Of a stretch of 64,000 bases of DNA, positions 1 through 64,000 are shown in pieces. The translations under genes and the position numbers were made by a program. This stretch comes from Cupriavidus phytohabitans. Lineage in GTDB: Bacteria; Pseudomonadota; Gammaproteobacteria; Burkholderiales; Burkholderiaceae. The stretch lies in contig NZ_AUFE01000008.1 in assembly GCF_000426345.1 (NCBI RefSeq), positions 124,001 through 188,000 of the forward strand, written 5' to 3'. Position 1 is the first letter of the stretch; each line of letters opens with the position of its first letter. The notes beneath the pieces are model-generated. The model saw nothing but the letters and a program-made list of their open reading frames with translations. It ran no database searches and had not been told where the DNA came from.

Positions 1-395
1 ACCGGCAGCAGCATGCGCGACTTGATCTCGATCAGCATGGCCGCCATCAGCAGATACTCCGCCGCCAGCTCCAGGTTGGTCTTGCGGATCTGCTCGATGT
101 ACGACAGGTACTGCCGCGTGACCTGCGACATCGGGATGTCGAGGACGTTGAAGTTCTGCTTGCGGATCAGGTACAGCAGCAGGTCCAGCGGGCCTTCGAA
201 CGCTTCCAGGAAGATTTCGAGCGCATCGGGCGGGATGTACAGGTCCTGCGGCAGCTTGAACAGCGGCTCGCCGTACAGGCGCGCGAAGGCCATCCCGTCG
301 ACCATGTCGGCGGGCTCCCCGGGTCCGCCAAGGTTGTCGGCAGCGCCGGCAACCGCGACGGGCAGCGGCAGCTTGTCCTGGTCGGCTGTGCTCAT
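1..395 (-). CDS. scpA: Segregation and condensation protein A (N-terminal part, cut by window edge)
   Basis: ScpA is the kleisin subunit of the bacterial SMC-ScpA-ScpB condensin, which acts on the nucleoid in chromosome segregation. About 131 N-terminal residues are visible; the rest lies beyond base 1. The kleisin N-terminal signature is clear: FEGPLDLLLYLIRKQNFNV followed by a helix ending AAEYLLMAAMLIEIKSRMLLP (shown in two pieces of the same run). A poorly conserved leader of about 45 residues precedes it. The start is the ATG at 395, just downstream of the DUF3460 gene on the same strand, and the 28-nt gap suggests co-transcription. Confidence 0.93.
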   Translation of the reverse strand, partial: MSTADQDKLPLPVAVAGAADNLGGPGEPADMVDGMAFARLYGEPLFKLPQDLYIPPDALEIFLEAFEGPLDLLLYLIRKQNFNVLDIPMSQVTRQYLSYIEQIRKTNLELAAEYLLMAAMLIEIKSRMLLP

Positions 396-423
396 CGCCG
401 GTGACCGGGCGTGCTGGCGGGGA

Positions 424-615
424 TCAGTTGTCCTGCGAGTAGACGTACGGCTTCTGGGCTACGCGCGAGGCCTGGGCGCGGGCGCGCTCTTCCAGGTCGA
501 TCGGCGCCTTGTCCCACAGCAGGGCGCGGCCGTCGCGCTGCTCGGCCTCGAGCGTCGGGCGCTCTTGCTTGAGCTGCTTCAGGAACTGGGTGATCTCGGA
601 TTCGTACATTGCCAT
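424..615 (-). CDS. DUF3460 family small protein
   Basis: A 63-residue, highly charged soluble protein with no signal peptide or membrane segment. It starts MAMYESEITQFLKQLK and contains the LEAEQRDGRALLWDK block typical of DUF3460, a small family found mainly in Burkholderiales. Function unknown. It lies 28 nt upstream of scpA on the same strand, which suggests shared transcription. The family assignment is firm; the link to chromosome segregation is inferred from position only. Confidence 0.85.
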   Translation of the reverse strand: MAMYESEITQFLKQLKQERPTLEAEQRDGRALLWDKAPIDLEERARAQASRVAQKPYVYSQDN

Positions 616-854
616 GGTGAAACCGTATGCGCCGCTTGGGGCGCGTAATGGATACAGTGGGGCAGGATTTTACAGTATCGGCCCGTCGCGGGGACGTATT
701 TGGGCCCGCCGGCGGCTTCCTGGGGTAGGAAGATTCCGGCCGCAGGCCTGTGTGTGGTCAAATACCGACTTCGCATGTGTGGACAAAGAGCGATGCCGAA
801 AGACACCGCTATCTCTGCTGACCGTGTGCCCGAGGCGCCCGGCGACAACAACGG
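616..854. other. Divergent intergenic region between DUF3460 and tamA
   Basis: About 240 nt separate the two divergently transcribed genes, so both promoters should lie here. On the minus strand a GTAAAAT block (667-673) could be a -10 for the DUF3460-scpA unit, but no convincing -35 is visible. Nothing else was recognised. Confidence 0.4.
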
Positions 855-2699
855 ATGAGGATCGACCTGGCCAGGACGACAGCCCGCCGGGGCCGCCCAG
901 ACATGCCGGATGCGGCGCATCCGGCCCCGATCGCCCCGCTCCCGGTGCGGGCGCGCGCGGCCGCGTATGCGATCGCTGCGATGCTGCTGCTGCCGGCCGC
1001 GGCCCATGGCGCCTACAAGGTAGAGGTCGAAGCCCCCAAGCCGATCAAGGAGATGCTCGAAGAGCACCTCGACCTGTCGCGCTACAAGGACCGCGCCGAC
1101 CTGTCGCAGGACCAGTTCAACTACATGGTCGAGACCGTGGGCGAGCAGGTGCGCCAGTTCACCTCGACCGAAGGCTATTTCGACCCGGCCACCACCACGC
1201 GCGTGGAGGGCGAGGGCGACGGGCGCGTGGTCCATGTCGCGGTGGACCCGGGCGCGCGCACGCTGATCCGCAATGTCGATGTCCAGGTGACCGGGCCGGC
1301 GGCGACGCGCTCGCCCGAGCAGGTGGCCGAGATGAAGGCCAAGTGGGGCCTGCCGGTGGGCGACCCGTTCCGCCAGGCGGACTGGGACAAGGCCAAGGAA
1401 GACGCGCTGGTGACGCTGCAAAGCCACAACTACTACGGCGCGCGGCTGGCCGCGTCGCAGGCGCGGGTGGAGCCGGACGAGCTGCGTGCCGACCTGTCCG
1501 CGCACTACGCCAGCGGTCCGTCCTACCTGCTGGGGCCGCTCAAGGTCACCGGCACGCGCCGCTACCCCGAGCAGATCATCTACAACGTCAACCCGCTCAA
1601 CGAGGGCGAGCCCTACCGCGTGGAACGGCTGCTGGAATTGCAGCGCGCCGTCCAGAACCAGCCGTATTTCTCCAACGTGCAGGTCGACCTGGAACCGCCG
1701 CCGGATGCCGACAAGGCGCCGGACGGCGTGGTCACCGCGCCGGTCTCGGTGCGCGTGCGCGAATACCCGGTGCACCGGCTCAACGGCGGCGTCGGCTTTA
1801 CCACCGACACCGGCGCCCAGGTGGAAGGACGCTATTCCTACTACAACCTGTTCAACCGCGCCTGGACCTTCGACTCGCAGGCGCGGATCGAACAGAAGCG
1901 TACCTACATGTTCGCCGAGGCCGCGATGCCGCCGTCCCGCGGCGCCTACCGCAACAGCGTGTACAGCAGCTACGAGCGCACCATCGATATCGAGAACACC
2001 GACACCACCAGCCTGCGCGCGGGCCTGAAGCGCTCGCGCTCGCGCGAGAAGATCGATGTCACCACGTCGCTCGATTTCTACTACGACAAGCTGGTGCCCG
2101 AGGGCCAGGCCGCCCAGATCAGCAAGGCATTGGTGCCCGCCTTCGCCTGGACCCGGCGCGATGTCGACAACCCGGTCTTCCCGCGCCGCGGCAACGTGAT
2201 CAATACCCAGATCGGCGTGGCCGCCCGCGGCTTCCTCAGCGATGCCACCTTCCTGCGCCTCTATGGCCGCATCCGCCAGTACATCCCGGTGGGCACGCGT
2301 GACCTGGTGGTGGCGCGGCTGGAACTGGGCGCTGACCTGACCGGCGACAGTTCCGGCCAGATCCCCGCAACGCTGCGTTTCCGCGCCGGCGGCACCGATT
2401 CGATCCGCGGCTACACCTACCAGTCGATCGGCACGCCCAGCGGCTCCAGCATCCTGCCGGCCAAGTACCTTGGCACCGGCAGCCTGGAGTACCAGTACTG
2501 GTTCAAGCCGGACTGGGGCGTGGCGGTGTTCTGGGACCTGGGCACGGCCGCCGACAACCTGCGCGGCGTGACGATCTACAACGGCGTGGGCGTCGGCGTG
2601 CGCTGGCGCACGCCGGTGGGGCCGCTGCAGCTGGACGTCGGCTACGGCATCCAGGAACAGCAGTTCCGGCCGCATATCTCGCTGGGGGTCGCGTTCTGA
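855..2699 (+). CDS. tamA: TamA, Omp85-family outer-membrane translocation and assembly protein
   Basis: TamA is the outer-membrane barrel of the TAM complex. With inner-membrane-anchored TamB it helps insert some outer-membrane proteins and has been tied to envelope lipid transport. The 614-residue product has an Ala-rich signal peptide ending near AAAHG-AYKV, POTRA-like repeats in the first half, and a 16-strand-type barrel with FPRRGNVI and RAGGTDSIRGY motifs typical of Omp85 proteins. It ends in an aromatic (GVAF), as expected for a barrel. An in-frame ATG at 903 is an equally good start, since neither has a strong ribosome-binding site. tamB follows 28 nt later. Confidence 0.92.
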   Translation: MRIDLARTTARRGRPDMPDAAHPAPIAPLPVRARAAAYAIAAMLLLPAAAHGAYKVEVEAPKPIKEMLEEHLDLSRYKDRADLSQDQFNYMVETVGEQVRQFTSTEGYFDPATTTRVEGEGDGRVVHVAVDPGARTLIRNVDVQVTGPAATRSPEQVAEMKAKWGLPVGDPFRQADWDKAKEDALVTLQSHNYYGARLAASQARVEPDELRADLSAHYASGPSYLLGPLKVTGTRRYPEQIIYNVNPLNEGEPYRVERLLELQRAVQNQPYFSNVQVDLEPPPDADKAPDGVVTAPVSVRVREYPVHRLNGGVGFTTDTGAQVEGRYSYYNLFNRAWTFDSQARIEQKRTYMFAEAAMPPSRGAYRNSVYSSYERTIDIENTDTTSLRAGLKRSRSREKIDVTTSLDFYYDKLVPEGQAAQISKALVPAFAWTRRDVDNPVFPRRGNVINTQIGVAARGFLSDATFLRLYGRIRQYIPVGTRDLVVARLELGADLTGDSSGQIPATLRFRAGGTDSIRGYTYQSIGTPSGSSILPAKYLGTGSLEYQYWFKPDWGVAVFWDLGTAADNLRGVTIYNGVGVGVRWRTPVGPLQLDVGYGIQEQQFRPHISLGVAF

Positions 2700-2727
2700 T
2701 GGCCGCCCTCGCGCCCGGGATGCCGGC

Positions 2728-5700
2728 ATGAGCGCCCACGACCTGCCCGACGTGCCCGGCGAAGGCACGCCCGAGGAGCCGAACCCGCCCGCGCCGCGCA
2801 AGCGCCGGCGCGTATGGCGCGCGCTCGCCTGGTTCCTTGGCGTGCTGCTGGTCCTGGTGATCGCACTGATCGGCGCCGGCGTGGCGGCACTGAGCACCGA
2901 GGCCGGCACGCGCCACCTGTGGACCCTGGCCACGCGGCTGTCGGCCGGCATGCTCAGCGGCCGGCTCGAAGGCGGCACGGTCGCGCACGGCTTGCGCTTG
3001 CGCGACGTGGTCTTTGCCAGCGGCCAGACCCGCGTGACGGTGGACCGCGTCGATGGCAGCTGGGCCATGACCTGGCAACCGCGCCGCCTGCACGTCGACT
3101 ACCTGCGCATCGGCAAGGCCGAGGTCCGGCTGGGCCCGTCGGCGCCGAGCACCGAGCCGGCGCAGATGCCGAAGTCGCTGGAACTGCCGCTGGCGATCGA
3201 CGTCGACGCGCTGACGCTGGAGCGGCTGGCGCTGCTGCAGGGCACGGCGCCTGCCGCCCAGCCGATGGTGTTCGCCAATCTGTCCGGCGCGCTGCACAGC
3301 GACGGCCAGCACCACCGCGTCAGCGTCGACAAGCTGGAGACGCCGTACGGCAAGCTTGCCACCAACGCCCAGATCGGCGCGCGCGCGCCCTTCCCGCTCA
3401 GCGCCGAAGCGCTGCTGGAGGCGAGCTGGCAAAAGGAGTCCTTTGTCGTCAACGCCACCGCCAGGGGCACGCTCGAAGCCTTGCGCGCCGAGCTGCAGGC
3501 CAACGGCGACCGCATCCATGCGCGCGCCGGCGCTGACCTGACGCCGTTCGGCAAGGTGCCGTTCACGCAGTTGCTGGTCGATGGCGAGGGCATCAACCCG
3601 CGGCTGTTCAGCCCCACCGCGCCGCAGGCCAACCTGACGGTGCATGCCGAGCTGCGGCCGGTGGATGGCGCGGCGGCGGCTGCGGCACCGCCAGCCGCTT
3701 CCGCACCCGCGGCATCGGCAGCCGCGGCATCGGCACCTGCAGCATCTGCCCCTGCCGCGGCGCCGCCGCCCGCGCTGCCCGCGCCGCTGGCCGTCGCTGG
3801 CGACATCGATATCCGCAACCTCGAAGCCGGCCCGCTCGACAAGGAGCGCCTGCCGGTGCGGTCGGTGCGCGCCCATGTCGAACTGAGCGAAATGGCGCAG
3901 GCCGTCAGCGACCTGCGCGTGGCCCTGACCGGCAAGGCCGAGATCACCGGCGGCGGCACGCTGCGCGACGGCCGCGGCGGCTTCGACCTGGACGTGCACC
4001 GGCTCGACCCGGCCGCGCTGCATGGCTCGCTGACCAGCGCCAGCCTGTCCGGGCCCGTGGTGCTGCGCATGGAGCCGGGCCGGCAGAGCGTGGCGCTGGA
4101 CCTGTCCGGCGCGGCGCTCAAGCTGTTCGCCGATGCCAGCATGGACGCCGACACCGTGACGCTGGCCACGCTGCGCGCGACCGTGGGCCCCGGCGTGCTG
4201 ACCGCCGAAGGCAAGCTGGGCCTGAAGGACAAGCAGCCGTTCAGCTTCAAGGGCAAGCTGGCGTCGTTCGATCCGTCGCGGCTCGCCAAGGTGGCCGCGG
4301 GCCGCATCAACGCCGACTTCAGCGCCAGCGGCGAGATTGCCCCGGTGCTTGGCGTGGCGCTCGATTTTGCCGTGCACGAGAGCGAATACGCGGGCCTGCC
4401 GATGACCGGTGGCGGCAAGGTGCGGCTCGTCGGCGAGCGGCTGCTGCCGAGCGAGGCCGCGCTCAACATGGCCGGCAACCAGGCCAACCTGCGCGGCAGC
4501 TTCGGCGCGCGCGGCGACCAGCTCAGGCTGGCGGTCGACGCGCCGCAACTGGAGCGCCTGAAGTTCGGCGTGGCCGGCAAGCTCAAGCTCGACGCCACCA
4601 TCACCGGCACGCTGAAGAAGCCCGAGGTGGTGGCCGACTACAACGCGCAGGCGCTGGAGGTCGGACCGCACAAGGTGGCCACTGCCAGCGGCCGCGCCGA
4701 AGTGCGCGGCGGGCTGGACGGCCCGCTGTCGGTGCAACTGGCCGCGCGCGACTACCGAGGGCCGCAGGCCAGCCTCAGCACGCTCGATGCCACCCTCAAC
4801 GGCACCCAGGCCAGCCACGTCTTCGACATCAAGGCGGCCGGCAGCCTGAACCGCCGGCCATTGCAGCTCGCGCTGGCGGGGCAGGGCGCATGGAAGGGGC
4901 CGGATGGCTGGAACGGCACCATCCGCACGCTGGAAGAACGCAGCACGGTCAGCCTGCGGCTGGCCGCGCCGACGCAGCTGCTGGTCGCGGACCAGCGCGT
5001 GCGCCTGGGCGCCACGCGGCTGCTGCTGGACAACGCCACGCTCGCCATCGACAGCTTCGACTGGGACCATGGCCGCATCCGCAGCCAGGGCACGCTGATT
5101 GGCCTGCAGGTCGGCCACGTGCTCGAACTGATGGAAACCATTACCGGCGAAAAGCCGCCGGTGCGCTCCGACCTGGTCATCGACGGCCGCTGGAACCTGG
5201 CGCTGGCCGAGACCGCGAGCGGATTTGCCGAAGTGCGGCGGCGCAGCGGCGACCTGTCGGTCAATGCGGGCCGCGGCTTCACCACGATGGGCCTGGGCGA
5301 GACCAGCCTGCGCGCCGAGGCGGGCGGCAACCGCATCGCGCTGCGCGGGGGCATGGTGTCGGGGCGCATCGGCAAGGTGGTGGTCGATGCCTCGGCGGGG
5401 CTGGTGCAGGAGCAAGGCCTGCAGACGGTGGGGCCGGCGTCGACGCTGGCGGGCACCGTCACGATCGACGTGCCACGACTGAAATCGCTCGAGGCGCTGA
5501 CCGGGCCGCAGTATGCCTTCGACGGGCGCCTGGCCGCCGCGCTGCGGCTGGGCGGCACGGTCGGCGCGCCGCTGCTGGCCGGCACCGTCGATGGCGACAA
5601 CCTCGCCGTCACGCTGTACGACCTGGGGCTGCGCCTGACCGATGGCACCGTGCGCGTGGCGCTGGACCAGAACACGGTGGAGCTGAAGCACGTCGAATTC

Positions 5701-6882
5701 CACGGCGGCGATGGCAAGATCACCGCCACCGGCAACGTCAAGCTCGGCGAAGCCGATCCCAACCTGACCGGCAAGATCGTCGCCGACAAGCTGCAACTGT
5801 TTGCCAGCCCGGAACGCACGCTGGTGGTGTCGGGCGACGCCAGCATCGCCAACGAGAACAAGCAGATCGTGATCCGCGGCAAGTTCCGCGTCGACCGCGG
5901 CCTGTTCGATCTGCCCAAGGCCGGCGCGCCGGTGCTGGGCGACGACGTGGTGGTAATCCGCCGCAAGGACCAGCGCGCGGTCAAGACCGCCGCGACGCCG
6001 GTCGTGCCCGAGACCAAGCCGGCGAGCAAGTTCAGCCCGGTGATCGACCTGACCGTCGACCTGGGCAACGACTTCCGCTTCCGCGGCGCGGGCGCCGACC
6101 TGCTGCTGGCCGGCCAGCTCGGGGTCAGGAGCGAACCGCTGGTGCCGCTCAAGGCCGTCGGCACGGTGCGCGTGACGGATGGCACCTACGAGGCGTTCGG
6201 CCGCAAGCTGAACATCGAGCGCGGTATCATCAATTTCAACGGGCCCATCGACAACCCGAACATGAACATCCGCGCCATGCGCCGCAACCAGGAAGTGGAG
6301 GCGGGCGTCGAGGTCACGGGCACGGTGCGGCTGCCGCGCGTGCGGCTGGTGTCGGAGCCGAACGTTCCCGACGAAGACAAGCTGTCCTGGCTGATGTTCG
6401 GCTACGGCGCCGAAAGCGCCGCCGCGGGCCAGCAGCGCCAGCTGGGCGGTGCCGCGATGGGCGGCGCGGCGCTCGGCCTGATCGGCGGCAAGGCGGGCAA
6501 GGGCATCGTCTCGCATTTCGGCATCGACGAGTTCTCGATCGGGCCCAGCACCGCGGGCCTGAACGACCAGCAGGTGGTCAGCATGGGCAAGGCCATCACC
6601 GACCAGATCGCGGTAGGCTATGAGCAGAGCCTGACCTCGGCCTCCAACGTGGTGAAGCTGACCTGGCAGTTCTCGCGGCGCTGGTCGCTGATTGCCAAGG
6701 GCGGCTCCATCAACGGATTGTCGGTCTTGTTCAACCGCCGCTTCGACAGCTGGGCGATCCTGTTCTCGGGCGCCTCGAACCGCAGCGGCACCAGGAGGAG
6801 CCAGGATGACGGCCAGACACTCGATCCCGAAAGCGCCGCGCAGGCCGCCTCGTCAGTCATTGCCGAGCCCGTGCGCCGCTGA
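2728..6882 (+). CDS. tamB: TamB, inner-membrane partner of TamA (DUF490/AsmA-like)
   Basis: A 1384-residue protein with one N-terminal membrane anchor (about residues 28-52, Arg/Lys-rich before it), a very long beta-rich periplasmic region, and the conserved C-terminal TamB domain (DKLSWLMFGYG, then GIVSHFGIDEFSIG and FNRRFDSWAI near the end). TamB forms an elongated groove spanning the periplasm to TamA. Around residues 312-352 is an Ala/Pro/Ser low-complexity insert (nt 3665-3785) that looks like a repeat-expanded linker. Coding overlaps the start of the next gene (6806), so the three genes appear to form one operon. Confidence 0.93.
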   Translation: MSAHDLPDVPGEGTPEEPNPPAPRKRRRVWRALAWFLGVLLVLVIALIGAGVAALSTEAGTRHLWTLATRLSAGMLSGRLEGGTVAHGLRLRDVVFASGQTRVTVDRVDGSWAMTWQPRRLHVDYLRIGKAEVRLGPSAPSTEPAQMPKSLELPLAIDVDALTLERLALLQGTAPAAQPMVFANLSGALHSDGQHHRVSVDKLETPYGKLATNAQIGARAPFPLSAEALLEASWQKESFVVNATARGTLEALRAELQANGDRIHARAGADLTPFGKVPFTQLLVDGEGINPRLFSPTAPQANLTVHAELRPVDGAAAAAAPPAASAPAASAAAASAPAASAPAAAPPPALPAPLAVAGDIDIRNLEAGPLDKERLPVRSVRAHVELSEMAQAVSDLRVALTGKAEITGGGTLRDGRGGFDLDVHRLDPAALHGSLTSASLSGPVVLRMEPGRQSVALDLSGAALKLFADASMDADTVTLATLRATVGPGVLTAEGKLGLKDKQPFSFKGKLASFDPSRLAKVAAGRINADFSASGEIAPVLGVALDFAVHESEYAGLPMTGGGKVRLVGERLLPSEAALNMAGNQANLRGSFGARGDQLRLAVDAPQLERLKFGVAGKLKLDATITGTLKKPEVVADYNAQALEVGPHKVATASGRAEVRGGLDGPLSVQLAARDYRGPQASLSTLDATLNGTQASHVFDIKAAGSLNRRPLQLALAGQGAWKGPDGWNGTIRTLEERSTVSLRLAAPTQLLVADQRVRLGATRLLLDNATLAIDSFDWDHGRIRSQGTLIGLQVGHVLELMETITGEKPPVRSDLVIDGRWNLALAETASGFAEVRRRSGDLSVNAGRGFTTMGLGETSLRAEAGGNRIALRGGMVSGRIGKVVVDASAGLVQEQGLQTVGPASTLAGTVTIDVPRLKSLEALTGPQYAFDGRLAAALRLGGTVGAPLLAGTVDGDNLAVTLYDLGLRLTDGTVRVALDQNTVELKHVEFHGGDGKITATGNVKLGEADPNLTGKIVADKLQLFASPERTLVVSGDASIANENKQIVIRGKFRVDRGLFDLPKAGAPVLGDDVVVIRRKDQRAVKTAATPVVPETKPASKFSPVIDLTVDLGNDFRFRGAGADLLLAGQLGVRSEPLVPLKAVGTVRVTDGTYEAFGRKLNIERGIINFNGPIDNPNMNIRAMRRNQEVEAGVEVTGTVRLPRVRLVSEPNVPDEDKLSWLMFGYGAESAAAGQQRQLGGAAMGGAALGLIGGKAGKGIVSHFGIDEFSIGPSTAGLNDQQVVSMGKAITDQIAVGYEQSLTSASNVVKLTWQFSRRWSLIAKGGSINGLSVLFNRRFDSWAILFSGASNRSGTRRSQDDGQTLDPESAAQAASSVIAEPVRR

Positions 6883-7489
6883 AGCAAGCCCCGCCCACCT
6901 ACGCCCCGCCAACCACGCGTCGCCGCGACGCCTTGCCGCCATGGGACTGATTGCCTCTGTGCTTGCGCTGTTCGGCTGCGACCAGCGCAAGGTCGATGAA
7001 GCGATGAAGAAGGCGGGCGAAACCGCGCGCAATACCTGGAACGCGATCAAGCCTGACAGCGAGCTGTTCAAGGGCATCGTGCCCGGCCAGTCCACCGAGG
7101 AAGACCTGCGGCGCCAGGCCGGCAAGCCGGAGATCGTCTGGGAAGAGGCCGACGGCGGCCGCCGGCTGGAATATCCGCGCGGACCCGAGGGCACGACCAC
7201 GTGGATGGTCATCATCGGTGCCGACGGCAAGGTCGCGCGCATCGAGCAGGTGCTGACGCCGGAGAACTTCGCGCGCGTGCGCGCCGGCATGAGCAAGGAC
7301 GATATCCGCCGCCTGCTGGGCAAGCCAACCAAGGTCGAGGCCTTCGCGCTGAAAAAGGAAGAGGTGTGGGGCTACCGCTGGATGGAGACATCGACCGACA
7401 AGGCCTTCTTCAACGTGCATTTCAGCACCGATGGCACGGTGACGACGACTTCGCGCAGCGACGATCCGTCGAGGATGCAGGGCGGCTGA
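6806..7489 (+). CDS. BamE-like (SmpA/OmlA-type) outer-membrane lipoprotein
   Basis: The 227-residue product has a lipobox ending LALFGC at Cys58, preceded by a hydrophobic stretch and two Arg, then two BamE-like halves (FKGIVPGQSTEEDLRRQAGKP and VRAGMSKDDIRRLLGKPTK). BamE-type domains support outer-membrane protein assembly, which fits its place after tamA-tamB. The start at 6806 is chosen because AGGAGG lies just upstream and it supplies the positively charged region of the signal peptide. The ATG at 6941 would give only a 12-residue hydrophobic leader. The 6806 start overlaps tamB by about 77 nt. Probably not the canonical bamE, given its length and context. Confidence 0.8.
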   Translation: MTARHSIPKAPRRPPRQSLPSPCAAEASPAHLRPANHASPRRLAAMGLIASVLALFGCDQRKVDEAMKKAGETARNTWNAIKPDSELFKGIVPGQSTEEDLRRQAGKPEIVWEEADGGRRLEYPRGPEGTTTWMVIIGADGKVARIEQVLTPENFARVRAGMSKDDIRRLLGKPTKVEAFALKKEEVWGYRWMETSTDKAFFNVHFSTDGTVTTTSRSDDPSRMQGG

Positions 7490-7549
7490 GGCCGGCGCGG
7501 CGGCCCTGAGCCGTCGCCCGTTGCGATTGCGGCTACCGAACCGTGGCGA

Positions 7550-8512
7550 TCACACCAGCAGGTGGCAGGCCGCCACATGCACCGGCTTGCCATCGCCATG
7601 CGGGGCCAGCTGCCGCAGGCGCGGCAGGTCCTTGCCGCATGCCGGCGCCGCGCGCGGGCAGCGCGGATGGAACTTGCAGCCCGGCGGCGGGTTCAGTGCC
7701 GAACCGATCTCGCCCAGGATCAGCCCCTCGGCCGGCTGGTGGTCCGGATCCGGCCGCGGCGCAGACCCGAGCAGCGCCTGCGTGTACGGATGGCGCGGCG
7801 CGCCGAACACCGCCGGGCTCGGCCCGCTCTCGGCCATGCTGCCCAGGTACATCACGCCCACCGCCGAACTGAAGTGCTCCACCAGCGCCAGGTCGTGCGC
7901 GATCATCACATAGGCGATACCGAAACTGCGCTGGATGTCCGCCAGCAGGTTGACGATCTGCGCGCGGATCGACACATCCAGCGCCGAGGTCGGCTCGTCC
8001 AGCACGATCAGCCGCGGCTGCAGCGCCAGCGCGCGCGCCACCGCGATGCGCTGGCGCTGCCCGCCGCTGAACTCGTGCGGATACAGGTCGAGCGCGCCGG
8101 GCGGCAGGCCGACGATCTCCAGCAGCTCGAGCAGGCGCCGGCGCAGCGCCGCACGGTTGCCGCCGAGGCCGTGCGCGAGGAGCGGCTCGGCCAGCAGCAT
8201 GCCGACCTTCAGGCGCGGATTGAGCGACGAGGACGGATCCTGGAACACCGCCTGCACCTGGCGCCGGTAGGCCAGCACGCCCTTGCGGCCGAGCGTGAGC
8301 ACGTCCTGGCCGTCGAAGCGGATGGTGCCGGCGCTGGGGCGCTCGAGCAGCAGCAACTGCCTGGCGATGGTGGTCTTGCCGCAGCCGGACTCGCCCACCA
8401 GCGCGTAGGTCTGGCCGGCATCGACGGCAAAGCTGACGCCGTCGACGGCGCGCACCGTGCCGCCGCCGTGTACGGGAAAGTGCTTCTTCAGGTCTTGGAC
8501 TTCGAGCAGCAT
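7550..8512 (-). CDS. Peptide/nickel-type ABC transporter ATP-binding protein (DppF/OppF class)
   Basis: One of two ATPases powering the importer encoded just upstream. The 320 residues contain Walker A GESGCGKT (40-47), signature FSGGQRQR, Walker [12 protein letters not shown], and the C-terminal Opp/Dpp extension with CKFHPRCPRAAPAC, a Cys-rich motif of this class that can bind an Fe-S cluster in some members. The ATG at 8512 is chosen because AGGAGG lies four bases before it; the reading frame continues upstream without homology. It is the last gene of the minus-strand block. The substrate cannot be read from the sequence. Confidence 0.9.
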   Translation of the reverse strand: MLLEVQDLKKHFPVHGGGTVRAVDGVSFAVDAGQTYALVGESGCGKTTIARQLLLLERPSAGTIRFDGQDVLTLGRKGVLAYRRQVQAVFQDPSSSLNPRLKVGMLLAEPLLAHGLGGNRAALRRRLLELLEIVGLPPGALDLYPHEFSGGQRQRIAVARALALQPRLIVLDEPTSALDVSIRAQIVNLLADIQRSFGIAYVMIAHDLALVEHFSSAVGVMYLGSMAESGPSPAVFGAPRHPYTQALLGSAPRPDPDHQPAEGLILGEIGSALNPPPGCKFHPRCPRAAPACGKDLPRLRQLAPHGDGKPVHVAACHLLV

Positions 8513-8535
8513 GGGGCCTCCTGAGCGCGTGGGGC

Positions 8536-9576
8536 TTAACCGGCCGAAGCCAGCCAGCAACTGACCTTGTGGCCGGATTCCAGCTCGATCTCGGGCGGAT
8601 AGGCGTCGTCGCACAGCGGCTTGCGGTGCGGGCAGCGCGCGGCGAAGCGGCAGCCGTGCGGCGGATCGATCAGGCTGGGCGGGCTGCCGGGGATTGCATA
8701 CAGCCGCTCGCGCTTTTCGCCGAAGTGCGGGATGGACTTGAGCAGCGCCTGCGTATAGGGATGGGCGGGCCGCTTGTACAGCGTGCGCACGTCGCCGGTC
8801 TCGACGATGCGCCCCGCGTACATCACCGCCACGCGATGGCAGATGCTGGCGGCCACACCGAGGTCATGCGTGATCAGGATGATGCCGACGCCGGTCTGAG
8901 CCTGGATCTTGCGGAACAGCGCCATGATCTGCACCTGGATGGTCACGTCCAGCGCGGAGGTGGGCTCGTCGGCCACCAGCAGCCGCGGCGCGCTGGCGAT
9001 CGCCATGCCGGTCACCACGCGCTGGCGCATGCCGCCGCTGAACTGGTGCGGGTAGTCGTCGAGCCGCGTCTGTGGGGAGGGGATGCGCACGCTTTCCAGC
9101 ACCTGCACCACCTGGCGGCGGCGCGCCTCGCGGCTGTCCGCGCGGCCGTGGTAGTGCAAAGGCGCGCCAACCTGGTCGCCGACGGTGAAGACCGGGTTCA
9201 GCGAGGTCAGCGGGTCCTGCGAGATCATCGCGATCTTGCGGCCGCGGTACTCGCGGCTCATGGCATTCTCGGGGAGCTGCAGCAGGTCGGTGCCGTCGAG
9301 CAGGACCTTGCCGCCCAGTTGCGCGCCGCGCGGCAGCAGGCGCAGGATCGACAGGATCGTCATCGACTTGCCCGAGCCGGACTCGCCCACCACGCCCAGC
9401 GTCTCGCCCTCGTGCACGTGCAGGTCCACGCCGTCCACCGCGCGCACCAGTCCGCGGCGCAGGTCGAGATGCGTGGTCAGGCCCTGCACCGACAGCATCG
9501 GCGCGGCGACGTCGCGGACACCCGGCGCGACGGGGACAGCTTGTTGTTGCGTCATGTCCTGGCTGGTGCCGTTCAT
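8536..9576 (-). CDS. Peptide/nickel-type ABC transporter ATP-binding protein (DppD/OppD class)
   Basis: Second ATPase of the importer, 346 residues. Walker A GESGSGKS is at 64-71, with signature FSGGMRQRV, Walker [13 protein letters not shown] and the C-terminal [14 protein letters not shown] motif. The ATG at 9576 overlaps the stop of the preceding permease gene by four bases (ATGA), indicating translational coupling, and AAGGAG lies upstream. The first 26 residues are poorly conserved, so a start at Met27 is possible. The DppF-type partner begins 24 nt downstream. Confidence 0.9.
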
Positions 9577-10466
9577 AGCTGTCTCCTTTTCGGGTCGAAG
9601 TGGTCGCGCAGCCAGTCGCCCAGCAGGTTGGACGCCAGGCAGGTCGCCATGATGGCCAGCCCCGGCATGGTGATGGCCCACCATGCATTGGTGATGTAGT
9701 TGCGCGCGTCGGCCAGCATCAGGCCCCAGGACACGTCGGGTTGCTGGATGCCCAGGCCGAGGAAGCTCAGCGAGGCCTCGAAGATGATCACCTGGCCGAC
9801 CTGCAGCGTGGCCAGTACCAGCAGCGTATTGAGCAGGTTGGGCAGCAGGTGGCGGCGGAAGATGGTGACAGTGCCGCAGCCGGCCACGCGCGCCAGCGCC
9901 ACGTAGTCGCGCTGCTTCAGCGACATCACCTCGCCGCGCACGATGCGCGCGTACCAGGTCCAGTAGGTGATCACGATGACCAGCACCACGGTCTCGAAGC
10001 CCGGGCCCAGCACCGCGGCCAGCACCAGTGCCAGCGCCAGCGCCGGGATCGACATCTGGATATCGACCAGCCGCATGATCAGCGCGTCGAGGCGCCCGCC
10101 GAAGTAGCCGGCCAGCATGCCTGCCACGGTGCCGATGCCGCCCGAGATCAGGATGGCGTACAGCGCCACCACCAGCGAAATGCGCGTGCCGGCCATGATG
10201 CGGCTGAGCAGGTCGCGGCCCATGTTGTCTGTGCCGAGCGGATAAGCCCAGCTGCCGCCTTGCAGCCATGCCGGCGGCTGGAATGCGAGGCCGAGGTCGA
10301 GGCCGTTGGGGTCGTGCGGCAGCAGCGCTTCGCCGCCGATGGCGCAGGCCAGCAGCAGCGGGAACACGGCCAGCGCGAACCAGGGCAGGGTGCCCAGCTC
10401 GCGCCGGCGCCGCTTGCGGGCCAGCGGCGCCGCCGTGGATGCGGGAGGGATGGCGATCTCAGGCAT
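9573..10466 (-). CDS. Peptide/nickel-type ABC transporter permease (DppC/OppC class)
   Basis: Inner-membrane permease of 297 residues with a basic cytoplasmic N-terminus (RKRRRREL), an N-terminal membrane helix, and the binding-protein-dependent transport domain with about five further helices. The DppC-type segment PLGTDNMGRDLLSRIMAGTR is present, as is the ATPase-coupling loop with LARVAGCG. It forms a heterodimer with the DppB-type permease, whose gene it overlaps by eight bases; its own stop overlaps the next ATPase gene. Confidence 0.9.
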   Translation of the reverse strand: MPEIAIPPASTAAPLARKRRRRELGTLPWFALAVFPLLLACAIGGEALLPHDPNGLDLGLAFQPPAWLQGGSWAYPLGTDNMGRDLLSRIMAGTRISLVVALYAILISGGIGTVAGMLAGYFGGRLDALIMRLVDIQMSIPALALALVLAAVLGPGFETVVLVIVITYWTWYARIVRGEVMSLKQRDYVALARVAGCGTVTIFRRHLLPNLLNTLLVLATLQVGQVIIFEASLSFLGLGIQQPDVSWGLMLADARNYITNAWWAITMPGLAIMATCLASNLLGDWLRDHFDPKRRQL

Positions 10467-11370
10467 GGCGGATCCTCGGGTCGATCAGTCCGTAGCTCAG
10501 GTCGACCAGCAGGTTGGACAGCACGAACAGCACGGAGGTGAGCATCACGCCCGCCTGCACCACGGGGAAATCGCGCGCGAACACCGCTTCGACCACGGTG
10601 CGGCCGACGCCCGGCCAGGCGAAGATGACTTCCACCACGAAAGCGCCGCCCAGCATCGCCGCGAAATACACGCCGAGGATGGTGACCAGCGGGATCGCCG
10701 CATTGCGCAGCGCGTACTTCCACACCAGCACGCCTTCCGGCAGGCCCATGGCGCGGCCCATGCGGATGTAGTCGCTGTCGAGCACGTCGAGCATGGCCGA
10801 GCGCACCACCCGCGTCTGCGCCGCCACCGGATACCAGCCCAGCGCGATCGCTGGCAGCACCAGGCTGTTCCACGAATCGCGCCCGAATGCCGGCAGCCAG
10901 TTCAACTGCACCGCGAAGAACAGGATCAGCAGCAGCCCGACCCAGAAGTTGGGCATGGCCTGCCCGAGCATGGCGAAGACCTTGGCGAAGCGGTCGAACC
11001 ATGAGCCGCGGTACACCGCCGACAGCACGCCGAACGGCACCGCCATCGCGATCGAGAAGCCCAGCGCGGCCAGCGCCAGTTCCACCGTGGCCGGCAGACG
11101 TTCCAGGATCAGGCCAAGTGCCGGCTCCTGCCAGCGGTAGGAGTTGCCGAAGTCGCCGGTGACGGCATGGCTGAGGAAGACCAGGTACTGCGCCACCAGC
11201 GGCTGGTCCAGGCCGAGGTGCTGCCGGGTCTGCTCGATCACCTGGGGCGGCGCATCGGCCGGCAACAGCAGGGCAAGCGGGTCGCCGGACAGGCGCGAGA
11301 TCAGGAAGATGATCACGCTCGCGCCCAGTATGCTGATCAGTCCGTGCAGCAGGCGTTTCGCGATGGGCAT
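10459..11370 (-). CDS. Peptide/nickel-type ABC transporter permease (DppB/OppB class)
   Basis: Inner-membrane permease, 303 residues. It starts MPIAKRLLHGLISILGASVI, a typical DppB first helix, with DPLALLLP soon after. The coupling-helix region contains YIRMGRAMGLPEGVL, and the protein ends NLLVDLSYGLIDPRIRHA. The ATG at 11370 is preferred over the longer frame (to 11421), which adds no membrane or homologous sequence. A strong hairpin (11404-11442) separates it from the binding-protein gene. Confidence 0.9.
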   Translation of the reverse strand: MPIAKRLLHGLISILGASVIIFLISRLSGDPLALLLPADAPPQVIEQTRQHLGLDQPLVAQYLVFLSHAVTGDFGNSYRWQEPALGLILERLPATVELALAALGFSIAMAVPFGVLSAVYRGSWFDRFAKVFAMLGQAMPNFWVGLLLILFFAVQLNWLPAFGRDSWNSLVLPAIALGWYPVAAQTRVVRSAMLDVLDSDYIRMGRAMGLPEGVLVWKYALRNAAIPLVTILGVYFAAMLGGAFVVEVIFAWPGVGRTVVEAVFARDFPVVQAGVMLTSVLFVLSNLLVDLSYGLIDPRIRHA

Positions 11371-11403
11371 GACAGGCTCCGTGGGGATGGCGTCAGCGGG
11401 GAT

Positions 11404-11442
11404 GCCGCGTCCGGCGCGCACGCGGCGCGTGGCGGACGCGGC
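11404..11442 (-). repeat. Intercistronic hairpin between binding-protein and permease genes
   Basis: A perfect 10-bp inverted repeat, GCCGCGTCCG (11404-11413) and CGGACGCGGC (11433-11442), with a GC-rich 19-nt loop. There is no T-tract, so it is unlikely to be a terminator. Such hairpins after binding-protein genes commonly stabilise the upstream mRNA and let the binding protein be made in excess over the membrane parts; that role is inferred here. Confidence 0.6.
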
Positions 11443-11448
11443 GGCGGG

Positions 11449-13061
11449 TCAGCGCTGCTTCCAGCTCACTTCCTGGAACGAGCGCCAGTAGTCGCGGATG
11501 GGCCAGGGCACGTAATCGATCTTGTTGTCGCGCCAGGCAAAGGTCACCAGCGGCCGGTACGTCGGCAGCCCACCCAGCACGCGCTCCTGCTTGAGCCGCG
11601 CGATCTGCTTCAGCAACGCGGTGCGCGCGGCGGGATCCATGGTGTGGCGCTGTTTCTCGACCAGGGCATCGACCTCGGGGTCGTTGGTGTAGGAGTAAGT
11701 GCCCCAGCCGCCGCCGCCCTGGTAGCTGTGCAGGTGGCCGGACCACGCCAGGCCGGGGTCGCCGGGCAGGCCCTGCGACCACATCCAGCTCAGCACGCCA
11801 TCCATTTCGGGCGGGCCGGAGCGGCCGCGCTTGCCAAGGCTGATCCACGCTCCGTATTCCAGGTTGCGCACCTGGCAGCGGATGCCGACCGAGCTCAGGT
11901 AGGCGTACATGGCTTCGCCGACTTCCTTCACGCCCGGCTCGCGCGGCGTGGTGAGGTTGTAGCAGGGCGTGTCGAAACCGTTGGGATAGCCCGCCTGCTT
12001 CAGCAGCTCGCGCGCACGCTTCTGGTCGAACGGGTAGGGCTTGAGCGCGGGATCGTAGCCGTTCGATTCCCTGCCCACCTGCGCGTAGCGCTCGCCCTGG
12101 CCGAACAGCACGCGCTTGATGATGGCGTCGACGTCGATCGCATGCGCCGCCGCCTGCCGCACGCGCACGTCGTTGAACGGCGACTTCGGCATCTGCGTGT
12201 TGAAGTTGAGGAAGAGGTTGTTGCCGCTCACCAGCGTGACGGTTTTCACGCCCGGCATCTTCTTGAACTCATCGACCATCGAGGGCGGCACATTGTCGAT
12301 GAAATCGACCTTGCCGGTCTTGAACGCCGCCACCCGGGTCAGATCCTCGGGGATCACCTTGATGGTCAGTTCCTTGACGCCCGGGCGCTTTTCCTTGTTC
12401 CAGTAGCCGTCGAAGGCTTCCAGCTTGAGCTCGTCCTTGACGGTGCGCGAGACGAACTTCCACGGGCCGGTGCCGACGGGCTTGCGCGCGAATTCTTCCT
12501 CGCCGACCTTCTGGATGTACTTCTTGGGCATCGCCCACAGCTGCATGTTGCCGACGATGAACTGCGCATCGGGCTCCTTGAAATGCAGCTTGAAGTGGTG
12601 TGGGTCGACGATCTCGAAGCGTTCGATCGACGAGACGTAGTGCGAGAAGAAGCTGCCCTTCGGGTCGCGCTGGCGCTGCCAGGAAAACTCGAAGTCTTCG
12701 GCCGTGAGCGGGTCGCCGTTGTGGAAACGCACGCCTTTGCGCAGTTGCACGTCCAGCACCGGCTTGCCATCCTTGCCGGTCTCCAGCTTCCAGCTTTCAG
12801 CCAGCCAGTTCTCGTCCTTGAGCGCGGCATTGCGGCGCACCAGCATCTCGAAGATCTGGCCAACAAAATAGTGGTCGACGCCGGCAGAGATCTTGACCGG
12901 ATCGAGCGTGGTGGATTCCGCGCCGAAAGCGACGGTGAGGCTGCCGGGGTGGCCGCCGAGGGAGGCGCTGCATTCGCAGCGCCCGTCACCGGCACGGTGG
13001 CTGCGGCCAGCATGCCGGCCAGCAGGCGGCGCCGGGCGGCGTCGGTCAATTTCGGTTGCAT
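11449..13061 (-). pseudogene. Peptide-type ABC transporter substrate-binding protein, apparent frameshift
   Basis: Family 5 extracellular solute-binding protein feeding the permeases encoded downstream. The ATG at 13061 has an excellent AGGAGG site and encodes a signal peptide (MQPKLTDAARRRLLAGMLAA, then ...ANAAPP), but that frame then leaves the protein. The mature domain (SLTVAFGAESTTLDPVKIS, later LRKGVRFHNGDPLTAEDFEF) continues in another frame to the stop at 11449. One extra base near 12955-12965 would restore a single reading frame of about 537 residues. As written, translation from 13061 ends near 12366. It may be a sequencing error, a recent mutation or a true pseudogene. No other lesion is visible in the remaining 500 codons. 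Confidence 0.8.
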
Positions 13062-13120
13062 GGTGTCTCCTCCTGTGGCGCCGTCGGATGCGGCGTGGTT
13101 GGTATGAAGAACGGGCCCGC

Positions 13121-13915
13121 TCAACGCGGGAAACTGTTCTCGAGCTGACGCACCACGTCCAGCAGGCGCGGGCGCACCTCGTCGAGCAGGAACGACGGGG
13201 ACAGGCGGAACGCCGGCCCGCCCACGTTGATCGCCATCGGCGCCATGCCATGGCCCGGCGCGAAGCCGCGCGCAATGCCGTGGACGTCTTTCTGCCAGTC
13301 GCCCATCGAGCAGGCCACGCCAAGCGCGCGGTGGTCGGCGAGCGCCTGCTCGATGCCCCGAAGCAGCCGCGGCCACGCCACGTCGTCGATCTCTCGCACC
13401 TGCTCCAGGAAGTCCTGCCGCTGCTCCGGCGGCACCACCGCCAGCCAGGCCCGGCCGATGGCCGACGTGGCCACCGGGATGCGCGAGCCGGTATCGAGCG
13501 TGAGTGCGATGGCCTCGGCGCTGCGGCAATGCTCCACATAGATCATCGAGAAGCGGTCGCGCGTGCCCAGCGAGACCGTGCCGCCGGAGAAATCCGCCAG
13601 TTCCTGCATCAGCGGACGGGCCACCTTGCGGATATCCAGCCGCGACAGCATGGCGCTGCCCAGCCGCAGGCAGGCCGTGCCCAGGCTGTACTTGCTGCTG
13701 CCGTGTTCGTGCGCCAGGTAGCCCAGCCGCGTCAGCGTCGAGGTCAGGCGCGACACCGTGGACTTGGGCAGCCGGCAGCGCTCGGCGATCTCCTGGTTGC
13801 CCAGCGCGCGGTCGCTGGTGCGGAAGCAGGCCAGCACTTCCAGCCCGCGCGCCAGCGCGGTGACGAAGTGGCGGTCCGCCTTGGCGGCGCCGCCCGGTGT
13901 GGATCGGTCATGCAT
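13121..13915 (-). CDS. IclR-family transcriptional regulator
   Basis: 264 residues. The N-terminal winged helix-turn-helix contains ALGNQEIAERCRLPKSTVSR followed by LTRLGYL, and the C-terminal IclR effector-binding domain shows GTRDRFSMIYVEHCRS and IGRAWLAVVPPEQR. IclR proteins bind small aromatic or aliphatic acids and control nearby catabolic or transport genes. The start at 13915 follows GAGGAG. It sits between the acyl-CoA ligase gene and the ABC transporter genes on the same strand, so those and the carboxylase gene are its likely targets. Two palindromes upstream of the carboxylase gene are candidate binding sites. Confidence 0.92.
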   Translation of the reverse strand: MHDRSTPGGAAKADRHFVTALARGLEVLACFRTSDRALGNQEIAERCRLPKSTVSRLTSTLTRLGYLAHEHGSSKYSLGTACLRLGSAMLSRLDIRKVARPLMQELADFSGGTVSLGTRDRFSMIYVEHCRSAEAIALTLDTGSRIPVATSAIGRAWLAVVPPEQRQDFLEQVREIDDVAWPRLLRGIEQALADHRALGVACSMGDWQKDVHGIARGFAPGHGMAPMAINVGGPAFRLSPSFLLDEVRPRLLDVVRQLENSFPR

Positions 13916-14007
13916 GGCCGTTGGCTCCTCGGTTTGCCGTTGACCGCCAGCCGCCTGCGTGGCGCGCCCCGTCGGGGCACGCCAGCGCGGCGCGGATTGC
14001 CGCGCGG

Positions 14008-15744
14008 TCAGCGGCTGGCTTCCGCGTCCAGCAATGCCTGCAGCTCGACCTTGCGCACCTTGCCGGTGGCGGTCAGCGGCAACTCGGGCAGGATGCGGAT
14101 CTCGGGCACCTTGTAGACCGCCATCTGCTCGCGGCACCAGGCGTGCAGCGTGTCCGCGGAGGTGCCGTCGGCATGTTCCGGGCGCAGGCGGATAAAGGCC
14201 ACCGGCACCTGGCCCTTGTCCGCGTCGGCGCGGCCCACCACGGCCGAGCCCAGCACCGCCGGGTGGCGCGACAGCAGCACTTCCAGCTCGGAGGGGAACA
14301 CGCTCATGCCGCGCACCTTCAGCATCTCCTTGCGCCGGCCGAGGAAGTGCAGGTAGCCGGCCTCGTCATAGGCGCCGATATCGCCGGTGCGGAACCAGCC
14401 GTCGCGGAACACTTCGGCGTCGACGTCCGGGCGCCCCCAATAGCCCTTGAGCAGCGACGGGGTGCTCACCACGATTTCGCCTTCCGCGCCGATGGGCAAC
14501 ACCGCGCCGGTGTCGAAGTCGCAGATCTTGATGCGCGTGCCCGGCACGGGCAGGCCGACGAAGACCGGGCGGCCGCGCAGGTCCATGTCGTCGGCCTGCA
14601 TGCCGGTGGTGAAGGTGTCGCTGGTATGGGTCTCGGTCATGCCCCACGCGCCCTCGGCAATGATGCTGCCGGTGAGCGCGTGCCAGCGCTGGCGTATGTC
14701 GGGCGTGATCTTGCGGATGAACGAGGCGGCGCGCGTGTGCTGCAGCGAACTCAGGTCGTAGCCGCCGGCGTCGGGGTGGTTCATCAGCTCGACGGCGTTG
14801 TCCACCACCAGGAAGGTGCGGTTGACGCGATAGCGCGCGATCGCGGCCATCACCGCCACCGGATCCCAGCGCGCCAGCAGCACGAGGGTGGCACCGCTGA
14901 AGACCGGGCTGATCAGCCCGAGGTTCTCGCCGGCGATCCAGAACATCGGCAGGAAGTTGAGCATCACCTCGTCGGAGCCTTCTGCCAGGCTGCCGGCGTC
15001 GGCGCTGCCGGACATCGCGTACGAGGCCGCCGCGGTGTAGACCATGTCGCGCTGCGTGTGCATGCAGCCCTTGGGCAGGCCGGTGGTGCCGCCGGTGTAG
15101 TTGAGCGCGGCCAGCGCGTCCAGGTCCACCGGCGGCAGCGCGCCGGCCGGCCCGGTCTGGCGCAGCGCGTGCAGCAGGTCGGTGGCACCCTTCACCTCCA
15201 GCGGCGGCGCATCCAGGCCGGCGGGCAGCGGCAGCGTGGGCTGGTCCGGCAGCATCGCGCCCGCACTGGTGGTGTAGATGGTGCGCAACCGTGTCTGCGC
15301 GCGCACCGACATCAGCAGCGGCGCCAATTGGTCCTGCACGATGATGGTGGTGGCGCCGGCATCGTTCAGCTCGTAGACCAGTTCGTGTTCCTTGAAGAGC
15401 GGGTTGACCGGCACATAGACCGCGCCCAGTTTCAGGATGCCGTAGAAGGCCACGTGGAACTGCGGGCAATTGCCCATCATCACCGCGACCCGGTCGCCTG
15501 CGCCGATGCCGTCGGCCCTGAGCCGCGCGGCGCAGCGCTCGGACAGGTCGTCGAGTTCGGCATAGGTGACGGTGGCGCCGTACCACTCCAGCGCGGGATG
15601 GCGGGGCCGCTTGCGCGCCCACGCGCGCAGGTAGTCGCCCAGCGGCGCTTCGCCGTGCGGATAGGCCGGGGCGGTGGGCAGGCCGGCGGGCCAGATCTTG
15701 CGATGCCGGGCTTCCAGGTCTTCGAAGAACGCTTGTTCGTTCAT
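14008..15744 (-). CDS. AMP-dependent acyl-CoA synthetase/ligase
   Basis: 578 residues of the ANL superfamily, which activates a carboxylic acid to acyl-AMP and then acyl-CoA. The P-loop YTGGTTGLPKG is near residue 215, then GAWGMTETHTSDTF (the A5 region), GWFRTGDIGAYDEAGYLHFLG (A7-A8 with the hinge) and the C-terminal catalytic Lys region LTATGKVRKVEL. No membrane segment. It resembles CaiC/medium-chain ligases more than acetyl-CoA synthetase, but the substrate cannot be set. Together with the downstream carboxylase it suggests activation and then carboxylation of an imported or internal acid. Confidence 0.88.
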   Translation of the reverse strand: MNEQAFFEDLEARHRKIWPAGLPTAPAYPHGEAPLGDYLRAWARKRPRHPALEWYGATVTYAELDDLSERCAARLRADGIGAGDRVAVMMGNCPQFHVAFYGILKLGAVYVPVNPLFKEHELVYELNDAGATTIIVQDQLAPLLMSVRAQTRLRTIYTTSAGAMLPDQPTLPLPAGLDAPPLEVKGATDLLHALRQTGPAGALPPVDLDALAALNYTGGTTGLPKGCMHTQRDMVYTAAASYAMSGSADAGSLAEGSDEVMLNFLPMFWIAGENLGLISPVFSGATLVLLARWDPVAVMAAIARYRVNRTFLVVDNAVELMNHPDAGGYDLSSLQHTRAASFIRKITPDIRQRWHALTGSIIAEGAWGMTETHTSDTFTTGMQADDMDLRGRPVFVGLPVPGTRIKICDFDTGAVLPIGAEGEIVVSTPSLLKGYWGRPDVDAEVFRDGWFRTGDIGAYDEAGYLHFLGRRKEMLKVRGMSVFPSELEVLLSRHPAVLGSAVVGRADADKGQVPVAFIRLRPEHADGTSADTLHAWCREQMAVYKVPEIRILPELPLTATGKVRKVELQALLDAEASR

Positions 15745-15806
15745 TCCTGCTGTCTCCTGTCGCTATTGTCCTGACTGTCCGTGCCGTGCCGTGCCGGCCG
15801 TTGCCG

Positions 15807-18800
15807 CTACCAGGCGTCGACGTAGCTTCGCACCGGCCGGTCCGGATTCGCCGCGCCGGCGTCCAGGCCGCTGACCAGCCACTGGCGCGTGGCCGCGGGG
15901 TCGATCACGGCGTCGATCTCCAGCGCCGCCGCCGCGTTGATGGCGTGGCCGCGTTCGTACATCTGAGCTACCAGCTGCTGGTACAGCGCGTCGCGCTGCG
16001 GGCCCGCCGGCAGCGCTTCCAGCTCCTTGCGGAAGCCCAGCCGCACCGCGCCTTCCAGGCCCATGCCGCCGAACTCGCCGGTCGGCCACGACACCGTGAA
16101 CGACGGCGCGCGGAAGCCGCCCGCCGCCATCGCCATCGCGCCCAGGCCATAGCCCTTGCGCAGCACCACCGCCAGGAACGGCACGCGCAGCTTGGCGCCG
16201 ATCACGAACATGCGCGACACGTGCCGCACCTGCGCGCGCGCCTCGACCTCCGGGCCGACCATGAAGCCCGGTGTGTCGATCAGCGAGACGATGGGCAGCC
16301 CGTGCGCGTTGCACAGCTGCATGAAGCGCGCGGCCTTGTCCGCGGCGTCGGCGTCGATGGCGCCGCCGAGGTGGCGCGGATTGCTGGCGAGGATGCCCAC
16401 CGGCCGCCCCTCGATGCGCGCCAGCGCGGTGTGGATGCCGGTGCCGAAGCCGGCGCGCAGTTCCAGCACACTGCCGGCGTCGGCCAGGCCGGCGATGGCG
16501 GCACGGGTGTCGTACACGCGCAGGCGGTTCTCCGGCACCACTTGGCGCAACGCCATCGGATCCGGCGCCTGCCAGTCGGCGACGCGGCCCTGGAACATCG
16601 ACAGGTAGTGCCTCGCCGCGGCCACGGCGGCAGCTTCGTCGTCGACCAGCAGGTCGGCCACGCCGTTGTGGTACTGCACCGCGGCCGGGCCGATATCCTC
16701 GGGGCGGAACACCCCCAGGCCGCCGCCTTCGATCATGGCGGGACCGGCCATGCCGATATTGGCGTTGCGTGTCGTGATGATCAGGTCGCAGCAGCCCAGC
16801 AGCGCGGCGTTGCCGGCGAAGCAGCGCCCGGAGGCGATGCCCACCACCGGCACTTCGCCGCTCAGTTCGGCGAATGCGGCGAACGACGGCTGGTACAGGC
16901 CGGCCACCGTGGGAAAATCGACATCACCCGGACGCCCGCCGCCGCCCTCGGCGAAGATCACCGTCGGCAGCCGGTCCCGCAGCGCGACCGCCAGGATGCG
17001 GTCGGTCTTCATGTGGTTGCGCTTGCCCTGGGTGCCGGCCAGCACGGTGGCGTCGTAGGCCAGCACCGCGCAGCGCGCGCGCTCCGGCGCGAACACGCTG
17101 CCGTTGACCGCGCCAGTGCCGGTGATCAGGCCGTCGGCTGGCGTGTTGGCAATCAGGTCGGCCTCGCTGCGCCGGCTGGCCTGCGCGGCCACCGCGAGGC
17201 CGCCGTATTCGCGGAAGCTGCCGGCATCGCACAGGTCGTCGATGTTCTCGCGCGCGGTGCGCTGCCCGCGCGCGCGGCGCCGGGCCACCGCATCGGGGCG
17301 GGCGGCGTCGTAGAGGAAGGCATGGCGGTCGAGCACCCGCTGCAGGTCGGCGCGGATCGCCGACGGGTCGGTGCGCTCGGCCTCGGTGCCGGCCTCGGCG
17401 CCGGCATCGGCCGGTTCCAGCACCAGCATGACCTGGCCTTCGCCAACCTGCGCGCCGGCTTCGGTGCGCAGGTCGATCACGCGCCCGGCGCGTTCGGCCA
17501 CGATGGCGTGCTCCATCTTCATGGCATCGAGCACGGCGACGGTCTGGCCAGCCTTGACCAGCGCGTTGTCGGCCGCCAGCTCGATCACGCGGCCGCCCAT
17601 GGGCGCGCGCACCGCGCACAGGCCTTCGCCCAATTGCTCGTCGAAGCTCGCCGTGCTGGCCGCAGCGGCCACGCTGGCCGGGCTGCCTGTCGCAAGCGCC
17701 TGCCGTGCCTCGCACTGTGCGCCGATCTGCGCGGCACGCTCCAGCAGCTGGGGCAGCGCGGCCTCCATATAGCGCGTGTGCACCTGCTGGCTGGCAAAGT
17801 CGTCGCGCTCGGCCAGCGCGCGCAGCAGGTCGAGATTGGTGTCGATGCCGCCGATATTGAATTCGGCCAGCGCGCGCTGCAGGCGCCGCACCGCGTCCGC
17901 GAACTGCCCGCTGGCCGAGGTGACGATCAGCTTGGCGAGCAGCGTGTCGTAGTGCGCCGACAGTGCGTAGCCGGTATAGCCGTGGGTGTCGACGCGCACG
18001 TCCGGGCCGCTGGGCGGGTCGAAGCGTTCCAGCCGGCCCTGCGCCGGCCGCGCCAGCCCTTGCGCGTCGGTGGACTCGGCATTGACTCGCACCTGGATGG
18101 CATAGCCGCGCGCGCGCGGCGGCTGCTGCGGGTCCAGGCCGAGCTCGGCGAGGCGCCGGCCCTGTGCCAGCCCCAGCTGCACCGCCACCAGGTCGATCCC
18201 GGTCACCTGTTCGGTGACCGTGTGCTCCACCTGCAGGCGCGGATTGGCTTCGATAAAGACAAAGGGCAGGGCGGCGCCGTCGCGCCGCGCGCCGGGCTCG
18301 GGCTCCTCGACCAGGAACTCGAAGGTGCCCAGGCTGCGGTAGCGCGCTTCGCGTGCCAGCGTGCAGGCGGCATCGACGATGCGCCGGCGCAGCGCCGGAT
18401 CCAGTGCCGGGCTGGGCGCGATCTCGACCACCTTCTGGAAGCGGCGCTGCAGCGTGCAGTCGCGCTCGCCCAGCGCGATCACGCTGTGACCGTCGCCGGC
18501 GATCTGCACTTCGATATGGCGCGCACGCGCGACCAGCCGCTCGGCATAAACGGCGTCGACACCGAAGGCCGAGCGCGCCTCCGAGCGGCAGCGCGCGTAG
18601 GCTTCGGGCAGCGCCTCGCGCTCGCGCACCACGCGCATGCCGCGCCCGCCGCCGCCGCCGACCGCCTTGAGCACGATGCCGGCACCGTCCTGTTCGTTGA
18701 AGAAGGCCGTGACCGCCTCCAGCGTGGCGGCGCCGGCGGTGGCCGGCATCACCGGCACGCCGCAGCGCGCCGCCAGCGCCAGCGCGTGGCCCTTGTCGCC

Positions 18801-19133
18801 GAACAGGCTCAGCTGCTCAGGCTCGGGCCCGACGAAGACGAGCTCGGCAGCGGCGCAGGCGCTGGCAAAGTCCGCGCGCTCGCTAAGGAAGCCGTAGCCA
18901 GGGTGGACAGCGTCGCAGCCGGTGGCGCGCGCCGCGTCGATGATGGCGGGAATGTCGAGGTAGGCAGCGGCGCCCTGGCCCTGCAGGGCGACGGCTTCGT
19001 CAGCCAGGAGCCGGTGCCGGCTGGCGTGGTCGTCAGTGGCATAGACGGCCACGGTGGCGATGCCAAGGTCTCGCGCGGCGCGCTGCACGCGCAACGCGAT
19101 CTCGCCGCGGTTGGCGATCAAGAGCTTCTTCAC
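15807..19133 (-). CDS. Single-chain biotin-dependent acyl-CoA carboxylase (BC-BCCP-CT fusion)
   Basis: An 1108-residue protein holding all three parts of an acyl-CoA carboxylase. The biotin carboxylase runs from residue 1 to about 450 (LLIANRGEIALRV, KAVGGGGGRGMR, EANPRLQVEHTVTE). The biotinyl domain has biotin Lys539 in DAMKMEH. The carboxyltransferase covers about 600-1108 (ARENIDDLCDAGSF, GTGIHTALARIEGRPVGILA, SLIDTPGFMVGPEVE). Most bacteria split these functions over two or more chains; the fused layout matches the long-chain/multi-substrate acyl-CoA carboxylases. First gene of the block that continues through the ligase, IclR and ABC transporter. Substrate unknown. Confidence 0.9.
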   Translation of the reverse strand: MKKLLIANRGEIALRVQRAARDLGIATVAVYATDDHASRHRLLADEAVALQGQGAAAYLDIPAIIDAARATGCDAVHPGYGFLSERADFASACAAAELVFVGPEPEQLSLFGDKGHALALAARCGVPVMPATAGAATLEAVTAFFNEQDGAGIVLKAVGGGGGRGMRVVREREALPEAYARCRSEARSAFGVDAVYAERLVARARHIEVQIAGDGHSVIALGERDCTLQRRFQKVVEIAPSPALDPALRRRIVDAACTLAREARYRSLGTFEFLVEEPEPGARRDGAALPFVFIEANPRLQVEHTVTEQVTGIDLVAVQLGLAQGRRLAELGLDPQQPPRARGYAIQVRVNAESTDAQGLARPAQGRLERFDPPSGPDVRVDTHGYTGYALSAHYDTLLAKLIVTSASGQFADAVRRLQRALAEFNIGGIDTNLDLLRALAERDDFASQQVHTRYMEAALPQLLERAAQIGAQCEARQALATGSPASVAAAASTASFDEQLGEGLCAVRAPMGGRVIELAADNALVKAGQTVAVLDAMKMEHAIVAERAGRVIDLRTEAGAQVGEGQVMLVLEPADAGAEAGTEAERTDPSAIRADLQRVLDRHAFLYDAARPDAVARRRARGQRTARENIDDLCDAGSFREYGGLAVAAQASRRSEADLIANTPADGLITGTGAVNGSVFAPERARCAVLAYDATVLAGTQGKRNHMKTDRILAVALRDRLPTVIFAEGGGGRPGDVDFPTVAGLYQPSFAAFAELSGEVPVVGIASGRCFAGNAALLGCCDLIITTRNANIGMAGPAMIEGGGLGVFRPEDIGPAAVQYHNGVADLLVDDEAAAVAAARHYLSMFQGRVADWQAPDPMALRQVVPENRLRVYDTRAAIAGLADAGSVLELRAGFGTGIHTALARIEGRPVGILASNPRHLGGAIDADAADKAARFMQLCNAHGLPIVSLIDTPGFMVGPEVEARAQVRHVSRMFVIGAKLRVPFLAVVLRKGYGLGAMAMAAGGFRAPSFTVSWPTGEFGGMGLEGAVRLGFRKELEALPAGPQRDALYQQLVAQMYERGHAINAAAALEIDAVIDPAATRQWLVSGLDAGAANPDRPVRSYVDAW

Positions 19134-19206
19134 AAGTGTCCCCTTCCGTGCGAAGCGGCTTCACGCAGCCAGTGGGTGCGCGGCACGCTTCTGTCTGTTG
19201 GTTTGT

Positions 19207-19225
19207 GATTCTGCGCAGTGGAATC
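19207..19225. promoter_or_regulatory. Candidate IclR-type operator, proximal
   Basis: GATTCTGCGCAGTGGAATC is a dyad with GATTC/GAATC arms. Its core TTCTGCGCAGTGGAA matches the distal site at 11 of 15 positions. It lies about 75 nt upstream of the carboxylase start. IclR proteins bind short palindromes of this kind, and an IclR gene sits in the same block. Binding is inferred. Confidence 0.4.
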
Positions 19226-19332
19226 TACGCGGCAGCTCAACCGAACGCCAAGCGCGATGCGCGGGAACCATGTATGGCATGCCGCGCGTGCATGACCACG
19301 CCGCGCACGGAGGCCGCGCGCGGCTTATCTTG

Positions 19333-19347
19333 TTCTGCTATGCGGAA
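19333..19347. promoter_or_regulatory. Candidate IclR-type operator, distal
   Basis: TTCTGCTATGCGGAA, an imperfect dyad of the TTCyGC-n3-GCGGAA type, about 200 nt upstream of the carboxylase start. It shares TTCTGC and GGAA arms with the proximal site. Confidence 0.4.
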
Positions 19348-19477
19348 TTCTTGACGCGCAGGCTGCGCGCAAACTGGAGGGGAGCGAAGCGGAGGGGGAG
19401 CGAAATGCCGGAGAGCGCGGCACACGCCGCCGGCTTGCGCCGCTCCCCGAGTGCGGAGGCGCGGCGCGGTCCTGCAA

Positions 19478-21535
19478 TCAGCGGATGCGCATCCCCGGCA
19501 CGGCGCCGCTGTGCGGCTCCAGGATGTACAGGCCCGGCGCGGCCTTCTCGTCAGCCGCGGAGGCCGCCAGGACCATGCCCTCGGACATGCCGAACTTCAT
19601 CTTGCGCGGTGCCAGGTTGGCCACCACCACGGTCAGCTTGCCGACCAGCTGCTCCGGCGTGTAGGCCGACTGGATGCCCGAGAAAACATTGCGGGTCTTG
19701 CCCTCGCCCAGGTCCAGCGTCAGCTGCAGCAGCTTGTTGGAGCCTTCGACCTTCTGGCACTCGACGATCCTGGCCACGCGCAGGTCCACCTTGGCGAAAT
19801 CGTCGATGGTGATGGTCTCGGCCACCGGCTCGATCGACGGTGCGGCGGCGGGCGCCGCCGCGGCCTGCAGCGAATCGCGGTTGGCGGCCAGCAGTGCATC
19901 GACCTGCTTGGCATCGACGCGCGTCATCAGGTGCTGGTACGCCTGCACCGGCCTGGCGGCGGACAGCTGCTTGTCGATCGCGCGCCAGTCGAGCGGTTCG
20001 ACGTTCAGGAAGCGCTCGACGCCGGCGGCCACGTTCGGCACCACCGGCTTCAGGTACACCGTCAGCAGGCGGAAGGCTTCCAGCGATACCGAGCAGGCGG
20101 CGTGCAGCGCGGCACGCTTGCTTTCGTCCTTGGCCAGTTCCCACGGCTTCTCGGTGTCGACGAAGGCGTTGACCGCGTCGGTCAGCTCCATCACCTGGCG
20201 CAGCGCCTTGCTGTACTCGCGCGCTTCATACAGCTGCGCGATCTGCGGCGCGGCCTGGCGCAGCTGCTCCAGCAGCGGATGCGCCAGCGCGGCCTCGTCG
20301 ACCTTGCCTTCGAAGCGCTTGACCAGGAAGCCCGCCGCGCGGCTGGCGATATTGACATACTTGCCGATCAGGTCGCTGTTGACGCGGGCGATGAAGTCGT
20401 CCAGGTTCAGGTCCAGGTCTTCCATGCTCGCATTGAGCTTGGCGGCGAAGTAGTAGCGCAGCCATTCGGGGTTCATGCCGGTGTCGATGTAGCTCTGCGC
20501 GGTGATGAAGGTGCCGCGCGACTTGCTCATCTTGGCGCCGTCCACGGTCAGGAAGCCGTGCGCGAACACGTTGGTCGGGGTGCGGTAGCCCGAGAAGCGC
20601 AGCATCGCCGGCCAGAACAGCGTATGGAAGTACAGGATGTCCTTGCCGATGAAGTGGTATTGCTCGGCGGTCGAGTGCGGGCCGACCCAGGCGTCGAAGT
20701 CGATGCCGCGCTGCTGCGCCAGGTTCCTGAAGCTGGCGTAGTAGCCGATCGGGGCGTCCAGCCACACGTAGAAATACTTGCCGGGCGCGCCGGGGATCTC
20801 GAAGCCGAAGTAGGGTGCGTCGCGCGAGATGTCCCAGTCGGACAGCGTCGAGGCCTCGCCCTCGGCGCCCAGCCACTCCTGCATCTTGTTGGCGGCCTCG
20901 GGCTGCGCCAGGTCGGCCACCCATTCGCGCAGGAAGGTCTCGCAGCGCTGGTCGGACAGCTTGAAGAAGAAATGCGTCGACGACTTGCGCACCGGCGTGG
21001 CGCCGGACACCACCGAGTACGGGTTCTTCAGGTCGGTCGGCACGTAAGTCGTGCCGCAGACTTCACACGAGTCGCCGTACTGGTCCTTGGCGCCGCACTT
21101 CGGGCATTCGCCCTTGATGAAGCGGTCCGGCAGGAACATGTTCTTGACCGGGTCGAAGAACTGCTCGACATCGCGCTCGGCGATCAGGTCCTCGGCCTTG
21201 AGGGCGAGGTAGATCTTCTCGCAAAGCTCGCGGTTCTCTTCGGCGTCGGTGCTGTAGTAGTTGTCGAATGACACCAGGAAGCTGTCGAAGTCGCGCTTGT
21301 GCTCGGTCCAGACGCGGTCGATCAGCTGTTTCGGGGTGATGCCTTCCTTCTCGGCGCGCAGCATCACCGGGGTGCCGTGCGTGTCGTCGGCGCCGACGTA
21401 GTAGACCTCGTTGCCCATCATGCGCTGGAAACGCACCCAGATATCGGTCTGGATGTATTCCACCAGGTGGCCGATATGGATCTGGCCATTGGCATAAGGC
21501 AGGGCGGATGTGACGAGGATGCGACGTGCGGTCAT
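19478..21535 (-). CDS. metG: Methionyl-tRNA synthetase
   Basis: Charges tRNA-Met, including the initiator, with methionine in the cytosol. The 685 residues show the class I HIGH motif (residues 20-23), a four-Cys zinc knuckle ([18 protein letters not shown]), KMSKS near residue 335, an anticodon-binding helical domain, and the C-terminal tRNA-binding/dimerisation domain ([19 protein letters not shown]). This is the full-length dimeric form, as in E. coli. The neighbouring mrp gene is divergent beyond the OmpA-like gene, an arrangement common in beta-proteobacteria. Confidence 0.97.
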
Positions 21536-21699
21536 AGACGGAGGGCCGGTCAGGAGCGGGGAATATCAGTGGCGACGGCGCTGCGCGCTGCGCAGGCGCG
21601 TGCCGGGGAGGGGTATTTTAGCAACGTCGTGCCGCAGGTGCGCCGGTTCCGCATCGCGGAATCTTCCGAAGCGGCGCGGGCAATTTGCCGCAAGCGGCC

Positions 21700-21727
21700 A
21701 AAAAAAAGCGCCGGTCAGAGCCGGCGC
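21700..21727 (-). terminator. Rho-independent terminator after the OmpA-family gene
   Basis: On the minus strand: GCGCCGG, six-base loop, CCGGCGC, then eight T. It lies about 105 nt beyond the stop of the OmpA-family gene and about 165 nt upstream of metG, so it should keep the two transcripts apart. Confidence 0.85.
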
Positions 21728-21833
21728 AGCTTTCCACAACGGAAAAGGAGGAGAAATCAGGTACCGCCCGGGAGGTCAGCCACCCATCGCGAGCCAGCAA
21801 CGGTGGCAAGCGGTACCTGTTTCTATGACTAGG

Positions 21834-22472
21834 TCATCCCTGAATTGGTTTCAAAAAAATTTCGACGCGGCGATTTTGTTGCCGGCCGGCCTCGGTGGCG
21901 TTGTCTGCAACGGGCTGGGCCTGGCCCCGGCCCTCGGCCGTCAGGCGGTTCCGTGCGACGCCGCGGTCACCCAGGTAGCTCGCCACGCTCTGCGCCCGGC
22001 GCTGCGACAGCTGCATGTTGTAGCTGGGATTGCCGGTGCTGTCGGTATGGCCCACGACATTGGCGCTGACTTCCTGGTGCTGGCCCAGCGTCTGGGCGAC
22101 CTGGTCGAGCACGGAGCGGAACGACGGCTTGATGCTGGCGCTGTCGGTATCGAAGGTCACCTGGCTGGGGATATTCACCTTCAGCGAGCCGTCCGGCTGC
22201 TCGGTGATCTGGGTGCCAGTGCCGGCGGTGTCCTTGTTCAGCTTGCCGCGGATGGCATTCCAGTTGTAGCCGGTCGCACCGCCAACGGCACCGCCCACGG
22301 CCGCGCCGACCAGCGTGCCGGTGGTATTGCCGCCGATCAGGTTGCCAAGCCCGGCGCCCACGGCGGCGCCTACGCCGGTACCGACCGCAGTATGGGTCTG
22401 CTGTTCGGTGGCGCAACCCGCGGCCAGCAGGGTGGCGGCGGCGAGCGAGACAGTGACGAGCTTGATCTTCAT
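21834..22472 (-). CDS. OmpA-family lipoprotein with glycine-zipper domain (YiaD-like)
   Basis: 212 residues. The lipoprotein signal peptide ends LLAAGC (Cys20 region). Next comes a glycine-zipper segment rich in GxxxG (VGAAVGAGLGNLIGG, VGAAVGGAVGGATGYN) that probably inserts in or lies on a membrane. The C-terminal OmpA peptidoglycan-binding domain carries NVVGHTDSTGNPSYN and LSQRRAQSVASYL. It likely tethers the outer membrane to peptidoglycan. The start at 22472 follows AGAAGGAG; the longer frame upstream has no support. It has its own terminator at 21700-21727. Confidence 0.9.
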   Translation of the reverse strand: MKIKLVTVSLAAATLLAAGCATEQQTHTAVGTGVGAAVGAGLGNLIGGNTTGTLVGAAVGGAVGGATGYNWNAIRGKLNKDTAGTGTQITEQPDGSLKVNIPSQVTFDTDSASIKPSFRSVLDQVAQTLGQHQEVSANVVGHTDSTGNPSYNMQLSQRRAQSVASYLGDRGVARNRLTAEGRGQAQPVADNATEAGRQQNRRVEIFLKPIQG

Positions 22473-22833
22473 GCTTTCTCCTTCTGATGTTCCCGTAAAT
22501 GTTCCTGGTACCGCATGCGGATGGTAACTCCAAGGCGATACCGCAGATAACCCTTTGTACGCGTTGGCGGCGGCGCGGCCGGCGCGGTGGCCAATGCCGA
22601 GTGCCTGTCCGCCCAACCGCACTACAATATGGATATGGCGGCGCGCGCACAAGTGCAAGGTTGTGAGATTTGTAAATGTCTGTAATTCCACACCTGGCGC
22701 AGGGGTTTCCACGCGCTTCTCCGGCTATCCATGGCCGGTGCTTCATACTTTGATACATTGGGTGCTAGTCCAGCCGGTGGCGCCGACCGTACGGGCCATC
22801 CCCCACATCCAGAAAAACCAAGCGGAGTTTGTC
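22473..22833. other. Divergent intergenic region between the OmpA-family gene and mrp
   Basis: About 360 nt that should contain both promoters. A TACAAT hexamer at about 22623 on the plus strand could be a -10 for mrp, but no good -35 is seen. The mrp reading frame stays open through most of this stretch without homology to the family. Confidence 0.4.
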
Positions 22834-23922
22834 TTGAGCGTCAGCACTGAGCAGGTCACCGAAGCCCTGCGCACCGTCATCGATCCCAACACGGGCAAGG
22901 ACCTGGTGTCCACGCGCTCGGCCCGGAACATCCGGGTCGACGGCGGCGAGGTTTCGCTGGAAATCGAACTCGGCTATCCCGCCAGGAGCCAGCTGGATCC
23001 GATCCGCAAGCTGGTGGTTGCCGCGGTGCGGGAAGTGCCGGGCGTCACCAACGTCAGCGTGGCCGTGACCATGAAGATCGTCGCGCACGCGGTGCAGCGG
23101 GGCGTCAAGTTGCTGCCGGGCGTGAAGAACGTGATTGCCGTCGCCTCGGGCAAGGGCGGGGTGGGCAAGTCGACCACCGCCGTCAACCTGGCGCTGGCGC
23201 TGGCCGCCGAGGGCGCGCGCGTGGGCATGCTCGATGCCGATATCTACGGCCCCAGCCTGCCGATGATGCTCGGCATCGACGGCCGCCCGGAATCCGCCGA
23301 CGGCCAGACCATGGAGCCGCTGGAGGGCCATGGCGTGCAGGCCAACTCGATCGGCTTCCTGATCGAGCAGGACAACCCGATGGTGTGGCGCGGGCCGATG
23401 GTCACCTCGGCGCTGGAGCAGCTGCTGCGCCAGACCAACTGGCACGACCTCGACTACCTGATCGTCGACATGCCGCCGGGTACCGGCGATATCCAGCTGA
23501 CGCTGTCGCAGAAGGTGCCGGTCACCGGCGCGGTGATCGTGACCACGCCGCAGGACATCGCGCTGCTCGATGCCAAGAAAGGCCTGAAGATGTTCGAGAA
23601 GGTCGGCATCCCCATCCTCGGCATCGTCGAGAACATGGCGGTGTACTGCTGCCCGAACTGCGGCCACGTCGAGCATATCTTCGGCCAGGGCGGCGGCGAG
23701 AAGATGTGCGCCGACTATGGCGTGGAGCTGCTGGGCAGCCTGCCGCTGAACCTGCAGATCCGCGAGCAGGCCGATTCGGGACGCCCCACCGTGGTGGCCG
23801 AGCCCGACAGTCCCGTGGCCGAGCTGTACCGCGGCATCGCGCGCAAGGTGGCGATCAAGGTTGCCGACAAGGCGCGCGACATGACCAGCAAGTTCCCAAG
23901 CATCGTCGTGCAGAACACCTGA
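22834..23922 (+). CDS. mrp: Mrp/ApbC iron-sulphur cluster carrier ATPase
   Basis: Cytosolic P-loop ATPase that carries and transfers Fe-S clusters to apoproteins. The 362 residues comprise an N-terminal MIP18/DUF59-like domain (QVTEALRTVIDPNTGKDLV), the deviant Walker A SGKGGVGKST (about 106-115), and the cluster-binding CxxC in VYCCPNCGHVEHIFG. The start is taken as TTG 22834 because family members begin at this point (xSVSTEQVTEAL) and a GGAG lies upstream. The frame is open further 5' but there only encodes unrelated sequence. Confidence 0.93.
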   Translation: MSVSTEQVTEALRTVIDPNTGKDLVSTRSARNIRVDGGEVSLEIELGYPARSQLDPIRKLVVAAVREVPGVTNVSVAVTMKIVAHAVQRGVKLLPGVKNVIAVASGKGGVGKSTTAVNLALALAAEGARVGMLDADIYGPSLPMMLGIDGRPESADGQTMEPLEGHGVQANSIGFLIEQDNPMVWRGPMVTSALEQLLRQTNWHDLDYLIVDMPPGTGDIQLTLSQKVPVTGAVIVTTPQDIALLDAKKGLKMFEKVGIPILGIVENMAVYCCPNCGHVEHIFGQGGGEKMCADYGVELLGSLPLNLQIREQADSGRPTVVAEPDSPVAELYRGIARKVAIKVADKARDMTSKFPSIVVQNT

Positions 23923-23949
23923 GCGCGCGGCTTGCCGCGCCAGAGAGCC

Positions 23950-24498
23950 ATGGAAGCCGAAACCACGTCCGTGCCACAGCCGCCGCCACCCGGCGCCCGT
24001 CCCGCCGTCACCATGGCGGTGGTGATGCGCAAGGTTGCGCTGGCCAGCCGCTGGCAGCCCTGGAAGTGGCAACTGGATGCGGTGCTGCCGGACCTGGGCG
24101 AGTTCGGCACGCAGGCGGTCTGCCTGAAGCACGACGACCACGGCGCGCGCTGGCTGTATCCCGGCTACGAGGTCGAGCTGTTCCGCGACCAGGGCGAGGG
24201 CTACTACCTGAACCTGACCTCGACCACGCCATGCTGGTTCGTGCTGTGGCGCATGCCCGAGGACGAGGACGGCGGCGGCACCGGTGAAGACGCCCACCCG
24301 GTGCCGATGACGGTCACGCTGTCATACAACGAAGCCGGCCGCTGGCTCGACGCCGGCGAGATCGTCGAGAACGTGCCGCTGGCGCCGGAGCAGCGCGACT
24401 GGCTGCAGGCCTACGTCAGCGAGCATTACCGGCCCGAGCCCAAGCAGCGGCGCCGGCCCGAATCCTTCAAGGCGCCGCAGGACCGCGCGCGCTACTGA
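23950..24498 (+). CDS. DUF3305 family protein of the formate dehydrogenase locus
   Basis: A 182-residue soluble protein of unknown biochemical function. The conserved core runs from VVMRKVALASRWQPWKW to ARWLYPGYEVELFRDQGEGYYLNL, with WFVLWRMPE later. Its family regularly sits beside DUF3306 and formate dehydrogenase genes in beta-proteobacteria, as here. It follows mrp by 27 nt and precedes the DUF3306 gene by 21 nt. A maturation or regulatory role for formate dehydrogenase is a guess from context. Confidence 0.82.
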   Translation: MEAETTSVPQPPPPGARPAVTMAVVMRKVALASRWQPWKWQLDAVLPDLGEFGTQAVCLKHDDHGARWLYPGYEVELFRDQGEGYYLNLTSTTPCWFVLWRMPEDEDGGGTGEDAHPVPMTVTLSYNEAGRWLDAGEIVENVPLAPEQRDWLQAYVSEHYRPEPKQRRRPESFKAPQDRARY

Positions 24499-24519
24499 CC
24501 CTACTGTTCGAACAGGCCG

Positions 24520-25179
24520 ATGAGCGATTCGTCCTTCCTGTCACGCTGGTCGCGCCGCAAGGCCGCGGTGCGGGAGGGCGTGGCCGTGCCGGCGGAGCCG
24601 GCGCAGCCTGCCGAGGCGTCATCGTTGCCCGTGCCACCGGAAGGTGCGGCCGCGGTGCCGGAGGCCGAGCCAGAAGTTCCGCCGCCGACGCTGGCGGACG
24701 TGGCCGCGCTGCGCCCTGGCGACAACATCGCCCGCTTCGTCGCGCGCGGCGTCGATGAATCGGTCAAGCGCGCCGCGCTCAAGACGTTGTTTGCCGATCC
24801 GCACTTCAATGTGATGGATGGCCTCGATACCTACATCGACGACTACAGCAAGCCCGACCCGATCCCGCCCGAGATCCTGCGCCAGCTGCGCCAGGCCGAG
24901 TCGCTGGCGCTGTTCGAGCCGACCGACGAGGAGCGCGCGGCAGCCCAGGCGGCCGCCGCCGCACAGCCGGACGCACCGGCGGATGCACAAGTGGATGCAC
25001 AAGTGGACGCTAAACCGGACGCCCAAGCGTACGATGTACCGCCGGCGGCGCCTGCCTTGGTAAGCGACCCGGCCGGTGCTACGGACATACCCTCATCCTC
25101 CGAAACGCCGCCGCCGGTGGCCAGTCAAAGCGCAAAACAGGGCCCGCAAGACCCGCAAGATCTGGATAAGTGCGCGTAG
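24520..25179 (+). CDS. DUF3306 family protein of the formate dehydrogenase locus
   Basis: 219 residues. It starts MSDSSFLSRWSRRKAAV, the hallmark of DUF3306 (FLxRWSRRK), and has a conserved middle (VKRAALKTLFADPHFNVMDGLDTYIDDYS then PIPPEILRQLRQAE). The C-terminal third is Ala/Asp/Pro-rich low complexity, with a short repeat (DAQVDAQVDAKPDAQ) encoded near 24980-25030. Role unknown; the family is linked to formate dehydrogenase by gene neighbourhood. Confidence 0.82.
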   Translation: MSDSSFLSRWSRRKAAVREGVAVPAEPAQPAEASSLPVPPEGAAAVPEAEPEVPPPTLADVAALRPGDNIARFVARGVDESVKRAALKTLFADPHFNVMDGLDTYIDDYSKPDPIPPEILRQLRQAESLALFEPTDEERAAAQAAAAAQPDAPADAQVDAQVDAKPDAQAYDVPPAAPALVSDPAGATDIPSSSETPPPVASQSAKQGPQDPQDLDKCA

Positions 25180-25276
25180 CCCGACCGGGCAGCGCAGCCT
25201 ACAATAGGCATCCCACAATCCGCCGGGCCGCAGATCCTCGCAAGAAGGACGTCCGGACCGCTCAGCCGCATTCGCC

Positions 25277-27478
25277 ATGCCGACGCTGATCTGCAATTGC
25301 AACGACACCATGCCGCTTGACGGGGCGGCGCTGTCGGAAGCCTGTCAGGGCCCGCAACAAGGCCCGCAACACGGTCCGCAACACGGTCCGCTTAAGGTCC
25401 ACCATCTGCTGTGCCGGCGCGAAATTGGCGCCTTCACCGCGGCGCTGGACGGCACCGACGATGTCATCGTGGCCTGCACGCAGGAGCGCGCGCTGTTTAC
25501 CGAAGTCGCCGCGCAGACCGCGCAAGGCCAGGATGGGCGGCCGGTGGTGACCGCGCCCGTCCGCTTCGTCAATATCCGAGAAACCGGCGGCTGGTCGCAG
25601 GGCGCGCGGCGCGATCCGCGGACGGCCAATGCCAAGATTGCCGCGCTGCTGGCGGTGGCCGCGTTGCCCGAGCCGGAGCCGGTGCCCGTGGTCGACTACC
25701 GCTCCGACGGTACGGTGCTGGTGCTGGGCCCCGCGCAGCGCGCGCTGCCCTGGGCCGAGCGTCTCGCTGCCATGCAGTTCGAGGTCACGGTGCTGCTGAC
25801 GGGCAGCGCACCGGGCGAGGGCGCTGCCGCGCAGCCGGCCGCGCGCGCCTGGCCGGTCCACAGCGGCCGGCTGGCAGTGCTCAGCGGCTGGCTCGGCGCC
25901 TTCGAGGCCAGCTGGGAAACCGGCGCGGGACGCAGCAACCCGATCGACCTCGACCTGTGCACCCGCTGCAACGCCTGCATCGACGCCTGCCCCGAAAATG
26001 CGATCGATTTCAGCTATCAGATCGACCTGTCGCGCTGCCGCTCGCATCGCGACTGCGTGCGCGCCTGCGGCGCGGCCGCGGCCATCGACTTCGACCGGCC
26101 GCAGGGCACCATGCAAGGCCGCTTCGACCTGGTCTTCGACCTGTGCGACCAGCCTGCCTTCACCATGCACCAGCCGCCGCAAGGCTACCTGCACGCCGGC
26201 GCGGATCCGGCGCGACAGCAAGCACTGGCATTGACGCTGGTGGGCCTGGTAGGCGAGTTCGAGAAGCCAAAGTTCTTCCGCTACAAGGACAGCCTGTGCG
26301 CGCATGGCCGCAACCAGACCACCGGCTGCACGGCTTGTATCGACATTTGCTCGACCCGGGCGATCCAGTCGCGCTGGCATGACGGCAAGGGCCGCATCGA
26401 AGTCACGCCCAACCTGTGCATGGGCTGCGGGGCCTGCACCACGGTGTGCCCCAGCGGCGCCATCAGCTACGGCTATCCCGGTCCCGAGACCACTGGCGCG
26501 CGGCTGCGCACGCTGCTGGCGGCCTACCGGCAGGCCGGCGCGCGCGACCCGATCGTGCTGCTGCACGGCGAGGAATATGGCACGCCCGCCTTGCTGGCGC
26601 TGGGCCGCGCCGCGCGCGCGGGCCGTGCCGCAGGCGTGCCCGCCAATGTGATGCCGCTGTCGCTGTTCCACCCGGCCGCGGCCGGGCTGGAGCTGTGGCT
26701 GGCCGCGCTGTGCTGGGGCGCCAGCGGCGTGGCGGTGCTGCTGACCGGCGACGAGGCGCCGCAATACCGCACCGCGCTGCGCGAGCAGATGGAAGTCGGC
26801 CGCGCATTGCTGGCGGGGCTGGGTTATGACGCCGAAGTGCTGTCGCTGGTCGATGCGACCGGCACGCCGTCACTGGATGCCGGCCTGTCTGCGTTGCGTC
26901 CGGGCCGCAATGCGTTGCCGCCGGCGCCGTTCGGCGCCGTTGCGGCCAAGCGCGAGATGCTGGACTTCGTGCTTGAGCATCTGGTGCGCCACGCGCCGGT
27001 GCCCGCCGACATCGTGCCGCTGCCGGCGGCCGCGCCGATCGGCGCGATTGCCGTCGATACCGGCAAGTGCACCTTGTGCATGGCGTGCGTCGGCGCCTGC
27101 CCGTCGCAGGCCCTGCGCGACAACCCCGAGCGCCCCGTGCTCAGCCTGATCGAACGAAACTGCGTGCAGTGCGGCCTGTGCGAGAAAACCTGCCCGGAAG
27201 ATGCGATTACACTGGTGCCGCGCCTGCTGGCCGGTGATGCCGCGCGCCGTCCGGTCACGCTCAACGAGACCCAGCCGTTCCATTGCGTGCGCTGCGCCAA
27301 GCCGTTCGGCACGGCACAGATGGTGGAGTCAATGCTGGTCCGGCTTGCTGGCCACCCGGCGTTTGCCGGCGCAGCCGCCGAACGGCTGAAGATGTGTCCG
27401 GATTGCCGCGTGATCGACATGATGGAGCACGATACTGGCACCGGCAGCGGCATTGTGGGCGGCGCCACGCTGCGCTGA
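25277..27478 (+). CDS. Multi-cluster 4Fe-4S ferredoxin-type protein of the formate dehydrogenase locus
   Basis: 733 residues. There are at least five ferredoxin-type Cys clusters: CTRCNACIDACPENAI (about 235), a second half at CRSHRDCVRACG, CTACIDICSTRAI with CMGCGACTTVCPSGAI (about 350-395), and CTLCMACVGACPSQAL with CVQCGLCEKTCPEDAI (about 600-645). Further CxxC pairs lie near the C-terminus (HCVRCAKPFG, CPDCRVIDMM). No signal peptide or membrane helix, so it is cytoplasmic. It is likely an electron carrier or maturation factor for formate dehydrogenase, a role inferred from position. A GCCTA/TAGGC mini-dyad lies upstream at 25197-25209. Confidence 0.85.
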   Translation: MPTLICNCNDTMPLDGAALSEACQGPQQGPQHGPQHGPLKVHHLLCRREIGAFTAALDGTDDVIVACTQERALFTEVAAQTAQGQDGRPVVTAPVRFVNIRETGGWSQGARRDPRTANAKIAALLAVAALPEPEPVPVVDYRSDGTVLVLGPAQRALPWAERLAAMQFEVTVLLTGSAPGEGAAAQPAARAWPVHSGRLAVLSGWLGAFEASWETGAGRSNPIDLDLCTRCNACIDACPENAIDFSYQIDLSRCRSHRDCVRACGAAAAIDFDRPQGTMQGRFDLVFDLCDQPAFTMHQPPQGYLHAGADPARQQALALTLVGLVGEFEKPKFFRYKDSLCAHGRNQTTGCTACIDICSTRAIQSRWHDGKGRIEVTPNLCMGCGACTTVCPSGAISYGYPGPETTGARLRTLLAAYRQAGARDPIVLLHGEEYGTPALLALGRAARAGRAAGVPANVMPLSLFHPAAAGLELWLAALCWGASGVAVLLTGDEAPQYRTALREQMEVGRALLAGLGYDAEVLSLVDATGTPSLDAGLSALRPGRNALPPAPFGAVAAKREMLDFVLEHLVRHAPVPADIVPLPAAAPIGAIAVDTGKCTLCMACVGACPSQALRDNPERPVLSLIERNCVQCGLCEKTCPEDAITLVPRLLAGDAARRPVTLNETQPFHCVRCAKPFGTAQMVESMLVRLAGHPAFAGAAAERLKMCPDCRVIDMMEHDTGTGSGIVGGATLR

Positions 27479-27505
27479 GGCGCCATCAACACAATTCATC
27501 ACGAC

Positions 27506-28138
27506 ATGACAGATTTCCAGCCGATCCAGCTCACTGCCGCGTCGCCCGCCGAAGATGCCGAGGACACCGCCCGCGCCGACTTGTACGGCCTGCTGGCCAC
27601 GCTGTTCTATCGCGCCCCCGATGCCGCGCTGCTGCACCACATCGCGGCCAACCGCGCTGTCGGCGAAGACGCCGATACGGTACTGGGCAAGGCCTGGAAT
27701 GCGTTGTGCGACGCAGCATCGGAGACCACTGCGGCGGAGTCTGAAGAGGAATACCGGCAACTATTCGTCGGCGTGGGCAAGCAGGACGTGTTCCTGTATG
27801 GCTCGTTCTACCTGACCGGCTTCCTCAACGAGCGCCCGCTGGTGGCGCTGCGCGAAGACCTGGCCCGCTATGGCCTGGAGCGCCATGAGGAAGTGAGCGA
27901 GACCGAAGACCACATCGCCACATTGTGCGAGGTGATGCGCTTCCTGGTGGCAGGCGAGGACCTGTCGGTGTCCAACCTCGGCGAGCAGCAGCGCTTCTAC
28001 GCGAAGCACATGCAGCCGTGGGTCGGGAAATTGTGCGATGCAGTGATCGCGCACCCGCAGGCGCGCTTCTATCGCAGTGTCGCCGGATTGCTTGCCGCCT
28101 TTGCCAATGTCGAGGCGCTGGCGCTGGAGATGAGCTGA
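27506..28138 (+). CDS. TorD/DmsD-family molybdoenzyme chaperone
   Basis: A 210-residue all-helical cytoplasmic chaperone. The family signature is visible as EEYRQLFVGVGKQDVFLYGSFYLTGFLNERPL and DHIATLCEVMRFL. Members bind the Tat signal peptide of a molybdenum enzyme and hold it until cofactor insertion. The likely client is FdhA, or the small Tat protein encoded next. Its 5' end is 27 nt after the ferredoxin-like gene, so the two are probably co-transcribed. Confidence 0.87.
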   Translation: MTDFQPIQLTAASPAEDAEDTARADLYGLLATLFYRAPDAALLHHIAANRAVGEDADTVLGKAWNALCDAASETTAAESEEEYRQLFVGVGKQDVFLYGSFYLTGFLNERPLVALREDLARYGLERHEEVSETEDHIATLCEVMRFLVAGEDLSVSNLGEQQRFYAKHMQPWVGKLCDAVIAHPQARFYRSVAGLLAAFANVEALALEMS

Positions 28139-28202
28139 GGCCGCTAAGTCAGGAAAAACCCTTGCAAATCATGGTCTTTCCTGCGAGATGCTCCTAGAAT
28201 AT

Positions 28203-28219
28203 GCATAACAACGCATAAC
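28203..28219 (+). repeat. Direct repeat GCATAAC in the leader of the fdh structural genes
   Basis: Two GCATAAC copies three bases apart (28203-28209 and 28213-28219), about 40 nt upstream of the small Tat protein gene. The 120-nt gap here is the natural place for a promoter of the structural genes. A regulator site is possible; nothing more specific is visible. Confidence 0.3.
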
Positions 28220-28259
28220 GGCGAAACCATCGGGCTTTGACAGCCGAGGAGCCCCCCAC

Positions 28260-28475
28260 ATGAGAGAGAAGCCAACCCGGGTCGCGCGCCGCTCGTTTCT
28301 CGCGGGCGCTGGAGTTGTGGCTGCCGCAACGGGTGCGGCAGCGCTGACAGCGCGTGGACCATCGCTACCGGACCAGGCCGCCGCTCTGCCGGATCCCGCC
28401 GACACCCCGTCGGACAGCAAGGGCTACCGGGTCTCGGAACACATTCGCAAGTACTACCGGACCACACTGGTGTAA
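28260..28475 (+). CDS. Small twin-arginine signal protein of formate dehydrogenase loci
   Basis: 71 residues, almost entirely a Tat signal: ARRSFLAGAGVVAAATGAAALTA, then a short hydrophilic tail ending GYRVSEHIRKYYRTTLV. It matches the formate-dehydrogenase-region TAT-target family, whose tail is strongly conserved while its function is unknown. A possible role is assisting export or assembly of FdhA with the TorD-type chaperone. AGGAGCCCCCCAC precedes the start. Confidence 0.85.
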   Translation: MREKPTRVARRSFLAGAGVVAAATGAAALTARGPSLPDQAAALPDPADTPSDSKGYRVSEHIRKYYRTTLV

Positions 28476-28544
28476 ATGCCAGGGCGGCGTGGTTCGCCGC
28501 GCCGCCAGCAAACGGACGGCTCTCGTCCGCATCTGAGGTGAGAC

Positions 28545-31500
28545 ATGATCTTGACCCGCAAACGCGCGGCGCAGGGCGCATCCGCCCGCCTCGCTGACGG
28601 CCTCGCCAACCGGCACGAACCTGCCGGCGCGCAAGCCGGAACCGGACGCCTCTCACAGCGGCTCGCCGCAGGCCTGGCCGGCGCCATGCCGACCATGGAC
28701 CGGCGCGGCTTCCTCAAACGCTCGGGCATCGGCGTCGGTGCCGGCCTGGCGGCGTCGCAGCTGACGCTGCTGCGCAAGGCCGATGCCGCCGACGACAAGA
28801 AAGGCGCCGCCGAGGGCAAGAGCGGCATCGTCGTGCGACGCACCGTATGCGGCCACTGCTCGGTCGGCTGCGCGGTCGACGCGGTGGTGCAGAACGGCGT
28901 GTGGATCCGCCAGGAACCGGTGTTCGATTCGCCCCTTAACCTGGGCGCGCACTGCGCCAAGGGCGCCGCGCTGCGCGAACACGGCCATGGCGAATACCGG
29001 TTGAAGTACCCGATGAAGCTGGTCAACGGCAAGTACCAGCGCATCGGCTGGGACCAGGCGCTCGACGAGATCACCGCGAAGATGAAGGAGATCCGCCAGC
29101 AGACCGGCCCGGACTCGCTGTTCTTCATCGGCTCGTCCAAGCACAGCAACGAGCAGTCCTACCTGCTGCGCAAGTGGGTTTCGTTCTTCGGCACCAACAA
29201 TACCGACCACCAGGCGCGCATCTGCCACTCGACCACCGTCGCGGGCGTGGCCAATACCTGGGGCTACGGTGCGATGACGAACTCGTACAACGATATGCAG
29301 AACTCGAAGGCTGCGTTGTACATCGGTTCGAACGCGGCCGAGGCGCACCCGGTATCGATGCTGCACATGCTGCATGCCAAGGAAAATGGCTGCAAGATGA
29401 TCGTGGTCGATCCGCGCTTCACCCGCACCGCGGCCAAGGCGCATCACTATGTGCGCATCCGCTCAGGCACCGACATCGCCTTCCTGTTCGGCATGCTGTA
29501 CCACATCTTCAAGAACGGCTGGGAAGACCAGAAGTATCTGAGCGACCGCGTCTATGGCATGGACAAGGTCAAGGAAGAGGTGCTGGCCAAGTGGACGCCC
29601 GACAAGGTCGAGGAAGTGACCGGCGTGCCCGAGGCACAGGTCTACCTCGTTGCCGAGACCATGGCCAAGAACCGCCCCAGCACGCTGGTGTGGTGCATGG
29701 GCCAGACCCAGCACACCATCGGCAACGCGATCGTGCGCGCGTCGTGCATCGTGCAACTGGCGCTGGGCAATATCGGCGTGAGCGGCGGCGGTGCCAATAT
29801 CTTCCGTGGTCATGACAACGTGCAGGGTGCCACCGACGTCGGCCCCAACCCCGACTCGCTGCCCGGCTACTACGGCCTGGCCACCGGCGCGTGGAAGCAC
29901 TACGCGGCGGTGTGGGGCGTGGACTACGAATGGATCAAGAAGCAGTTCGCCTCGCAGACGATGATGGAGAAGTCCGGCACCACGGTGTCGCGCTGGATCG
30001 ATATCGTCACCGAGAAGAACGAGTTGATCGACCAGGACAACAACGTGCGCGGCGTGTTTTTCTGGGGCCATGCGCCCAACTCGCAGACGCGCGGGCTGGA
30101 GATGAAGAAGGCGCTGGACAAGCTCGATCTGCTGGTGGTGATCGATCCGTATCCGTCAGCGACCGCGGCCATGGCCAACATGCCGCCGGCGGAGGGCGAC
30201 AAGGTCAATCCGAACCGCGCCGTGTACCTGCTGCCGGCGTGCACGCAGTTCGAGACCTCGGGTACGTGCACGGCATCGAACCGCTCGCTGCAATGGCGCG
30301 AGAAGGTCATCGAGCCGCTGTTCGAGTCGATGCCCGACCATACGCTGATGCAGGCGTTCGCTGACAAGCTAGGCTTCGGCAAGGAACTGTCGAAGAACTA
30401 CAAGATGATCGAGGTCAAGCGCGCCGGCCGCACCTGGATGGAGCCGGAGCCGGAGTCGATCCTGCGCGAGATCAACGCCAGCAACTGGACCATCGGCTAC
30501 ACCGGCCAGTCGCCGGAGCGTCTGAAGTCGCATATGCGCAATATGCAGATGTTCGACGTCAAGACGCTGCGCTGCAAGCAAGGCAAGGACCCCGTCACGG
30601 GCTACGACCTGACCGGCGACTACTTCGGCCTGCCGTGGCCGTGCTACGGCACGCCGGAGCTGAAGCACCCGGGCTCGCCCAACCTTTATGACACCAGCAA
30701 GCACGTGATGGATGGCGGCGGCAACTTCCGCGCCAACTTCGGTGTGGAGCGCGACGGCGTCAACCTGCTGGCCGAGGACGGCTCATATTCATTGGGCGCG
30801 GAGATCACCACCGGCTATCCGGAATTCGACCACGTGCTGCTGAAGAAGCTGGGCTGGTGGGACGACCTGACCGACGCCGAGAAGGCCAAGGCCGAAGGCA
30901 AGAACTGGAAGACCGACCTTTCCGGAGGCATCCAGCGCGTGGTGCTGAAGAACCATGGTTGCCATCCGTTCGGCAACGCCAAGGCGCGCGCGGTGGTGTG
31001 GAACTTCCCCGACCCGATCCCGCAGCACCGCGAGCCGCTGTACTCCACGCGGGCCGACATGGTCGCCAAGTACCCGACCCACGACGACAAGATGGCGTTC
31101 TGGCGGCTGCCGACGCTGTACAAGTCGGTGCAGCAGCGCAATATCGAGAACAAGGTCTACGAGAAGTTCCCGATCATCCTGACCTCCGGGCGGCTGGTCG
31201 AGTACGAGGGCGGTGGCGAGGAAACCCGTTCCAACCCGTGGCTGGCCGAGCTGCAGCAGGAGAACTTCGTCGAGATCAACCCGCGCGCGGCCTCCGATCG
31301 CGGCATCCGCAATGGCGACTTCTGCTGGGTCAGGACGCCGACCGGCGCCGCGCTGAAAGTGCGCGCGCTGGTGACCGAGCGGGTCGGGCCGGATACCGCC
31401 TTCATCCCGTTCCACTTCTCGGGCTGGTGGCAGGGCAAGGACCTGAAGGACTACTACCCCGAAGGCGCGATGCCGGTGGTGCGGGGCGAAGCCGTCAACA

Positions 31501-31583
31501 CCGCCACCACGTATGGCTATGACTCGGTGACGATGATGCAGGAGACCAAGACCACCGTTTGCCAGATCGAGCGGTTTGCATAA
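28545..31583 (+). CDS. fdhA: Formate dehydrogenase, catalytic molybdopterin subunit
   Basis: Oxidises formate to CO2 on the periplasmic side, passing electrons to FdhB. The 1012-residue protein has a Tat signal (DRRGFLKRSG, Arg53-Arg54) after an unusually long basic leader, a 4Fe-4S site (Cys102, 105, 109, 137), bis-MGD-binding domains, and Cys227 in ARICHSTTV as the metal ligand where E. coli FdnG has selenocysteine. No UGA codon is involved. GAGGTGA precedes the start. fdhB follows after 26 nt. The Tat signal and the cytochrome b subunit mark it as a membrane-bound respiratory enzyme rather than the soluble NAD-linked type. Confidence 0.95.
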   Translation: MILTRKRAAQGASARLADGLANRHEPAGAQAGTGRLSQRLAAGLAGAMPTMDRRGFLKRSGIGVGAGLAASQLTLLRKADAADDKKGAAEGKSGIVVRRTVCGHCSVGCAVDAVVQNGVWIRQEPVFDSPLNLGAHCAKGAALREHGHGEYRLKYPMKLVNGKYQRIGWDQALDEITAKMKEIRQQTGPDSLFFIGSSKHSNEQSYLLRKWVSFFGTNNTDHQARICHSTTVAGVANTWGYGAMTNSYNDMQNSKAALYIGSNAAEAHPVSMLHMLHAKENGCKMIVVDPRFTRTAAKAHHYVRIRSGTDIAFLFGMLYHIFKNGWEDQKYLSDRVYGMDKVKEEVLAKWTPDKVEEVTGVPEAQVYLVAETMAKNRPSTLVWCMGQTQHTIGNAIVRASCIVQLALGNIGVSGGGANIFRGHDNVQGATDVGPNPDSLPGYYGLATGAWKHYAAVWGVDYEWIKKQFASQTMMEKSGTTVSRWIDIVTEKNELIDQDNNVRGVFFWGHAPNSQTRGLEMKKALDKLDLLVVIDPYPSATAAMANMPPAEGDKVNPNRAVYLLPACTQFETSGTCTASNRSLQWREKVIEPLFESMPDHTLMQAFADKLGFGKELSKNYKMIEVKRAGRTWMEPEPESILREINASNWTIGYTGQSPERLKSHMRNMQMFDVKTLRCKQGKDPVTGYDLTGDYFGLPWPCYGTPELKHPGSPNLYDTSKHVMDGGGNFRANFGVERDGVNLLAEDGSYSLGAEITTGYPEFDHVLLKKLGWWDDLTDAEKAKAEGKNWKTDLSGGIQRVVLKNHGCHPFGNAKARAVVWNFPDPIPQHREPLYSTRADMVAKYPTHDDKMAFWRLPTLYKSVQQRNIENKVYEKFPIILTSGRLVEYEGGGEETRSNPWLAELQQENFVEINPRAASDRGIRNGDFCWVRTPTGAALKVRALVTERVGPDTAFIPFHFSGWWQGKDLKDYYPEGAMPVVRGEAVNTATTYGYDSVTMMQETKTTVCQIERFA

Positions 31584-31609
31584 GTCACAGGACAGGGCAG
31601 AGGAACATC

Positions 31610-32353
31610 ATGGCACGCATGAAATTCATCTGTGACGCCGAGCGCTGCATCGAGTGCAACAGCTGCGTCACGGCCTGCAAGAACGAGCACGAGGTGCCGT
31701 GGGGTGTGAACCGGCGCCGCGTGGTCACCGTCAACGATGGCATGGTTGGCGCCGAGAAATCGATCTCGGTGGCCTGCATGCACTGCTCCGACGCACCGTG
31801 CATGGCGGTGTGCCCGGTCGACTGCTTCTACCGCACCGACGACGGCGTGGTGCTGCACGACAAGGACGTCTGCATCGGCTGCGGCTACTGCTCGTACGCC
31901 TGCCCGTTCGGCGCGCCGCAGTTCCCGTCAACCGGCACCTTCGGCGTGCGCGGCAAGATGGACAAGTGCACGTTCTGCGCCGGCGGTCCGGAGAAGAACG
32001 GCAGCGAGGCCGAGTTCGAGAAGTACGGGCGCAACCGGCTGGCCGAAGGCAAGCTGCCCCTGTGCGCGGAGATGTGCTCGACCAAGGCGCTGCTGGGCGG
32101 CGACGGCGATGTGATCGCAGACATCCTGCGCAACCGCGTGATCAAGCGCGGCACCGGCGGCGACGTGTTCGGCTGGGGCACGGCCTATGGCGTGCCCAAG
32201 GCCGCGCCAGGGGCGCCGGCAGCGCCGGCTGGCCCCGCCGGGCCGGACGCGCCCGGGGCCCGCACCACACCAGCCGCGCCAACCCCGGCTGCCGCGCCGG
32301 CTGCACCGACTACCCCAGCCGCAACCGGCGCTCCGGGAGGCCAGTCATCATGA
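31610..32353 (+). CDS. fdhB: Formate dehydrogenase, iron-sulphur (beta) subunit
   Basis: Electron-transfer subunit of 247 residues with four 4Fe-4S motifs: CIECNSCVTACKNEH, CMHCSDAPCMAVCPVDC, CIGCGYCSYACPFGAP and the CTFC/CAEMCSTKAL pair. It has no signal peptide, so it presumably travels with FdhA through the Tat system. Unlike E. coli FdnH it lacks a C-terminal membrane helix and instead ends in about 45 residues of Ala/Pro/Thr low complexity. The start at 31610 is set by homology (MARMKFICDAERC). Its stop overlaps the next ATG by four bases (ATGA). Confidence 0.94.
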   Translation: MARMKFICDAERCIECNSCVTACKNEHEVPWGVNRRRVVTVNDGMVGAEKSISVACMHCSDAPCMAVCPVDCFYRTDDGVVLHDKDVCIGCGYCSYACPFGAPQFPSTGTFGVRGKMDKCTFCAGGPEKNGSEAEFEKYGRNRLAEGKLPLCAEMCSTKALLGGDGDVIADILRNRVIKRGTGGDVFGWGTAYGVPKAAPGAPAAPAGPAGPDAPGARTTPAAPTPAAAPAAPTTPAATGAPGGQSS

Positions 32354-32586
32354 ACCGCACCAGCGCCATCCTCCTGTTGACACTGTGCGGCGCGCTGCTG
32401 GCCGCGTGCGGCGAAAAGCCGCAGACCATCAACCAGTCGCACCGCAAGGCCGACGCCCAGGCCTACCAGGGCGCGCCCGACGACCCCTTCGTCGCCAAGG
32501 GCTGGACCGCGGGCGACAAGACCAGCTGGCATAACCAGATCCGCCAGCGCAACCAGTACCAGAACGAGTACAACCGCGTGCAATGA
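32350..32586 (+). CDS. Small lipoprotein between fdhB and fdhC
   Basis: 78 residues. A lipoprotein signal peptide ends LLAAC at Cys20, and the mature part is short and hydrophilic (WTAGDKTSWHNQIRQRNQYQNEYNRVQ). It is translationally coupled to fdhB. Homologues sit at this position in other Burkholderiales fdh clusters, to my knowledge without an assigned role. It may anchor or stabilise the periplasmic FdhA-FdhB unit at a membrane; this is inference. Confidence 0.75.
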   Translation: MNRTSAILLLTLCGALLAACGEKPQTINQSHRKADAQAYQGAPDDPFVAKGWTAGDKTSWHNQIRQRNQYQNEYNRVQ

Positions 32587-32650
32587 ATGCGCCGCAGTGG
32601 GGAGACGGTGCCATCCGCGCGCCTGCTCCCGATAACCTGAAGGAGGGCGT

Positions 32651-33883
32651 ATGACGCCGTCGCACAATGCATGCCGCAGCGGGCAGGGCGCCGGATGGCG
32701 CCGCTGGCTGGCGGCCGGCGCGCTGGCACTGATGGCCGTGGCCGGCAGCGCCGCGGCCCAGGCTCCCGCACCGGGGCCGTCGACCGGCCCCGCCACCGCG
32801 TCGGGCAGCGCCGATGCCAACAACCCGGCCACGCATCCGGCCCAGCCGCTGGCCGACATCGCATCGCAAAACATCTTCGACGTGCCGCCCCGTGACATCG
32901 CCGCCGAGGCCCGCTCGCAGCAGGAGCGCACTGTCACGCAGCCCGGCAACAACGCGCCGGTATGGCGCGAGGTCAATTCCGACCAGCGCCACTACAGCAG
33001 CCTGCCCGACAAGGAAGCCGGCGTGCTGATCCAGCGCGCCGGACAGCAATGGCGCCTGTTCCGCAACGGCGTGATCACCGTCTGGGGCGGCTGGCTGCTG
33101 CTGGTGGTGCCGCTGGCCATCCTCGGCTTCTACCTGTGGCGCGGCACCATCCCGCTGCGCGAGCCGCGCACCGGCCGCATGATCGAACGCTTCACGCCGT
33201 TGGAGCGCATTATCCACTGGACCATGGCGATCTCGTTCGTGGTGCTGGCGGTATCGGGCATCGTCATGCTGCTCGGCAAGCATTTCCTGCTGCCGCTGAT
33301 GGGGCACATGCTGTTCGGCTGGCTCAGCTACATTCTGAAGAACCTGCACAACGTGGTCGGGCCGATCTTCACGCTGTCGGTGATCGTCGCCTTCGTGGTG
33401 TTCGTGCGCGATAACCTGCCCAGCCGCGACGACGTGCGCTGGGTCACCCGCCTTGGCGGGCTGACGTCCGGCAAGCACGTGCCGAGCGGGCGCTTCAACG
33501 CCGGCGAGAAGATGTGGTTCTGGGTCGGCGTGTTTATCTTCGGCATTGTGCTGTCGGCCTCGGGCTGGGTGCTCGACATGATCGTGCCGGGCATGGACTA
33601 CTACCGCGCGACCATGCAGATCGCCAACGTGATCCATGGCATTTCCGCCGTGCTGATGATCGCGATGGCGTGCGGCCATATCTACATGGGCACGGTCGGC
33701 ATGGAAGGCGCCTACCGCGCCATGCGCGACGGCTGGGTCGACGAGGCGTGGGCAAAGGAGCATCACGAGCTCTGGTACGACGACATCCAGTCCGGCAAGA
33801 TCCCGGCGCAGCGTTCGCCCGGTCCGGCCAGTCCGGATGCGGCGTCCGGCCGGGCCGCACGGCAAACCCCGGGCGAAGCTTGA
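32651..33883 (+). CDS. fdhC: Formate dehydrogenase, cytochrome b (gamma) subunit
   Basis: Membrane subunit that passes electrons from FdhB to quinone. The 410 residues comprise an N-terminal signal/anchor (residues 20-40), a periplasmic segment of about 110 residues, then four helices of the formate-dehydrogenase cytochrome b domain. Candidate haem ligands are seen in ERIIHWTMAISFVVL, the helix with NLHNVVGPIFTLS, and VIHGISAVLMIAMACGHIYMG. The long N-terminal periplasmic region is usual for this beta-proteobacterial type and absent from E. coli FdnI. Confidence 0.93.
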   Translation: MTPSHNACRSGQGAGWRRWLAAGALALMAVAGSAAAQAPAPGPSTGPATASGSADANNPATHPAQPLADIASQNIFDVPPRDIAAEARSQQERTVTQPGNNAPVWREVNSDQRHYSSLPDKEAGVLIQRAGQQWRLFRNGVITVWGGWLLLVVPLAILGFYLWRGTIPLREPRTGRMIERFTPLERIIHWTMAISFVVLAVSGIVMLLGKHFLLPLMGHMLFGWLSYILKNLHNVVGPIFTLSVIVAFVVFVRDNLPSRDDVRWVTRLGGLTSGKHVPSGRFNAGEKMWFWVGVFIFGIVLSASGWVLDMIVPGMDYYRATMQIANVIHGISAVLMIAMACGHIYMGTVGMEGAYRAMRDGWVDEAWAKEHHELWYDDIQSGKIPAQRSPGPASPDAASGRAARQTPGEA

Positions 33884-33920
33884 TCAGGCAGGACACCCAA
33901 CACTTCGGGAAGCATCGACC

Positions 33921-34319
33921 ATGACACGCACCCTGACGTTGATCGCCCTGGCCGCCGGCGCCACGTTGAGCGCCGGCGCGCTGGCCAAGCTGCCGCCACC
34001 CAGCGAAGCCCAGCAGGCCAAGGCTGCCGAGACGAAGGCCCGCGCCGCCTGGTCGGACAAGGTCGCTGCCTTCCAGTTGTGCCGTGCGCAGGACAGGATC
34101 GCGACACGCTACTATGCCGAACGCCAGGCGCAGGGCAAGGACGCGCGCGCGGCGGTGCAGACGGCGGCGTGTGCCGATCCGGGACCATTTGTCGCGCCCG
34201 TTTCCGCGACACCCCCGGCGGCGCCCCCGACAGCGCCGGTGCCCGCGGTCGCGAGCACCGGTCCCGACGCCAAACCGGTTGCGCCCGGCGCGGTACAATC
34301 CCCCGTAAAGGCACCGTAA
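33921..34319 (+). CDS. Small exported protein of the formate dehydrogenase locus
   Basis: 132 residues with a cleavable signal peptide (LTLIALAAGATLSAGALA, then KLPPPSE). The conserved helical core has one Cys pair (FQLCRAQD and AVQTAACADPG, possibly a disulphide), and the tail is Pro/Ala-rich. Predicted periplasmic. No named family recognised with confidence. It lies 37 nt after fdhC and before fdhD. Confidence 0.7.
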   Translation: MTRTLTLIALAAGATLSAGALAKLPPPSEAQQAKAAETKARAAWSDKVAAFQLCRAQDRIATRYYAERQAQGKDARAAVQTAACADPGPFVAPVSATPPAAPPTAPVPAVASTGPDAKPVAPGAVQSPVKAP

Positions 34320-34383
34320 ACGCAGCCCCGATGCTCGCCTGGACGGCACGGGGCACCTTCCAGCAGCCCTGAGCCTTCCTGTC

Positions 34384-35214
34384 ATGATCCTGCGTCCCGA
34401 GCTTACCCAGGCAGCCGTTCCGCTGATCGAAGAGGTCGAAGTCGTCGACGAGCAAGGCCGCGTGCGCGCGGCCTACCTGCCGGGCGAGCGCCCGCTGACG
34501 GTCTACCTGGACAAGCGCGAGCTGGTCACGCTGATGACGCTGGGCGGCGCGCCCGAGCACCTTGTGCTGGGCTACCTGCGCAACCAGCGGCTGGTCGAAT
34601 CGATCGAGGACATTGCCGCGGTACAGGTCGACTGGGAAACCGAATCCGCCGCCGTCACCACCCGCACCGGCGTCGACCGCATCGAGGAACGCACCGCGCG
34701 CCGCGTGGTGACCACCGGCTGCGGGCAGGGCACGGTGTTCGGCTCGCTGCTGGACGAGGTCGACAATATCCGCCTGCCGGTGGACACCACGCTCGACCAG
34801 GACACGCTGTACGGCATTATCGACACCATCCGGCTGCAGCAGTCGGTCTACAAGCAGGCCGGCTCGGTCCATGGCTGCGCGCTGTTCAAGGGGACCGAGC
34901 TGTTGATGTTCGTCGAGGATGTTGGCCGCCATAATGCGGTCGACGCCATTGCCGGGCGCATGTGGCTGGAGGGCATGACCGGCGCCGACAAGATCTTCTA
35001 CACCACCGGCCGCCTGACCTCCGAAATGGTCATCAAGGGCGCGCAGATGGGCATCCCGTTCCTGCTGTCGCGCTCCGGCGTGACGCAGATGGGCTACCAG
35101 ATGGCCAAACGGGTCAACCTGACATTGTTCGCGCGCTGCACCGGCAAGCATTTCCTCCTCTACACGGGGCGCGAACGGTTCCGTCATCGGATTCCCGAAG
35201 ACGCAGTCGCTTGA
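34384..35214 (+). CDS. fdhD: FdhD, sulphurtransferase for formate dehydrogenase maturation
   Basis: FdhD passes sulphur from IscS to the molybdenum cofactor before insertion into formate dehydrogenase. The 276 residues have typical motifs ([44 protein letters not shown]). The loop that in E. coli carries the CxxC pair reads TTGCGQGT here, so Cys113 is kept but the second Cys is Gly116. This single-Cys form is notable. It closes the fdh cluster. Confidence 0.93.
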
Positions 35215-35332
35215 GTGCGTCTCAAACGCCACTTCATGGCCCGGCGACGGATGCGGCGTTGTCTCAACGGAACGCGGGCGGAATGGTTGTACAATGCGGC
35301 GCACTCCGAGCCAGTGTGTCTACCTCCCAACT

Positions 35333-35899
35333 ATGAGCATCAAATCCGACAAATGGATCCGCCGCATGGCGGAGCAGCACGGCATGATCGAGCCGTTCGA
35401 GCCAGGCCAGGTCCGGGAGGCCGACGGGCGCAAGATCGTGTCGTACGGCACTTCGAGCTACGGCTACGACATCCGCTGTGCCGACGAATTCAAGATCTTC
35501 ACCAATATCAACAGCACCATCGTCGACCCGAAGAATTTCGACGAGAAGTCGTTCGTGGACTTCAAGGGTGATGTCTGCATCATTCCGCCGAATTCCTTCG
35601 CGCTGGCGCGGACGATGGAGTATTTCCGCATCCCGCGCAGCGTGCTGACCATCTGCCTGGGCAAGAGCACCTATGCCCGCTGCGGCATCATCGTCAACGT
35701 GACCCCGTTCGAGCCGGAATGGGAAGGTTATGTGACGCTGGAGTTCTCCAACACCACGCCGCTGCCCGCCAAGATCTATGCCGGCGAAGGCTGTGCCCAG
35801 GTGCTGTTCTTCGAGAGCGACGAAGTCTGCGAGACCTCGTATGCCGACCGGGGCGGCAAGTACCAGGGCCAGCACGGTGTCACACTGCCGAAGACCTGA
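35333..35899 (+). CDS. dcd: dCTP deaminase
   Basis: Converts dCTP to dUTP in the pyrimidine deoxynucleotide pathway. The 188 residues match the usual homotrimeric enzyme. It starts [22 protein letters not shown] (two adjoining parts), with the conserved [27 protein letters not shown] and [13 protein letters not shown]. The start at 35333 is set by family length; the frame reads 13 codons further upstream. A TACAAT hexamer at 35290-35295 may be part of its promoter. Confidence 0.96.
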
Positions 35900-35974
35900 G
35901 CGCATTACAATGCCGGCGTTTGCCGGAATGGCCGCTACGCGATGACCGCGCGGGGGCGCCAAGACCTGACGTGA

Positions 35975-36022
35975 GAGCCACATGTCGCCGTCGCAGGGGA
36001 ACCCCTGCCGGCCATGTGGCTC
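35975..36022 (+). promoter_or_regulatory. Long hairpin in the leader of the decarboxylase gene
   Basis: Arms GAGCCACATG (35975-35984) and CATGTGGCTC (36013-36022) are perfectly complementary. Inside them GCCG pairs with CGGC, and GCAGGGG with CCCCTGC around a two-base tip. That makes about 21 bp in 48 nt, interrupted only by two TC bulges on the 5' side. It ends 37 nt before the decarboxylase ATG, with no T-tract, so it is not a normal terminator. A regulatory mRNA leader or a protein-binding dyad is likely. Confidence 0.6.
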
Positions 36023-36059
36023 AAGTCCTTTATGTCCTGCTTTCCATCAAGGATGCCCG

Positions 36060-38330
36060 ATGAAATTCCGCTTCCCCGTCATCATCATTGACGAAGACTT
36101 CCGCTCCGAGAACATCTCAGGCTCGGGCATCCGCGCGCTGGCCGAGGCGATCGAGAAAGAGGGCATGGAGGTCATGGGGCTGACCAGCTACGGCGACCTG
36201 ACGTCGTTCGCGCAGCAGGCCAGCCGCGCCTCGACCTTTATCGTGTCGATCGACGACGATGAGTTCGTGCGCGACGACGACCAGCCCGAAGCCGCTGCGA
36301 TCGAGAAGCTGCGCGCCTTTGTTGCCGAAGTGCGCCGCCGCAACTCTGACCTGCCGATCTTCCTGTACGGCGAGACCCGCACCTCGCGCCATATCCCCAA
36401 CGATATCCTGCGCGAGCTGCACGGCTTCATCCACATGTTCGAGGACACGCCGGAGTTCGTCGCGCGCCACATCATCCGCGAGGCCAAGGTCTATCTCGAC
36501 ACGCTGGCGCCGCCGTTCTTCAAGGCGCTGATCGACTACGCGCAGGACAGCTCGTATTCGTGGCACTGCCCCGGCCACTCGGGCGGCGTGGCGTTCCTGA
36601 AAAGCCCGGTGGGCCAGGTCTTCCACCAGTTCTTCGGCGAGAACATGCTGCGCGCCGACGTCTGCAACGCGGTGGACGAACTCGGCCAACTGCTCGACCA
36701 CACCGGCCCGGTGGCCGCGTCCGAGCGCAACGCCGCGCGCATCTTCAATTCGGACCACATGTTCTTCGTCACCAACGGCACCTCGACGTCGAACAAGATG
36801 GTGTGGCACGCCAACGTGGCGCCGGGCGATATCGTGGTGGTGGACCGCAACTGCCACAAGTCGATCCTGCACGCGATCATGATGACCGGCGCGATCCCCG
36901 TGTTCCTGATGCCCACGCGCAACCACTACGGCATCATCGGCCCGATCCCGAAGAGCGAGTTCGATCCCGAGACCATCCGCCGCAAGATCGCCAACCACCC
37001 GTTCGCCAGCAAGGCCAAGAACCAGAAGCCGCGCATCCTGACCATCACGCAGGGCACCTACGACGGCGTGCTGTACAACGCCGAGCAGATCAAGGAAATG
37101 CTGGCCGCCGAGATCGACACCCTGCATTTCGATGAAGCGTGGCTGCCGCACGCAGCGTTCCACGACTTCTATCACAACATGCACGCGATCGGTAAGGGCC
37201 GCCCGCGCAGCAAGGACGCGCTGGTGTTCGCCACGCAGTCCACGCACAAGCTGCTGGCCGGCCTGTCGCAGGCCTCGCAGATCCTCGTGCAAGACTCCGA
37301 GACACGCAAGCTGGACCGCTACCGCTTCAACGAGGCGTACCTGATGCACACCTCGACCAGCCCGCAGTATTCGATCATTGCCTCGTGCGATGTGGCGGCG
37401 GCGATGATGGAAGCGCCTGGCGGCACCGCGCTGGTGGAAGAAAGCATCCAGGAGGCCATGGACTTCCGCCGCGCCATGCGCAAGGTGGAGGGCGAGTACG
37501 ACGCCGGCCATAACGGCGACTGGTGGTTCAAGGTGTGGGGTCCGGACGCGCTGATCGAAGACGGCATCGGCGATCGCGAAGAGTGGATGCTGAAGGCCAA
37601 CGAGCGCTGGCACGGCTTCGGCGACCTCGCCGACGGCTTCAACCTGCTCGACCCGATCAAGGCCACGATCATCACCCCGGGTCTGGACGTGGATGGCGAG
37701 TTCAGCGAGCGCGGTATCCCGGCGGCGATTGTCACCAAGTACCTGGCCGAGCACGGCATCATCATCGAGAAGACGGGCCTGTACTCGTTCTTCATCATGT
37801 TCACCATCGGCATCACCAAGGGCCGCTGGAACTCGCTGGTGACCGAGCTGCAGCAGTTCAAGGACGACTACGACCAGAACCAGCCGCTGTGGCGCGTGCT
37901 GCCGGAGTTCGTCGGCAAGTATCCGCAGTACGAGCGCATGGGCCTGCGTGACCTGTGCGATGCGATCCACAGCGTGTACAAGGCCAACGATGTGGCGCGC
38001 GTAACCACCGAGATGTACCTGTCGGACATGGAGCCGGCGATGAAGCCGTCGGATGCGTGGGCAATGATGGCGCACCGCGAGATCGAGCGCGTGCCGGTCG
38101 ACGACCTCGAAGGCCGCGTCACCGCGATCTTGCTGACGCCGTACCCGCCGGGCATCCCGCTGCTGATCCCGGGCGAGCGCTTCAACCGCACCATCGTGCA
38201 GTACCTGAAGTTCGCACGCGAGTTCAACAAGCTGTTCCCGGGATTCGAGACCGATATCCACGGGCTGGTGGAGGACGAGGTGGACGGCAAGAAGGCTTAC
38301 TTCGTGGACTGCGTGAAGCAGGTAGCCTGA
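36060..38330 (+). CDS. PLP-dependent arginine/lysine/ornithine decarboxylase
   Basis: 756 residues of the large bacterial basic-amino-acid decarboxylase family (group III, fold I). It has an N-terminal CheY-like wing domain (FPVIIIDEDFRSENISGSG), a PLP-binding domain with WHCPGHSGGVAF and Lys397 in STHKLLAGLSQAS, and a C-terminal domain (TAILLTPYPPGIPLLIPGERF). It makes a polyamine or diamine precursor from a basic amino acid. The arginine-decarboxylase subtype seems most likely but cannot be settled by eye. The start at 36060 is set by family alignment; an in-frame ATG at 35982 falls inside the leader hairpin. A terminator follows at 38361. Confidence 0.9.
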   Translation: MKFRFPVIIIDEDFRSENISGSGIRALAEAIEKEGMEVMGLTSYGDLTSFAQQASRASTFIVSIDDDEFVRDDDQPEAAAIEKLRAFVAEVRRRNSDLPIFLYGETRTSRHIPNDILRELHGFIHMFEDTPEFVARHIIREAKVYLDTLAPPFFKALIDYAQDSSYSWHCPGHSGGVAFLKSPVGQVFHQFFGENMLRADVCNAVDELGQLLDHTGPVAASERNAARIFNSDHMFFVTNGTSTSNKMVWHANVAPGDIVVVDRNCHKSILHAIMMTGAIPVFLMPTRNHYGIIGPIPKSEFDPETIRRKIANHPFASKAKNQKPRILTITQGTYDGVLYNAEQIKEMLAAEIDTLHFDEAWLPHAAFHDFYHNMHAIGKGRPRSKDALVFATQSTHKLLAGLSQASQILVQDSETRKLDRYRFNEAYLMHTSTSPQYSIIASCDVAAAMMEAPGGTALVEESIQEAMDFRRAMRKVEGEYDAGHNGDWWFKVWGPDALIEDGIGDREEWMLKANERWHGFGDLADGFNLLDPIKATIITPGLDVDGEFSERGIPAAIVTKYLAEHGIIIEKTGLYSFFIMFTIGITKGRWNSLVTELQQFKDDYDQNQPLWRVLPEFVGKYPQYERMGLRDLCDAIHSVYKANDVARVTTEMYLSDMEPAMKPSDAWAMMAHREIERVPVDDLEGRVTAILLTPYPPGIPLLIPGERFNRTIVQYLKFAREFNKLFPGFETDIHGLVEDEVDGKKAYFVDCVKQVA

Positions 38331-38360
38331 GCGGCCAACCGGAGTCCCGGCACCTGAGAA

Positions 38361-38391
38361 GCCCCGCAGCCCCGCGCATGCGGGGCTTTTT
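38361..38391 (+). terminator. Rho-independent terminator after the decarboxylase gene
   Basis: CCCCGC, loop GCAT, GCGGGG, then C and five T (stem 38370-38385). An alternative longer stem uses the upstream GCCCCGC. It lies 30-60 nt after the decarboxylase stop. Confidence 0.85.
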
Positions 38392-38465
38392 CGTTGTAGC
38401 CGAACGGATGCAACAACTCCCCTCCCGTCCCGCTGAACCCCGCCATTTCGCATGACCCGGTGCGG

Positions 38466-39965
38466 CAAGCCCCGCCGTTCAGGGCGGGTAAGGATAGCGC
38501 GGACGGCGTACCCGTCCTTGGATTTCAGTGAGGCGTCTGTTGCTGTTCGATGTATTAGCGCACGATGGGGATCGGAGCGCCGCCGCAGGATGAGGCGATA
38601 AGACGGCGACCACAGGATGCCCTTCCAGTAGCGGTTTTGGATGTCGGGCCGTTCCCTTGTGCAGCAGGTGGCTGGACATGACTTTGAGGTATTGTTGAGC
38701 CATGCAACGACTTCAAGCCTTCAAGTACGAGTTGATGCCGACCAGCGAGCAGCATCGCAGCATGCGCCGCTTCGCCGGATCGTGCCGGTTTGTATTCAAT
38801 AAGGCGCTGGCGTTGCAGAAGGAACGCCATGAGCAAGGTGAGAAGAAGCTCGACTACGCCGGCCTATGCAAGCTGCTTACCGCGTGGCGCAACAGCACAG
38901 ACACCGCCTGGTTGGCCGATGCACCCGTTCATCCACTGCAACAGACGCTCAAGGATTTGGAGCGGGCCTACGCCAACTTCTTCGCCAGGCGGGCCGACTT
39001 CCCGCACTTCAAGAAGAAGGGCCAAAGCGACAGCTTCCGCTATCCTGATCCGAAGCAGATCAAGCAGGACCAGGCCAACAGCCGCCTGTTCCTGCCGAAG
39101 CTCGGCTGGCTGCGCTACCGCAATTGCCGTGAGACGCTCGGCACGGTGAAAAACGTCACAGTCAGCCTGTCGGGCGGCAGGTGGTTTGTGTCGATCCAGA
39201 CCGAGCGAGAGGTCGAGCAGCCCGTCCCCAACGGCGGCGCGGTTGGCATCGACATGGGCGTGGCGCGGTTCGCTACGCTCTCGGACGGCACGTGCTACGC
39301 GCCGCTCAACAGCTTCAAGCGGCATGAAACCGCGCTGCGCAAGGCCCAGCAGGCGATGAGCCGCAAAAACAAGTTCAGCAAGAACTGGACCAAGGCGAAA
39401 GCTCGCGTTCAGCACATTCATTCCCGGATCGGCAATGCCCGCCGCGACTACCTGCACAAGACCACGACCGCGATCAGCCAAAACCACGCGATGGTGTGTA
39501 TCGAGGACTTGCAGGTGCGGAATATGTCCAAGTCGGCGGCAGGCACGGCGGAGGCGCCGGGAAGAAACGTGCGGGCCAAGTCTGGCCTGAACAAGGCCAT
39601 CCTCGATCAGGGCTGGTCCGAGTTCCGCCGCCAGCTGGACTACAAGCTTGCGTGGAGGGGCGGCTATCTCATTGCCGTGTCGCCGCAGAACACAAGCCGC
39701 ACCTGCCCGTGTTGTGGTCATGTATCGGCGCACAACAGGCAGTCCCAAGCCCGGTTCGAGTGTGTGGAATGCGGCTTCGAGCAAAACGCCGATGTGGTCG
39801 GCGCGATCAATGTTCTAAGGGCGGGACACGCCCGGCTAGCCTGTGAAGTGAGCGATGCAGTCGGGTCGCCAGCAGCAGGAACCCACCGAAGCGACTCAGG
39901 GGCGGTTTAATGCCGCGCCTGAGCGCCGTAAGGATCGCCGGCCTGCAGACCGGCGAGGATGTCAA
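38466..39965 (+). mobile_element. IS200/IS605-family element carrying tnpB only (element 1)
   Basis: The left end has a hairpin (CCCGCC/GGCGGG, 38471-38488) inside a 25-base block starting CCCCGCCGTTCAGGGCGGGT. The right end has a hairpin (TCGCCGG/CCGGCGA, 39935-39956) leading into GAGGATGTCAA at 39955-39965. The same left block (22 of 25 bases) and right tip (11 of 11) bound element 2 at 59573-60713. Subterminal hairpins without terminal inverted repeats are typical of this family. No tnpA is present, so movement would need a transposase in trans. It lies between two convergent terminators (38361, 40132). Ends are approximate to a few bases. Confidence 0.75.
38702..39910 (+). CDS. tnpB: TnpB RNA-guided nuclease (IS200/IS605 OrfB) with complete D-E-D triad
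   Basis: 402 residues. TnpB proteins use an RNA made from the element's 3' end to cut DNA next to a short target-adjacent motif. The RuvC triad is intact: Asp184 (GIDMGVARFATL), Glu268 (MVCIEDLQVRNM) and Asp364 (NADVVGAINVL). The zinc ribbon has Cys335/338 and Cys354/357. The N-terminal helix-turn-helix/OrfB region (FKYELMPTSEQHRSMRRFAG) is present. Length is normal. The protein probably remains active. The stop is 55 nt before the right end, so a guide RNA would begin within the 3' coding region. Confidence 0.9.
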   Translation: MQRLQAFKYELMPTSEQHRSMRRFAGSCRFVFNKALALQKERHEQGEKKLDYAGLCKLLTAWRNSTDTAWLADAPVHPLQQTLKDLERAYANFFARRADFPHFKKKGQSDSFRYPDPKQIKQDQANSRLFLPKLGWLRYRNCRETLGTVKNVTVSLSGGRWFVSIQTEREVEQPVPNGGAVGIDMGVARFATLSDGTCYAPLNSFKRHETALRKAQQAMSRKNKFSKNWTKAKARVQHIHSRIGNARRDYLHKTTTAISQNHAMVCIEDLQVRNMSKSAAGTAEAPGRNVRAKSGLNKAILDQGWSEFRRQLDYKLAWRGGYLIAVSPQNTSRTCPCCGHVSAHNRQSQARFECVECGFEQNADVVGAINVLRAGHARLACEVSDAVGSPAAGTHRSDSGAV

Positions 39966-40131
39966 ATTGGTGTCAATCAAATAGATGCGGCGCCTCGCCA
40001 AGATCCAGATTGCGCTGGAAACCCATTATGCGGTGAGGCAATGGTGTCCAGGGGCATGGCTTCCTGGCAGATTTGGAGAGCAGTCTGCGCCGTGCCCGCG
40101 TGCTGGCAGATAAGCCGATTCGCAACGCGAA
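39966..40131. other. Flank between element 1 and the dctM terminator
   Basis: About 165 nt with no coding signal. The first bases (ATTGGTGTCAATCAAATAGA, 39966-39985) would be the guide segment if a TnpB guide RNA reads past the right end. Confidence 0.4.
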
Positions 40132-40165
40132 AGAAAAAAAGCCCCGCAGCGCTTGCGGGGCTTTT
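40132..40165 (-). terminator. Terminator after dctM, bidirectional
   Basis: On the minus strand: AAAAGCCCCGCA, five-base loop, TGCGGGGCTTTTTTTTT. It is symmetric enough to act also on plus-strand transcripts leaving element 1. It lies about 30 nt past the dctM stop. Confidence 0.85.
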
Positions 40166-40194
40166 CGACCTTGCGGGTCCGGACGATGCCGGCT

Positions 40195-41916
40195 CTAGTT
40201 CTTCTTTTTCTCGAACTCGAACTGGGGCGCCGACGGCTCGCTCTCCGCGGCTGGCTGGGCCGGCAACTCCAGACCTTCGCCGCCGCCCGCTTGCCCGGCC
40301 GGCGCCGGCACCGACAGGCTCGGCGCCGATGGCTTGGGGCCGGCGCTATCCAGGTCGATGCTCAGGTCACGCGTGATGCTGCGGTCCTGGGCCTTGTGGC
40401 CGCCGGTCGCAACCAGGCCCGGGAAGACGATGATCAACGCCACCATGATCAGCTGGATGGCCACGAACGGCACCGCACCCCAGTAGATGTCCGACGTCTT
40501 CACCTCGCGCGGCGCCACCGAGCGCAGGTAGAACAGCGAAAAGCCGAACGGCGGGTGCATGAACGAAGTCTGCATGTTCACCGCCAGCAGTACGCCGAAC
40601 CAGATCAGGTCGATGCCGAGCTTGTCCGCCACCGGCCCCACCAGCGGCACCAGGATAAAGGCAAGCTCGAAGAAGTCCAGGAAGAACGCCAGCAGGAAGA
40701 ACAGCACGTTGACTGCGACCAGGAAGCCGGTCTGGCCGCCCGGCAGGGCGGTCAGCAGGTGCTCCACCCAGATATGGCCGTCCACGCCGTAGAAGGTCAG
40801 CGAGAACACCCGTGCGCCGATCAGAATGAAGATCACGAAGGCCGACAGCTTGAGCGTCGCCTCCATTGCCTGCCGGGTCAGCCCCAGATCCAGGCGGCGC
40901 TTCAGCAGGGCCAGCACCAGCGCGCCCAGCGCGCCCATGCCGCCGCCTTCGGTCGGCGTGGCCACGCCGACGAAGATGGTGCCGAGCACCAGGAAGATCA
41001 GCGCCAGCGGCGGGATCAGCACGAAGGTGACCTTTTCGGCCATGTGCGACAGCAGGTTCAGCTTCAGCGCCTTGTTGATCACCGCCAGCACGAAGGCGAA
41101 CAGGATCGCCGCGCCCACCGAGATCACCAGGCGCTCGTCCAGCGGCGCCTCCGGCTTGTACATCTTGTCCACCGCCACGCCTACCGCGACCGACAGCGCG
41201 GTCAGCACCAGTACCGACGCCGCGCCACTCTTGCCGCTGGGCTCGCGGAAGGTGCGTGCCTCGATCGGCAGCGCCGGCGCCGCGCTCGGCTTGATCAGCG
41301 TGACCAGCAGCACGTAGCCCATGTACATGCCCGTCAGCACCAGGCCCGGCACGAACGCGCCCTTATACATGTCGCCCACCGAGCGGCCAAGCTGGTCGGC
41401 CAGCACGATCAGCACCAGCGACGGCGGGATGATCTGTGCCAGCGTGCCCGAGGCGGCGATCACGCCCGATGCCAGCCGCTTGTCGTACTTGTACTTCAGC
41501 ATCAGCGGCAGCGAGATCAGGCCCATCGAGATCACCGAGGCCGCCACCACGCCGGTGGTCGCCGCCAGCAGCGCGCCGACGAAGATCACCGCATAGGCCA
41601 AGCCGCCCCGGATCGGGCCGAACAGCTGGCCGATGGTGTCGAGCAGGTCTTCGGCCATCCCGGATCGCTCGAGGATCAGGCCCATGAAGGTGAAGAACGG
41701 GATCGCCAGCAGCGTGTCGTTCTCCATGATGCCGAACAGCCGGCTGGGGAGGGCCTGCAGCAGCTCGGGCGGCAGCATGCCCAACTCGATACCGATAAAG
41801 GCGAACAGCAGGCCGTTGGCGGCCAGCGCGAAAGCGATCGGAAAGCCCGACAGCAGGAATACGACCAGCGAAGCGAACATGATCGGGGCCATGTTCGCGA
41901 TCAGGAATTGCGTCAT
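40195..41916 (-). CDS. dctM: TRAP transporter large membrane subunit
   Basis: 573 residues and about 12 membrane helices. TRAP transporters use a sodium or proton gradient to import organic acids captured by a periplasmic DctP protein. The DctM core is clear (MENDTLLAIPFFTFMGLILERSGMA, SGTLAQIIPPSLVLIVLAD, and DFFELAFILVPLVGPVADKLG). It is longer than usual (about 430) owing to a central insertion with extra helices (about 215-330) and a 70-residue hydrophilic Pro/Ser/Glu-rich C-terminal tail. dctQ lies 12 nt upstream. No dctP is in the window. Confidence 0.92.
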   Translation of the reverse strand: MTQFLIANMAPIMFASLVVFLLSGFPIAFALAANGLLFAFIGIELGMLPPELLQALPSRLFGIMENDTLLAIPFFTFMGLILERSGMAEDLLDTIGQLFGPIRGGLAYAVIFVGALLAATTGVVAASVISMGLISLPLMLKYKYDKRLASGVIAASGTLAQIIPPSLVLIVLADQLGRSVGDMYKGAFVPGLVLTGMYMGYVLLVTLIKPSAAPALPIEARTFREPSGKSGAASVLVLTALSVAVGVAVDKMYKPEAPLDERLVISVGAAILFAFVLAVINKALKLNLLSHMAEKVTFVLIPPLALIFLVLGTIFVGVATPTEGGGMGALGALVLALLKRRLDLGLTRQAMEATLKLSAFVIFILIGARVFSLTFYGVDGHIWVEHLLTALPGGQTGFLVAVNVLFFLLAFFLDFFELAFILVPLVGPVADKLGIDLIWFGVLLAVNMQTSFMHPPFGFSLFYLRSVAPREVKTSDIYWGAVPFVAIQLIMVALIIVFPGLVATGGHKAQDRSITRDLSIDLDSAGPKPSAPSLSVPAPAGQAGGGEGLELPAQPAAESEPSAPQFEFEKKKN

Positions 41917-41928
41917 CGTGCGCGCTCC

Positions 41929-42528
41929 TTATTGTTTTTCGGACGGACCGGGCTGGTTGGCCTGCGCGATCGCGGCGATCTCCAGCGCCGGGTCGACGGC
42001 GTGCTTGCGGAATGCCGAGAATGGCAGCTCGCCCTTCAGGTACGCAAAGCGCTTGATCAGTTCGGACAGGCCCTGCAGGATCAGCAGCAGGAAGCCCGCG
42101 GCGATCAGGAATTTGGCGGGCCAGCGGATCAGGCCTCCGGCATTGCCGGACATCTCATGGCCGACATAAGACAGCCAGAAGTAGGGGATCGCCAGCCAGA
42201 GGATGATGGCCGAGATCGGCAGCAGGAAAAACAGGATGCCGAAGATATCGATCCAGACCTGGGTGCGCTCGGAGAAGCGGCCGGCGATGACGTCGATGCG
42301 CACATGTTCGTCACGCATCAGCGTGTAGGGGGCGCCGAGCAGGAACACGCCGGCGAACATATACCATTGCAGTTCGAGCCATGCGTTGGAACTGATGCTG
42401 AAGGTGTAGCGAATGATGGCGTTACCTGCGCAGACCAGTACGGCCAGCAGGATCAGCCATTTCGCCCATTGCCCGATGAATTCATTCACGGCGTCGATAA
42501 GCCGCGAGATCCTCATAAGGAGAGACAT
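41929..42528 (-). CDS. dctQ: TRAP transporter small membrane subunit
   Basis: 199 residues with four membrane helices. The DctQ signature is seen in RYTFSISSNAWLELQWYMFAGVFLLGAPYTLMRDEHVRIDV (read across the second and third helices). It partners DctM, whose gene starts 12 nt downstream. Start at 42528, with AGGA upstream; Met5 is an alternative. The C-terminus (about 25 residues) is hydrophilic. Confidence 0.92.
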   Translation of the reverse strand: MSLLMRISRLIDAVNEFIGQWAKWLILLAVLVCAGNAIIRYTFSISSNAWLELQWYMFAGVFLLGAPYTLMRDEHVRIDVIAGRFSERTQVWIDIFGILFFLLPISAIILWLAIPYFWLSYVGHEMSGNAGGLIRWPAKFLIAAGFLLLILQGLSELIKRFAYLKGELPFSAFRKHAVDPALEIAAIAQANQPGPSEKQ

Positions 42529-42760
42529 GTGATCGTCCTAGGGATTGGGGATACAGGGGTGGCGCGTTAGTTTACGGCGTCACTTGTCCTACATCTTTAG
42601 GGTGAATCCCCAGTGCATCACATTTGCGGCCGCGCTTGCAGCGAACAGGCACTAATGCACGCGGAATTGCGGCGAATTCCGTATTTTCTGGGCAGCATTG
42701 CCCCGAGGTGGGATAACCGCTTCGTGGAAATAACAACAGTGTCGGTGCGAAGGCGCACAG
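42529..42760. other. Intergenic region upstream of dctQ
   Basis: About 230 nt before the argH terminator. It should carry the dctQM promoter. The only ordered signal seen is the dyad at 42662-42681, listed separately. Confidence 0.4.
42662..42681. promoter_or_regulatory. Candidate operator dyad upstream of dctQM
   Basis: CGGAATT, six bases, AATTCCG: a perfect 7-bp inverted repeat about 135-155 nt upstream of dctQ. It could be a repressor or activator site. The regulator is unknown. Confidence 0.35.
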
Positions 42761-42793
42761 AAAAGACAAAACGGGAGCGCGCGCTCCCGTTTG
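42761..42793 (-). terminator. Rho-independent terminator after argH
   Basis: A perfect 20-bp palindrome, ACGGGAGCGC/GCGCTCCCGT (42771-42790), followed on the minus strand by TTTTGTCTTTT. It lies about 50 nt beyond the argH stop. Confidence 0.85.
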
Positions 42794-42839
42794 TCATGAC
42801 CGGCGTGGGGGTGGGCGCAGGGCGCCGCCCTCCTGGCCG

Positions 42840-44258
42840 TCAGGCGTTCAGTGCCTTACGTGCGTCGGCAATGGCAGCGCGCACCTGGTCCGGCGCGGTG
42901 CCGCCAATATGGTTGCGCGCGGCGACCGAGCCTTCCAGCGTCAGCACGGTGTGCACGTCGTCGCCGATCAGCGCGGCCTTGTCGCCCAGGCCGGACACGT
43001 CGCGCAGCTCGGCCACGGTCAGGTCGGCCAGGTCGCACTGGCGGCTGTCGCAGGCACGGACAGCGTGGGCGACGGCCTCGTGCGCGTCGCGGAAGGGCAG
43101 GCCCTTCTTGACCAGGTAGTCGGCCAGGTCGGTGGCGGTGGCGTAGCCCTGCAGCGCGGCGGCGCGCATCGCTTCCGGCTTGACGGTGATGCCCGGCACC
43201 ATGTCGGCGAAGATGCGCAGCGTGTCCACGATGGTGTCGACGGTGTCGAACAGCGGCTCCTTGTCTTCCTGGTTGTCCTTGTTGTACGCCAGCGGCTGGC
43301 CCTTCATCAGGGTCAGCAGGCCGATCAGGTGGCCGTTGACGCGGCCGGTCTTGCCGCGCGCCAGCTCGGGCACGTCGGGGTTCTTCTTCTGCGGCATGAT
43401 CGAGCTGCCGGTGCAGAAGCGGTCGGCGATGTCGATAAAGCCGACGCGCGGGCTCATCCACAGCACCAGCTCTTCCGAGAATCGCGACACGTGGGTCATC
43501 ACCAGCGCGGCGGCGGCGCAGAATTCGATGGCGAAGTCGCGGTCCGACACGGCATCCAGCGAATTGCGGCAGACGCCGTCGAAGCCCAGCTGCTGCGCCA
43601 CGAACTCGCGGTCGATCGGGTAGCTGGTGCCGGCCAGCGCGGCGGCGCCCAGGGGCAGGCGGTTGACGCGCTTGCGGCAGTCGGCCATGCGCTCGGCATC
43701 GCGGGTGAACATTTCCACGTAGGCCAGCAGGTGGTGGCCGAAGGTAACCGGCTGCGCCACCTGCAGGTGGGTGAATCCGGGCAGGATGGTGTCGGCGTTC
43801 TGGTCGGCCAGGTCGAGCAGCGAGGTGCGCAGCGCGCCGAGCAGGGAGATGATGTTGTCGATCTCGCTGCGCAGCCACAGGCGGATATCGGTCGCGACCT
43901 GGTCATTGCGCGAGCGGCCGGTGTGCAGGCGCTTGCCGGCATCGCCCACCAGCGCGGTCAGGCGCGCCTCGATATTCAGGTGGACGTCTTCCAGGTCCAG
44001 CTTCCATTCGAAGCTGCCGGCCTCGATCTCGCCCTTGATCTGGGCCATGCCGCGTTCGATCTCGGCGCGGTCGGCCTCGGCGATGATGCCCTGTTTCGCC
44101 AGCATGGCCGCGTGGGCCAGCGAACCCTGGATGTCGAACAGGGCCAGGCGCTTGTCGAAGAACACCGAGGCGGTGTAGCGCTTCACCAGGTCGGACATCG
44201 GTTCGGAGAAGCGGGCGGACCAGGCTTCGCCTTTCTTGGCAAGTTGGGAGGTGGACAT
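42840..44258 (-). CDS. argH: Argininosuccinate lyase
   Basis: Last step of arginine synthesis: argininosuccinate to arginine and fumarate, cytosolic homotetramer. The 472 residues carry the fumarase/aspartase superfamily signature [15 protein letters not shown] and the conserved [13 protein letters not shown] and [16 protein letters not shown]. The start at 44258 ([17 protein letters not shown]) is set by family length; the upstream open frame is unrelated. It is monocistronic with its own terminator. Confidence 0.96.
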
Positions 44259-44391
44259 GGACGTCGGCTGCAGTGGTTCGCCGCGGTCGGCCGGCGCGTT
44301 GAGCGTCGGCGGGCGCAAGCGAATTGGAGAATTTGGGAAAAGGGCGATTATATCGTCCGCCGGGAGCATGGCGGCGCCGGCCGGGCCTCGG

Positions 44392-45138
44392 TTACAGCGG
44401 GTTGTGGAGCACAGGCCCCTTGAACACCACCGGGCCGCTCGGCCCGTCGGCACTGGGCGAGCCGCCGGTCGGCTCGATACTGACCGCCAGCGCCGGCACC
44501 GCGGCAGGGGGCTCCGCCAGCGCGAGGCGGGCCTGCGGCGCCCGGCCGATCACGCCGAGCGAGCGCGGCTTGCCATCGGCCGGCAGGGCCCACAGCTGCA
44601 GCACCTGCCGCTCGCTCAGTTCCAGGTGATCCAGGCGTCGCACGATCAGGCTGCGTGCGCTTGCGTCCCACGACACCAGCATGGCGGGCTGGGCGTGGTC
44701 GTCGTTGAGCACGGCGATGATCGCGGCCGGCGCGGCCTCGCGCTGCTGTCCCACCTGCATGCCGATCCCGATCGACAGCACCGCCACCACGGCCATTGCC
44801 GCCGCCGCGCCGCGCCAGAAAAGCGGGGTCGACCACAGCCGCTGCCACCACCCGGCCGCCGGTTCGGCCATCGGCGGCCCCGGCGCCAGACTCTCAACGG
44901 GCGCCTTCCAGCCCAGCCGTGTTTCGATGCCGCACCAGACCTTGTCGACCGGTTCCGCCGTCGCCTGCAGCTCGGACACGCCGGCCAGCCGGTCCTGCCA
45001 GCGCAGGATGGCGGCGTGCACCGCCGGTTCTTCGCGCGCGAGGTGTTCCATGCGCCGGCGCGCGCCACCGCGCAGCACGCCCAGCGCGTACTGGGCGGCA
45101 AGGCGGTCGAGCAGCTCGGGATGGGCGGCCAGCTTCAT
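44392..45138 (-). CDS. Anti-sigma factor, RskA-type
   Basis: 248 residues: a cytoplasmic N-terminal sigma-binding part ([25 protein letters not shown]), one membrane helix ([19 protein letters not shown], about residues 111-130) and a periplasmic RskA/anti-sigma-K domain ([23 protein letters not shown]). It should hold the sigma factor encoded just upstream at the membrane until a signal releases it. The N-terminal part lacks the HxxxCxxC zinc motif of many anti-sigma factors. Its start overlaps the sigma gene by four bases, so translation is coupled. Confidence 0.87.
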
Positions 45139-45734
45139 GTCGCCGCCTCCATGCAGTGGCGCAGCCGTTCCAGGCCGCGGCGCACCCAGGACTTGACCGT
45201 GCCCAGCGGCACGCGCAGCCGCGCCGCCAGTTCGGCATGGCTCAGGTCGTGCAGGTACGCCAGCACGATGGCCTGGCGCTGCGCCTGCTCCAGCCGTTGC
45301 AGGCAGCGGTTCAGCGCGCGCGCCTGCTGGCTGGCATCGGCGAGCTCGGCGGGTCCGGCGGCGTCGTCGGCCAGCCACTCGCCCAGGTCTTCTTCCAGCT
45401 CGACGGTCTGCGCAATGCGCGCGGCGGCGGCGCGGCGCAGGCAGTCGAGCGCCCGGTTGCGCACGATCGCGGTCATCCAGGTCATCGGCGCGGCCAGGTG
45501 CGGCCGGTAGTCGCCGGCGTGGTGCCAGATGCTGACAAAGCTTTCCTGCACGACGTCCTCCGCCCAATCGCGCCTGCCAGTGATACGCAGCGCGAGGCCA
45601 AACAGTTTCGTTGCGGTGAGGTCATAGAGGCCGCGCAGTGCCTGGCGGTCGCCCACGGCCACGGCCTGCAGCAGTGCCTCCAGCCGATCGGGACTGGCAG
45701 GCGCGGCATAGGACGGCTGGGGGGCGGACGGCAC
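45135..45734 (-). CDS. ECF-type RNA polymerase sigma factor
   Basis: 199 residues with region 2 (LFGLALRITGRRDWAEDVVQESFVSIW) and region 4 (RQAIVLAYLHDLSHAELAARLRVPLGTVKSWVRRGLERL). It directs RNA polymerase to stress-type promoters when released by the anti-sigma factor. The GTG at 45734, with AGGA nine bases before it, is preferred to the in-frame TTG at 45752, because a TATAAT at 45767-45772 would place the transcript start almost on that TTG. The divergent ferritin-like gene may be a target. Confidence 0.88.
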   Translation of the reverse strand: MPSAPQPSYAAPASPDRLEALLQAVAVGDRQALRGLYDLTATKLFGLALRITGRRDWAEDVVQESFVSIWHHAGDYRPHLAAPMTWMTAIVRNRALDCLRRAAAARIAQTVELEEDLGEWLADDAAGPAELADASQQARALNRCLQRLEQAQRQAIVLAYLHDLSHAELAARLRVPLGTVKSWVRRGLERLRHCMEAAT

Positions 45735-45766
45735 CGGGACGGGTCCTCGCAAGGGAGCTTTGCCGG

Positions 45767-45772
45767 ATTATA
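45767..45772 (-). promoter_or_regulatory. Candidate -10 (TATAAT) for the sigma/anti-sigma operon
   Basis: A perfect TATAAT on the minus strand, 33 nt before the chosen GTG start. The segment 17 nt further upstream (GCGCTT) is a poor -35, so this may be an activated or weak promoter. Confidence 0.45.
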
Positions 45773-45878
45773 GGTAGCGCCGCATCCAAAAGCGCGGCGC
45801 GTGCGTAGAAGTGACAGGCGCAAGCCCGGCACCCCGGCCAACGGGGCGCCACGTTGTCATCCCTCACAGGAGAACACC

Positions 45879-46490
45879 ATGGACCGCATGTCACAGACAC
45901 CCGCGCACGAGGCGGGAACCATCGTCACGCTGCCGGATGCCCGCCGGCGGGGCTTGCTCAAGGCGCCCGGCCTGTTCGCGCTCGGCTCGCTGGCCGTCAT
46001 CACGCTCGGGGAGTCGATGCCGGCATGGGCGCAGACGCAGTCGGGCAGCACCAAGGACGACATCAATATCCTGAATACCGCGCTGGGGCTGGAGTACCAG
46101 GCGATCGCCGCCTACCAGGTTGGCGCAGAAAGCGGCCTCTTGCAGAAGCCGGTGCTGGCCACCGCGGTCAAGTTCCAGGACCACCACAAGGCCCATGCGC
46201 AGGTGCTGGCCGGGACGGTGTCGAAGCTGGGTGGGACGCCGGTGGTGGCGAAGAAAGCCTTGGAATACAAATTCCCGACCGAGAGCCTGAAGAACCAGGC
46301 CGATGTGCTGCGCTTTGCCGCGGGGCTGGAGAAGGGTGCGACCGCCGCCTACCTGGGCGTGCTGCCGAACTTCCACAACCGCGAGCTGACCCGGGCCGCC
46401 GGCAGCATCCTCGGGGACGAGGCAATGCACTGGGCCGTCCTGCTGCATGCGCTGGGTGAGGACCCGGTGCCGGGTGCGTTTGTGGGCTGA
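45879..46490 (+). CDS. Exported ferritin-like domain protein
   Basis: 203 residues. The Tat-like leader (DARRRGLLKAPGLFALGSLAVI) ends near AWAQ, followed by a four-helix ferritin-like domain. Metal-site residues are suggested by LGLEYQAIAAYQ, KFQDHHKAHAQVL, LEKGATAAYLGV and ILGDEAMHWAVLL, giving the repeated E...ExxH pattern. It belongs to the Ferritin_2-type family of periplasmic proteins, whose substrates are not established. AGGAG precedes the start. It is transcribed away from the ECF sigma operon, suggesting a shared stress response, perhaps metal or oxidative. Confidence 0.83.
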   Translation: MDRMSQTPAHEAGTIVTLPDARRRGLLKAPGLFALGSLAVITLGESMPAWAQTQSGSTKDDINILNTALGLEYQAIAAYQVGAESGLLQKPVLATAVKFQDHHKAHAQVLAGTVSKLGGTPVVAKKALEYKFPTESLKNQADVLRFAAGLEKGATAAYLGVLPNFHNRELTRAAGSILGDEAMHWAVLLHALGEDPVPGAFVG

Positions 46491-46512
46491 GGTCGGCAAC
46501 GCTTGCCGATTG

Positions 46513-46690
46513 TTTGCTCCCCTCCCGCTAGCGGGAGAGGGGCAGGGGGTGAGGGCGGGCGTTGGCAGGACTGCAGGGGGTCGATTTGCCGGCAGATCGG
46601 GGTCTGGCACCGGGGAGGCCGCCGCCCGTTGCAGGCGCCAGCCCTCACCCCCGGCCCCTCTCCCACTTGCGCGGGAGAGGGGAGCAAACC
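46513..46690. repeat. REP-like inverted repeat pair
   Basis: A left copy (46513-46560) and a right copy (46640-46690) are near-identical in opposite orientation. Each contains GCTCCCCT, a small hairpin built on CCCGC...GCGGGAG, GAGGGG and GGGGGTGAGGGC. Together they form a dyad of about 180 nt in the gap between the convergent ferritin-like and ppc genes. Dispersed intergenic elements like this are common in Burkholderiales; the pair could end or shield both transcripts. Confidence 0.65.
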
Positions 46691-46722
46691 GGCAGCCCGC
46701 TTTCGTCTTATGCCAGCGGTCG

Positions 46723-49700
46723 TCACCCCGTATTGCGCAACCCCGCCGCCACCCCATTGATCGTCAGGTGGATCCCCCGCCGGACACGGATATCATCCCC
46801 ATCCTTGCCGGCCCGGTAGCGCTTCAGCAGCTCCACCTGCAAGTGGTTCAGCGGATCCAGGTAGGCAAACCGGTTCTTGATCGAGCGCGCCAGCAGCGGG
46901 TTGTCCGCCAGCCGGTCCTGGTGCCCGGTGATCAGCGCCAGCATCTCGCTGGTCAGGTGCCATTCCTTGCTGATGCGGTTGAACACATTGCGGCGCAGCG
47001 CCGCGTCATCGCACAGCTGCGCATAGCGCGAAGCCACCGCCAGGTCGGTCTTGGCCAGCACCATGTCCATGTTGGACAGCAACGTGGAGAAGAACGGCCA
47101 GGTCTTGACCATGCGGCGCAGCGTGGTGACGGCGGACTTGCGTGCCTTGTCGTCCGGCGCGCGGTCCAGCAGCGACTTCACCGCGCTGCCGAAGCCGTAC
47201 CAGCCCGGCAGCAGCAGCCGGCACTGGCCCCACGAGAAGCCCCACGGGATCGCCCGCAGGTCTTCGATGCGGCGGTTCTTCTTGTCCATCAGCTTGCGCG
47301 AGGCCGGGCGCGAGCCCAGGTTCAGGTCGGCGATCTCGGTGATCGGCGTGGTGGCGAAGAAGTAGTCCTTGAAGCCCGGGGTCTCATAGACCAGGTCCCG
47401 GTAGGCCGAGAAGGCGCGGTCGGACAGCTGCTGCATCACCGCCTCGAACATGTCGAGATCCTTGGGCGCGTTCTGCTGCGGCAGCAGCGACGCTTCCAGC
47501 GTGGCGGCGACCACCGTCTCCAGGTTGCGCCGGCCGATCTCGGCGTTGGCGAACTTGCTGTTGATGATCTCGCCCTGCTCGGTCAGGCGGATCTGGCCGT
47601 TGACCGTGCCCGGCGGCTGCGACAGGATCGCGTCGTAGGTGGGGCCGCCGCCGCGGCCTACCGTGCCGCCGCGGCCATGGAACAGGCGCAGCTTGACCTT
47701 GCGTTCCTCGAACAGCTGCACCAGCGCCAGCTCGGCCTTGTACAGCTCCCAGGTAGAGGTCAGGAAGCCGCCGTCCTTGTTGGAGTCCGAATAGCCGAGC
47801 ATCACTTCCTGCTCGACGCCATGGTGCGCGATCACCGAATCGAAGCCCGGCAGGTCCAGCAGCGACTGCATGATGCCGGCGGCGTTGCGCAAGTCCTCGA
47901 TGGTCTCGAACAGCGGGATCACCATCAGTTCCATGCGCGCCGGGTCGGTCTTGCTGCCCAGCGTGCCCTGCAGCATGCCGGATTCCTTCTGGAGCAGCAT
48001 GACCTCGACCAGGTCCGACAGCGTCTCGGTGTGCGAGATGATGTAGTTGCGCGCGATACGCTTGCCATAGCGCTTGCGCAGCTCGCGCGCGGCGGCAAAG
48101 ATCGCCAGTTCCTTGCGGGTCTGCTCGGAGTACTCGTGCCACGGCAGCGTCAGCAGGCGCGGCTGGCGCAGCTCGGCCAGCAGCAGTTCCAGCTTGCGCT
48201 GCTCGGGCAGGGCGGCGTAGTCGGCGGCGATGCCGGCGGCGGCGAACAGCTCGGCGATGACGGCTTCGTGCACGTCCGACACCTGGCGCATGTCGACCGA
48301 CGCCAGGTGGAAGCCGAACACGCCGATGGCACGCGCCAGTGCGTCGATGCGCGCGCCTGCCAGTGCCTGGCCGTGGTTTTCGCGCAGCGAGTCGATCACG
48401 ACCTGCACGTCGGCGGCGAAGGCTTCGGCGTTGTCGTAGGGCTCGGCCGGCGCCACCGGGCGGCGCGGCGCGGCATGGCCGGTCAGCGTCTTGCAGGTGG
48501 CGGCCAGGCGCGCGTAGATGCCGATCAGCGCGCGGCGATACGGCTCGTCGGCGCGATGCTCGGAATGGTCGGGCGAGCGCTCGGCCAGCGCCAGCAGTTC
48601 GGGGCTGGCATCGACCATCAGCGTCGACATCGACAGCTCGGCGCCCAGCGCGTGGACTTCATCCAGGTACCAGTCCAGGATCATCTGGGCCTGCTGGCTG
48701 GATGCATGCTCCAGGGTCTCGGCGGTCACGTTGGGATTGCCATCGCGGTCGCCACCGATCCACGAGCCCATCTGCAGGAACGGCGCCAGCGGCGCCTGCT
48801 GCGCGCCCGGCGTGCCCTTGCGCTTGCGCGTGGCCGGGAACACCGCGGCGATGTCTTCTTCCAGCTCCGTCATCAGCTGCGGGATGCCGCGCAGGAAGCA
48901 GGTGCGGTAGTAAGACAGCGCGTTGTCGATCTCGTCGCCCACCGTCAGGCGCGCGTCGCGCAGCATGCGCGTCTGCCACAGCGTGGTGACCTTGGCGCGC
49001 AGCTGGGCCGTGTTGTGCTCGCGCTCGCGCGCGGTCGTCGGCAGGTCGCGCTCGGCCAGCAGGCGGGCGATCTCGCGCTCTGCGTCCAGGATGCTCTTGC
49101 GCTGGACTTCGGTCGGGTGCGCGGTCAGCACCGGCACGATCAGCGCCTCGTCCAAGAACTTGCGCAGCTGCTTGCCGGTGACGCCGGCGGCGTCGATCTT
49201 TTCCAGCGCGTGCTGCAGGCTGCCGGCCTGCGGCGGCGAGCCGGCCAGCGCATGCACGCGGCGGCGGCGGTTGTGGTGCTGGTCCTCGGCGATATTGGCC
49301 AGGTGCGAGAAATAGCTGAACGCGCGCACCACCTGGTTGGTCTGGTCGCGCGACAGGCGCTTGAGCAGCCGGTCCAGCTCGGCGCCGGCGGCGCGGTCGT
49401 TCTCGCGGCGGAAGCGCACCGCGGTCTGGCGGATGGTCTCGACCACCTCGAAGGCGGCGTCGCCTTCCTGCTCGCGCAGGCAGTCGCCCAGCAGGCGGCC
49501 GAGGAAGCGGATGTCCTCGCGCAGCGGCAGGTCCTTGTCGGGGGTGCGGCGGCCGGCGGCGGCCGCGACGGTGGTTCCGTTGCTCGACACGATGGAAAGC
49601 TGGGGCTTGGTGACGCGCTTGGCGCGCGACGAGGTGACGCCGCTGGTGCCGTTGGTGCCGCTGCGGCGGGCCGCGCGGGTCGGTTTGGCGGCGGATGCGC

Positions 49701-49815
49701 CGTTTGCTTCACCCTGGCCAGCGGCCGGATCCTTCGTGGCCGAAGCGCCGGATGTGCCCGAAGCGCCCGAAGCGGCGGACTTGCGGCCAGCGGGGCGCGC
49801 AGCGTGCTGCGTCAT
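46723..49815 (-). CDS. ppc: Phosphoenolpyruvate carboxylase
   Basis: Anaplerotic enzyme: phosphoenolpyruvate plus bicarbonate to oxaloacetate. The 1030 residues show the active-site [35 protein letters not shown] with the catalytic region, [14 protein letters not shown] and the C-terminal allosteric tail [11 protein letters not shown]. The first 90 residues are a low-complexity Ala/Gly/Ser/Thr and Arg/Lys extension not found in most PEP carboxylases; the true start might lie further in, although GAGGAG precedes this ATG. It is divergent from hemC, with a 70-nt shared promoter region. Confidence 0.95.
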
Positions 49816-49885
49816 GCAATCTCCTCGTCTGCTTATCTGATATATGGTGCGGAGCGGCTATTGGGTCGCGTGCTACCATTCACGG

Positions 49886-50905
49886 ATGCAAGCACCCGCC
49901 ACCCCGTCTTCCTCTACTGCTGTCGTGTCTAGCAACCTTCCGCAAAAGCTCGTCATTGCCTCCCGCGAGAGCCGTCTGGCCATGTGGCAGGCTGAACATG
50001 TGCGTGCTGCATTGCAACAATACTATCCCGCGTGCGACGTGTCCATTCTCGGCATGACCACACGCGGAGACCAGATTCTAGACCGTACGCTGTCGAAAGT
50101 CGGCGGCAAGGGTCTGTTTGTCAAAGAACTGGAGTTCGCGATGGACGAAGGCCGCGCGGACCTGGCGGTGCATTCGCTCAAGGATGTGCCGATGGAACTG
50201 CCCGCCGGCTTCGCGCTGACCGCGGTGATGGAGCGCGAGGATCCGCGCGACGCGCTGGTTTCGAACAGCTTCGCCTCGCTCGACGAGATGCCGCCCGGCA
50301 CCGTGGTCGGCACCTCCAGCCTGCGCCGCGAGGCCCTGCTGCGCACCCGCTATCCGCACCTGGTGGTCAAGCCGCTGCGCGGCAACCTCGACACGCGGCT
50401 GGGCAAGCTCGACCGCGGCGAATACGGCGCCATCATCCTGGCCGCCGCGGGGCTCAAGCGCCTGGGCCTGAATGACCGCATCCGCGCGCTGATCCCCGTT
50501 GAATCGTCGCTGCCTGCTGCCGGGCAGGGCGCGCTTGGCATCGAGATCCCTGCCAACCGCCCCGAGCTGGCCGCATGGCTTGCGCCGCTCAACCACCAGC
50601 CGACGCTGCTGGCCGTGACCGCGGAACGCGCAGTGGCGCGCATGCTGGGCGGGTCATGCCAGGTGCCGCTGGCGGCCCACGCGTATTGGGAAGGCGACCA
50701 GCTCAAGCTTGACGCCTTTGTCGGCATGCCCGACGGCACGCGCGGCCTGCGCGCCGCCGCCGCGGGCCCGGCCGCCGATCTGGCCGCCGCCGAGGCGCTC
50801 GGCCAGGCCTGCGCGCGCGACCTGCTTGCGCAAGGGGCCGAAGCGATTCTCGCCGCGCTCGACGATCGGGCAGCCGGCTCGCCCGGCACGCAAGCACCCG
50901 CCTGA
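49886..50905 (+). CDS. hemC: Porphobilinogen deaminase (hydroxymethylbilane synthase)
   Basis: Joins four porphobilinogen units into hydroxymethylbilane in haem synthesis. The 339 residues include [29 protein letters not shown], the [10 protein letters not shown] segment and Cys258 in [14 protein letters not shown], which carries the dipyrromethane cofactor. The start at 49886 leaves an N-terminal extension of about 25 residues. A TACCAT at 49874-49879 is so close that the mRNA may be almost leaderless. hemD follows after 9 nt. Confidence 0.95.
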
Positions 50906-50914
50906 GGCTGCCCG

Positions 50915-53122
50915 ATGCCCCGCCCGACCGTCGTTGTCACACGACCCGCCGGGCAGTCCCGGCAACTGACCGAGGCGCTGCAGGCCGCCGGTCTCGACGT
51001 CCTCAGCTTTCCGCTGCTGGCCATCGGCCCGTCGGCCGACGACGCGCCGCTGCGCGCGGCCCTGGCGCGGCTCGACCAATTTGCCCTGGTGGTCTTTGTC
51101 AGTCCCAACGCCATTGCCTATGCGCTGGATGCGCTGGCCGGCGTGCAAGGTGCCGCCACGGCGCAATGGCCCGCCCAGGTGCCGGCCGCCGTGGTTGGGC
51201 CGGCCAGCGTGGCGGCGCTGGCCGAGCGTGGCATCGCGCCGCCCACGTGCCGGGTGATCGCGCCGGCCGGCGCCGCCACGAACGGGCAGGGTGCCGATGA
51301 CGCCGGCGACAATGCCAGTCACCGTCTCAGTCACGGCTCGAACCACGACCCGAACCACGACCCGAACCACGATTCGAACCACGACGCCGACGGCCCGCGC
51401 TTCGATTCCGAGGCACTGTGGGCCCAGCTCGATCCCGCCGCGCTCGCCGGCAAGCCAGTCCTGATCGTCCGCGGCAACGGCGGCCGCGACTGGCTCGGCG
51501 ACCGCCTGCGCGAAGCCGGTGCCCAGGTCGAGGCCGTCGAGGCCTACCGGCGCACGCTGCCCGAGCCCGGCGCGATGCAATGGCAAGCCGTGCGCGACAG
51601 CCTGCAGGCCGGCGCGCCGCCCCATGTATGGCTGCTGACCAGCTCCGAGGCCGTGCGTAACCTCGACACGCTCGCGCGTCAACACCTTTCGCCGCAGGAA
51701 AATGCCGGCCTGCGGCAGGTGCAGTGCATCGCGCCGCATGCGAGAATCGCCGAACAAGCGCTGGTACTGGGCTTCAGCCACATCCTGCGCGCCGCGCCGG
51801 GCGATGCCGGCCTGCTCGCGGCGTGCCTGCAATGGGCCGATGCCCACGCCGGTCCGGTGCCGGTGGCCGCTGCGCCGGATGCATCCGGTGCATCCGGCCG
51901 CGCCAGTGCGATAACAGACACCGGCCCGGCGCGCGCCGAGGCACCGGCGCCCGCGCCGGCTGCCGCAGTCCCCGCAACGTCAACGAAGGTCGAACGCGTG
52001 ACGCAAGAAACCACGTCCTCCTCCGCTACACCTCCGCCCTCGGCGGCCGCGGCGCCCGTGCCGGGCTCCGGCGCTTCCGCTTCCTCCGCCGGCCAGCATG
52101 CTGCCGCGCGCAAGCCCGCGGCGCTGTGGGCCCTGGTGGCCGTGCTCTTGGTCGCCACCGCCGGCGGCTTCTGGTGGCTGCAGCAGCGCGTCGACCACCT
52201 GACCGGCGAACTGGCCCGGCGCCAGCAAAGCAACGATGCGCTGGTGCAGGAGTCGCGCGTGCTGACGCGCAATGCGCAGGACACGGTCAAGGAACTGCAG
52301 ACCAAGGTCGGCGCGCTTGAAAACCAGGTCGGCGAAACCCGCGACAAGCAGGTGGCGCTGGAGCAGGTCTACCAGGACCTGATGCGCAACCGCGACGACT
52401 GGGAAATCGCCGAGATCCAGCAACTGCTGACCAACGCCGGCCAGCAGCTGCAGCTGACCGGCAACGTGCAGGTCGCGCTGGCCGCGCTGCAGAGCGCCGA
52501 CGCGCGCCTGGCACGCGCCGACAAGCCGCAGTACAACCTGCTGCGCCGGGCCATCGCCCGCGACATCGCGCGCATGAAGGCCGTGCCCGACACCGACCTG
52601 ACCGGCGCCGCGATCAAGCTGGACGAAGCCATCAACCAGGTCGACGCGCTGCCGCTGCTGTCCAGCGAACGCATGCTCGAACGCACCGAGGCCGATGCCC
52701 GCAAGGATGGCGCGGCCGGCAAGGGCGCGGCCAGCGCCCCGGCGGCCGCCGCTGCCACCAACGGCTGGTTCTCCCGCCTGTGGACCTACCTGCGCGACGA
52801 AATGGCCCAGGTGATCCGCATCCGCAAGGTCGACGACGCCGAGGCGCTGCTGCTGTCCGGCGACCAGGGCTGGTTCCTGCGCGAGAACGTCAAGCTGCGC
52901 CTGCTCAATGCGCGGCTGGCGCTGCTGTCGCGCAACGAGCCGGTGTTCCGCAATGACCTGGCCGCCGCGCAGGCGATGATCGGGCGCTATTTCGACACCA
53001 AGTCGCGCCGCGTGCAGGGCGTGCTGACCCTGCTCAGGCAGGCACAGGCAGGCGCGGTGACGGTGCAGCTGCCGACCATGTCCGAGAGCCTGGGCGCGTT
53101 GAACGCCCTGAAGAAGGAGTAA
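50915..53122 (+). CDS. hemD: Fused uroporphyrinogen-III synthase and HemX protein
   Basis: 735 residues. The HemD part (about 1-310) starts VVVTRPAGQSRQLTEAL and includes LLTSSEAVRNL; it closes hydroxymethylbilane to uroporphyrinogen III. An Ala/Pro linker leads to one membrane helix (about 402-425, LWALVAVLLVATAGGFWWL), a coiled coil (VDHLTGELARRQQSNDAL onward), and the HemX periplasmic domain (QLLTNAGQQLQLTGNVQVALAAL). HemD-HemX fusions occur in several beta-proteobacteria. HemX is of unclear function, though other HemX homologues carry a uroporphyrinogen methyltransferase-like label. A tandem-repeat insert disrupts the HemD half. Confidence 0.9.
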   Translation: MPRPTVVVTRPAGQSRQLTEALQAAGLDVLSFPLLAIGPSADDAPLRAALARLDQFALVVFVSPNAIAYALDALAGVQGAATAQWPAQVPAAVVGPASVAALAERGIAPPTCRVIAPAGAATNGQGADDAGDNASHRLSHGSNHDPNHDPNHDSNHDADGPRFDSEALWAQLDPAALAGKPVLIVRGNGGRDWLGDRLREAGAQVEAVEAYRRTLPEPGAMQWQAVRDSLQAGAPPHVWLLTSSEAVRNLDTLARQHLSPQENAGLRQVQCIAPHARIAEQALVLGFSHILRAAPGDAGLLAACLQWADAHAGPVPVAAAPDASGASGRASAITDTGPARAEAPAPAPAAAVPATSTKVERVTQETTSSSATPPPSAAAAPVPGSGASASSAGQHAAARKPAALWALVAVLLVATAGGFWWLQQRVDHLTGELARRQQSNDALVQESRVLTRNAQDTVKELQTKVGALENQVGETRDKQVALEQVYQDLMRNRDDWEIAEIQQLLTNAGQQLQLTGNVQVALAALQSADARLARADKPQYNLLRRAIARDIARMKAVPDTDLTGAAIKLDEAINQVDALPLLSSERMLERTEADARKDGAAGKGAASAPAAAAATNGWFSRLWTYLRDEMAQVIRIRKVDDAEALLLSGDQGWFLRENVKLRLLNARLALLSRNEPVFRNDLAAAQAMIGRYFDTKSRRVQGVLTLLRQAQAGAVTVQLPTMSESLGALNALKKE
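51339..51386 (+). repeat. 12-bp tandem repeat within hemD
   Basis: Four copies of CGAACCACGACC with changes only at the last bases of copies 3 and 4. It encodes NHDPNHDPNHDSNHDADG in a surface linker of the HemD domain. Copy number changes would add or remove four residues without a frameshift, so length variation between strains is likely. Confidence 0.85.
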
Positions 53123-53126
53123 GCCC

Positions 53127-54317
53127 ATGCGCCTTCTGTTCTGGGTTGCGGTCCTGTTCGGCGGCGCCGTCGGGCTGGCGCTGTTCACGCAGTTCAACCA
53201 CAGCAATGTGGTGCTGTTCTATCCGCCGTACCGCGTCGAGCTGTCGCTGAACCTGGCACTGGCCTTGCTGCTGCTGCTGTTCTTCGTGGTCTGGACGGTG
53301 ATGTCCACCATCCGCCATCTGGGCGACATGCCGCGCCGCGCTGCCGCCTACCGCGAACGCAGCCGCATGAACAAGGCCCAGGCTGCGCTGCGCGAGTCGA
53401 TCGAAAACCTGTTCGCCGGCCGCTTTGCCCGCGCCGAGCGCTGCGCGCGCGAGGCCCAGTCGTGGGAAGACCAGGCCCAGACCGCCGCGCTGATCGGCGC
53501 GCGCGCCGCGCACCGCATGCAGGAGACCGAACGGCGCGATGCCTGGATGTCGCAGGTCACCGATCCCGAGCGCGAACAGGCGCGGCTGGTGTCGATGGCC
53601 GAGCTGCTGGTTGACGCACGCGACGCAGACGGCGCGCTGGAAACCATCGCCCAGCTGCAGGCGCAGGGTGCGCGCCAGATCCACGTGCAGCGCATTGCGC
53701 TGCGCGCGCACCAGCACCTGAAGAACTGGTCCGAGGTACTGCGCCTGGCGCGCTCGCTGGAGAAGCGCAACGCGCTGCATCCGGTGCTGGCGCTGCGGCT
53801 CAAGCAGATGGCGGTCGAGGCCATGCTCGACGAGCGCCGCCACGATGCCGACGCCCTCGGCGAATTCTGGCGCTCGCTGTCCGCCGACGAACGCCGCGCC
53901 ACGCGCATCGCCGAACCCGCCGCGCGCTACTTTGCTGCGCTGGGCCGTCAGAACGAAGCCCGCCGCATCATCGAGGACGCGCTCAAATTCAATTGGGACA
54001 GCCGCCTGGTGCTGCGCTATGCCGACTGCGCGGTGCCCGGCCACGCACTGCCCCAGATCCAGCAGGCCGAGAAATGGCTGGCGGGGCATCCCGCCGACGC
54101 CGACCTCTACTACACGCTGGGCGTGCTGTGCCTGGGCGAGAAGCTGTGGGGCAAGGCCCAGTCCAGCTTCGAGCGCGCGCTGAAGTACGCCGATATCGAC
54201 CAGCAGCGGCGGCTGCGCGTGCGCACGCACCTGGCGCTGGCGCGGCTGTTCGAGGAAACCGAGCGTTTCGACGACGCGCAGCGGCACTATCGCGAAAGCG
54301 CGATGCTGGCGGCCTGA
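53127..54317 (+). CDS. hemY: HemY-type haem biosynthesis-associated protein
   Basis: 396 residues with two N-terminal membrane helices (FWVAVLFGGAVGLALF and ALALLLLLFFVVWTVM) and a cytoplasmic TPR-like helical region (ALRESIENLFAGRFARAERCA, LYYTLGVLCLGEKLWGKAQSSFERAL). This is the proteobacterial HemY of hemCDXY operons, not the Bacillus HemY oxidase; its precise role is unresolved. It follows hemDX by four bases. Confidence 0.92.
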   Translation: MRLLFWVAVLFGGAVGLALFTQFNHSNVVLFYPPYRVELSLNLALALLLLLFFVVWTVMSTIRHLGDMPRRAAAYRERSRMNKAQAALRESIENLFAGRFARAERCAREAQSWEDQAQTAALIGARAAHRMQETERRDAWMSQVTDPEREQARLVSMAELLVDARDADGALETIAQLQAQGARQIHVQRIALRAHQHLKNWSEVLRLARSLEKRNALHPVLALRLKQMAVEAMLDERRHDADALGEFWRSLSADERRATRIAEPAARYFAALGRQNEARRIIEDALKFNWDSRLVLRYADCAVPGHALPQIQQAEKWLAGHPADADLYYTLGVLCLGEKLWGKAQSSFERALKYADIDQQRRLRVRTHLALARLFEETERFDDAQRHYRESAMLAA

Positions 54318-54335
54318 GCGGCGCCCCCCGGGCGA

Positions 54336-55904
54336 TCAGTCGTCGGGGGCATCCTGTTCCAAGCCGGCGGCGCTGCGCTTGCCGGCTTCCTTCACCACCC
54401 CATAGCGCTCCAGGGTTTCCTTGCGTGCAATATCGTGCTGCACCAGCGGACGCGGGTAGTCCTCGCCCAGCCGCACGCCGGCGTCCGCCAGTACATGGTC
54501 TGGCGCGGTCCATGGCGCATGCAGGTACTTGTCCGGCAGCGCCGCCAGCTGTGGCAGGTACTTGCGGATGAAGCGCCCCTGCGGGTCAAACTTCTCCGAC
54601 TGGGTCACCGGGTTGAAGATGCGGAACCACGGTTGCGCATCGCAACCGGTCGACGCCGCCCATTGCCAGCCGCCGTTGTTGGCGGAAAAGTCGAAATCAT
54701 TGAGCAGGTCGGCAAAATACTGCTCGCCGCGGTGCCAGTCCACGCCCAGGTCCTTGACCAGGAAGCTGGCCGTGACCATGCGCAGCCGGTTGTGCATATA
54801 GCCGCTCTGCCGGATCTGCAGCATGGCGGCATCGACCAGCGGATAGCCGGTGGCCCCATCGCACCAGGCGCGGAAATAGCGCTCGCCGGTTGCGCCGTCC
54901 TGCCAGCGGATCGCGTCGTAGGCCGGGTGGAAGGCCGCGCCGGCGGCCACGCGCGGATGGTGGTGCAGGATCATGAAGTAAAAGTCGCGCCAGATCAGCT
55001 CGGACAGCCACACCGCCGCGCCCGCGCTGTCCGCGCCGCCGCGCAGCACCGCTTCATGCGCGGCGCGTGCCAGCGTGCGGATCGAGATGGTGCCGAAGCG
55101 CAGGTGCACCGACAGGTAGCTGGGACCGCGCAGGGCAGGATAGTCGCGGCGGCGGCCGTAGTCGCCGATGCGCCCGGTGAACTCCTCGAACAGGGCCTGC
55201 GCACCGGCGGCGCCGGTCGGCATGGCGACTTCGGCAAGGTTGCTGTTGCGGAAGCCTAGCTGTTCGAGCGTCGGCAACGGCTTGCGATATGCTGCCGGCA
55301 CCGGCGCCAGCGCGTGCAGGTACGGGTCGATCGGATACGGGCGCAGGTCGAACGGCTGCACTGTCCGCAGCCAGGCATTCTTGTAGGGCGTGAACACCGA
55401 GAAGGGCTTGCGCTGGCCGTTCAGGATCTCGTCGCGTTCGAAGACGGCCTGGTCCTTGAACGTGAACAGCAGGCGCGCCTGTGCCGCCAGCGCCTGGCGC
55501 ACGGTGTCATCGCGTGCCATGGCGGCAGGCTCGTAGTCGTGGTTGGCAAAGACCGCCTGGACGTCCAGCGCTTGCGCCAGCGCGGGCACGGCGTCGACGG
55601 CGCGGTCGTCCAGCACGATCAGCCCGCCGCCGGCCGCAGTCAGCGTGCGGGCCAGCTCCCGCAATGATTCGAGGATGAATTCGACGCGCCGGTCGGCCTG
55701 CAGGCCGCGCGCCAGCAGCGGGTCGAGGATGTCGCGGTCGAATACGAAGACGCACCACACCCGGGCACAATGCCTGAGGGCATAATGCAGCGCCGCGTGG
55801 TCGCTGGCGCGCAGGTCGCGCCGGAACCAGGCCAGCCCGCGCTCGAAATCCCGGCCGATACGGTAAGGTTTGCGGCCCGATGCCGAAGGGTCTGCTGGCT
55901 GCAT
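54336..55904 (-). CDS. phr: Deoxyribodipyrimidine photolyase
   Basis: Light-driven repair of UV pyrimidine dimers. The 522 residues include an N-terminal antenna domain (GLAWFRRDLRASDHAALHYAL) and a C-terminal FAD domain with WSELIWRDFY-like WLSELIWRDFYFMILHHHP, MHNRLRMVTASFLVKDLGVDW and NDFDFSANNGGWQWAASTG (class I CPD photolyase). The start at 55904 is set by homology; the longer frame upstream is unrelated. It is convergent with hemY, 18 nt apart. Confidence 0.93.
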   Translation of the reverse strand: MQPADPSASGRKPYRIGRDFERGLAWFRRDLRASDHAALHYALRHCARVWCVFVFDRDILDPLLARGLQADRRVEFILESLRELARTLTAAGGGLIVLDDRAVDAVPALAQALDVQAVFANHDYEPAAMARDDTVRQALAAQARLLFTFKDQAVFERDEILNGQRKPFSVFTPYKNAWLRTVQPFDLRPYPIDPYLHALAPVPAAYRKPLPTLEQLGFRNSNLAEVAMPTGAAGAQALFEEFTGRIGDYGRRRDYPALRGPSYLSVHLRFGTISIRTLARAAHEAVLRGGADSAGAAVWLSELIWRDFYFMILHHHPRVAAGAAFHPAYDAIRWQDGATGERYFRAWCDGATGYPLVDAAMLQIRQSGYMHNRLRMVTASFLVKDLGVDWHRGEQYFADLLNDFDFSANNGGWQWAASTGCDAQPWFRIFNPVTQSEKFDPQGRFIRKYLPQLAALPDKYLHAPWTAPDHVLADAGVRLGEDYPRPLVQHDIARKETLERYGVVKEAGKRSAAGLEQDAPDD

Positions 55905-56060
55905 GCTCGCTGCCTGACGGAGTCGAAGGAAAATGCGCGCAATGAGGCCGGCAAGTGGGCGTCGCGGCGAGGACTGTCGCCGGGTGCGTCGCGCCAATAC
56001 CCTAACATAGCGGTTCGGCACCAATCTGCCACTCAACCAACGAATACAGCAACAAAGCAC

Positions 56061-56768
56061 ATGACACTCGACCGCATCCTCCAATCCCAGGGCTTCGGCA
56101 CGCGCCGCTACTGCGGCGACCTGGTCGCCGCCGGGCTGGTCGAAGTCAACGGCGAGCTGTGCGAGGATCCCCGCGCCCAGTTCGAGGTGGACGGCCTGCG
56201 CCTGACCGTCGACGGCGAGGAGTGGATCGCCTGCACCAAGGCCTACCTGATGCTGAACAAGCCCGCCGGCTATGAATGCTCGCAGCGTCCGCGCCATCAT
56301 CCCAGCGTCTACAACCTGCTGCCGGTGCCACTGCGCCAGCGCGAAGTCCAGGCCGTGGGCCGGCTCGACCACGACACCACCGGGTTGCTGCTGCTGACCG
56401 ACGACGGCCAGTTCATCCACGCCCAGACCTCGCCCAAGCGCAAGGTGCCCAAGGTCTATGAAGTGACGACTGCGGAGCCGGTGACGCCCGAACAGGCGCA
56501 GGCACTGGTCGCCGGCGTGCAGCTGCTGGACGAACCGGCGCCGATCGCCGCAGAAGCCTGCGAGATCACCGGCGAACGCAGCATGCGGCTGACCCTGCTG
56601 CAAGGCAAGTACCATCAGGTCAAGCGCATGGTGTCCGCGGCTGGCAACCACGTCAGCGCCTTGCACCGCAGCGCGCTCGGCAGCCTGCAGCTGGATCCGG
56701 AGCTGGCCGAAGGGGAATGGCGCTGGCTGACGGCGGACGAGCTCGCGGCGCTGACCCGCAAGGCATGA
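56061..56768 (+). CDS. rsuA: 16S rRNA pseudouridine synthase, RsuA type
   Basis: Converts a uridine in 16S rRNA (U516 in E. coli) to pseudouridine. The 235 residues comprise an S4-like RNA-binding N-terminus (LDRILQSQGFGTRRYCG), LNKPAGYECS, the catalytic Asp in GRLDHDTTGLLLLTDDG, and GKYHQVKRMVSAAGNHV. The start at 56061 aligns with the family. It is divergent from the photolyase gene. Confidence 0.92.
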   Translation: MTLDRILQSQGFGTRRYCGDLVAAGLVEVNGELCEDPRAQFEVDGLRLTVDGEEWIACTKAYLMLNKPAGYECSQRPRHHPSVYNLLPVPLRQREVQAVGRLDHDTTGLLLLTDDGQFIHAQTSPKRKVPKVYEVTTAEPVTPEQAQALVAGVQLLDEPAPIAAEACEITGERSMRLTLLQGKYHQVKRMVSAAGNHVSALHRSALGSLQLDPELAEGEWRWLTADELAALTRKA

Positions 56769-56789
56769 CAAGGCATGACAAGGCATGAC
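56760..56789 (+). repeat. 10-bp tandem repeat at the rsuA stop codon
   Basis: Three copies of AAGGCATGAC, the first containing the rsuA stop codon and each copy containing TGA in the same phase shift. This is probably replication slippage with no coding effect. Confidence 0.8.
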
Positions 56790-56898
56790 CAAAGGGCCGT
56801 ATCATCGGTCCGTAGCTTTCGGCAAGCGGCCCGCGCGGGCGCCCATTGCTGCACTGCAACGCCCGCCAATCTTTTCCGGAAGACCCCCGGCGATTTGA

Positions 56899-56904
56899 TA
56901 AAAT
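56899..56904 (+). promoter_or_regulatory. Candidate -10 (TAAAAT) for yqgE
   Basis: TGATAAAAT ends eight bases before the ATG at 56912, which would put the transcription start at or next to that ATG. No clear -35 is visible. Confidence 0.35.
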
Positions 56905-56911
56905 GCAAGGC

Positions 56912-57484
56912 ATGGCGAAGCCCGAAGCACCCATCAATCTGACCAATCAGTTCCTGATTGCCATGCCTGGCATGGCTGATCCGACCTTTTCGGGTTCCGT
57001 CGTCTACATCTGCGAACACAACGAGCGTGGCGCGCTCGGGCTGGTGATCAACCGGCCCATCGACATCGACATGGCCACGCTGTTCGACAAGATCGACCTC
57101 AAGCTTGAAATCCAGCCAGTGGCGGCCCAGCCGGTCTACTTCGGCGGCCCGGTGCAGACCGAGCGCGGCTTTGTGCTGCACGACCCGGTCGGCGTCTATG
57201 TCTCGTCGCTGGCGGTGCCGGGCGGGCTGGAAATGACCACCTCCAAGGACGTGCTGGAGGCCGTGGCCAACGGCAGCGGCCCGCATCGCTTCCTGCTGAC
57301 CCTGGGCTATTCCGGCTGGGGTGCCGGCCAGCTGGAAGAAGAACTCAGCCGCAACGGCTGGCTGACCGTCCTGGCCGATCCCGAGATCATCTTCAGCGTG
57401 CCGCCCGAAGGGCGCTTTGCCGCGGCCATCGGCCTGTTGGGCGTCGACGTCAACATGCTGTCCGGCGAGGCCGGGCATGCCTGA
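56912..57484 (+). CDS. yqgE: YqgE/AlgH family protein
   Basis: 190 residues of the UPF0301 family ([23 protein letters not shown] in two parts, [45 protein letters not shown]). The molecular role is unsettled; in Pseudomonas AlgH affects several pathways, and the gene travels with ruvX. The ATG at 56903 is possible but would lie inside the -10-like TAAAAT. The 3' end overlaps ruvX by eight bases. Confidence 0.92.
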
Positions 57485-57902
57485 CGCCGTGGGGCGTGAA
57501 CTGCCCCGCGACGGCACGGTCCTGGCATTCGACTACGGCGAGAAAAAGATCGGCGTCGCGCTGGGCAATTTCATCACGCGTGAGGCGCGTGCGCTGACCA
57601 TCCTTCCCAATATCACCGTTGAAGGCCGCTTCGAGGCCGTCGGCGCACTGATCCACGAGTGGAATCCGGTTCAGCTGATCGTCGGCATGCCGGTCAACCC
57701 GGACGGCGAAGAGCAGCCGATGATGCGGCTGGCGCGGCGCTTCGGCAACCAGCTCAACGGCCGCTTCAACCTGCCGGTGGAATGGGTGGACGAGCGCTAT
57801 TCCTCGCGCGCCGCCTCGATGGCCGGCGCGCGCCGCGGCGAACTCGACGCCGAAGCCGCGCGCATCATCCTGCAACAGTATTTCGACCAATTCCCGCTAT
57901 GA
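57477..57902 (+). CDS. ruvX: Putative Holliday junction resolvase/pre-16S rRNA nuclease (YqgF/RuvX)
   Basis: A 141-residue RNase H-fold nuclease: [17 protein letters not shown] with the first catalytic Asp, [27 protein letters not shown] and the last Asp in [14 protein letters not shown]. In E. coli it processes the 5' end of 16S rRNA; a junction-resolving role is also proposed. Start at 57477, overlapping yqgE; it overlaps pyrR by four bases, so the three genes form one operon. Confidence 0.92.
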
Positions 57903-58435
57903 CGCAGATTTCCGCACCCGACGCCGAGTTGCTGTACCGCAAGCTGCTGGACCAGGCCCGCGCCCTGATCCCCGACGCCGAGCGTGAACGCTGGTCGGTG
58001 GCGGGCATCCACTCCGGCGGCGCGTGGATCGCCGCGCGCCTGGCCACGGACCTGAACCTGCCCGAGCATGGCGTGATCAACGTCGCCTTCCATCGCGACG
58101 ACTACGCCAAGAAGGGCCTGCACAGCCAGGCCCAGTCGACCACGCTGCCGTTTGCCGTGGAAGACCGCAACATCCTGCTGATCGACGACGTGCTGGCCAC
58201 CGGCCGCACCATCCGCGCCGCCGTCAACGAACTGTTCGACTACGGCCGTCCGGCGCGCGTGGCGCTGGGCGTGCTGGCCGACCGCGGCGGGCGCCAGCTT
58301 CCGATCGCCGCCGACCTGGTCGCCGCCGAGATCGAACTGCCGCGCGGCACGACCCTGGTGCTGTCGCGCCAGGGCGAGGGCGCCGACGCGCGCTTCGCCT
58401 TCGCCACCGAACCTGCCGATACCGCCGCCGGCTGA
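57899..58435 (+). CDS. pyrR: PyrR: pyrimidine operon regulator/uracil phosphoribosyltransferase
   Basis: 178 residues with the PRPP-binding loop [21 protein letters not shown], a typical HRDDY ([14 protein letters not shown]), and the type I PRT fold. In Bacillus it binds pyr mRNA and terminates transcription; in Gram-negatives it is often mainly an enzyme. It is translationally coupled to ruvX and lies 107 nt before pyrB. Confidence 0.92.
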
Positions 58436-58448
58436 GCCGGCGTTGCGT

Positions 58449-58492
58449 GCCAGGCGCCGCATTGCGCCGCATTGCGCTGTAGCGCGCCTGGC
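58449..58492 (+). promoter_or_regulatory. Hairpin in the pyrR-pyrB gap
   Basis: GCCAGGCGC (58449-58457) pairs perfectly with GCGCCTGGC (58484-58492). The loop holds a repeated CGCCGCATTG, and a T6 run follows at 58519-58524, too far away for a standard terminator. It could be a leader or attenuator of pyrB. The function is unproven. Confidence 0.4.
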
Positions 58493-58542
58493 GCCTGCCA
58501 CGAGACCACACCACCCCGTTTTTTGCCCGCGCCCGACCTGCC

Positions 58543-59514
58543 ATGACCAAGACGTTCCGCAACCCGCAGCTCACCAAGAACGGCGAACTGAAGCATTTGC
58601 TGTCGATCGAGGGGTTGTCGCGTGACATGATCACGCACATCCTCGACACCGCCAGCCAGTTCGTATCGCTGTCCGACTCAGACCGCGATGTCAAGAAGGT
58701 GCCGCTGCTGCGCGGCAAGAGCGTGTTCAACCTGTTCTTCGAGAACTCCACCCGCACCCGCACCACCTTCGAGATCGCGGCCAAGCGGCTGTCGGCGGAC
58801 GTGCTCAACCTGAACATCAATGCGTCGTCGACCAGCAAGGGCGAGTCGCTGCTCGACACCATCAACAACCTGTCCGCCATGTCCGCCGACATGTTCGTGG
58901 TGCGCCATGCCAGCTCCGGCGCGCCCTACCTGATCGCCGAGCACGTCGCGCCGCACGTGCACGTGATCAACGCCGGCGACGGCCGCCACGCGCACCCGAC
59001 GCAGGGCCTGCTGGATATGTACACAATCCGGCACTTCAAGAAGGACTTCACTAACCTGACGGTAGCGATCGTCGGCGACATCCTGCATTCCCGCGTGGCG
59101 CGCTCGGATATCCACGCGCTGACCACGCTCGGCGTGCCCGAAGTGCGCGCCATCGGCCCGCGCACGCTGCTGCCATCCGGCCTGGAGCAGATGGGCGTGC
59201 GCGTCTTCCACAACATGGAAGAAGGGCTCAAGGGCGTCGACGTGGTCATCATGCTGCGGCTGCAGAACGAGCGCATGAGCGGTGCGCTGCTGCCGTCGGC
59301 GCAGGAATACTTCAAGGCATACGGCCTCACGCCGGAGCGCCTGGCACTGGCCAGGCCCGACGCCATCGTGATGCACCCGGGCCCGATGAACCGCGGCGTG
59401 GAGATCGACTCCGCCGTGGCCGACGGCCCTCAGTCGGTGATCCTGAACCAGGTGACCTTCGGCATCGCCGTGCGCATGGCGGTGATGGGCATCGTGGCAG
59501 GGAACAACGACTGA
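58543..59514 (+). CDS. pyrB: Aspartate carbamoyltransferase catalytic subunit
   Basis: First committed step of pyrimidine synthesis: carbamoyl phosphate plus aspartate to carbamoyl aspartate. The 323 residues carry the carbamoyl-phosphate site [41 protein letters not shown] and [13 protein letters not shown]. There is no pyrI regulatory chain; instead the Pseudomonas-type arrangement with the inactive dihydroorotase homologue PyrC' is expected, and pyrC' follows on the other side of element 2. Confidence 0.96.
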
Positions 59515-59572
59515 AACGATGCCGTCGAGCCAGGACATTCCGAACACGCCGAGCGAAACGACAAGCCAAGCT

Positions 59573-60713
59573 TTGACATCCTCCCCTCCCTAAAGGGAGA
59601 GGATTCCCTCTGCAGGCGATCGATGTCCCGATCGGGCAAGGATATTTAGCGCAGCGTTCACATCGCGATCATGTACAGCACCGCATTCACTGCATACCCA
59701 CTGCCTTATTCCAAGGTCTGCGATACCTTTCGGCCTCTCCGGCGGCATCGCGTCGCACGAAGAACAAACCTGGGTGGTGAAACGTTCGTCAACTTCCTCG
59801 TACCACGCGCCATGCGCAATCGCCTTGTACGCGAGCATTGTGCGGAAGGACGACCAGCCCGCATCGAGGACGGACTTTGCCATGCTGGTCCTGGCGAGTC
59901 CGGCGGCATTCACATTACCCACCGCGATGTAGTCAAAGTCCCGCACGATGCGATGCGAGAGCTGGTGCAAAAAGTCACGCCGCGCATTCTTGATACGTGC
60001 GTGGAGGTTTGTGGTCTGTCGTTTCTTGCGCGCACGCTGCGCTTTGGCAAGGGCTTGCTCGAGTTGGCCAAGGTGGCGCGGATTCCCGATCTTCTCGCCG
60101 GTCGAGAGTGTGGCAAGGTCCTGCAGGCCCAGATCGATACCGACGCCGCGCGCCGGGCAGCGGGCTTGCGTGTCGGCAACTTCAATCACGATGTTCAGGA
60201 ACCAGTTGCCTCGCGCGTCGCGCGAGAAATTCGTGCCGTCCTTGATCTTGCCTTCGGGAAGGGGGCGGGAGCTGAAAATGCGAAACGTATTGCCGGCAAA
60301 GCGGAAGGCATCGCCCGAACGCTTGAGATCCCGCCCCTTGAGCGGCACCCAGCCAAGGGACTTGCGGCCGCGATAGCGCAAGTAGGGCCGGCGATGCTGG
60401 TTACGCGACTTGGCGTACTGCTCACAAACCGCATTGACGGTACCCGAATGGATACCAAGTTCCTTGCTGCTGCCGCTCGTCAGCACGTTCAGATCGAAGC
60501 CCGTAGGCCATTTTTTGCCCCATTTGAGCGCGTGCTTCTGCGTGTCATTGCAGAAGTTCCAGACGTAGTTCACTACGCGGCTCTGCTGATTGAGCAGGCC
60601 GTTCAGCGACTTCACCCGGTAGCGATAGACGAGAAGCATGCCGGTCATTCTAATTTGGGATTGCTTGCTGCTGGCAGCGCTCCTTTCCTTCCCCGCCCTG
60701 AAGGTCGGGGTTT
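59573..60713 (-). mobile_element. IS200/IS605-family element carrying tnpB only (element 2), inserted between pyrB and pyrC'
   Basis: In the element's own direction (minus), the left end block CCCCGACCTTCAGGGCGGGG is at 60710-60691, and the right end is a CTCCC/GGGAG hairpin followed by GAGGATGTCAA at 59583-59573. Both ends match element 1. No tnpA. It begins 58 nt after the pyrB stop and ends about 16 nt before the pyrC' start, so it splits an otherwise continuous plus-strand pyr operon. The tnpB stop codon lies inside the right-end hairpin. Confidence 0.78.
59590..60648 (-). CDS. tnpB: TnpB-family protein with non-canonical RuvC-II site
   Basis: 352 residues from ATG 60648 (Met4 at 60639 is also possible). 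RuvC-I Asp172 (GIDLGLQDLATL) and RuvC-III Asp329 (DRDVNAALNIL) are present, and the zinc ribbon has Cys295/298 and Cys319/322. Where TnpB normally has the catalytic Glu, this protein reads YIAVGNVNAAG, with no acid. A Glu288 lies before the zinc ribbon in EEVDERFTTQVC, and it may take over the role, since TnpB clades with relocated catalytic residues are known. If not, the protein is a DNA-binding but nuclease-dead form. The sequence is only distantly related to the TnpB of element 1. Confidence 0.88.
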   Translation of the reverse strand: MTGMLLVYRYRVKSLNGLLNQQSRVVNYVWNFCNDTQKHALKWGKKWPTGFDLNVLTSGSSKELGIHSGTVNAVCEQYAKSRNQHRRPYLRYRGRKSLGWVPLKGRDLKRSGDAFRFAGNTFRIFSSRPLPEGKIKDGTNFSRDARGNWFLNIVIEVADTQARCPARGVGIDLGLQDLATLSTGEKIGNPRHLGQLEQALAKAQRARKKRQTTNLHARIKNARRDFLHQLSHRIVRDFDYIAVGNVNAAGLARTSMAKSVLDAGWSSFRTMLAYKAIAHGAWYEEVDERFTTQVCSSCDAMPPERPKGIADLGIRQWVCSECGAVHDRDVNAALNILARSGHRSPAEGILSL

Positions 60714-60728
60714 CTCGGAGCAAATCTG

Positions 60729-62048
60729 ATGAAGATTCACATCCAGGGCGGCCGCCTGATCGACCCGGCCAGCAACACCGATGCCGTACAGGACCTCTAT
60801 CTCGCCGCCGGCAAGATCGTCGGGGTCGGCAGCGCCCCGGCGGACTTCACCGCCAACAAGGTGGTCGACGCCAAGGGCCTGATCGTGTGCCCCGGCCTGG
60901 TCGACCTGTCCGCACGCCTGCGCGAACCCGGCTACGAGTACAAGGCCACCCTCGAATCCGAAGTCGCCGCGGCCGCCGCCGGCGGCGTCACCAGCCTGAT
61001 CTGCCCGCCCGACACCGACCCCGTGCTGGACGAGCCGGGCCTGGTCGAAATGCTCAAATTCCGCGCGCGCACGCTCAACCAGACCCACGTCTACCCGCTG
61101 GGCGCGCTGACGCTGGGGCTGAAGGGCGAAGTGCTGACCGAAATGAACCAGCTGACCGAGGCTGGCTGCGTCGGCTTCAGCCAGGCCGAGGAGCCGGTGC
61201 GCAACACCCAGGTGCTCCTGCGCGCGCTGCAGTACGCGCAGACCTTCGGCTTTACGGTCTGGCTGCGCCCGGAAGACCCGTTCCTGGGCGGCGGCGTGGC
61301 CGCCAGCGGCGCCGTGGCGTCGCGCCTCGGCCTGTCCGGCGTATCCGTGATCGCCGAGACCGTGCGCCTGCACACCATCTTCGAGTTGATGCGCTCCACC
61401 GGCGCCCGCGTGCACCTGTGCCGCCTGTCCTCCGCCGCCGGGCTGGAGCTGGTGCGCCAGGCCAAGCGCGAAGGCCTGCCGGTCAGCTGCGACGTCAATA
61501 TCCACCACGTCTCGCTGACCGACATGGATATCGGCTACTTCAACTCGCAGATGCGCTTCTCGCCGCCGCTGCGCAGCACCCGCGACCGCGACGCCATCGT
61601 CGCCGCGCTGGCCGACGGCACCATCGACGCCCTGTGCTCCGACCACACCCCGGTGGACGACGACGAGAAACTGCTGCCCTTCGCCGAAGCCACCCCCGGC
61701 GCCACCGGCCTCGAACTGCTGCTGCCGTTGACCCTGCGCTGGGCCGCCGAGCACAAGGTGCCGCTGGCGCAGGCACTGGCCCGCATCACCTCCGAGCCCG
61801 CGCGCGTGAGCGGCCTGAAGGCCGGCACGCTGGCCGCCGGCGCCACCGCCGATGTCTGCGTGTTCGATCCGAAGCAGGTATGGAAGGTCGATCGCCGCTC
61901 GCTCAAGAGCCAGGGCAAGAACACGCCGTGGCTCGGCTATGAGATGGAAGGCAGGGTGCGCGTGACGCTCGTCGGCGGCCAGATCGTATATGGCAACGGC
62001 AGCGGCAACGGCAGCGGCAGCGGTAACGGCAACCACGCCACCGCATGA
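60729..62048 (+). CDS. pyrC': Dihydroorotase-like PyrC', probably non-catalytic
   Basis: 439 residues, clearly an amidohydrolase of the dihydroorotase family (IHIQGGRLIDPASNTD, GLIVCPGLVDLSARLREPG, CSDHTPVDDDEKLLPFAEA). The zinc-binding HxH that should follow VD is replaced by SAR, so it should not bind the usual metal pair. In Pseudomonas such a PyrC' is an inactive partner needed to assemble active PyrB; the same is likely here. A Gly/Asn/Ser repeat ends the protein. Its ribosome-binding CGGAG lies right at the left end of element 2. The stop overlaps plsC by four bases. Confidence 0.9.
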   Translation: MKIHIQGGRLIDPASNTDAVQDLYLAAGKIVGVGSAPADFTANKVVDAKGLIVCPGLVDLSARLREPGYEYKATLESEVAAAAAGGVTSLICPPDTDPVLDEPGLVEMLKFRARTLNQTHVYPLGALTLGLKGEVLTEMNQLTEAGCVGFSQAEEPVRNTQVLLRALQYAQTFGFTVWLRPEDPFLGGGVAASGAVASRLGLSGVSVIAETVRLHTIFELMRSTGARVHLCRLSSAAGLELVRQAKREGLPVSCDVNIHHVSLTDMDIGYFNSQMRFSPPLRSTRDRDAIVAALADGTIDALCSDHTPVDDDEKLLPFAEATPGATGLELLLPLTLRWAAEHKVPLAQALARITSEPARVSGLKAGTLAAGATADVCVFDPKQVWKVDRRSLKSQGKNTPWLGYEMEGRVRVTLVGGQIVYGNGSGNGSGSGNGNHATA

Positions 62049-62878
62049 TCTGGCTGCGCAAGACCGCGCTGGTGCTGCACCTGCTGCGTGGGCTGCTGAC
62101 CTGCGCCGTGCTGTTCCCGTGGCTGGGCGCGCGTTCGCGCGCCTGGCACATCCGGCGCTGGTCGCGGCGGTTGCTGCGCATCTGCGGGATCGAGGTCGAA
62201 GTCGTCGACGTCCGCGGCGAGGCCCCGCAAGGTGCGGCCCGACATGGCGCGCTGGTCGTCTCCAACCATATCTCGTGGCTGGACATCTATGTGATCCATA
62301 GCTGGCAGCCCGTACGGTTCGTTGCCAAGTCCGAGATCCGCGACTGGCCGCTGATCGGCTGGCTGTGTGACAAGACCGGCACCATCTTCATCGAACGCGC
62401 GCGCAAGCGCGACGCCCACCGGGTCCTGCACGACATCACCGACGTCATGCTGCAGGGTGACCTAGTCGGCGTCTTCCCCGAGGGCACCACCACCGACGGC
62501 ACCGGGGTGCTGCCGTTTCACGCCAACCTGATGCAGGCCCCGATCTCCGGCGGCCTGCCGGTGCAGCCGGTCGGACTGAACTACCTCGACGCGGCCTCCG
62601 GCCAGCCGACGCTGGCGGCCGCCTACATCGACGACACCACGCTGCTGCAGTCGCTGAATGCCGTCCTGCGCGCCCCGCGCATCAAGGCTCGGGTGGTCAT
62701 CGGCCCGTCCCTGATGCCGATCTCAGCCGACCGCCGCGAACTGGCAAGTGCCGCCCGCGAGGTTGTTCATCATCTCGCGCAGGGTGCCGGTGACGAGGCA
62801 GTGGCAACGGTCGAGCGGCTGAACCAGCCGGCCAACCCTGTCGCCGAACCTGCGGCAGCCTCCGCTGCCATCAGCTAG
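62045..62878 (+). CDS. plsC: 1-acyl-sn-glycerol-3-phosphate acyltransferase
   Basis: Adds the second acyl chain to make phosphatidic acid at the inner membrane. The 277 residues have an N-terminal hydrophobic anchor, the catalytic HX4D (His75, Asp80 in SNHISWLDIYVI), the substrate-binding FPEGTTTDG and the middle FVAKSEIRDWPLIGWL. It is coupled to pyrC' by an ATGA overlap, which also puts it downstream of element 2. Confidence 0.92.
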   Translation: MIWLRKTALVLHLLRGLLTCAVLFPWLGARSRAWHIRRWSRRLLRICGIEVEVVDVRGEAPQGAARHGALVVSNHISWLDIYVIHSWQPVRFVAKSEIRDWPLIGWLCDKTGTIFIERARKRDAHRVLHDITDVMLQGDLVGVFPEGTTTDGTGVLPFHANLMQAPISGGLPVQPVGLNYLDAASGQPTLAAAYIDDTTLLQSLNAVLRAPRIKARVVIGPSLMPISADRRELASAAREVVHHLAQGAGDEAVATVERLNQPANPVAEPAAASAAIS

Positions 62879-62913
62879 CGCGCTTGTCCTCCCCGCCAAC
62901 GCGGGATTGCGCC

Positions 62914-63762
62914 TCAGGCCAGCGGATCACAATATTGCGGGCAATCGACTTGGACCACGGTCCGCTCGGCCGGATCCGCCGCCATGCGCGCCGCCGTCAG
63001 CTTGCCACCCCAGACGCAGCCGGTATCCAGTGCCATCAGGTCCGGCCGCATCACCAGGCCCAGCGTCGACCAGTGCCCGCACACCACGGTCACATCCCCG
63101 GTGCGCCGTCCCGGCACATCGAACCACGGCATAAAGCCGTCCGGCGCCTTGCCGAGCCCTTCCTTGGTCTTGAAGTCCATCACGCCATCGACGGTGCAAA
63201 AGCGCAGTCGGGTAAGTGCATTGACCACCACGCGATGCCGTTCGATGCCACGCAGGCCGTCGTGCCAGCGGTCGGGGGTATTGCCGAAGATGTCGGCGAG
63301 GAAGCCTTGCCAGTTGGGGCCCTGGAGCTGGGCTTCGACTTCCTGGGCTAGGTCGATGACCTGGGGGGCGGTCCATTGGGGGAGGACGCCGGCGTGGACC
63401 AGGAGGAAATTGTTTTCGAGCAGGGCCAGGGGGCGGTGGCGGAGCCAGGTCAGGAGTTCCTCGCAGTCAGACGCGGCGAGGATGTCGTCCAAGGTGTCCG
63501 ATTTGCCTCTTTTGCGGACGCCCGCGGCTACGGCAAGGAGGTGGATGTCGTGGTTGCCAAGTACAGTTTCAGCCCGGATGCCCATGGCGCGGACGGTGCG
63601 CAGCGTTGGCAGCGCGGCGGGGCCGCGGTTGATCAGGTCGCCGACGAAGCGCACCGGTGTTTCGGCATGGAGTTGGGCGAGAAGATTATCGAGGGAGGGG
63701 GCACAGCCCTGAAGGTCGCCAATGGCGTAGGGTGATGCTTGGAATGCTTTGTGATTTGTCAT
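62914..63762 (-). CDS. apaH: Diadenosine tetraphosphatase (symmetrical)
   Basis: Splits Ap4A into two ADP and can remove nucleoside-tetraphosphate caps from RNA. The 282 residues from ATG 63762 carry metallophosphatase motifs [42 protein letters not shown] and [10 protein letters not shown]. Earlier in-frame starts exist at 63777 (ATG) and 63783 (TTG); none has a strong ribosome-binding site. It is convergent with plsC, 35 nt apart. Confidence 0.93.
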
Positions 63763-63959
63763 TAGGGTGAGCCGCATCCGCAATCCGTTCCGGTACCTGT
63801 TATCTGAGGCTACCCAACGAACTGCGGCGATCGTAGGATGGGTTACCGGCAGATAGAATACCGTTCCTTTCAGAGGGGATGAACGCAGCCGTAGTTTTCT
63901 TCTCGAAATTGAGCGCCCGGCATGACGGGTTTGTCGACATACATTGGCAGGAGCAAGCG
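63763..63959. other. Divergent intergenic region between apaH and the epimerase gene
   Basis: About 195 nt of noticeably more A/T-rich sequence than the rest of the window. It should contain both promoters; no consensus element was picked out with confidence. Confidence 0.4.
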
Positions 63960-64000
63960 TTGTCGCACATTTTGGTTACAGGCGGCGCAGGTTTCATCGG
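63960..64000 (+). CDS. NAD-dependent nucleotide-sugar epimerase/dehydratase (5' end only)
   Basis: From TTG 63960 the sequence encodes (M)[13 protein letters not shown], the Rossmann-fold NAD-binding start of the extended SDR family that includes GalE and RfbB. AGGAG sits six bases before the TTG. Only 13 full codons are in the window, so the exact enzyme is unknown. It probably opens a surface-polysaccharide locus. Confidence 0.75.

Follow-up and report, generated by a model that had tools for sequence, protein, structure and literature searches.

How do two very different TnpB proteins come to lie between transposon ends that look almost the same? The question is raised by the window, i.e., the whole stretch of 64,000 nucleotides of Cupriavidus phytohabitans analysed here. 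The first-pass annotation had suggested that one TnpA working in trans may recognise both sets of ends, or that a TnpB had been swapped between otherwise common ends. The explanation that best fits the whole, and that we consider quite probable, is an end system common to one Y1 TnpA family, behind which TnpB would be exchangeable, with mobility in trans and with one start-codon family that brings its own GGAG.

The two elements and their matching ends

Element 1 is a member of the IS200/IS605 superfamily of the IS605 type, and element 2 is of the IS1341 type of the same superfamily. Both annotated elements are real, and their limits were corrected: element 1 starts at 38457 instead of 38466, and element 2 reaches 60728 instead of 60713. 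The features of element 1 are:

38457..39965, + strand: element 1, IS605-type (tnpA remnant and tnpB), 5' flank ATGAC; ends read directly, target/guide code, second copy; the left edge follows from the family target TGAC
38466..38469, + strand: left guide CAAG; predicted pairing with the target site TGAC (code after PMC5934647)
38470..38489, + strand: left-end hairpin, read from the sequence
38530..38703, − strand: tnpA remnant, C-terminal part only, limits approximate
38702..39910, + strand: tnpB1, 402 aa, canonical RuvC-II glutamate (IEDL)
39932..39935, + strand: right guide GGAT (GAAT in most listed relatives)
39936..39955, + strand: right-end hairpin and omega-RNA 3' stem-loop, read from the sequence
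39962..39965, + strand: right cleavage site TCAA (published code)

The statement that neither element has tnpA holds in that no intact gene is present in either, but element 1 keeps the C-terminal part of a tnpA divergent to tnpB, with approximately 260 bp missing relative to an intact relative. In the relatives of element 1 this Y1 TnpA gene, recognised by BLAST, is full-length. A second copy of element 1 is found on contig C24, and both copies have the right guide GGAT, not GAAT. The features of element 2 are:

59573..60728, − strand: element 2, IS1341-type (tnpB only), directly 5' of the pyrC start codon (empty-site comparison)
59573..59576, − strand: right cleavage site TCAA (empty sites)
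59583..59602, − strand: right-end hairpin and omega-RNA 3' stem-loop, read from the sequence
59590..60648, − strand: tnpB2 (352 aa), with the catalytic glutamate relocated (E288) and D172 and D329 conserved
59603..59606, − strand: right guide GAAT, read from the sequence
59623..59627, − strand: omega-RNA segment GACAT, which would form a pseudoknot with the tip ATGTC (59575-59579)
60691..60710, − strand: left-end hairpin, read from the sequence
60711..60714, − strand: left guide GAAA; predicted pairing with the target site TCAT
60717..60720, + strand: GGAG from element 2, 8 bases 5' of the pyrC ATG
60729..60731, + strand: pyrC start codon; flank TTCAT on the element's strand (empty sites)

The anchor of the empty-site comparison was found in 28 of 29 same-genus loci, with the element absent before it in all, and element 2 was inserted 3' of a short fixed site without target duplication.

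The left blocks, CCCCGCCGTTCAGGGCGGGTAAGGA (38470, + strand) in element 1 and CCCCGACCTTCAGGGCGGGGAAGGA (60686-60710, − strand) in element 2, are identical at 22 of 25 positions, as had been annotated; the second-best match within the window is 17 of 25, and five letter-shuffled windows (one strand each) reach 17-18. In the genome of 7.58 Mb, TTCAGGGCGGGNNARGA occurs three times, each time at one of three tnpB genes, and its reversed control does not occur. The genome-wide search thus spoke against a repeat spread generally between genes, and that reading was rejected. The right tip GAGGATGTCAA ends both elements, again in line with the annotation. This 11-mer is also present at least once outside the elements, and a few copies are expected by chance (15 Mb, both strands), so it was dropped as stand-alone evidence; its weight comes from the context of guide, hairpin and position 3' of the tnpB stop.

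Outside this genome, the left block was surveyed at 133 places in 131 loci among the matches listed, in overlapping classes. Directly 3' of it lies a TnpB1-type tnpB at 46 places and a TnpB2-type tnpB at one; a tnpA piece is present at 48, and at 45 fewer than 700 bases of DNA remain on that side. Among the same matches listed, 40 places not so cut off have neither a tnpA piece nor tnpB, and three of the 11 inspected from these were ends-only elements (L077 twice and L116).

Guide and target code in the ends

As far as the sequences tell, the two elements have one architecture in common: hairpin, 5' guide, right end GAAT...TCAA (with GGAT as the right guide of element 1) and omega-RNA pseudoknot. 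Both would be single-strand (IS200/IS605-type) transposons with ends read by one Y1 TnpA family. On the 5' side of a GC hairpin, a four-base DNA guide would pair with a four-base cleavage/target site (T-X-A-Y with X'-A-A-Y'), and the right end GAAT-hairpin-TCAA would have a second role in the guide RNA of TnpB, providing its 3' end and its pseudoknot. By analogy, TnpA probably uses guide and target as in IS608; the end sequences and their covariation are observed directly.

Of 51 TnpB1-type left ends, 6 have no readable target; in all of the other 45, pairing at the freely varying last base is kept (37 TGAC/CAAG, with the row of element 1 counted in, and eight TGAT/CAAA). The combination TCAT/GAAA is found in 57 of the 73 left ends of the TnpB2 clade, and the right end is GAATC in 51 of 56, TCAA being part of the locating pattern. 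The omega-RNA pseudoknot pair is retained, with three pair types, in 81 of 88 TnpB2 family sequences; seven further ones have no upstream motif, and the simple pattern does not resolve the TnpB1 family.

Element 1 would be an IS605-type copy that has lost its tnpA by deletion and has TGAC as its target. Element 2 would be a copy without tnpA, directed by its guide GAAA to TCAT, which is ATGA in reverse complement. The right tip TCAA/GAAT is a general feature and not specific to these two elements, because TCAA with guide GAAT is the published right-end code of IS608 (PMC5934647).

Insertion at start codons

The flank is TCAT (ATGA reversed) in 71 of the 73 located copies of the element-2 clade, a somewhat generous count, as the flank script favoured a TCAT close to the left end. 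Eight of 95 loci had no usable element-2 TnpB start and were left out, and 14 of the remaining 87 had no left end within approximately 140 bases and were dropped, two of which (L361 and L365) do have one approximately 225 bases upstream of tnpB. Before the site tests, 17 of the 73 copies with a right tip outside the pattern were dropped, giving 56, and removal of one duplicate site gave 55. The junction is a gene start by frame at 37 of the 55 sites, compared with 43 of 310 other ATGA (p = 1.4 × 10−15), and a native ribosome-binding motif lies 5' of the junction at 29 of 55 sites, compared with 32 of 310 controls (p = 7.8 × 10−12); since the copies are related, these counts cannot be taken as fully independent observations. 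The frame test was failed by 18 junctions, and the native motif is missing at 26. GGAG is present in the left end, 6-9 bases 5' of the ATG, in 53 of 56.

These positions and motifs are observed as such, and translation of the downstream gene is probably restored by the GGAG of the element. Many members of the family lie between a ribosome-binding site and a start codon, and the GGAG that they bring as a replacement is suitably spaced, which would leave the downstream gene translatable. The element-2 family thus appears, from its left ends, to bring its own ribosome-binding site.

The placement could also reflect survival only, i.e., random insertion at TCAT and persistence of the copies that landed at gene starts, thanks to GGAG, or between genes. 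We regard this as somewhat probable: a four-base target cannot pick start codons by itself, insertions at internal TCAT sites would break genes, and the 18 failed junctions are not recognisable gene starts. The finding stands even so, and the left end continues to look like an adaptation to gene starts; likewise, in the diverged autonomous relative L218, CTCC adjoins TCAT at what appears to be the start of a gene.

Taken jointly, the observations may describe a start-codon-homing transposon with a portable ribosome-binding left end, a stop-keeping tip and a swapped-in TnpB, which we rate at slightly better than an even chance. In this joint reading, guide GAAA and the predicted nuclease-adjacent motif TTCAT would both read the start codon ATGAA from the opposite strand. 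The right tip, which reads TTGA on the strand of the gene, would preserve the stop where an upstream gene overlaps at ATGA, the left end would restore translation of the gene behind the insertion, and the nuclease lineage would have been acquired by a TnpB swap under a common transposase.

The idea of TnpB1-type elements as stop-codon markers was not adopted and is suggestive only (TGA in frame, with the upstream frame open for 50 codons, in 17 of 42, versus 7 and 9 in the other frames).

Exchange of TnpB between related elements

Both TnpBs have OrfB_IS605 and Cas12f1-like TNB domains. That they differ strongly was confirmed: TnpB1 (402 aa) and TnpB2 (352 aa) are 32% identical over 224 aligned columns, have a canonical and a relocated catalytic glutamate, respectively, and fall into two tree clades. 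The TnpB tree, with four rows omitted, has two clean clades (one change, 100% of bootstraps). In the TnpA tree, which omitted two broken or short rows of 37 and in which only 5 of 32 branches are starred as well supported, TnpB1- and TnpB2-linked TnpAs are intermixed with six changes, and a single TnpB2-linked clade is rejected (AU p = 4.9 × 10−5). A repeat without long branches, for which four more rows were omitted, gave three changes and an AU p of 0.0056.

Two natural chimeras were found. L194 has a TnpB1-type left end (TTGAC/CAAG) and tnpA, yet a TnpB2-type tnpB; its TnpA is 84% identical to TnpB1-linked TnpAs, the respective TnpBs 35%. L097 combines a TnpB1-type left end and tnpA remnant with a TnpB2-type tnpB. 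Neither is a pristine element, because the right tip of L194 is GAGGATGGCTC instead of GTCAA and the left hairpin of L097 is interrupted by an inserted stretch.

Trees and chimeras together support the proposed swap, an exchange of TnpB within one TnpA/end system. On more than one occasion, TnpBs of two deeply divergent lineages have become coupled to TnpAs and left ends that are close relatives of each other, and the same kind of ends would surround different nucleases because the nuclease was exchanged between related elements. Common ends by descent only, with TnpA, TnpB and ends diverging together, are disfavoured and improbable. The architecture is indeed old, as IS608 also has right guide GAAT and site TCAA (PMC5934647), and most inner branches of the TnpA tree have weak support, but one clade of TnpB2-linked TnpAs is rejected and the pairings in L194 and L097 speak for exchange.

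Catalytic residues of TnpB2

TnpB2 has a fold match to 8h1j (E-value 1.1 × 10−19). A glutamate 5-6 residues before CxxC is found in 132 of 132 distinct TnpB2 family proteins and in none of the 52 of the TnpB1 family. At the canonical RuvC-II place the TnpB2 family has VGNVN, with the glutamate replaced, and D172, E288, and D329 are invariant across 31 aligned family proteins. Judged by these residues, TnpB2 is an Ealt-type TnpB, with a glutamate approximately six residues before CxxC and none at the canonical place. TldR proteins are dead TnpB repressors that have lost the RuvC catalytic residues, a loss not found in TnpB2, given the three invariant residues. The replaced canonical glutamate might suggest that TnpB2 is itself a dead nuclease and a TldR-like RNA-guided repressor, but this is very unlikely in view of the glutamate kept in all 132 proteins and of the fit to the published relocated-glutamate arrangement (PMC10711439).

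Letter identity of the left blocks

The annotation had treated the almost identical ends as the common signal, which was not borne out in that form: the predicted guide/target pairs differ (CAAG/TGAC in element 1, GAAA/TCAT in element 2), and the hairpin letters drift among the kin of element 2, with the stem retained. Among the 73 left ends of its clade, element 2 itself alone reaches 22 of 25 with element 1, so the letter identity appears to be mostly chance within a variable hairpin. That sole position would also fit gene conversion or recombination between both elements in this genome, which is nevertheless highly improbable, given closely similar hairpin letters (CCCCGACCTTCAGGG) in the same-genus relatives L375 and L376 and a CCCCG...CGGGG stem common to both families.

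Probable mobilisation in trans

Sequence comparison gives indirect support for the idea that copies lacking a functional tnpA are mobilised in trans. The two copies of element 1, which lie at two different sites (in the window and on C24), carry the identical tnpA deletion. In genome G033, three copies (1053 and 1055 of 1056 coding bases identical to the first copy) are accompanied by four tnpA+tnpB1 elements. Ends-only copies reduced from a TnpB1-type element exist as well (L077 and L116), and L218, a diverged autonomous relative of element 2, has tnpA. Both elements would thus move on TnpA supplied from elsewhere, and TnpB, as earlier work on TnpB suggests, probably keeps or restores the element-2 copy at TTCAT sites.

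A search of the own genome with TnpA of the family returned the C24 remnant only. The Pfam Y1 model additionally picked up an unrelated-looking frame of 243 aa (L001). At E ≤ 0.001, TnpA of the family was absent from 9 of 18 genomes rich in element-2 relatives; therefore, many copies may be stranded today or have moved long ago.

Relation to known systems

ISDra2, the target of which is TTGAT, likewise has the omega-RNA pseudoknot. The IS1341 group consists of tnpB-only elements; element 2 resembles it in having tnpB without tnpA and IS605-like ends, whereas its family differs by the ribosome-binding motif in the left end and the location at gene starts. The ends-only copies presumably resemble PATE/MITE-like IS605 derivatives, differing in that they are reduced from a TnpB1-type element. 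The TnpB of element 1 matches that of ISDra2 (8bf8, 8h1j) over 387 residues (E-value approximately 3 × 10−54), while TnpB2 matches in residues 141-337 only and differs by the relocated glutamate.

IS608/IS605 of Helicobacter (TnpA-Y1) has the same two hairpins, guide-target pairing, right guide GAAT and site TCAA, and the same insertion 3' of a fixed four-base site retained in the left flank (PMC5934647). Its left code is TTAC/AAAG, in contrast to TGAC/CAAG, TGAT/CAAA and TCAT/GAAA here; moreover, the own-genome tnpA is a remnant or absent here, and the element-2 family is at start codons. Ealt TnpBs (PMC10711439) have the same glutamate approximately six residues before the zinc-finger CxxC and D-hydrophobic-G at RuvC-I, whereas here they lie within IS200/IS605-type elements, as one clade with TCAT targets. 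IStrons also have a means of inserting with almost no effect on the host gene (PMC4227781). They do so by RNA splicing, whereas the element-2 family would do so with a replacement ribosome-binding motif.

We found no published description of start-codon-inserting TnpB elements in a search of open-licence literature only, which makes the absence weak, and nothing in the same literature on a TnpB with a TTCAT TAM.

For the IS605-type elements, these results would separate the parts from each other, the transposase code in the ends being constant and the nuclease exchangeable. The natural chimeras L194 and L097 offer material for studying how a TnpB is matched to its target site. Beside splicing, a second route to near-neutral insertion may be represented by the start-codon family, which also predicts a TnpB with TTCAT as its adjacent motif, i.e., a start-codon reader.

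Features of the window compared here:
38457..39965, plus strand: element 1, IS605-type, with a tnpA remnant and tnpB1 (TnpB1, 402 aa)
59573..60728, minus strand: element 2, IS1341-type (tnpB only), directly before the pyrC start codon, with tnpB2 (TnpB2, 352 aa)

The two elements, their ends and their nucleases

The left blocks and right tips reported in the first-pass annotation were located at the positions claimed, and the left blocks indeed agree at 22 of 25 positions. Elsewhere in the window the best match is 17, and the maximum in five shuffles of the window was 17-18 versus 22 for the real pair. The block is not a general repeat uncoupled from tnpB: the own genome has three occurrences, one per tnpB gene. 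The third, found by a genome-wide pattern search, belongs to a second element-1 copy on contig C24 (1356 of 1436 aligned bases identical to element 1). Counting the own genome, the block is present in 4 of 60 same-genus genomes; among 398 family genomes, 12 have it.

The start of the gene next to element 2, which we take from its context to be the dihydroorotase gene pyrC, was retrieved from 60 same-genus genomes, giving 29 loci besides our own. This anchor was found in 28 of them, and in all 28 the preceding 60 bases were free of any element. The empty site of L273, one of the fetched loci, reads AAGCCAAGCT directly followed by ATGAAG, and the window is identical except for 1156 bases in between. 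On its own strand, element 2 joins the flank TTCAT to CAG at one junction and TCAA to the flank AGCTTGG at the other; the insertion took place without target duplication, as expected of the IS200/IS605 superfamily.

By domain, both nucleases are TnpB. TnpB1 matches ISDra2 TnpB across residues 3-389 and TnpB2 in residues 141-337; an AlphaFold model of TnpB2 (31-sequence input, mean pLDDT 84.8, pTM 0.68) had TnpB 8h1j as its top structure match. The RuvC-II sites differ, as had been claimed: in TnpB2 the catalytic glutamate is relocated, a known form of TnpB described in PMC10711439. A glutamate 5-6 residues before CxxC is present in all 132 distinct proteins of the TnpB2 family, none of which shows the canonical motif in the stretch searched; of 52 TnpB1-family proteins, 0 have the former and 50 the latter.

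A proposed common guide and target code

According to PMC5934647, the guides of IS608 lie 5' of the hairpin; at the left end AAAG pairs with TTAC, and at the right end GAAT pairs with TCAA. The layout of guide, hairpin and site is the same in elements 1 and 2. TnpB1-type left ends (target/guide) read TGAC/CAAG in 37 cases and TGAT/CAAA in eight, with 0 of 45 mispaired, where the last base pair is the sole free test, TGA and CAA being fixed by the search pattern, and the rows are related; 6 of the 51 ends had no readable target. In the element-2 clade, 57 of 73 left ends read TCAT/GAAA, while eight have one or two changed guide letters, six were unread and two are flanked by CCAT or GCAT. TTAC/AAAG and TTAT/AAAA were read by eye, uncounted, in wider TnpB2 relatives. 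All left codes seen obey T-X-A-Y with X'-A-A-Y'. At the right end, most of the listed members of the two families have GAATC-hairpin-TCAA. Both own copies of element 1 have GGAT at the right-guide position, a possible defect. The right flank of element 1 (39966-40150) is not continuous with the left flank, unlike in the relatives L303 and L304, a difference suggestive of a deletion or rearrangement once the element had inserted.

The near-identity of the two left blocks was not supported as a signal. In 56 left ends of the element-2 clade with a parsable hairpin, the stem is largely retained and the letters vary, with CCCCGCCA-TTGA-TGGCGGGA found ten times and CCCCGTCC-TTCA-GGACGGGG seven times. 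Element 2 alone matches the element-1 block at 22 of 25 positions; the remaining 72 clade ends match at 14-20. What the two elements' left ends have in common is thus the fold and a CCCCG/CGGGG stem, and their near-identity is the upper extreme of the match spread among clade ends. The right tip is predicted to be held additionally by the guide RNA, through pairing with a GGACNT upstream; a TnpB pseudoknot adjoining the guide is described in PMC10711439. At the free base, pairing was kept in 81 of 88 sequences (63 G-C, 15 A-T, 3 T-A), seven further sequences without the upstream motif being counted outside the 88.

Exchange of TnpB between transposases

We compared 37 distinct tnpA-tnpB pairs, 29 with TnpB1 and eight with TnpB2. 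The TnpB tree splits cleanly with one change in 100% of bootstraps, versus six changes of TnpB type required by the TnpA tree (5-7 in bootstraps), and a single clade of TnpB2-linked TnpAs was rejected (p 4.9e-5). After removal of long rows, three changes were left (p 0.0056). Inner branches of the TnpA tree have modest support (5 of 32 starred), which leaves the number of exchanges uncertain. Two loci combine a TnpB1-type left end with a TnpB2-type nuclease. In L194, on an Acidovorax plasmid, the left end reads TTGAC/CAAG, the nuclease is of TnpB2 type, TnpA is 84% identical to TnpB1-linked TnpAs and the right tip is altered, GAGGATGGCTC. The left end of L097 reads TTGAT/CAAA and is interrupted by an insertion; the locus also has a tnpA remnant, and its nuclease is of TnpB2 type. 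The trees and these two loci support the proposal that TnpB was swapped between common ends.

Other arrangements were seen. At L364 and L368 a start-codon-type left end (CTCATCAGTTGCTCC) precedes a tnpB that shares only 36% identity with TnpB2 across residues 111-338; this may be one more nuclease lineage coupled to that left end. In L098, from a Competibacteraceae bin, a start-codon-type left flank (TTTCAT, CTCC) is joined to the TnpB1-type block GAAGGATAGCG; tnpB was not detected with this fused end.

Copies without a working tnpA

Both element-1 copies carry the identical internal tnpA deletion at different sites. Genome G033 has three element-2 relatives on three contigs, copies 2 and 3 sharing 1053 and 1055 of 1056 coding bases with copy 1, and additionally four elements with full-length tnpA and tnpB1 matches. 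Ends-only copies of about 245 bases, with both IS605-type ends and no gene, occur twice in L077 (3976 and 5866) and in L116; those in L077 retain the tail of tnpB1. Among 18 genomes rich in element-2 relatives, nine gave no match to the family's TnpA at E<=0.001, which counts against present activity, and five had a TnpA match below 1e-30, with stops within the matches in two (G019, G290). Eleven tnpA matches of near-equal score in G019 have one internal TGA each (L455, L461, L464, L467, L470, L472-L477); from its sequence, a TnpB1-type element looks to have been amplified there although tnpA looks broken.

In the own genome, a solo decayed element-2-type left end (L492, contig C3, near 132682) stands immediately before what looks like a start codon (MKRIFDVVLALLG..., from a by-eye translation), and the genome may once have held a further element-2-type copy. 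On contig C22, a frame of 243 aa (L001) contains a Y1-transposase domain but did not match the element-family TnpA at E<=0.001.

Placement at start codons

TnpB2 relatives were found in 61 of 398 family genomes, own genome counted. From 95 loci (80 fetched copies, our own, four plasmid and ten viral), 87 were usable, 73 had a located left end and 56 a pattern-located right end. TCAT, or ATGA on the opposite strand, stands directly before the left end in 71 of the 73. Frames starting at the junction ATGA include MRVFKLPDLGEGLQE, MSKTFDYIVVGGGSG and MNNLRRLDLNLLVTL and resemble ordinary gene starts. Empty sites were rebuilt by script for the 56 copies, 55 being distinct. The junction ATG has a coding-biased frame after but not before it in 37 of 55 sites, versus 43 of the 310 ATGA found elsewhere in these sites (p 1.4e-15), and a ribosome-binding motif 4-18 bases upstream in 29 of 55 versus 32 of 310 (p 7.8e-12); all three features coincide at 22 of 55 junctions and 13 of 310 controls. 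Insertion therefore often separates a gene from its native ribosome-binding site. In 53 of 56 copies the left end itself supplies GGAG, placed 6, 8 or 9 bases upstream of the ATG, and in L218, a diverged relative with its own tnpA, CTCC adjoins TCAT as well. An upstream gene apparently ends in the TGA of ATGA at 7 of 55 sites (2 and 0 in the other frames), although one of the seven starts with ATGG and falls outside this class, and two of the seven are related to each other. The right tip reads TTGA on the upstream gene's strand, which leaves a stop in frame.

In 5 of 36 viral TnpB2 loci (L199, L200, L201, L203, L215), and in L378, a small frame (MKRTxxFLPE...), which by eye looks ribbon-helix-helix-like, extends into the start of tnpB. 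In L201 and L203 (the same as L361 and L365), tnpB is preceded at a distance of about 225 bases by a start-codon-type left end, so there the small gene is within the element.

Our literature search of open-licence papers found no published description of start-codon-placed TnpB elements. Because the four-base target alone cannot explain the placement, selection on survivors is likely part of the cause. As read from the sequences, TnpB would be the exchangeable part of these elements, the transposase code would be shared and the target set by a four-base guide, which in element 2 would make the element a neighbour of start codons.
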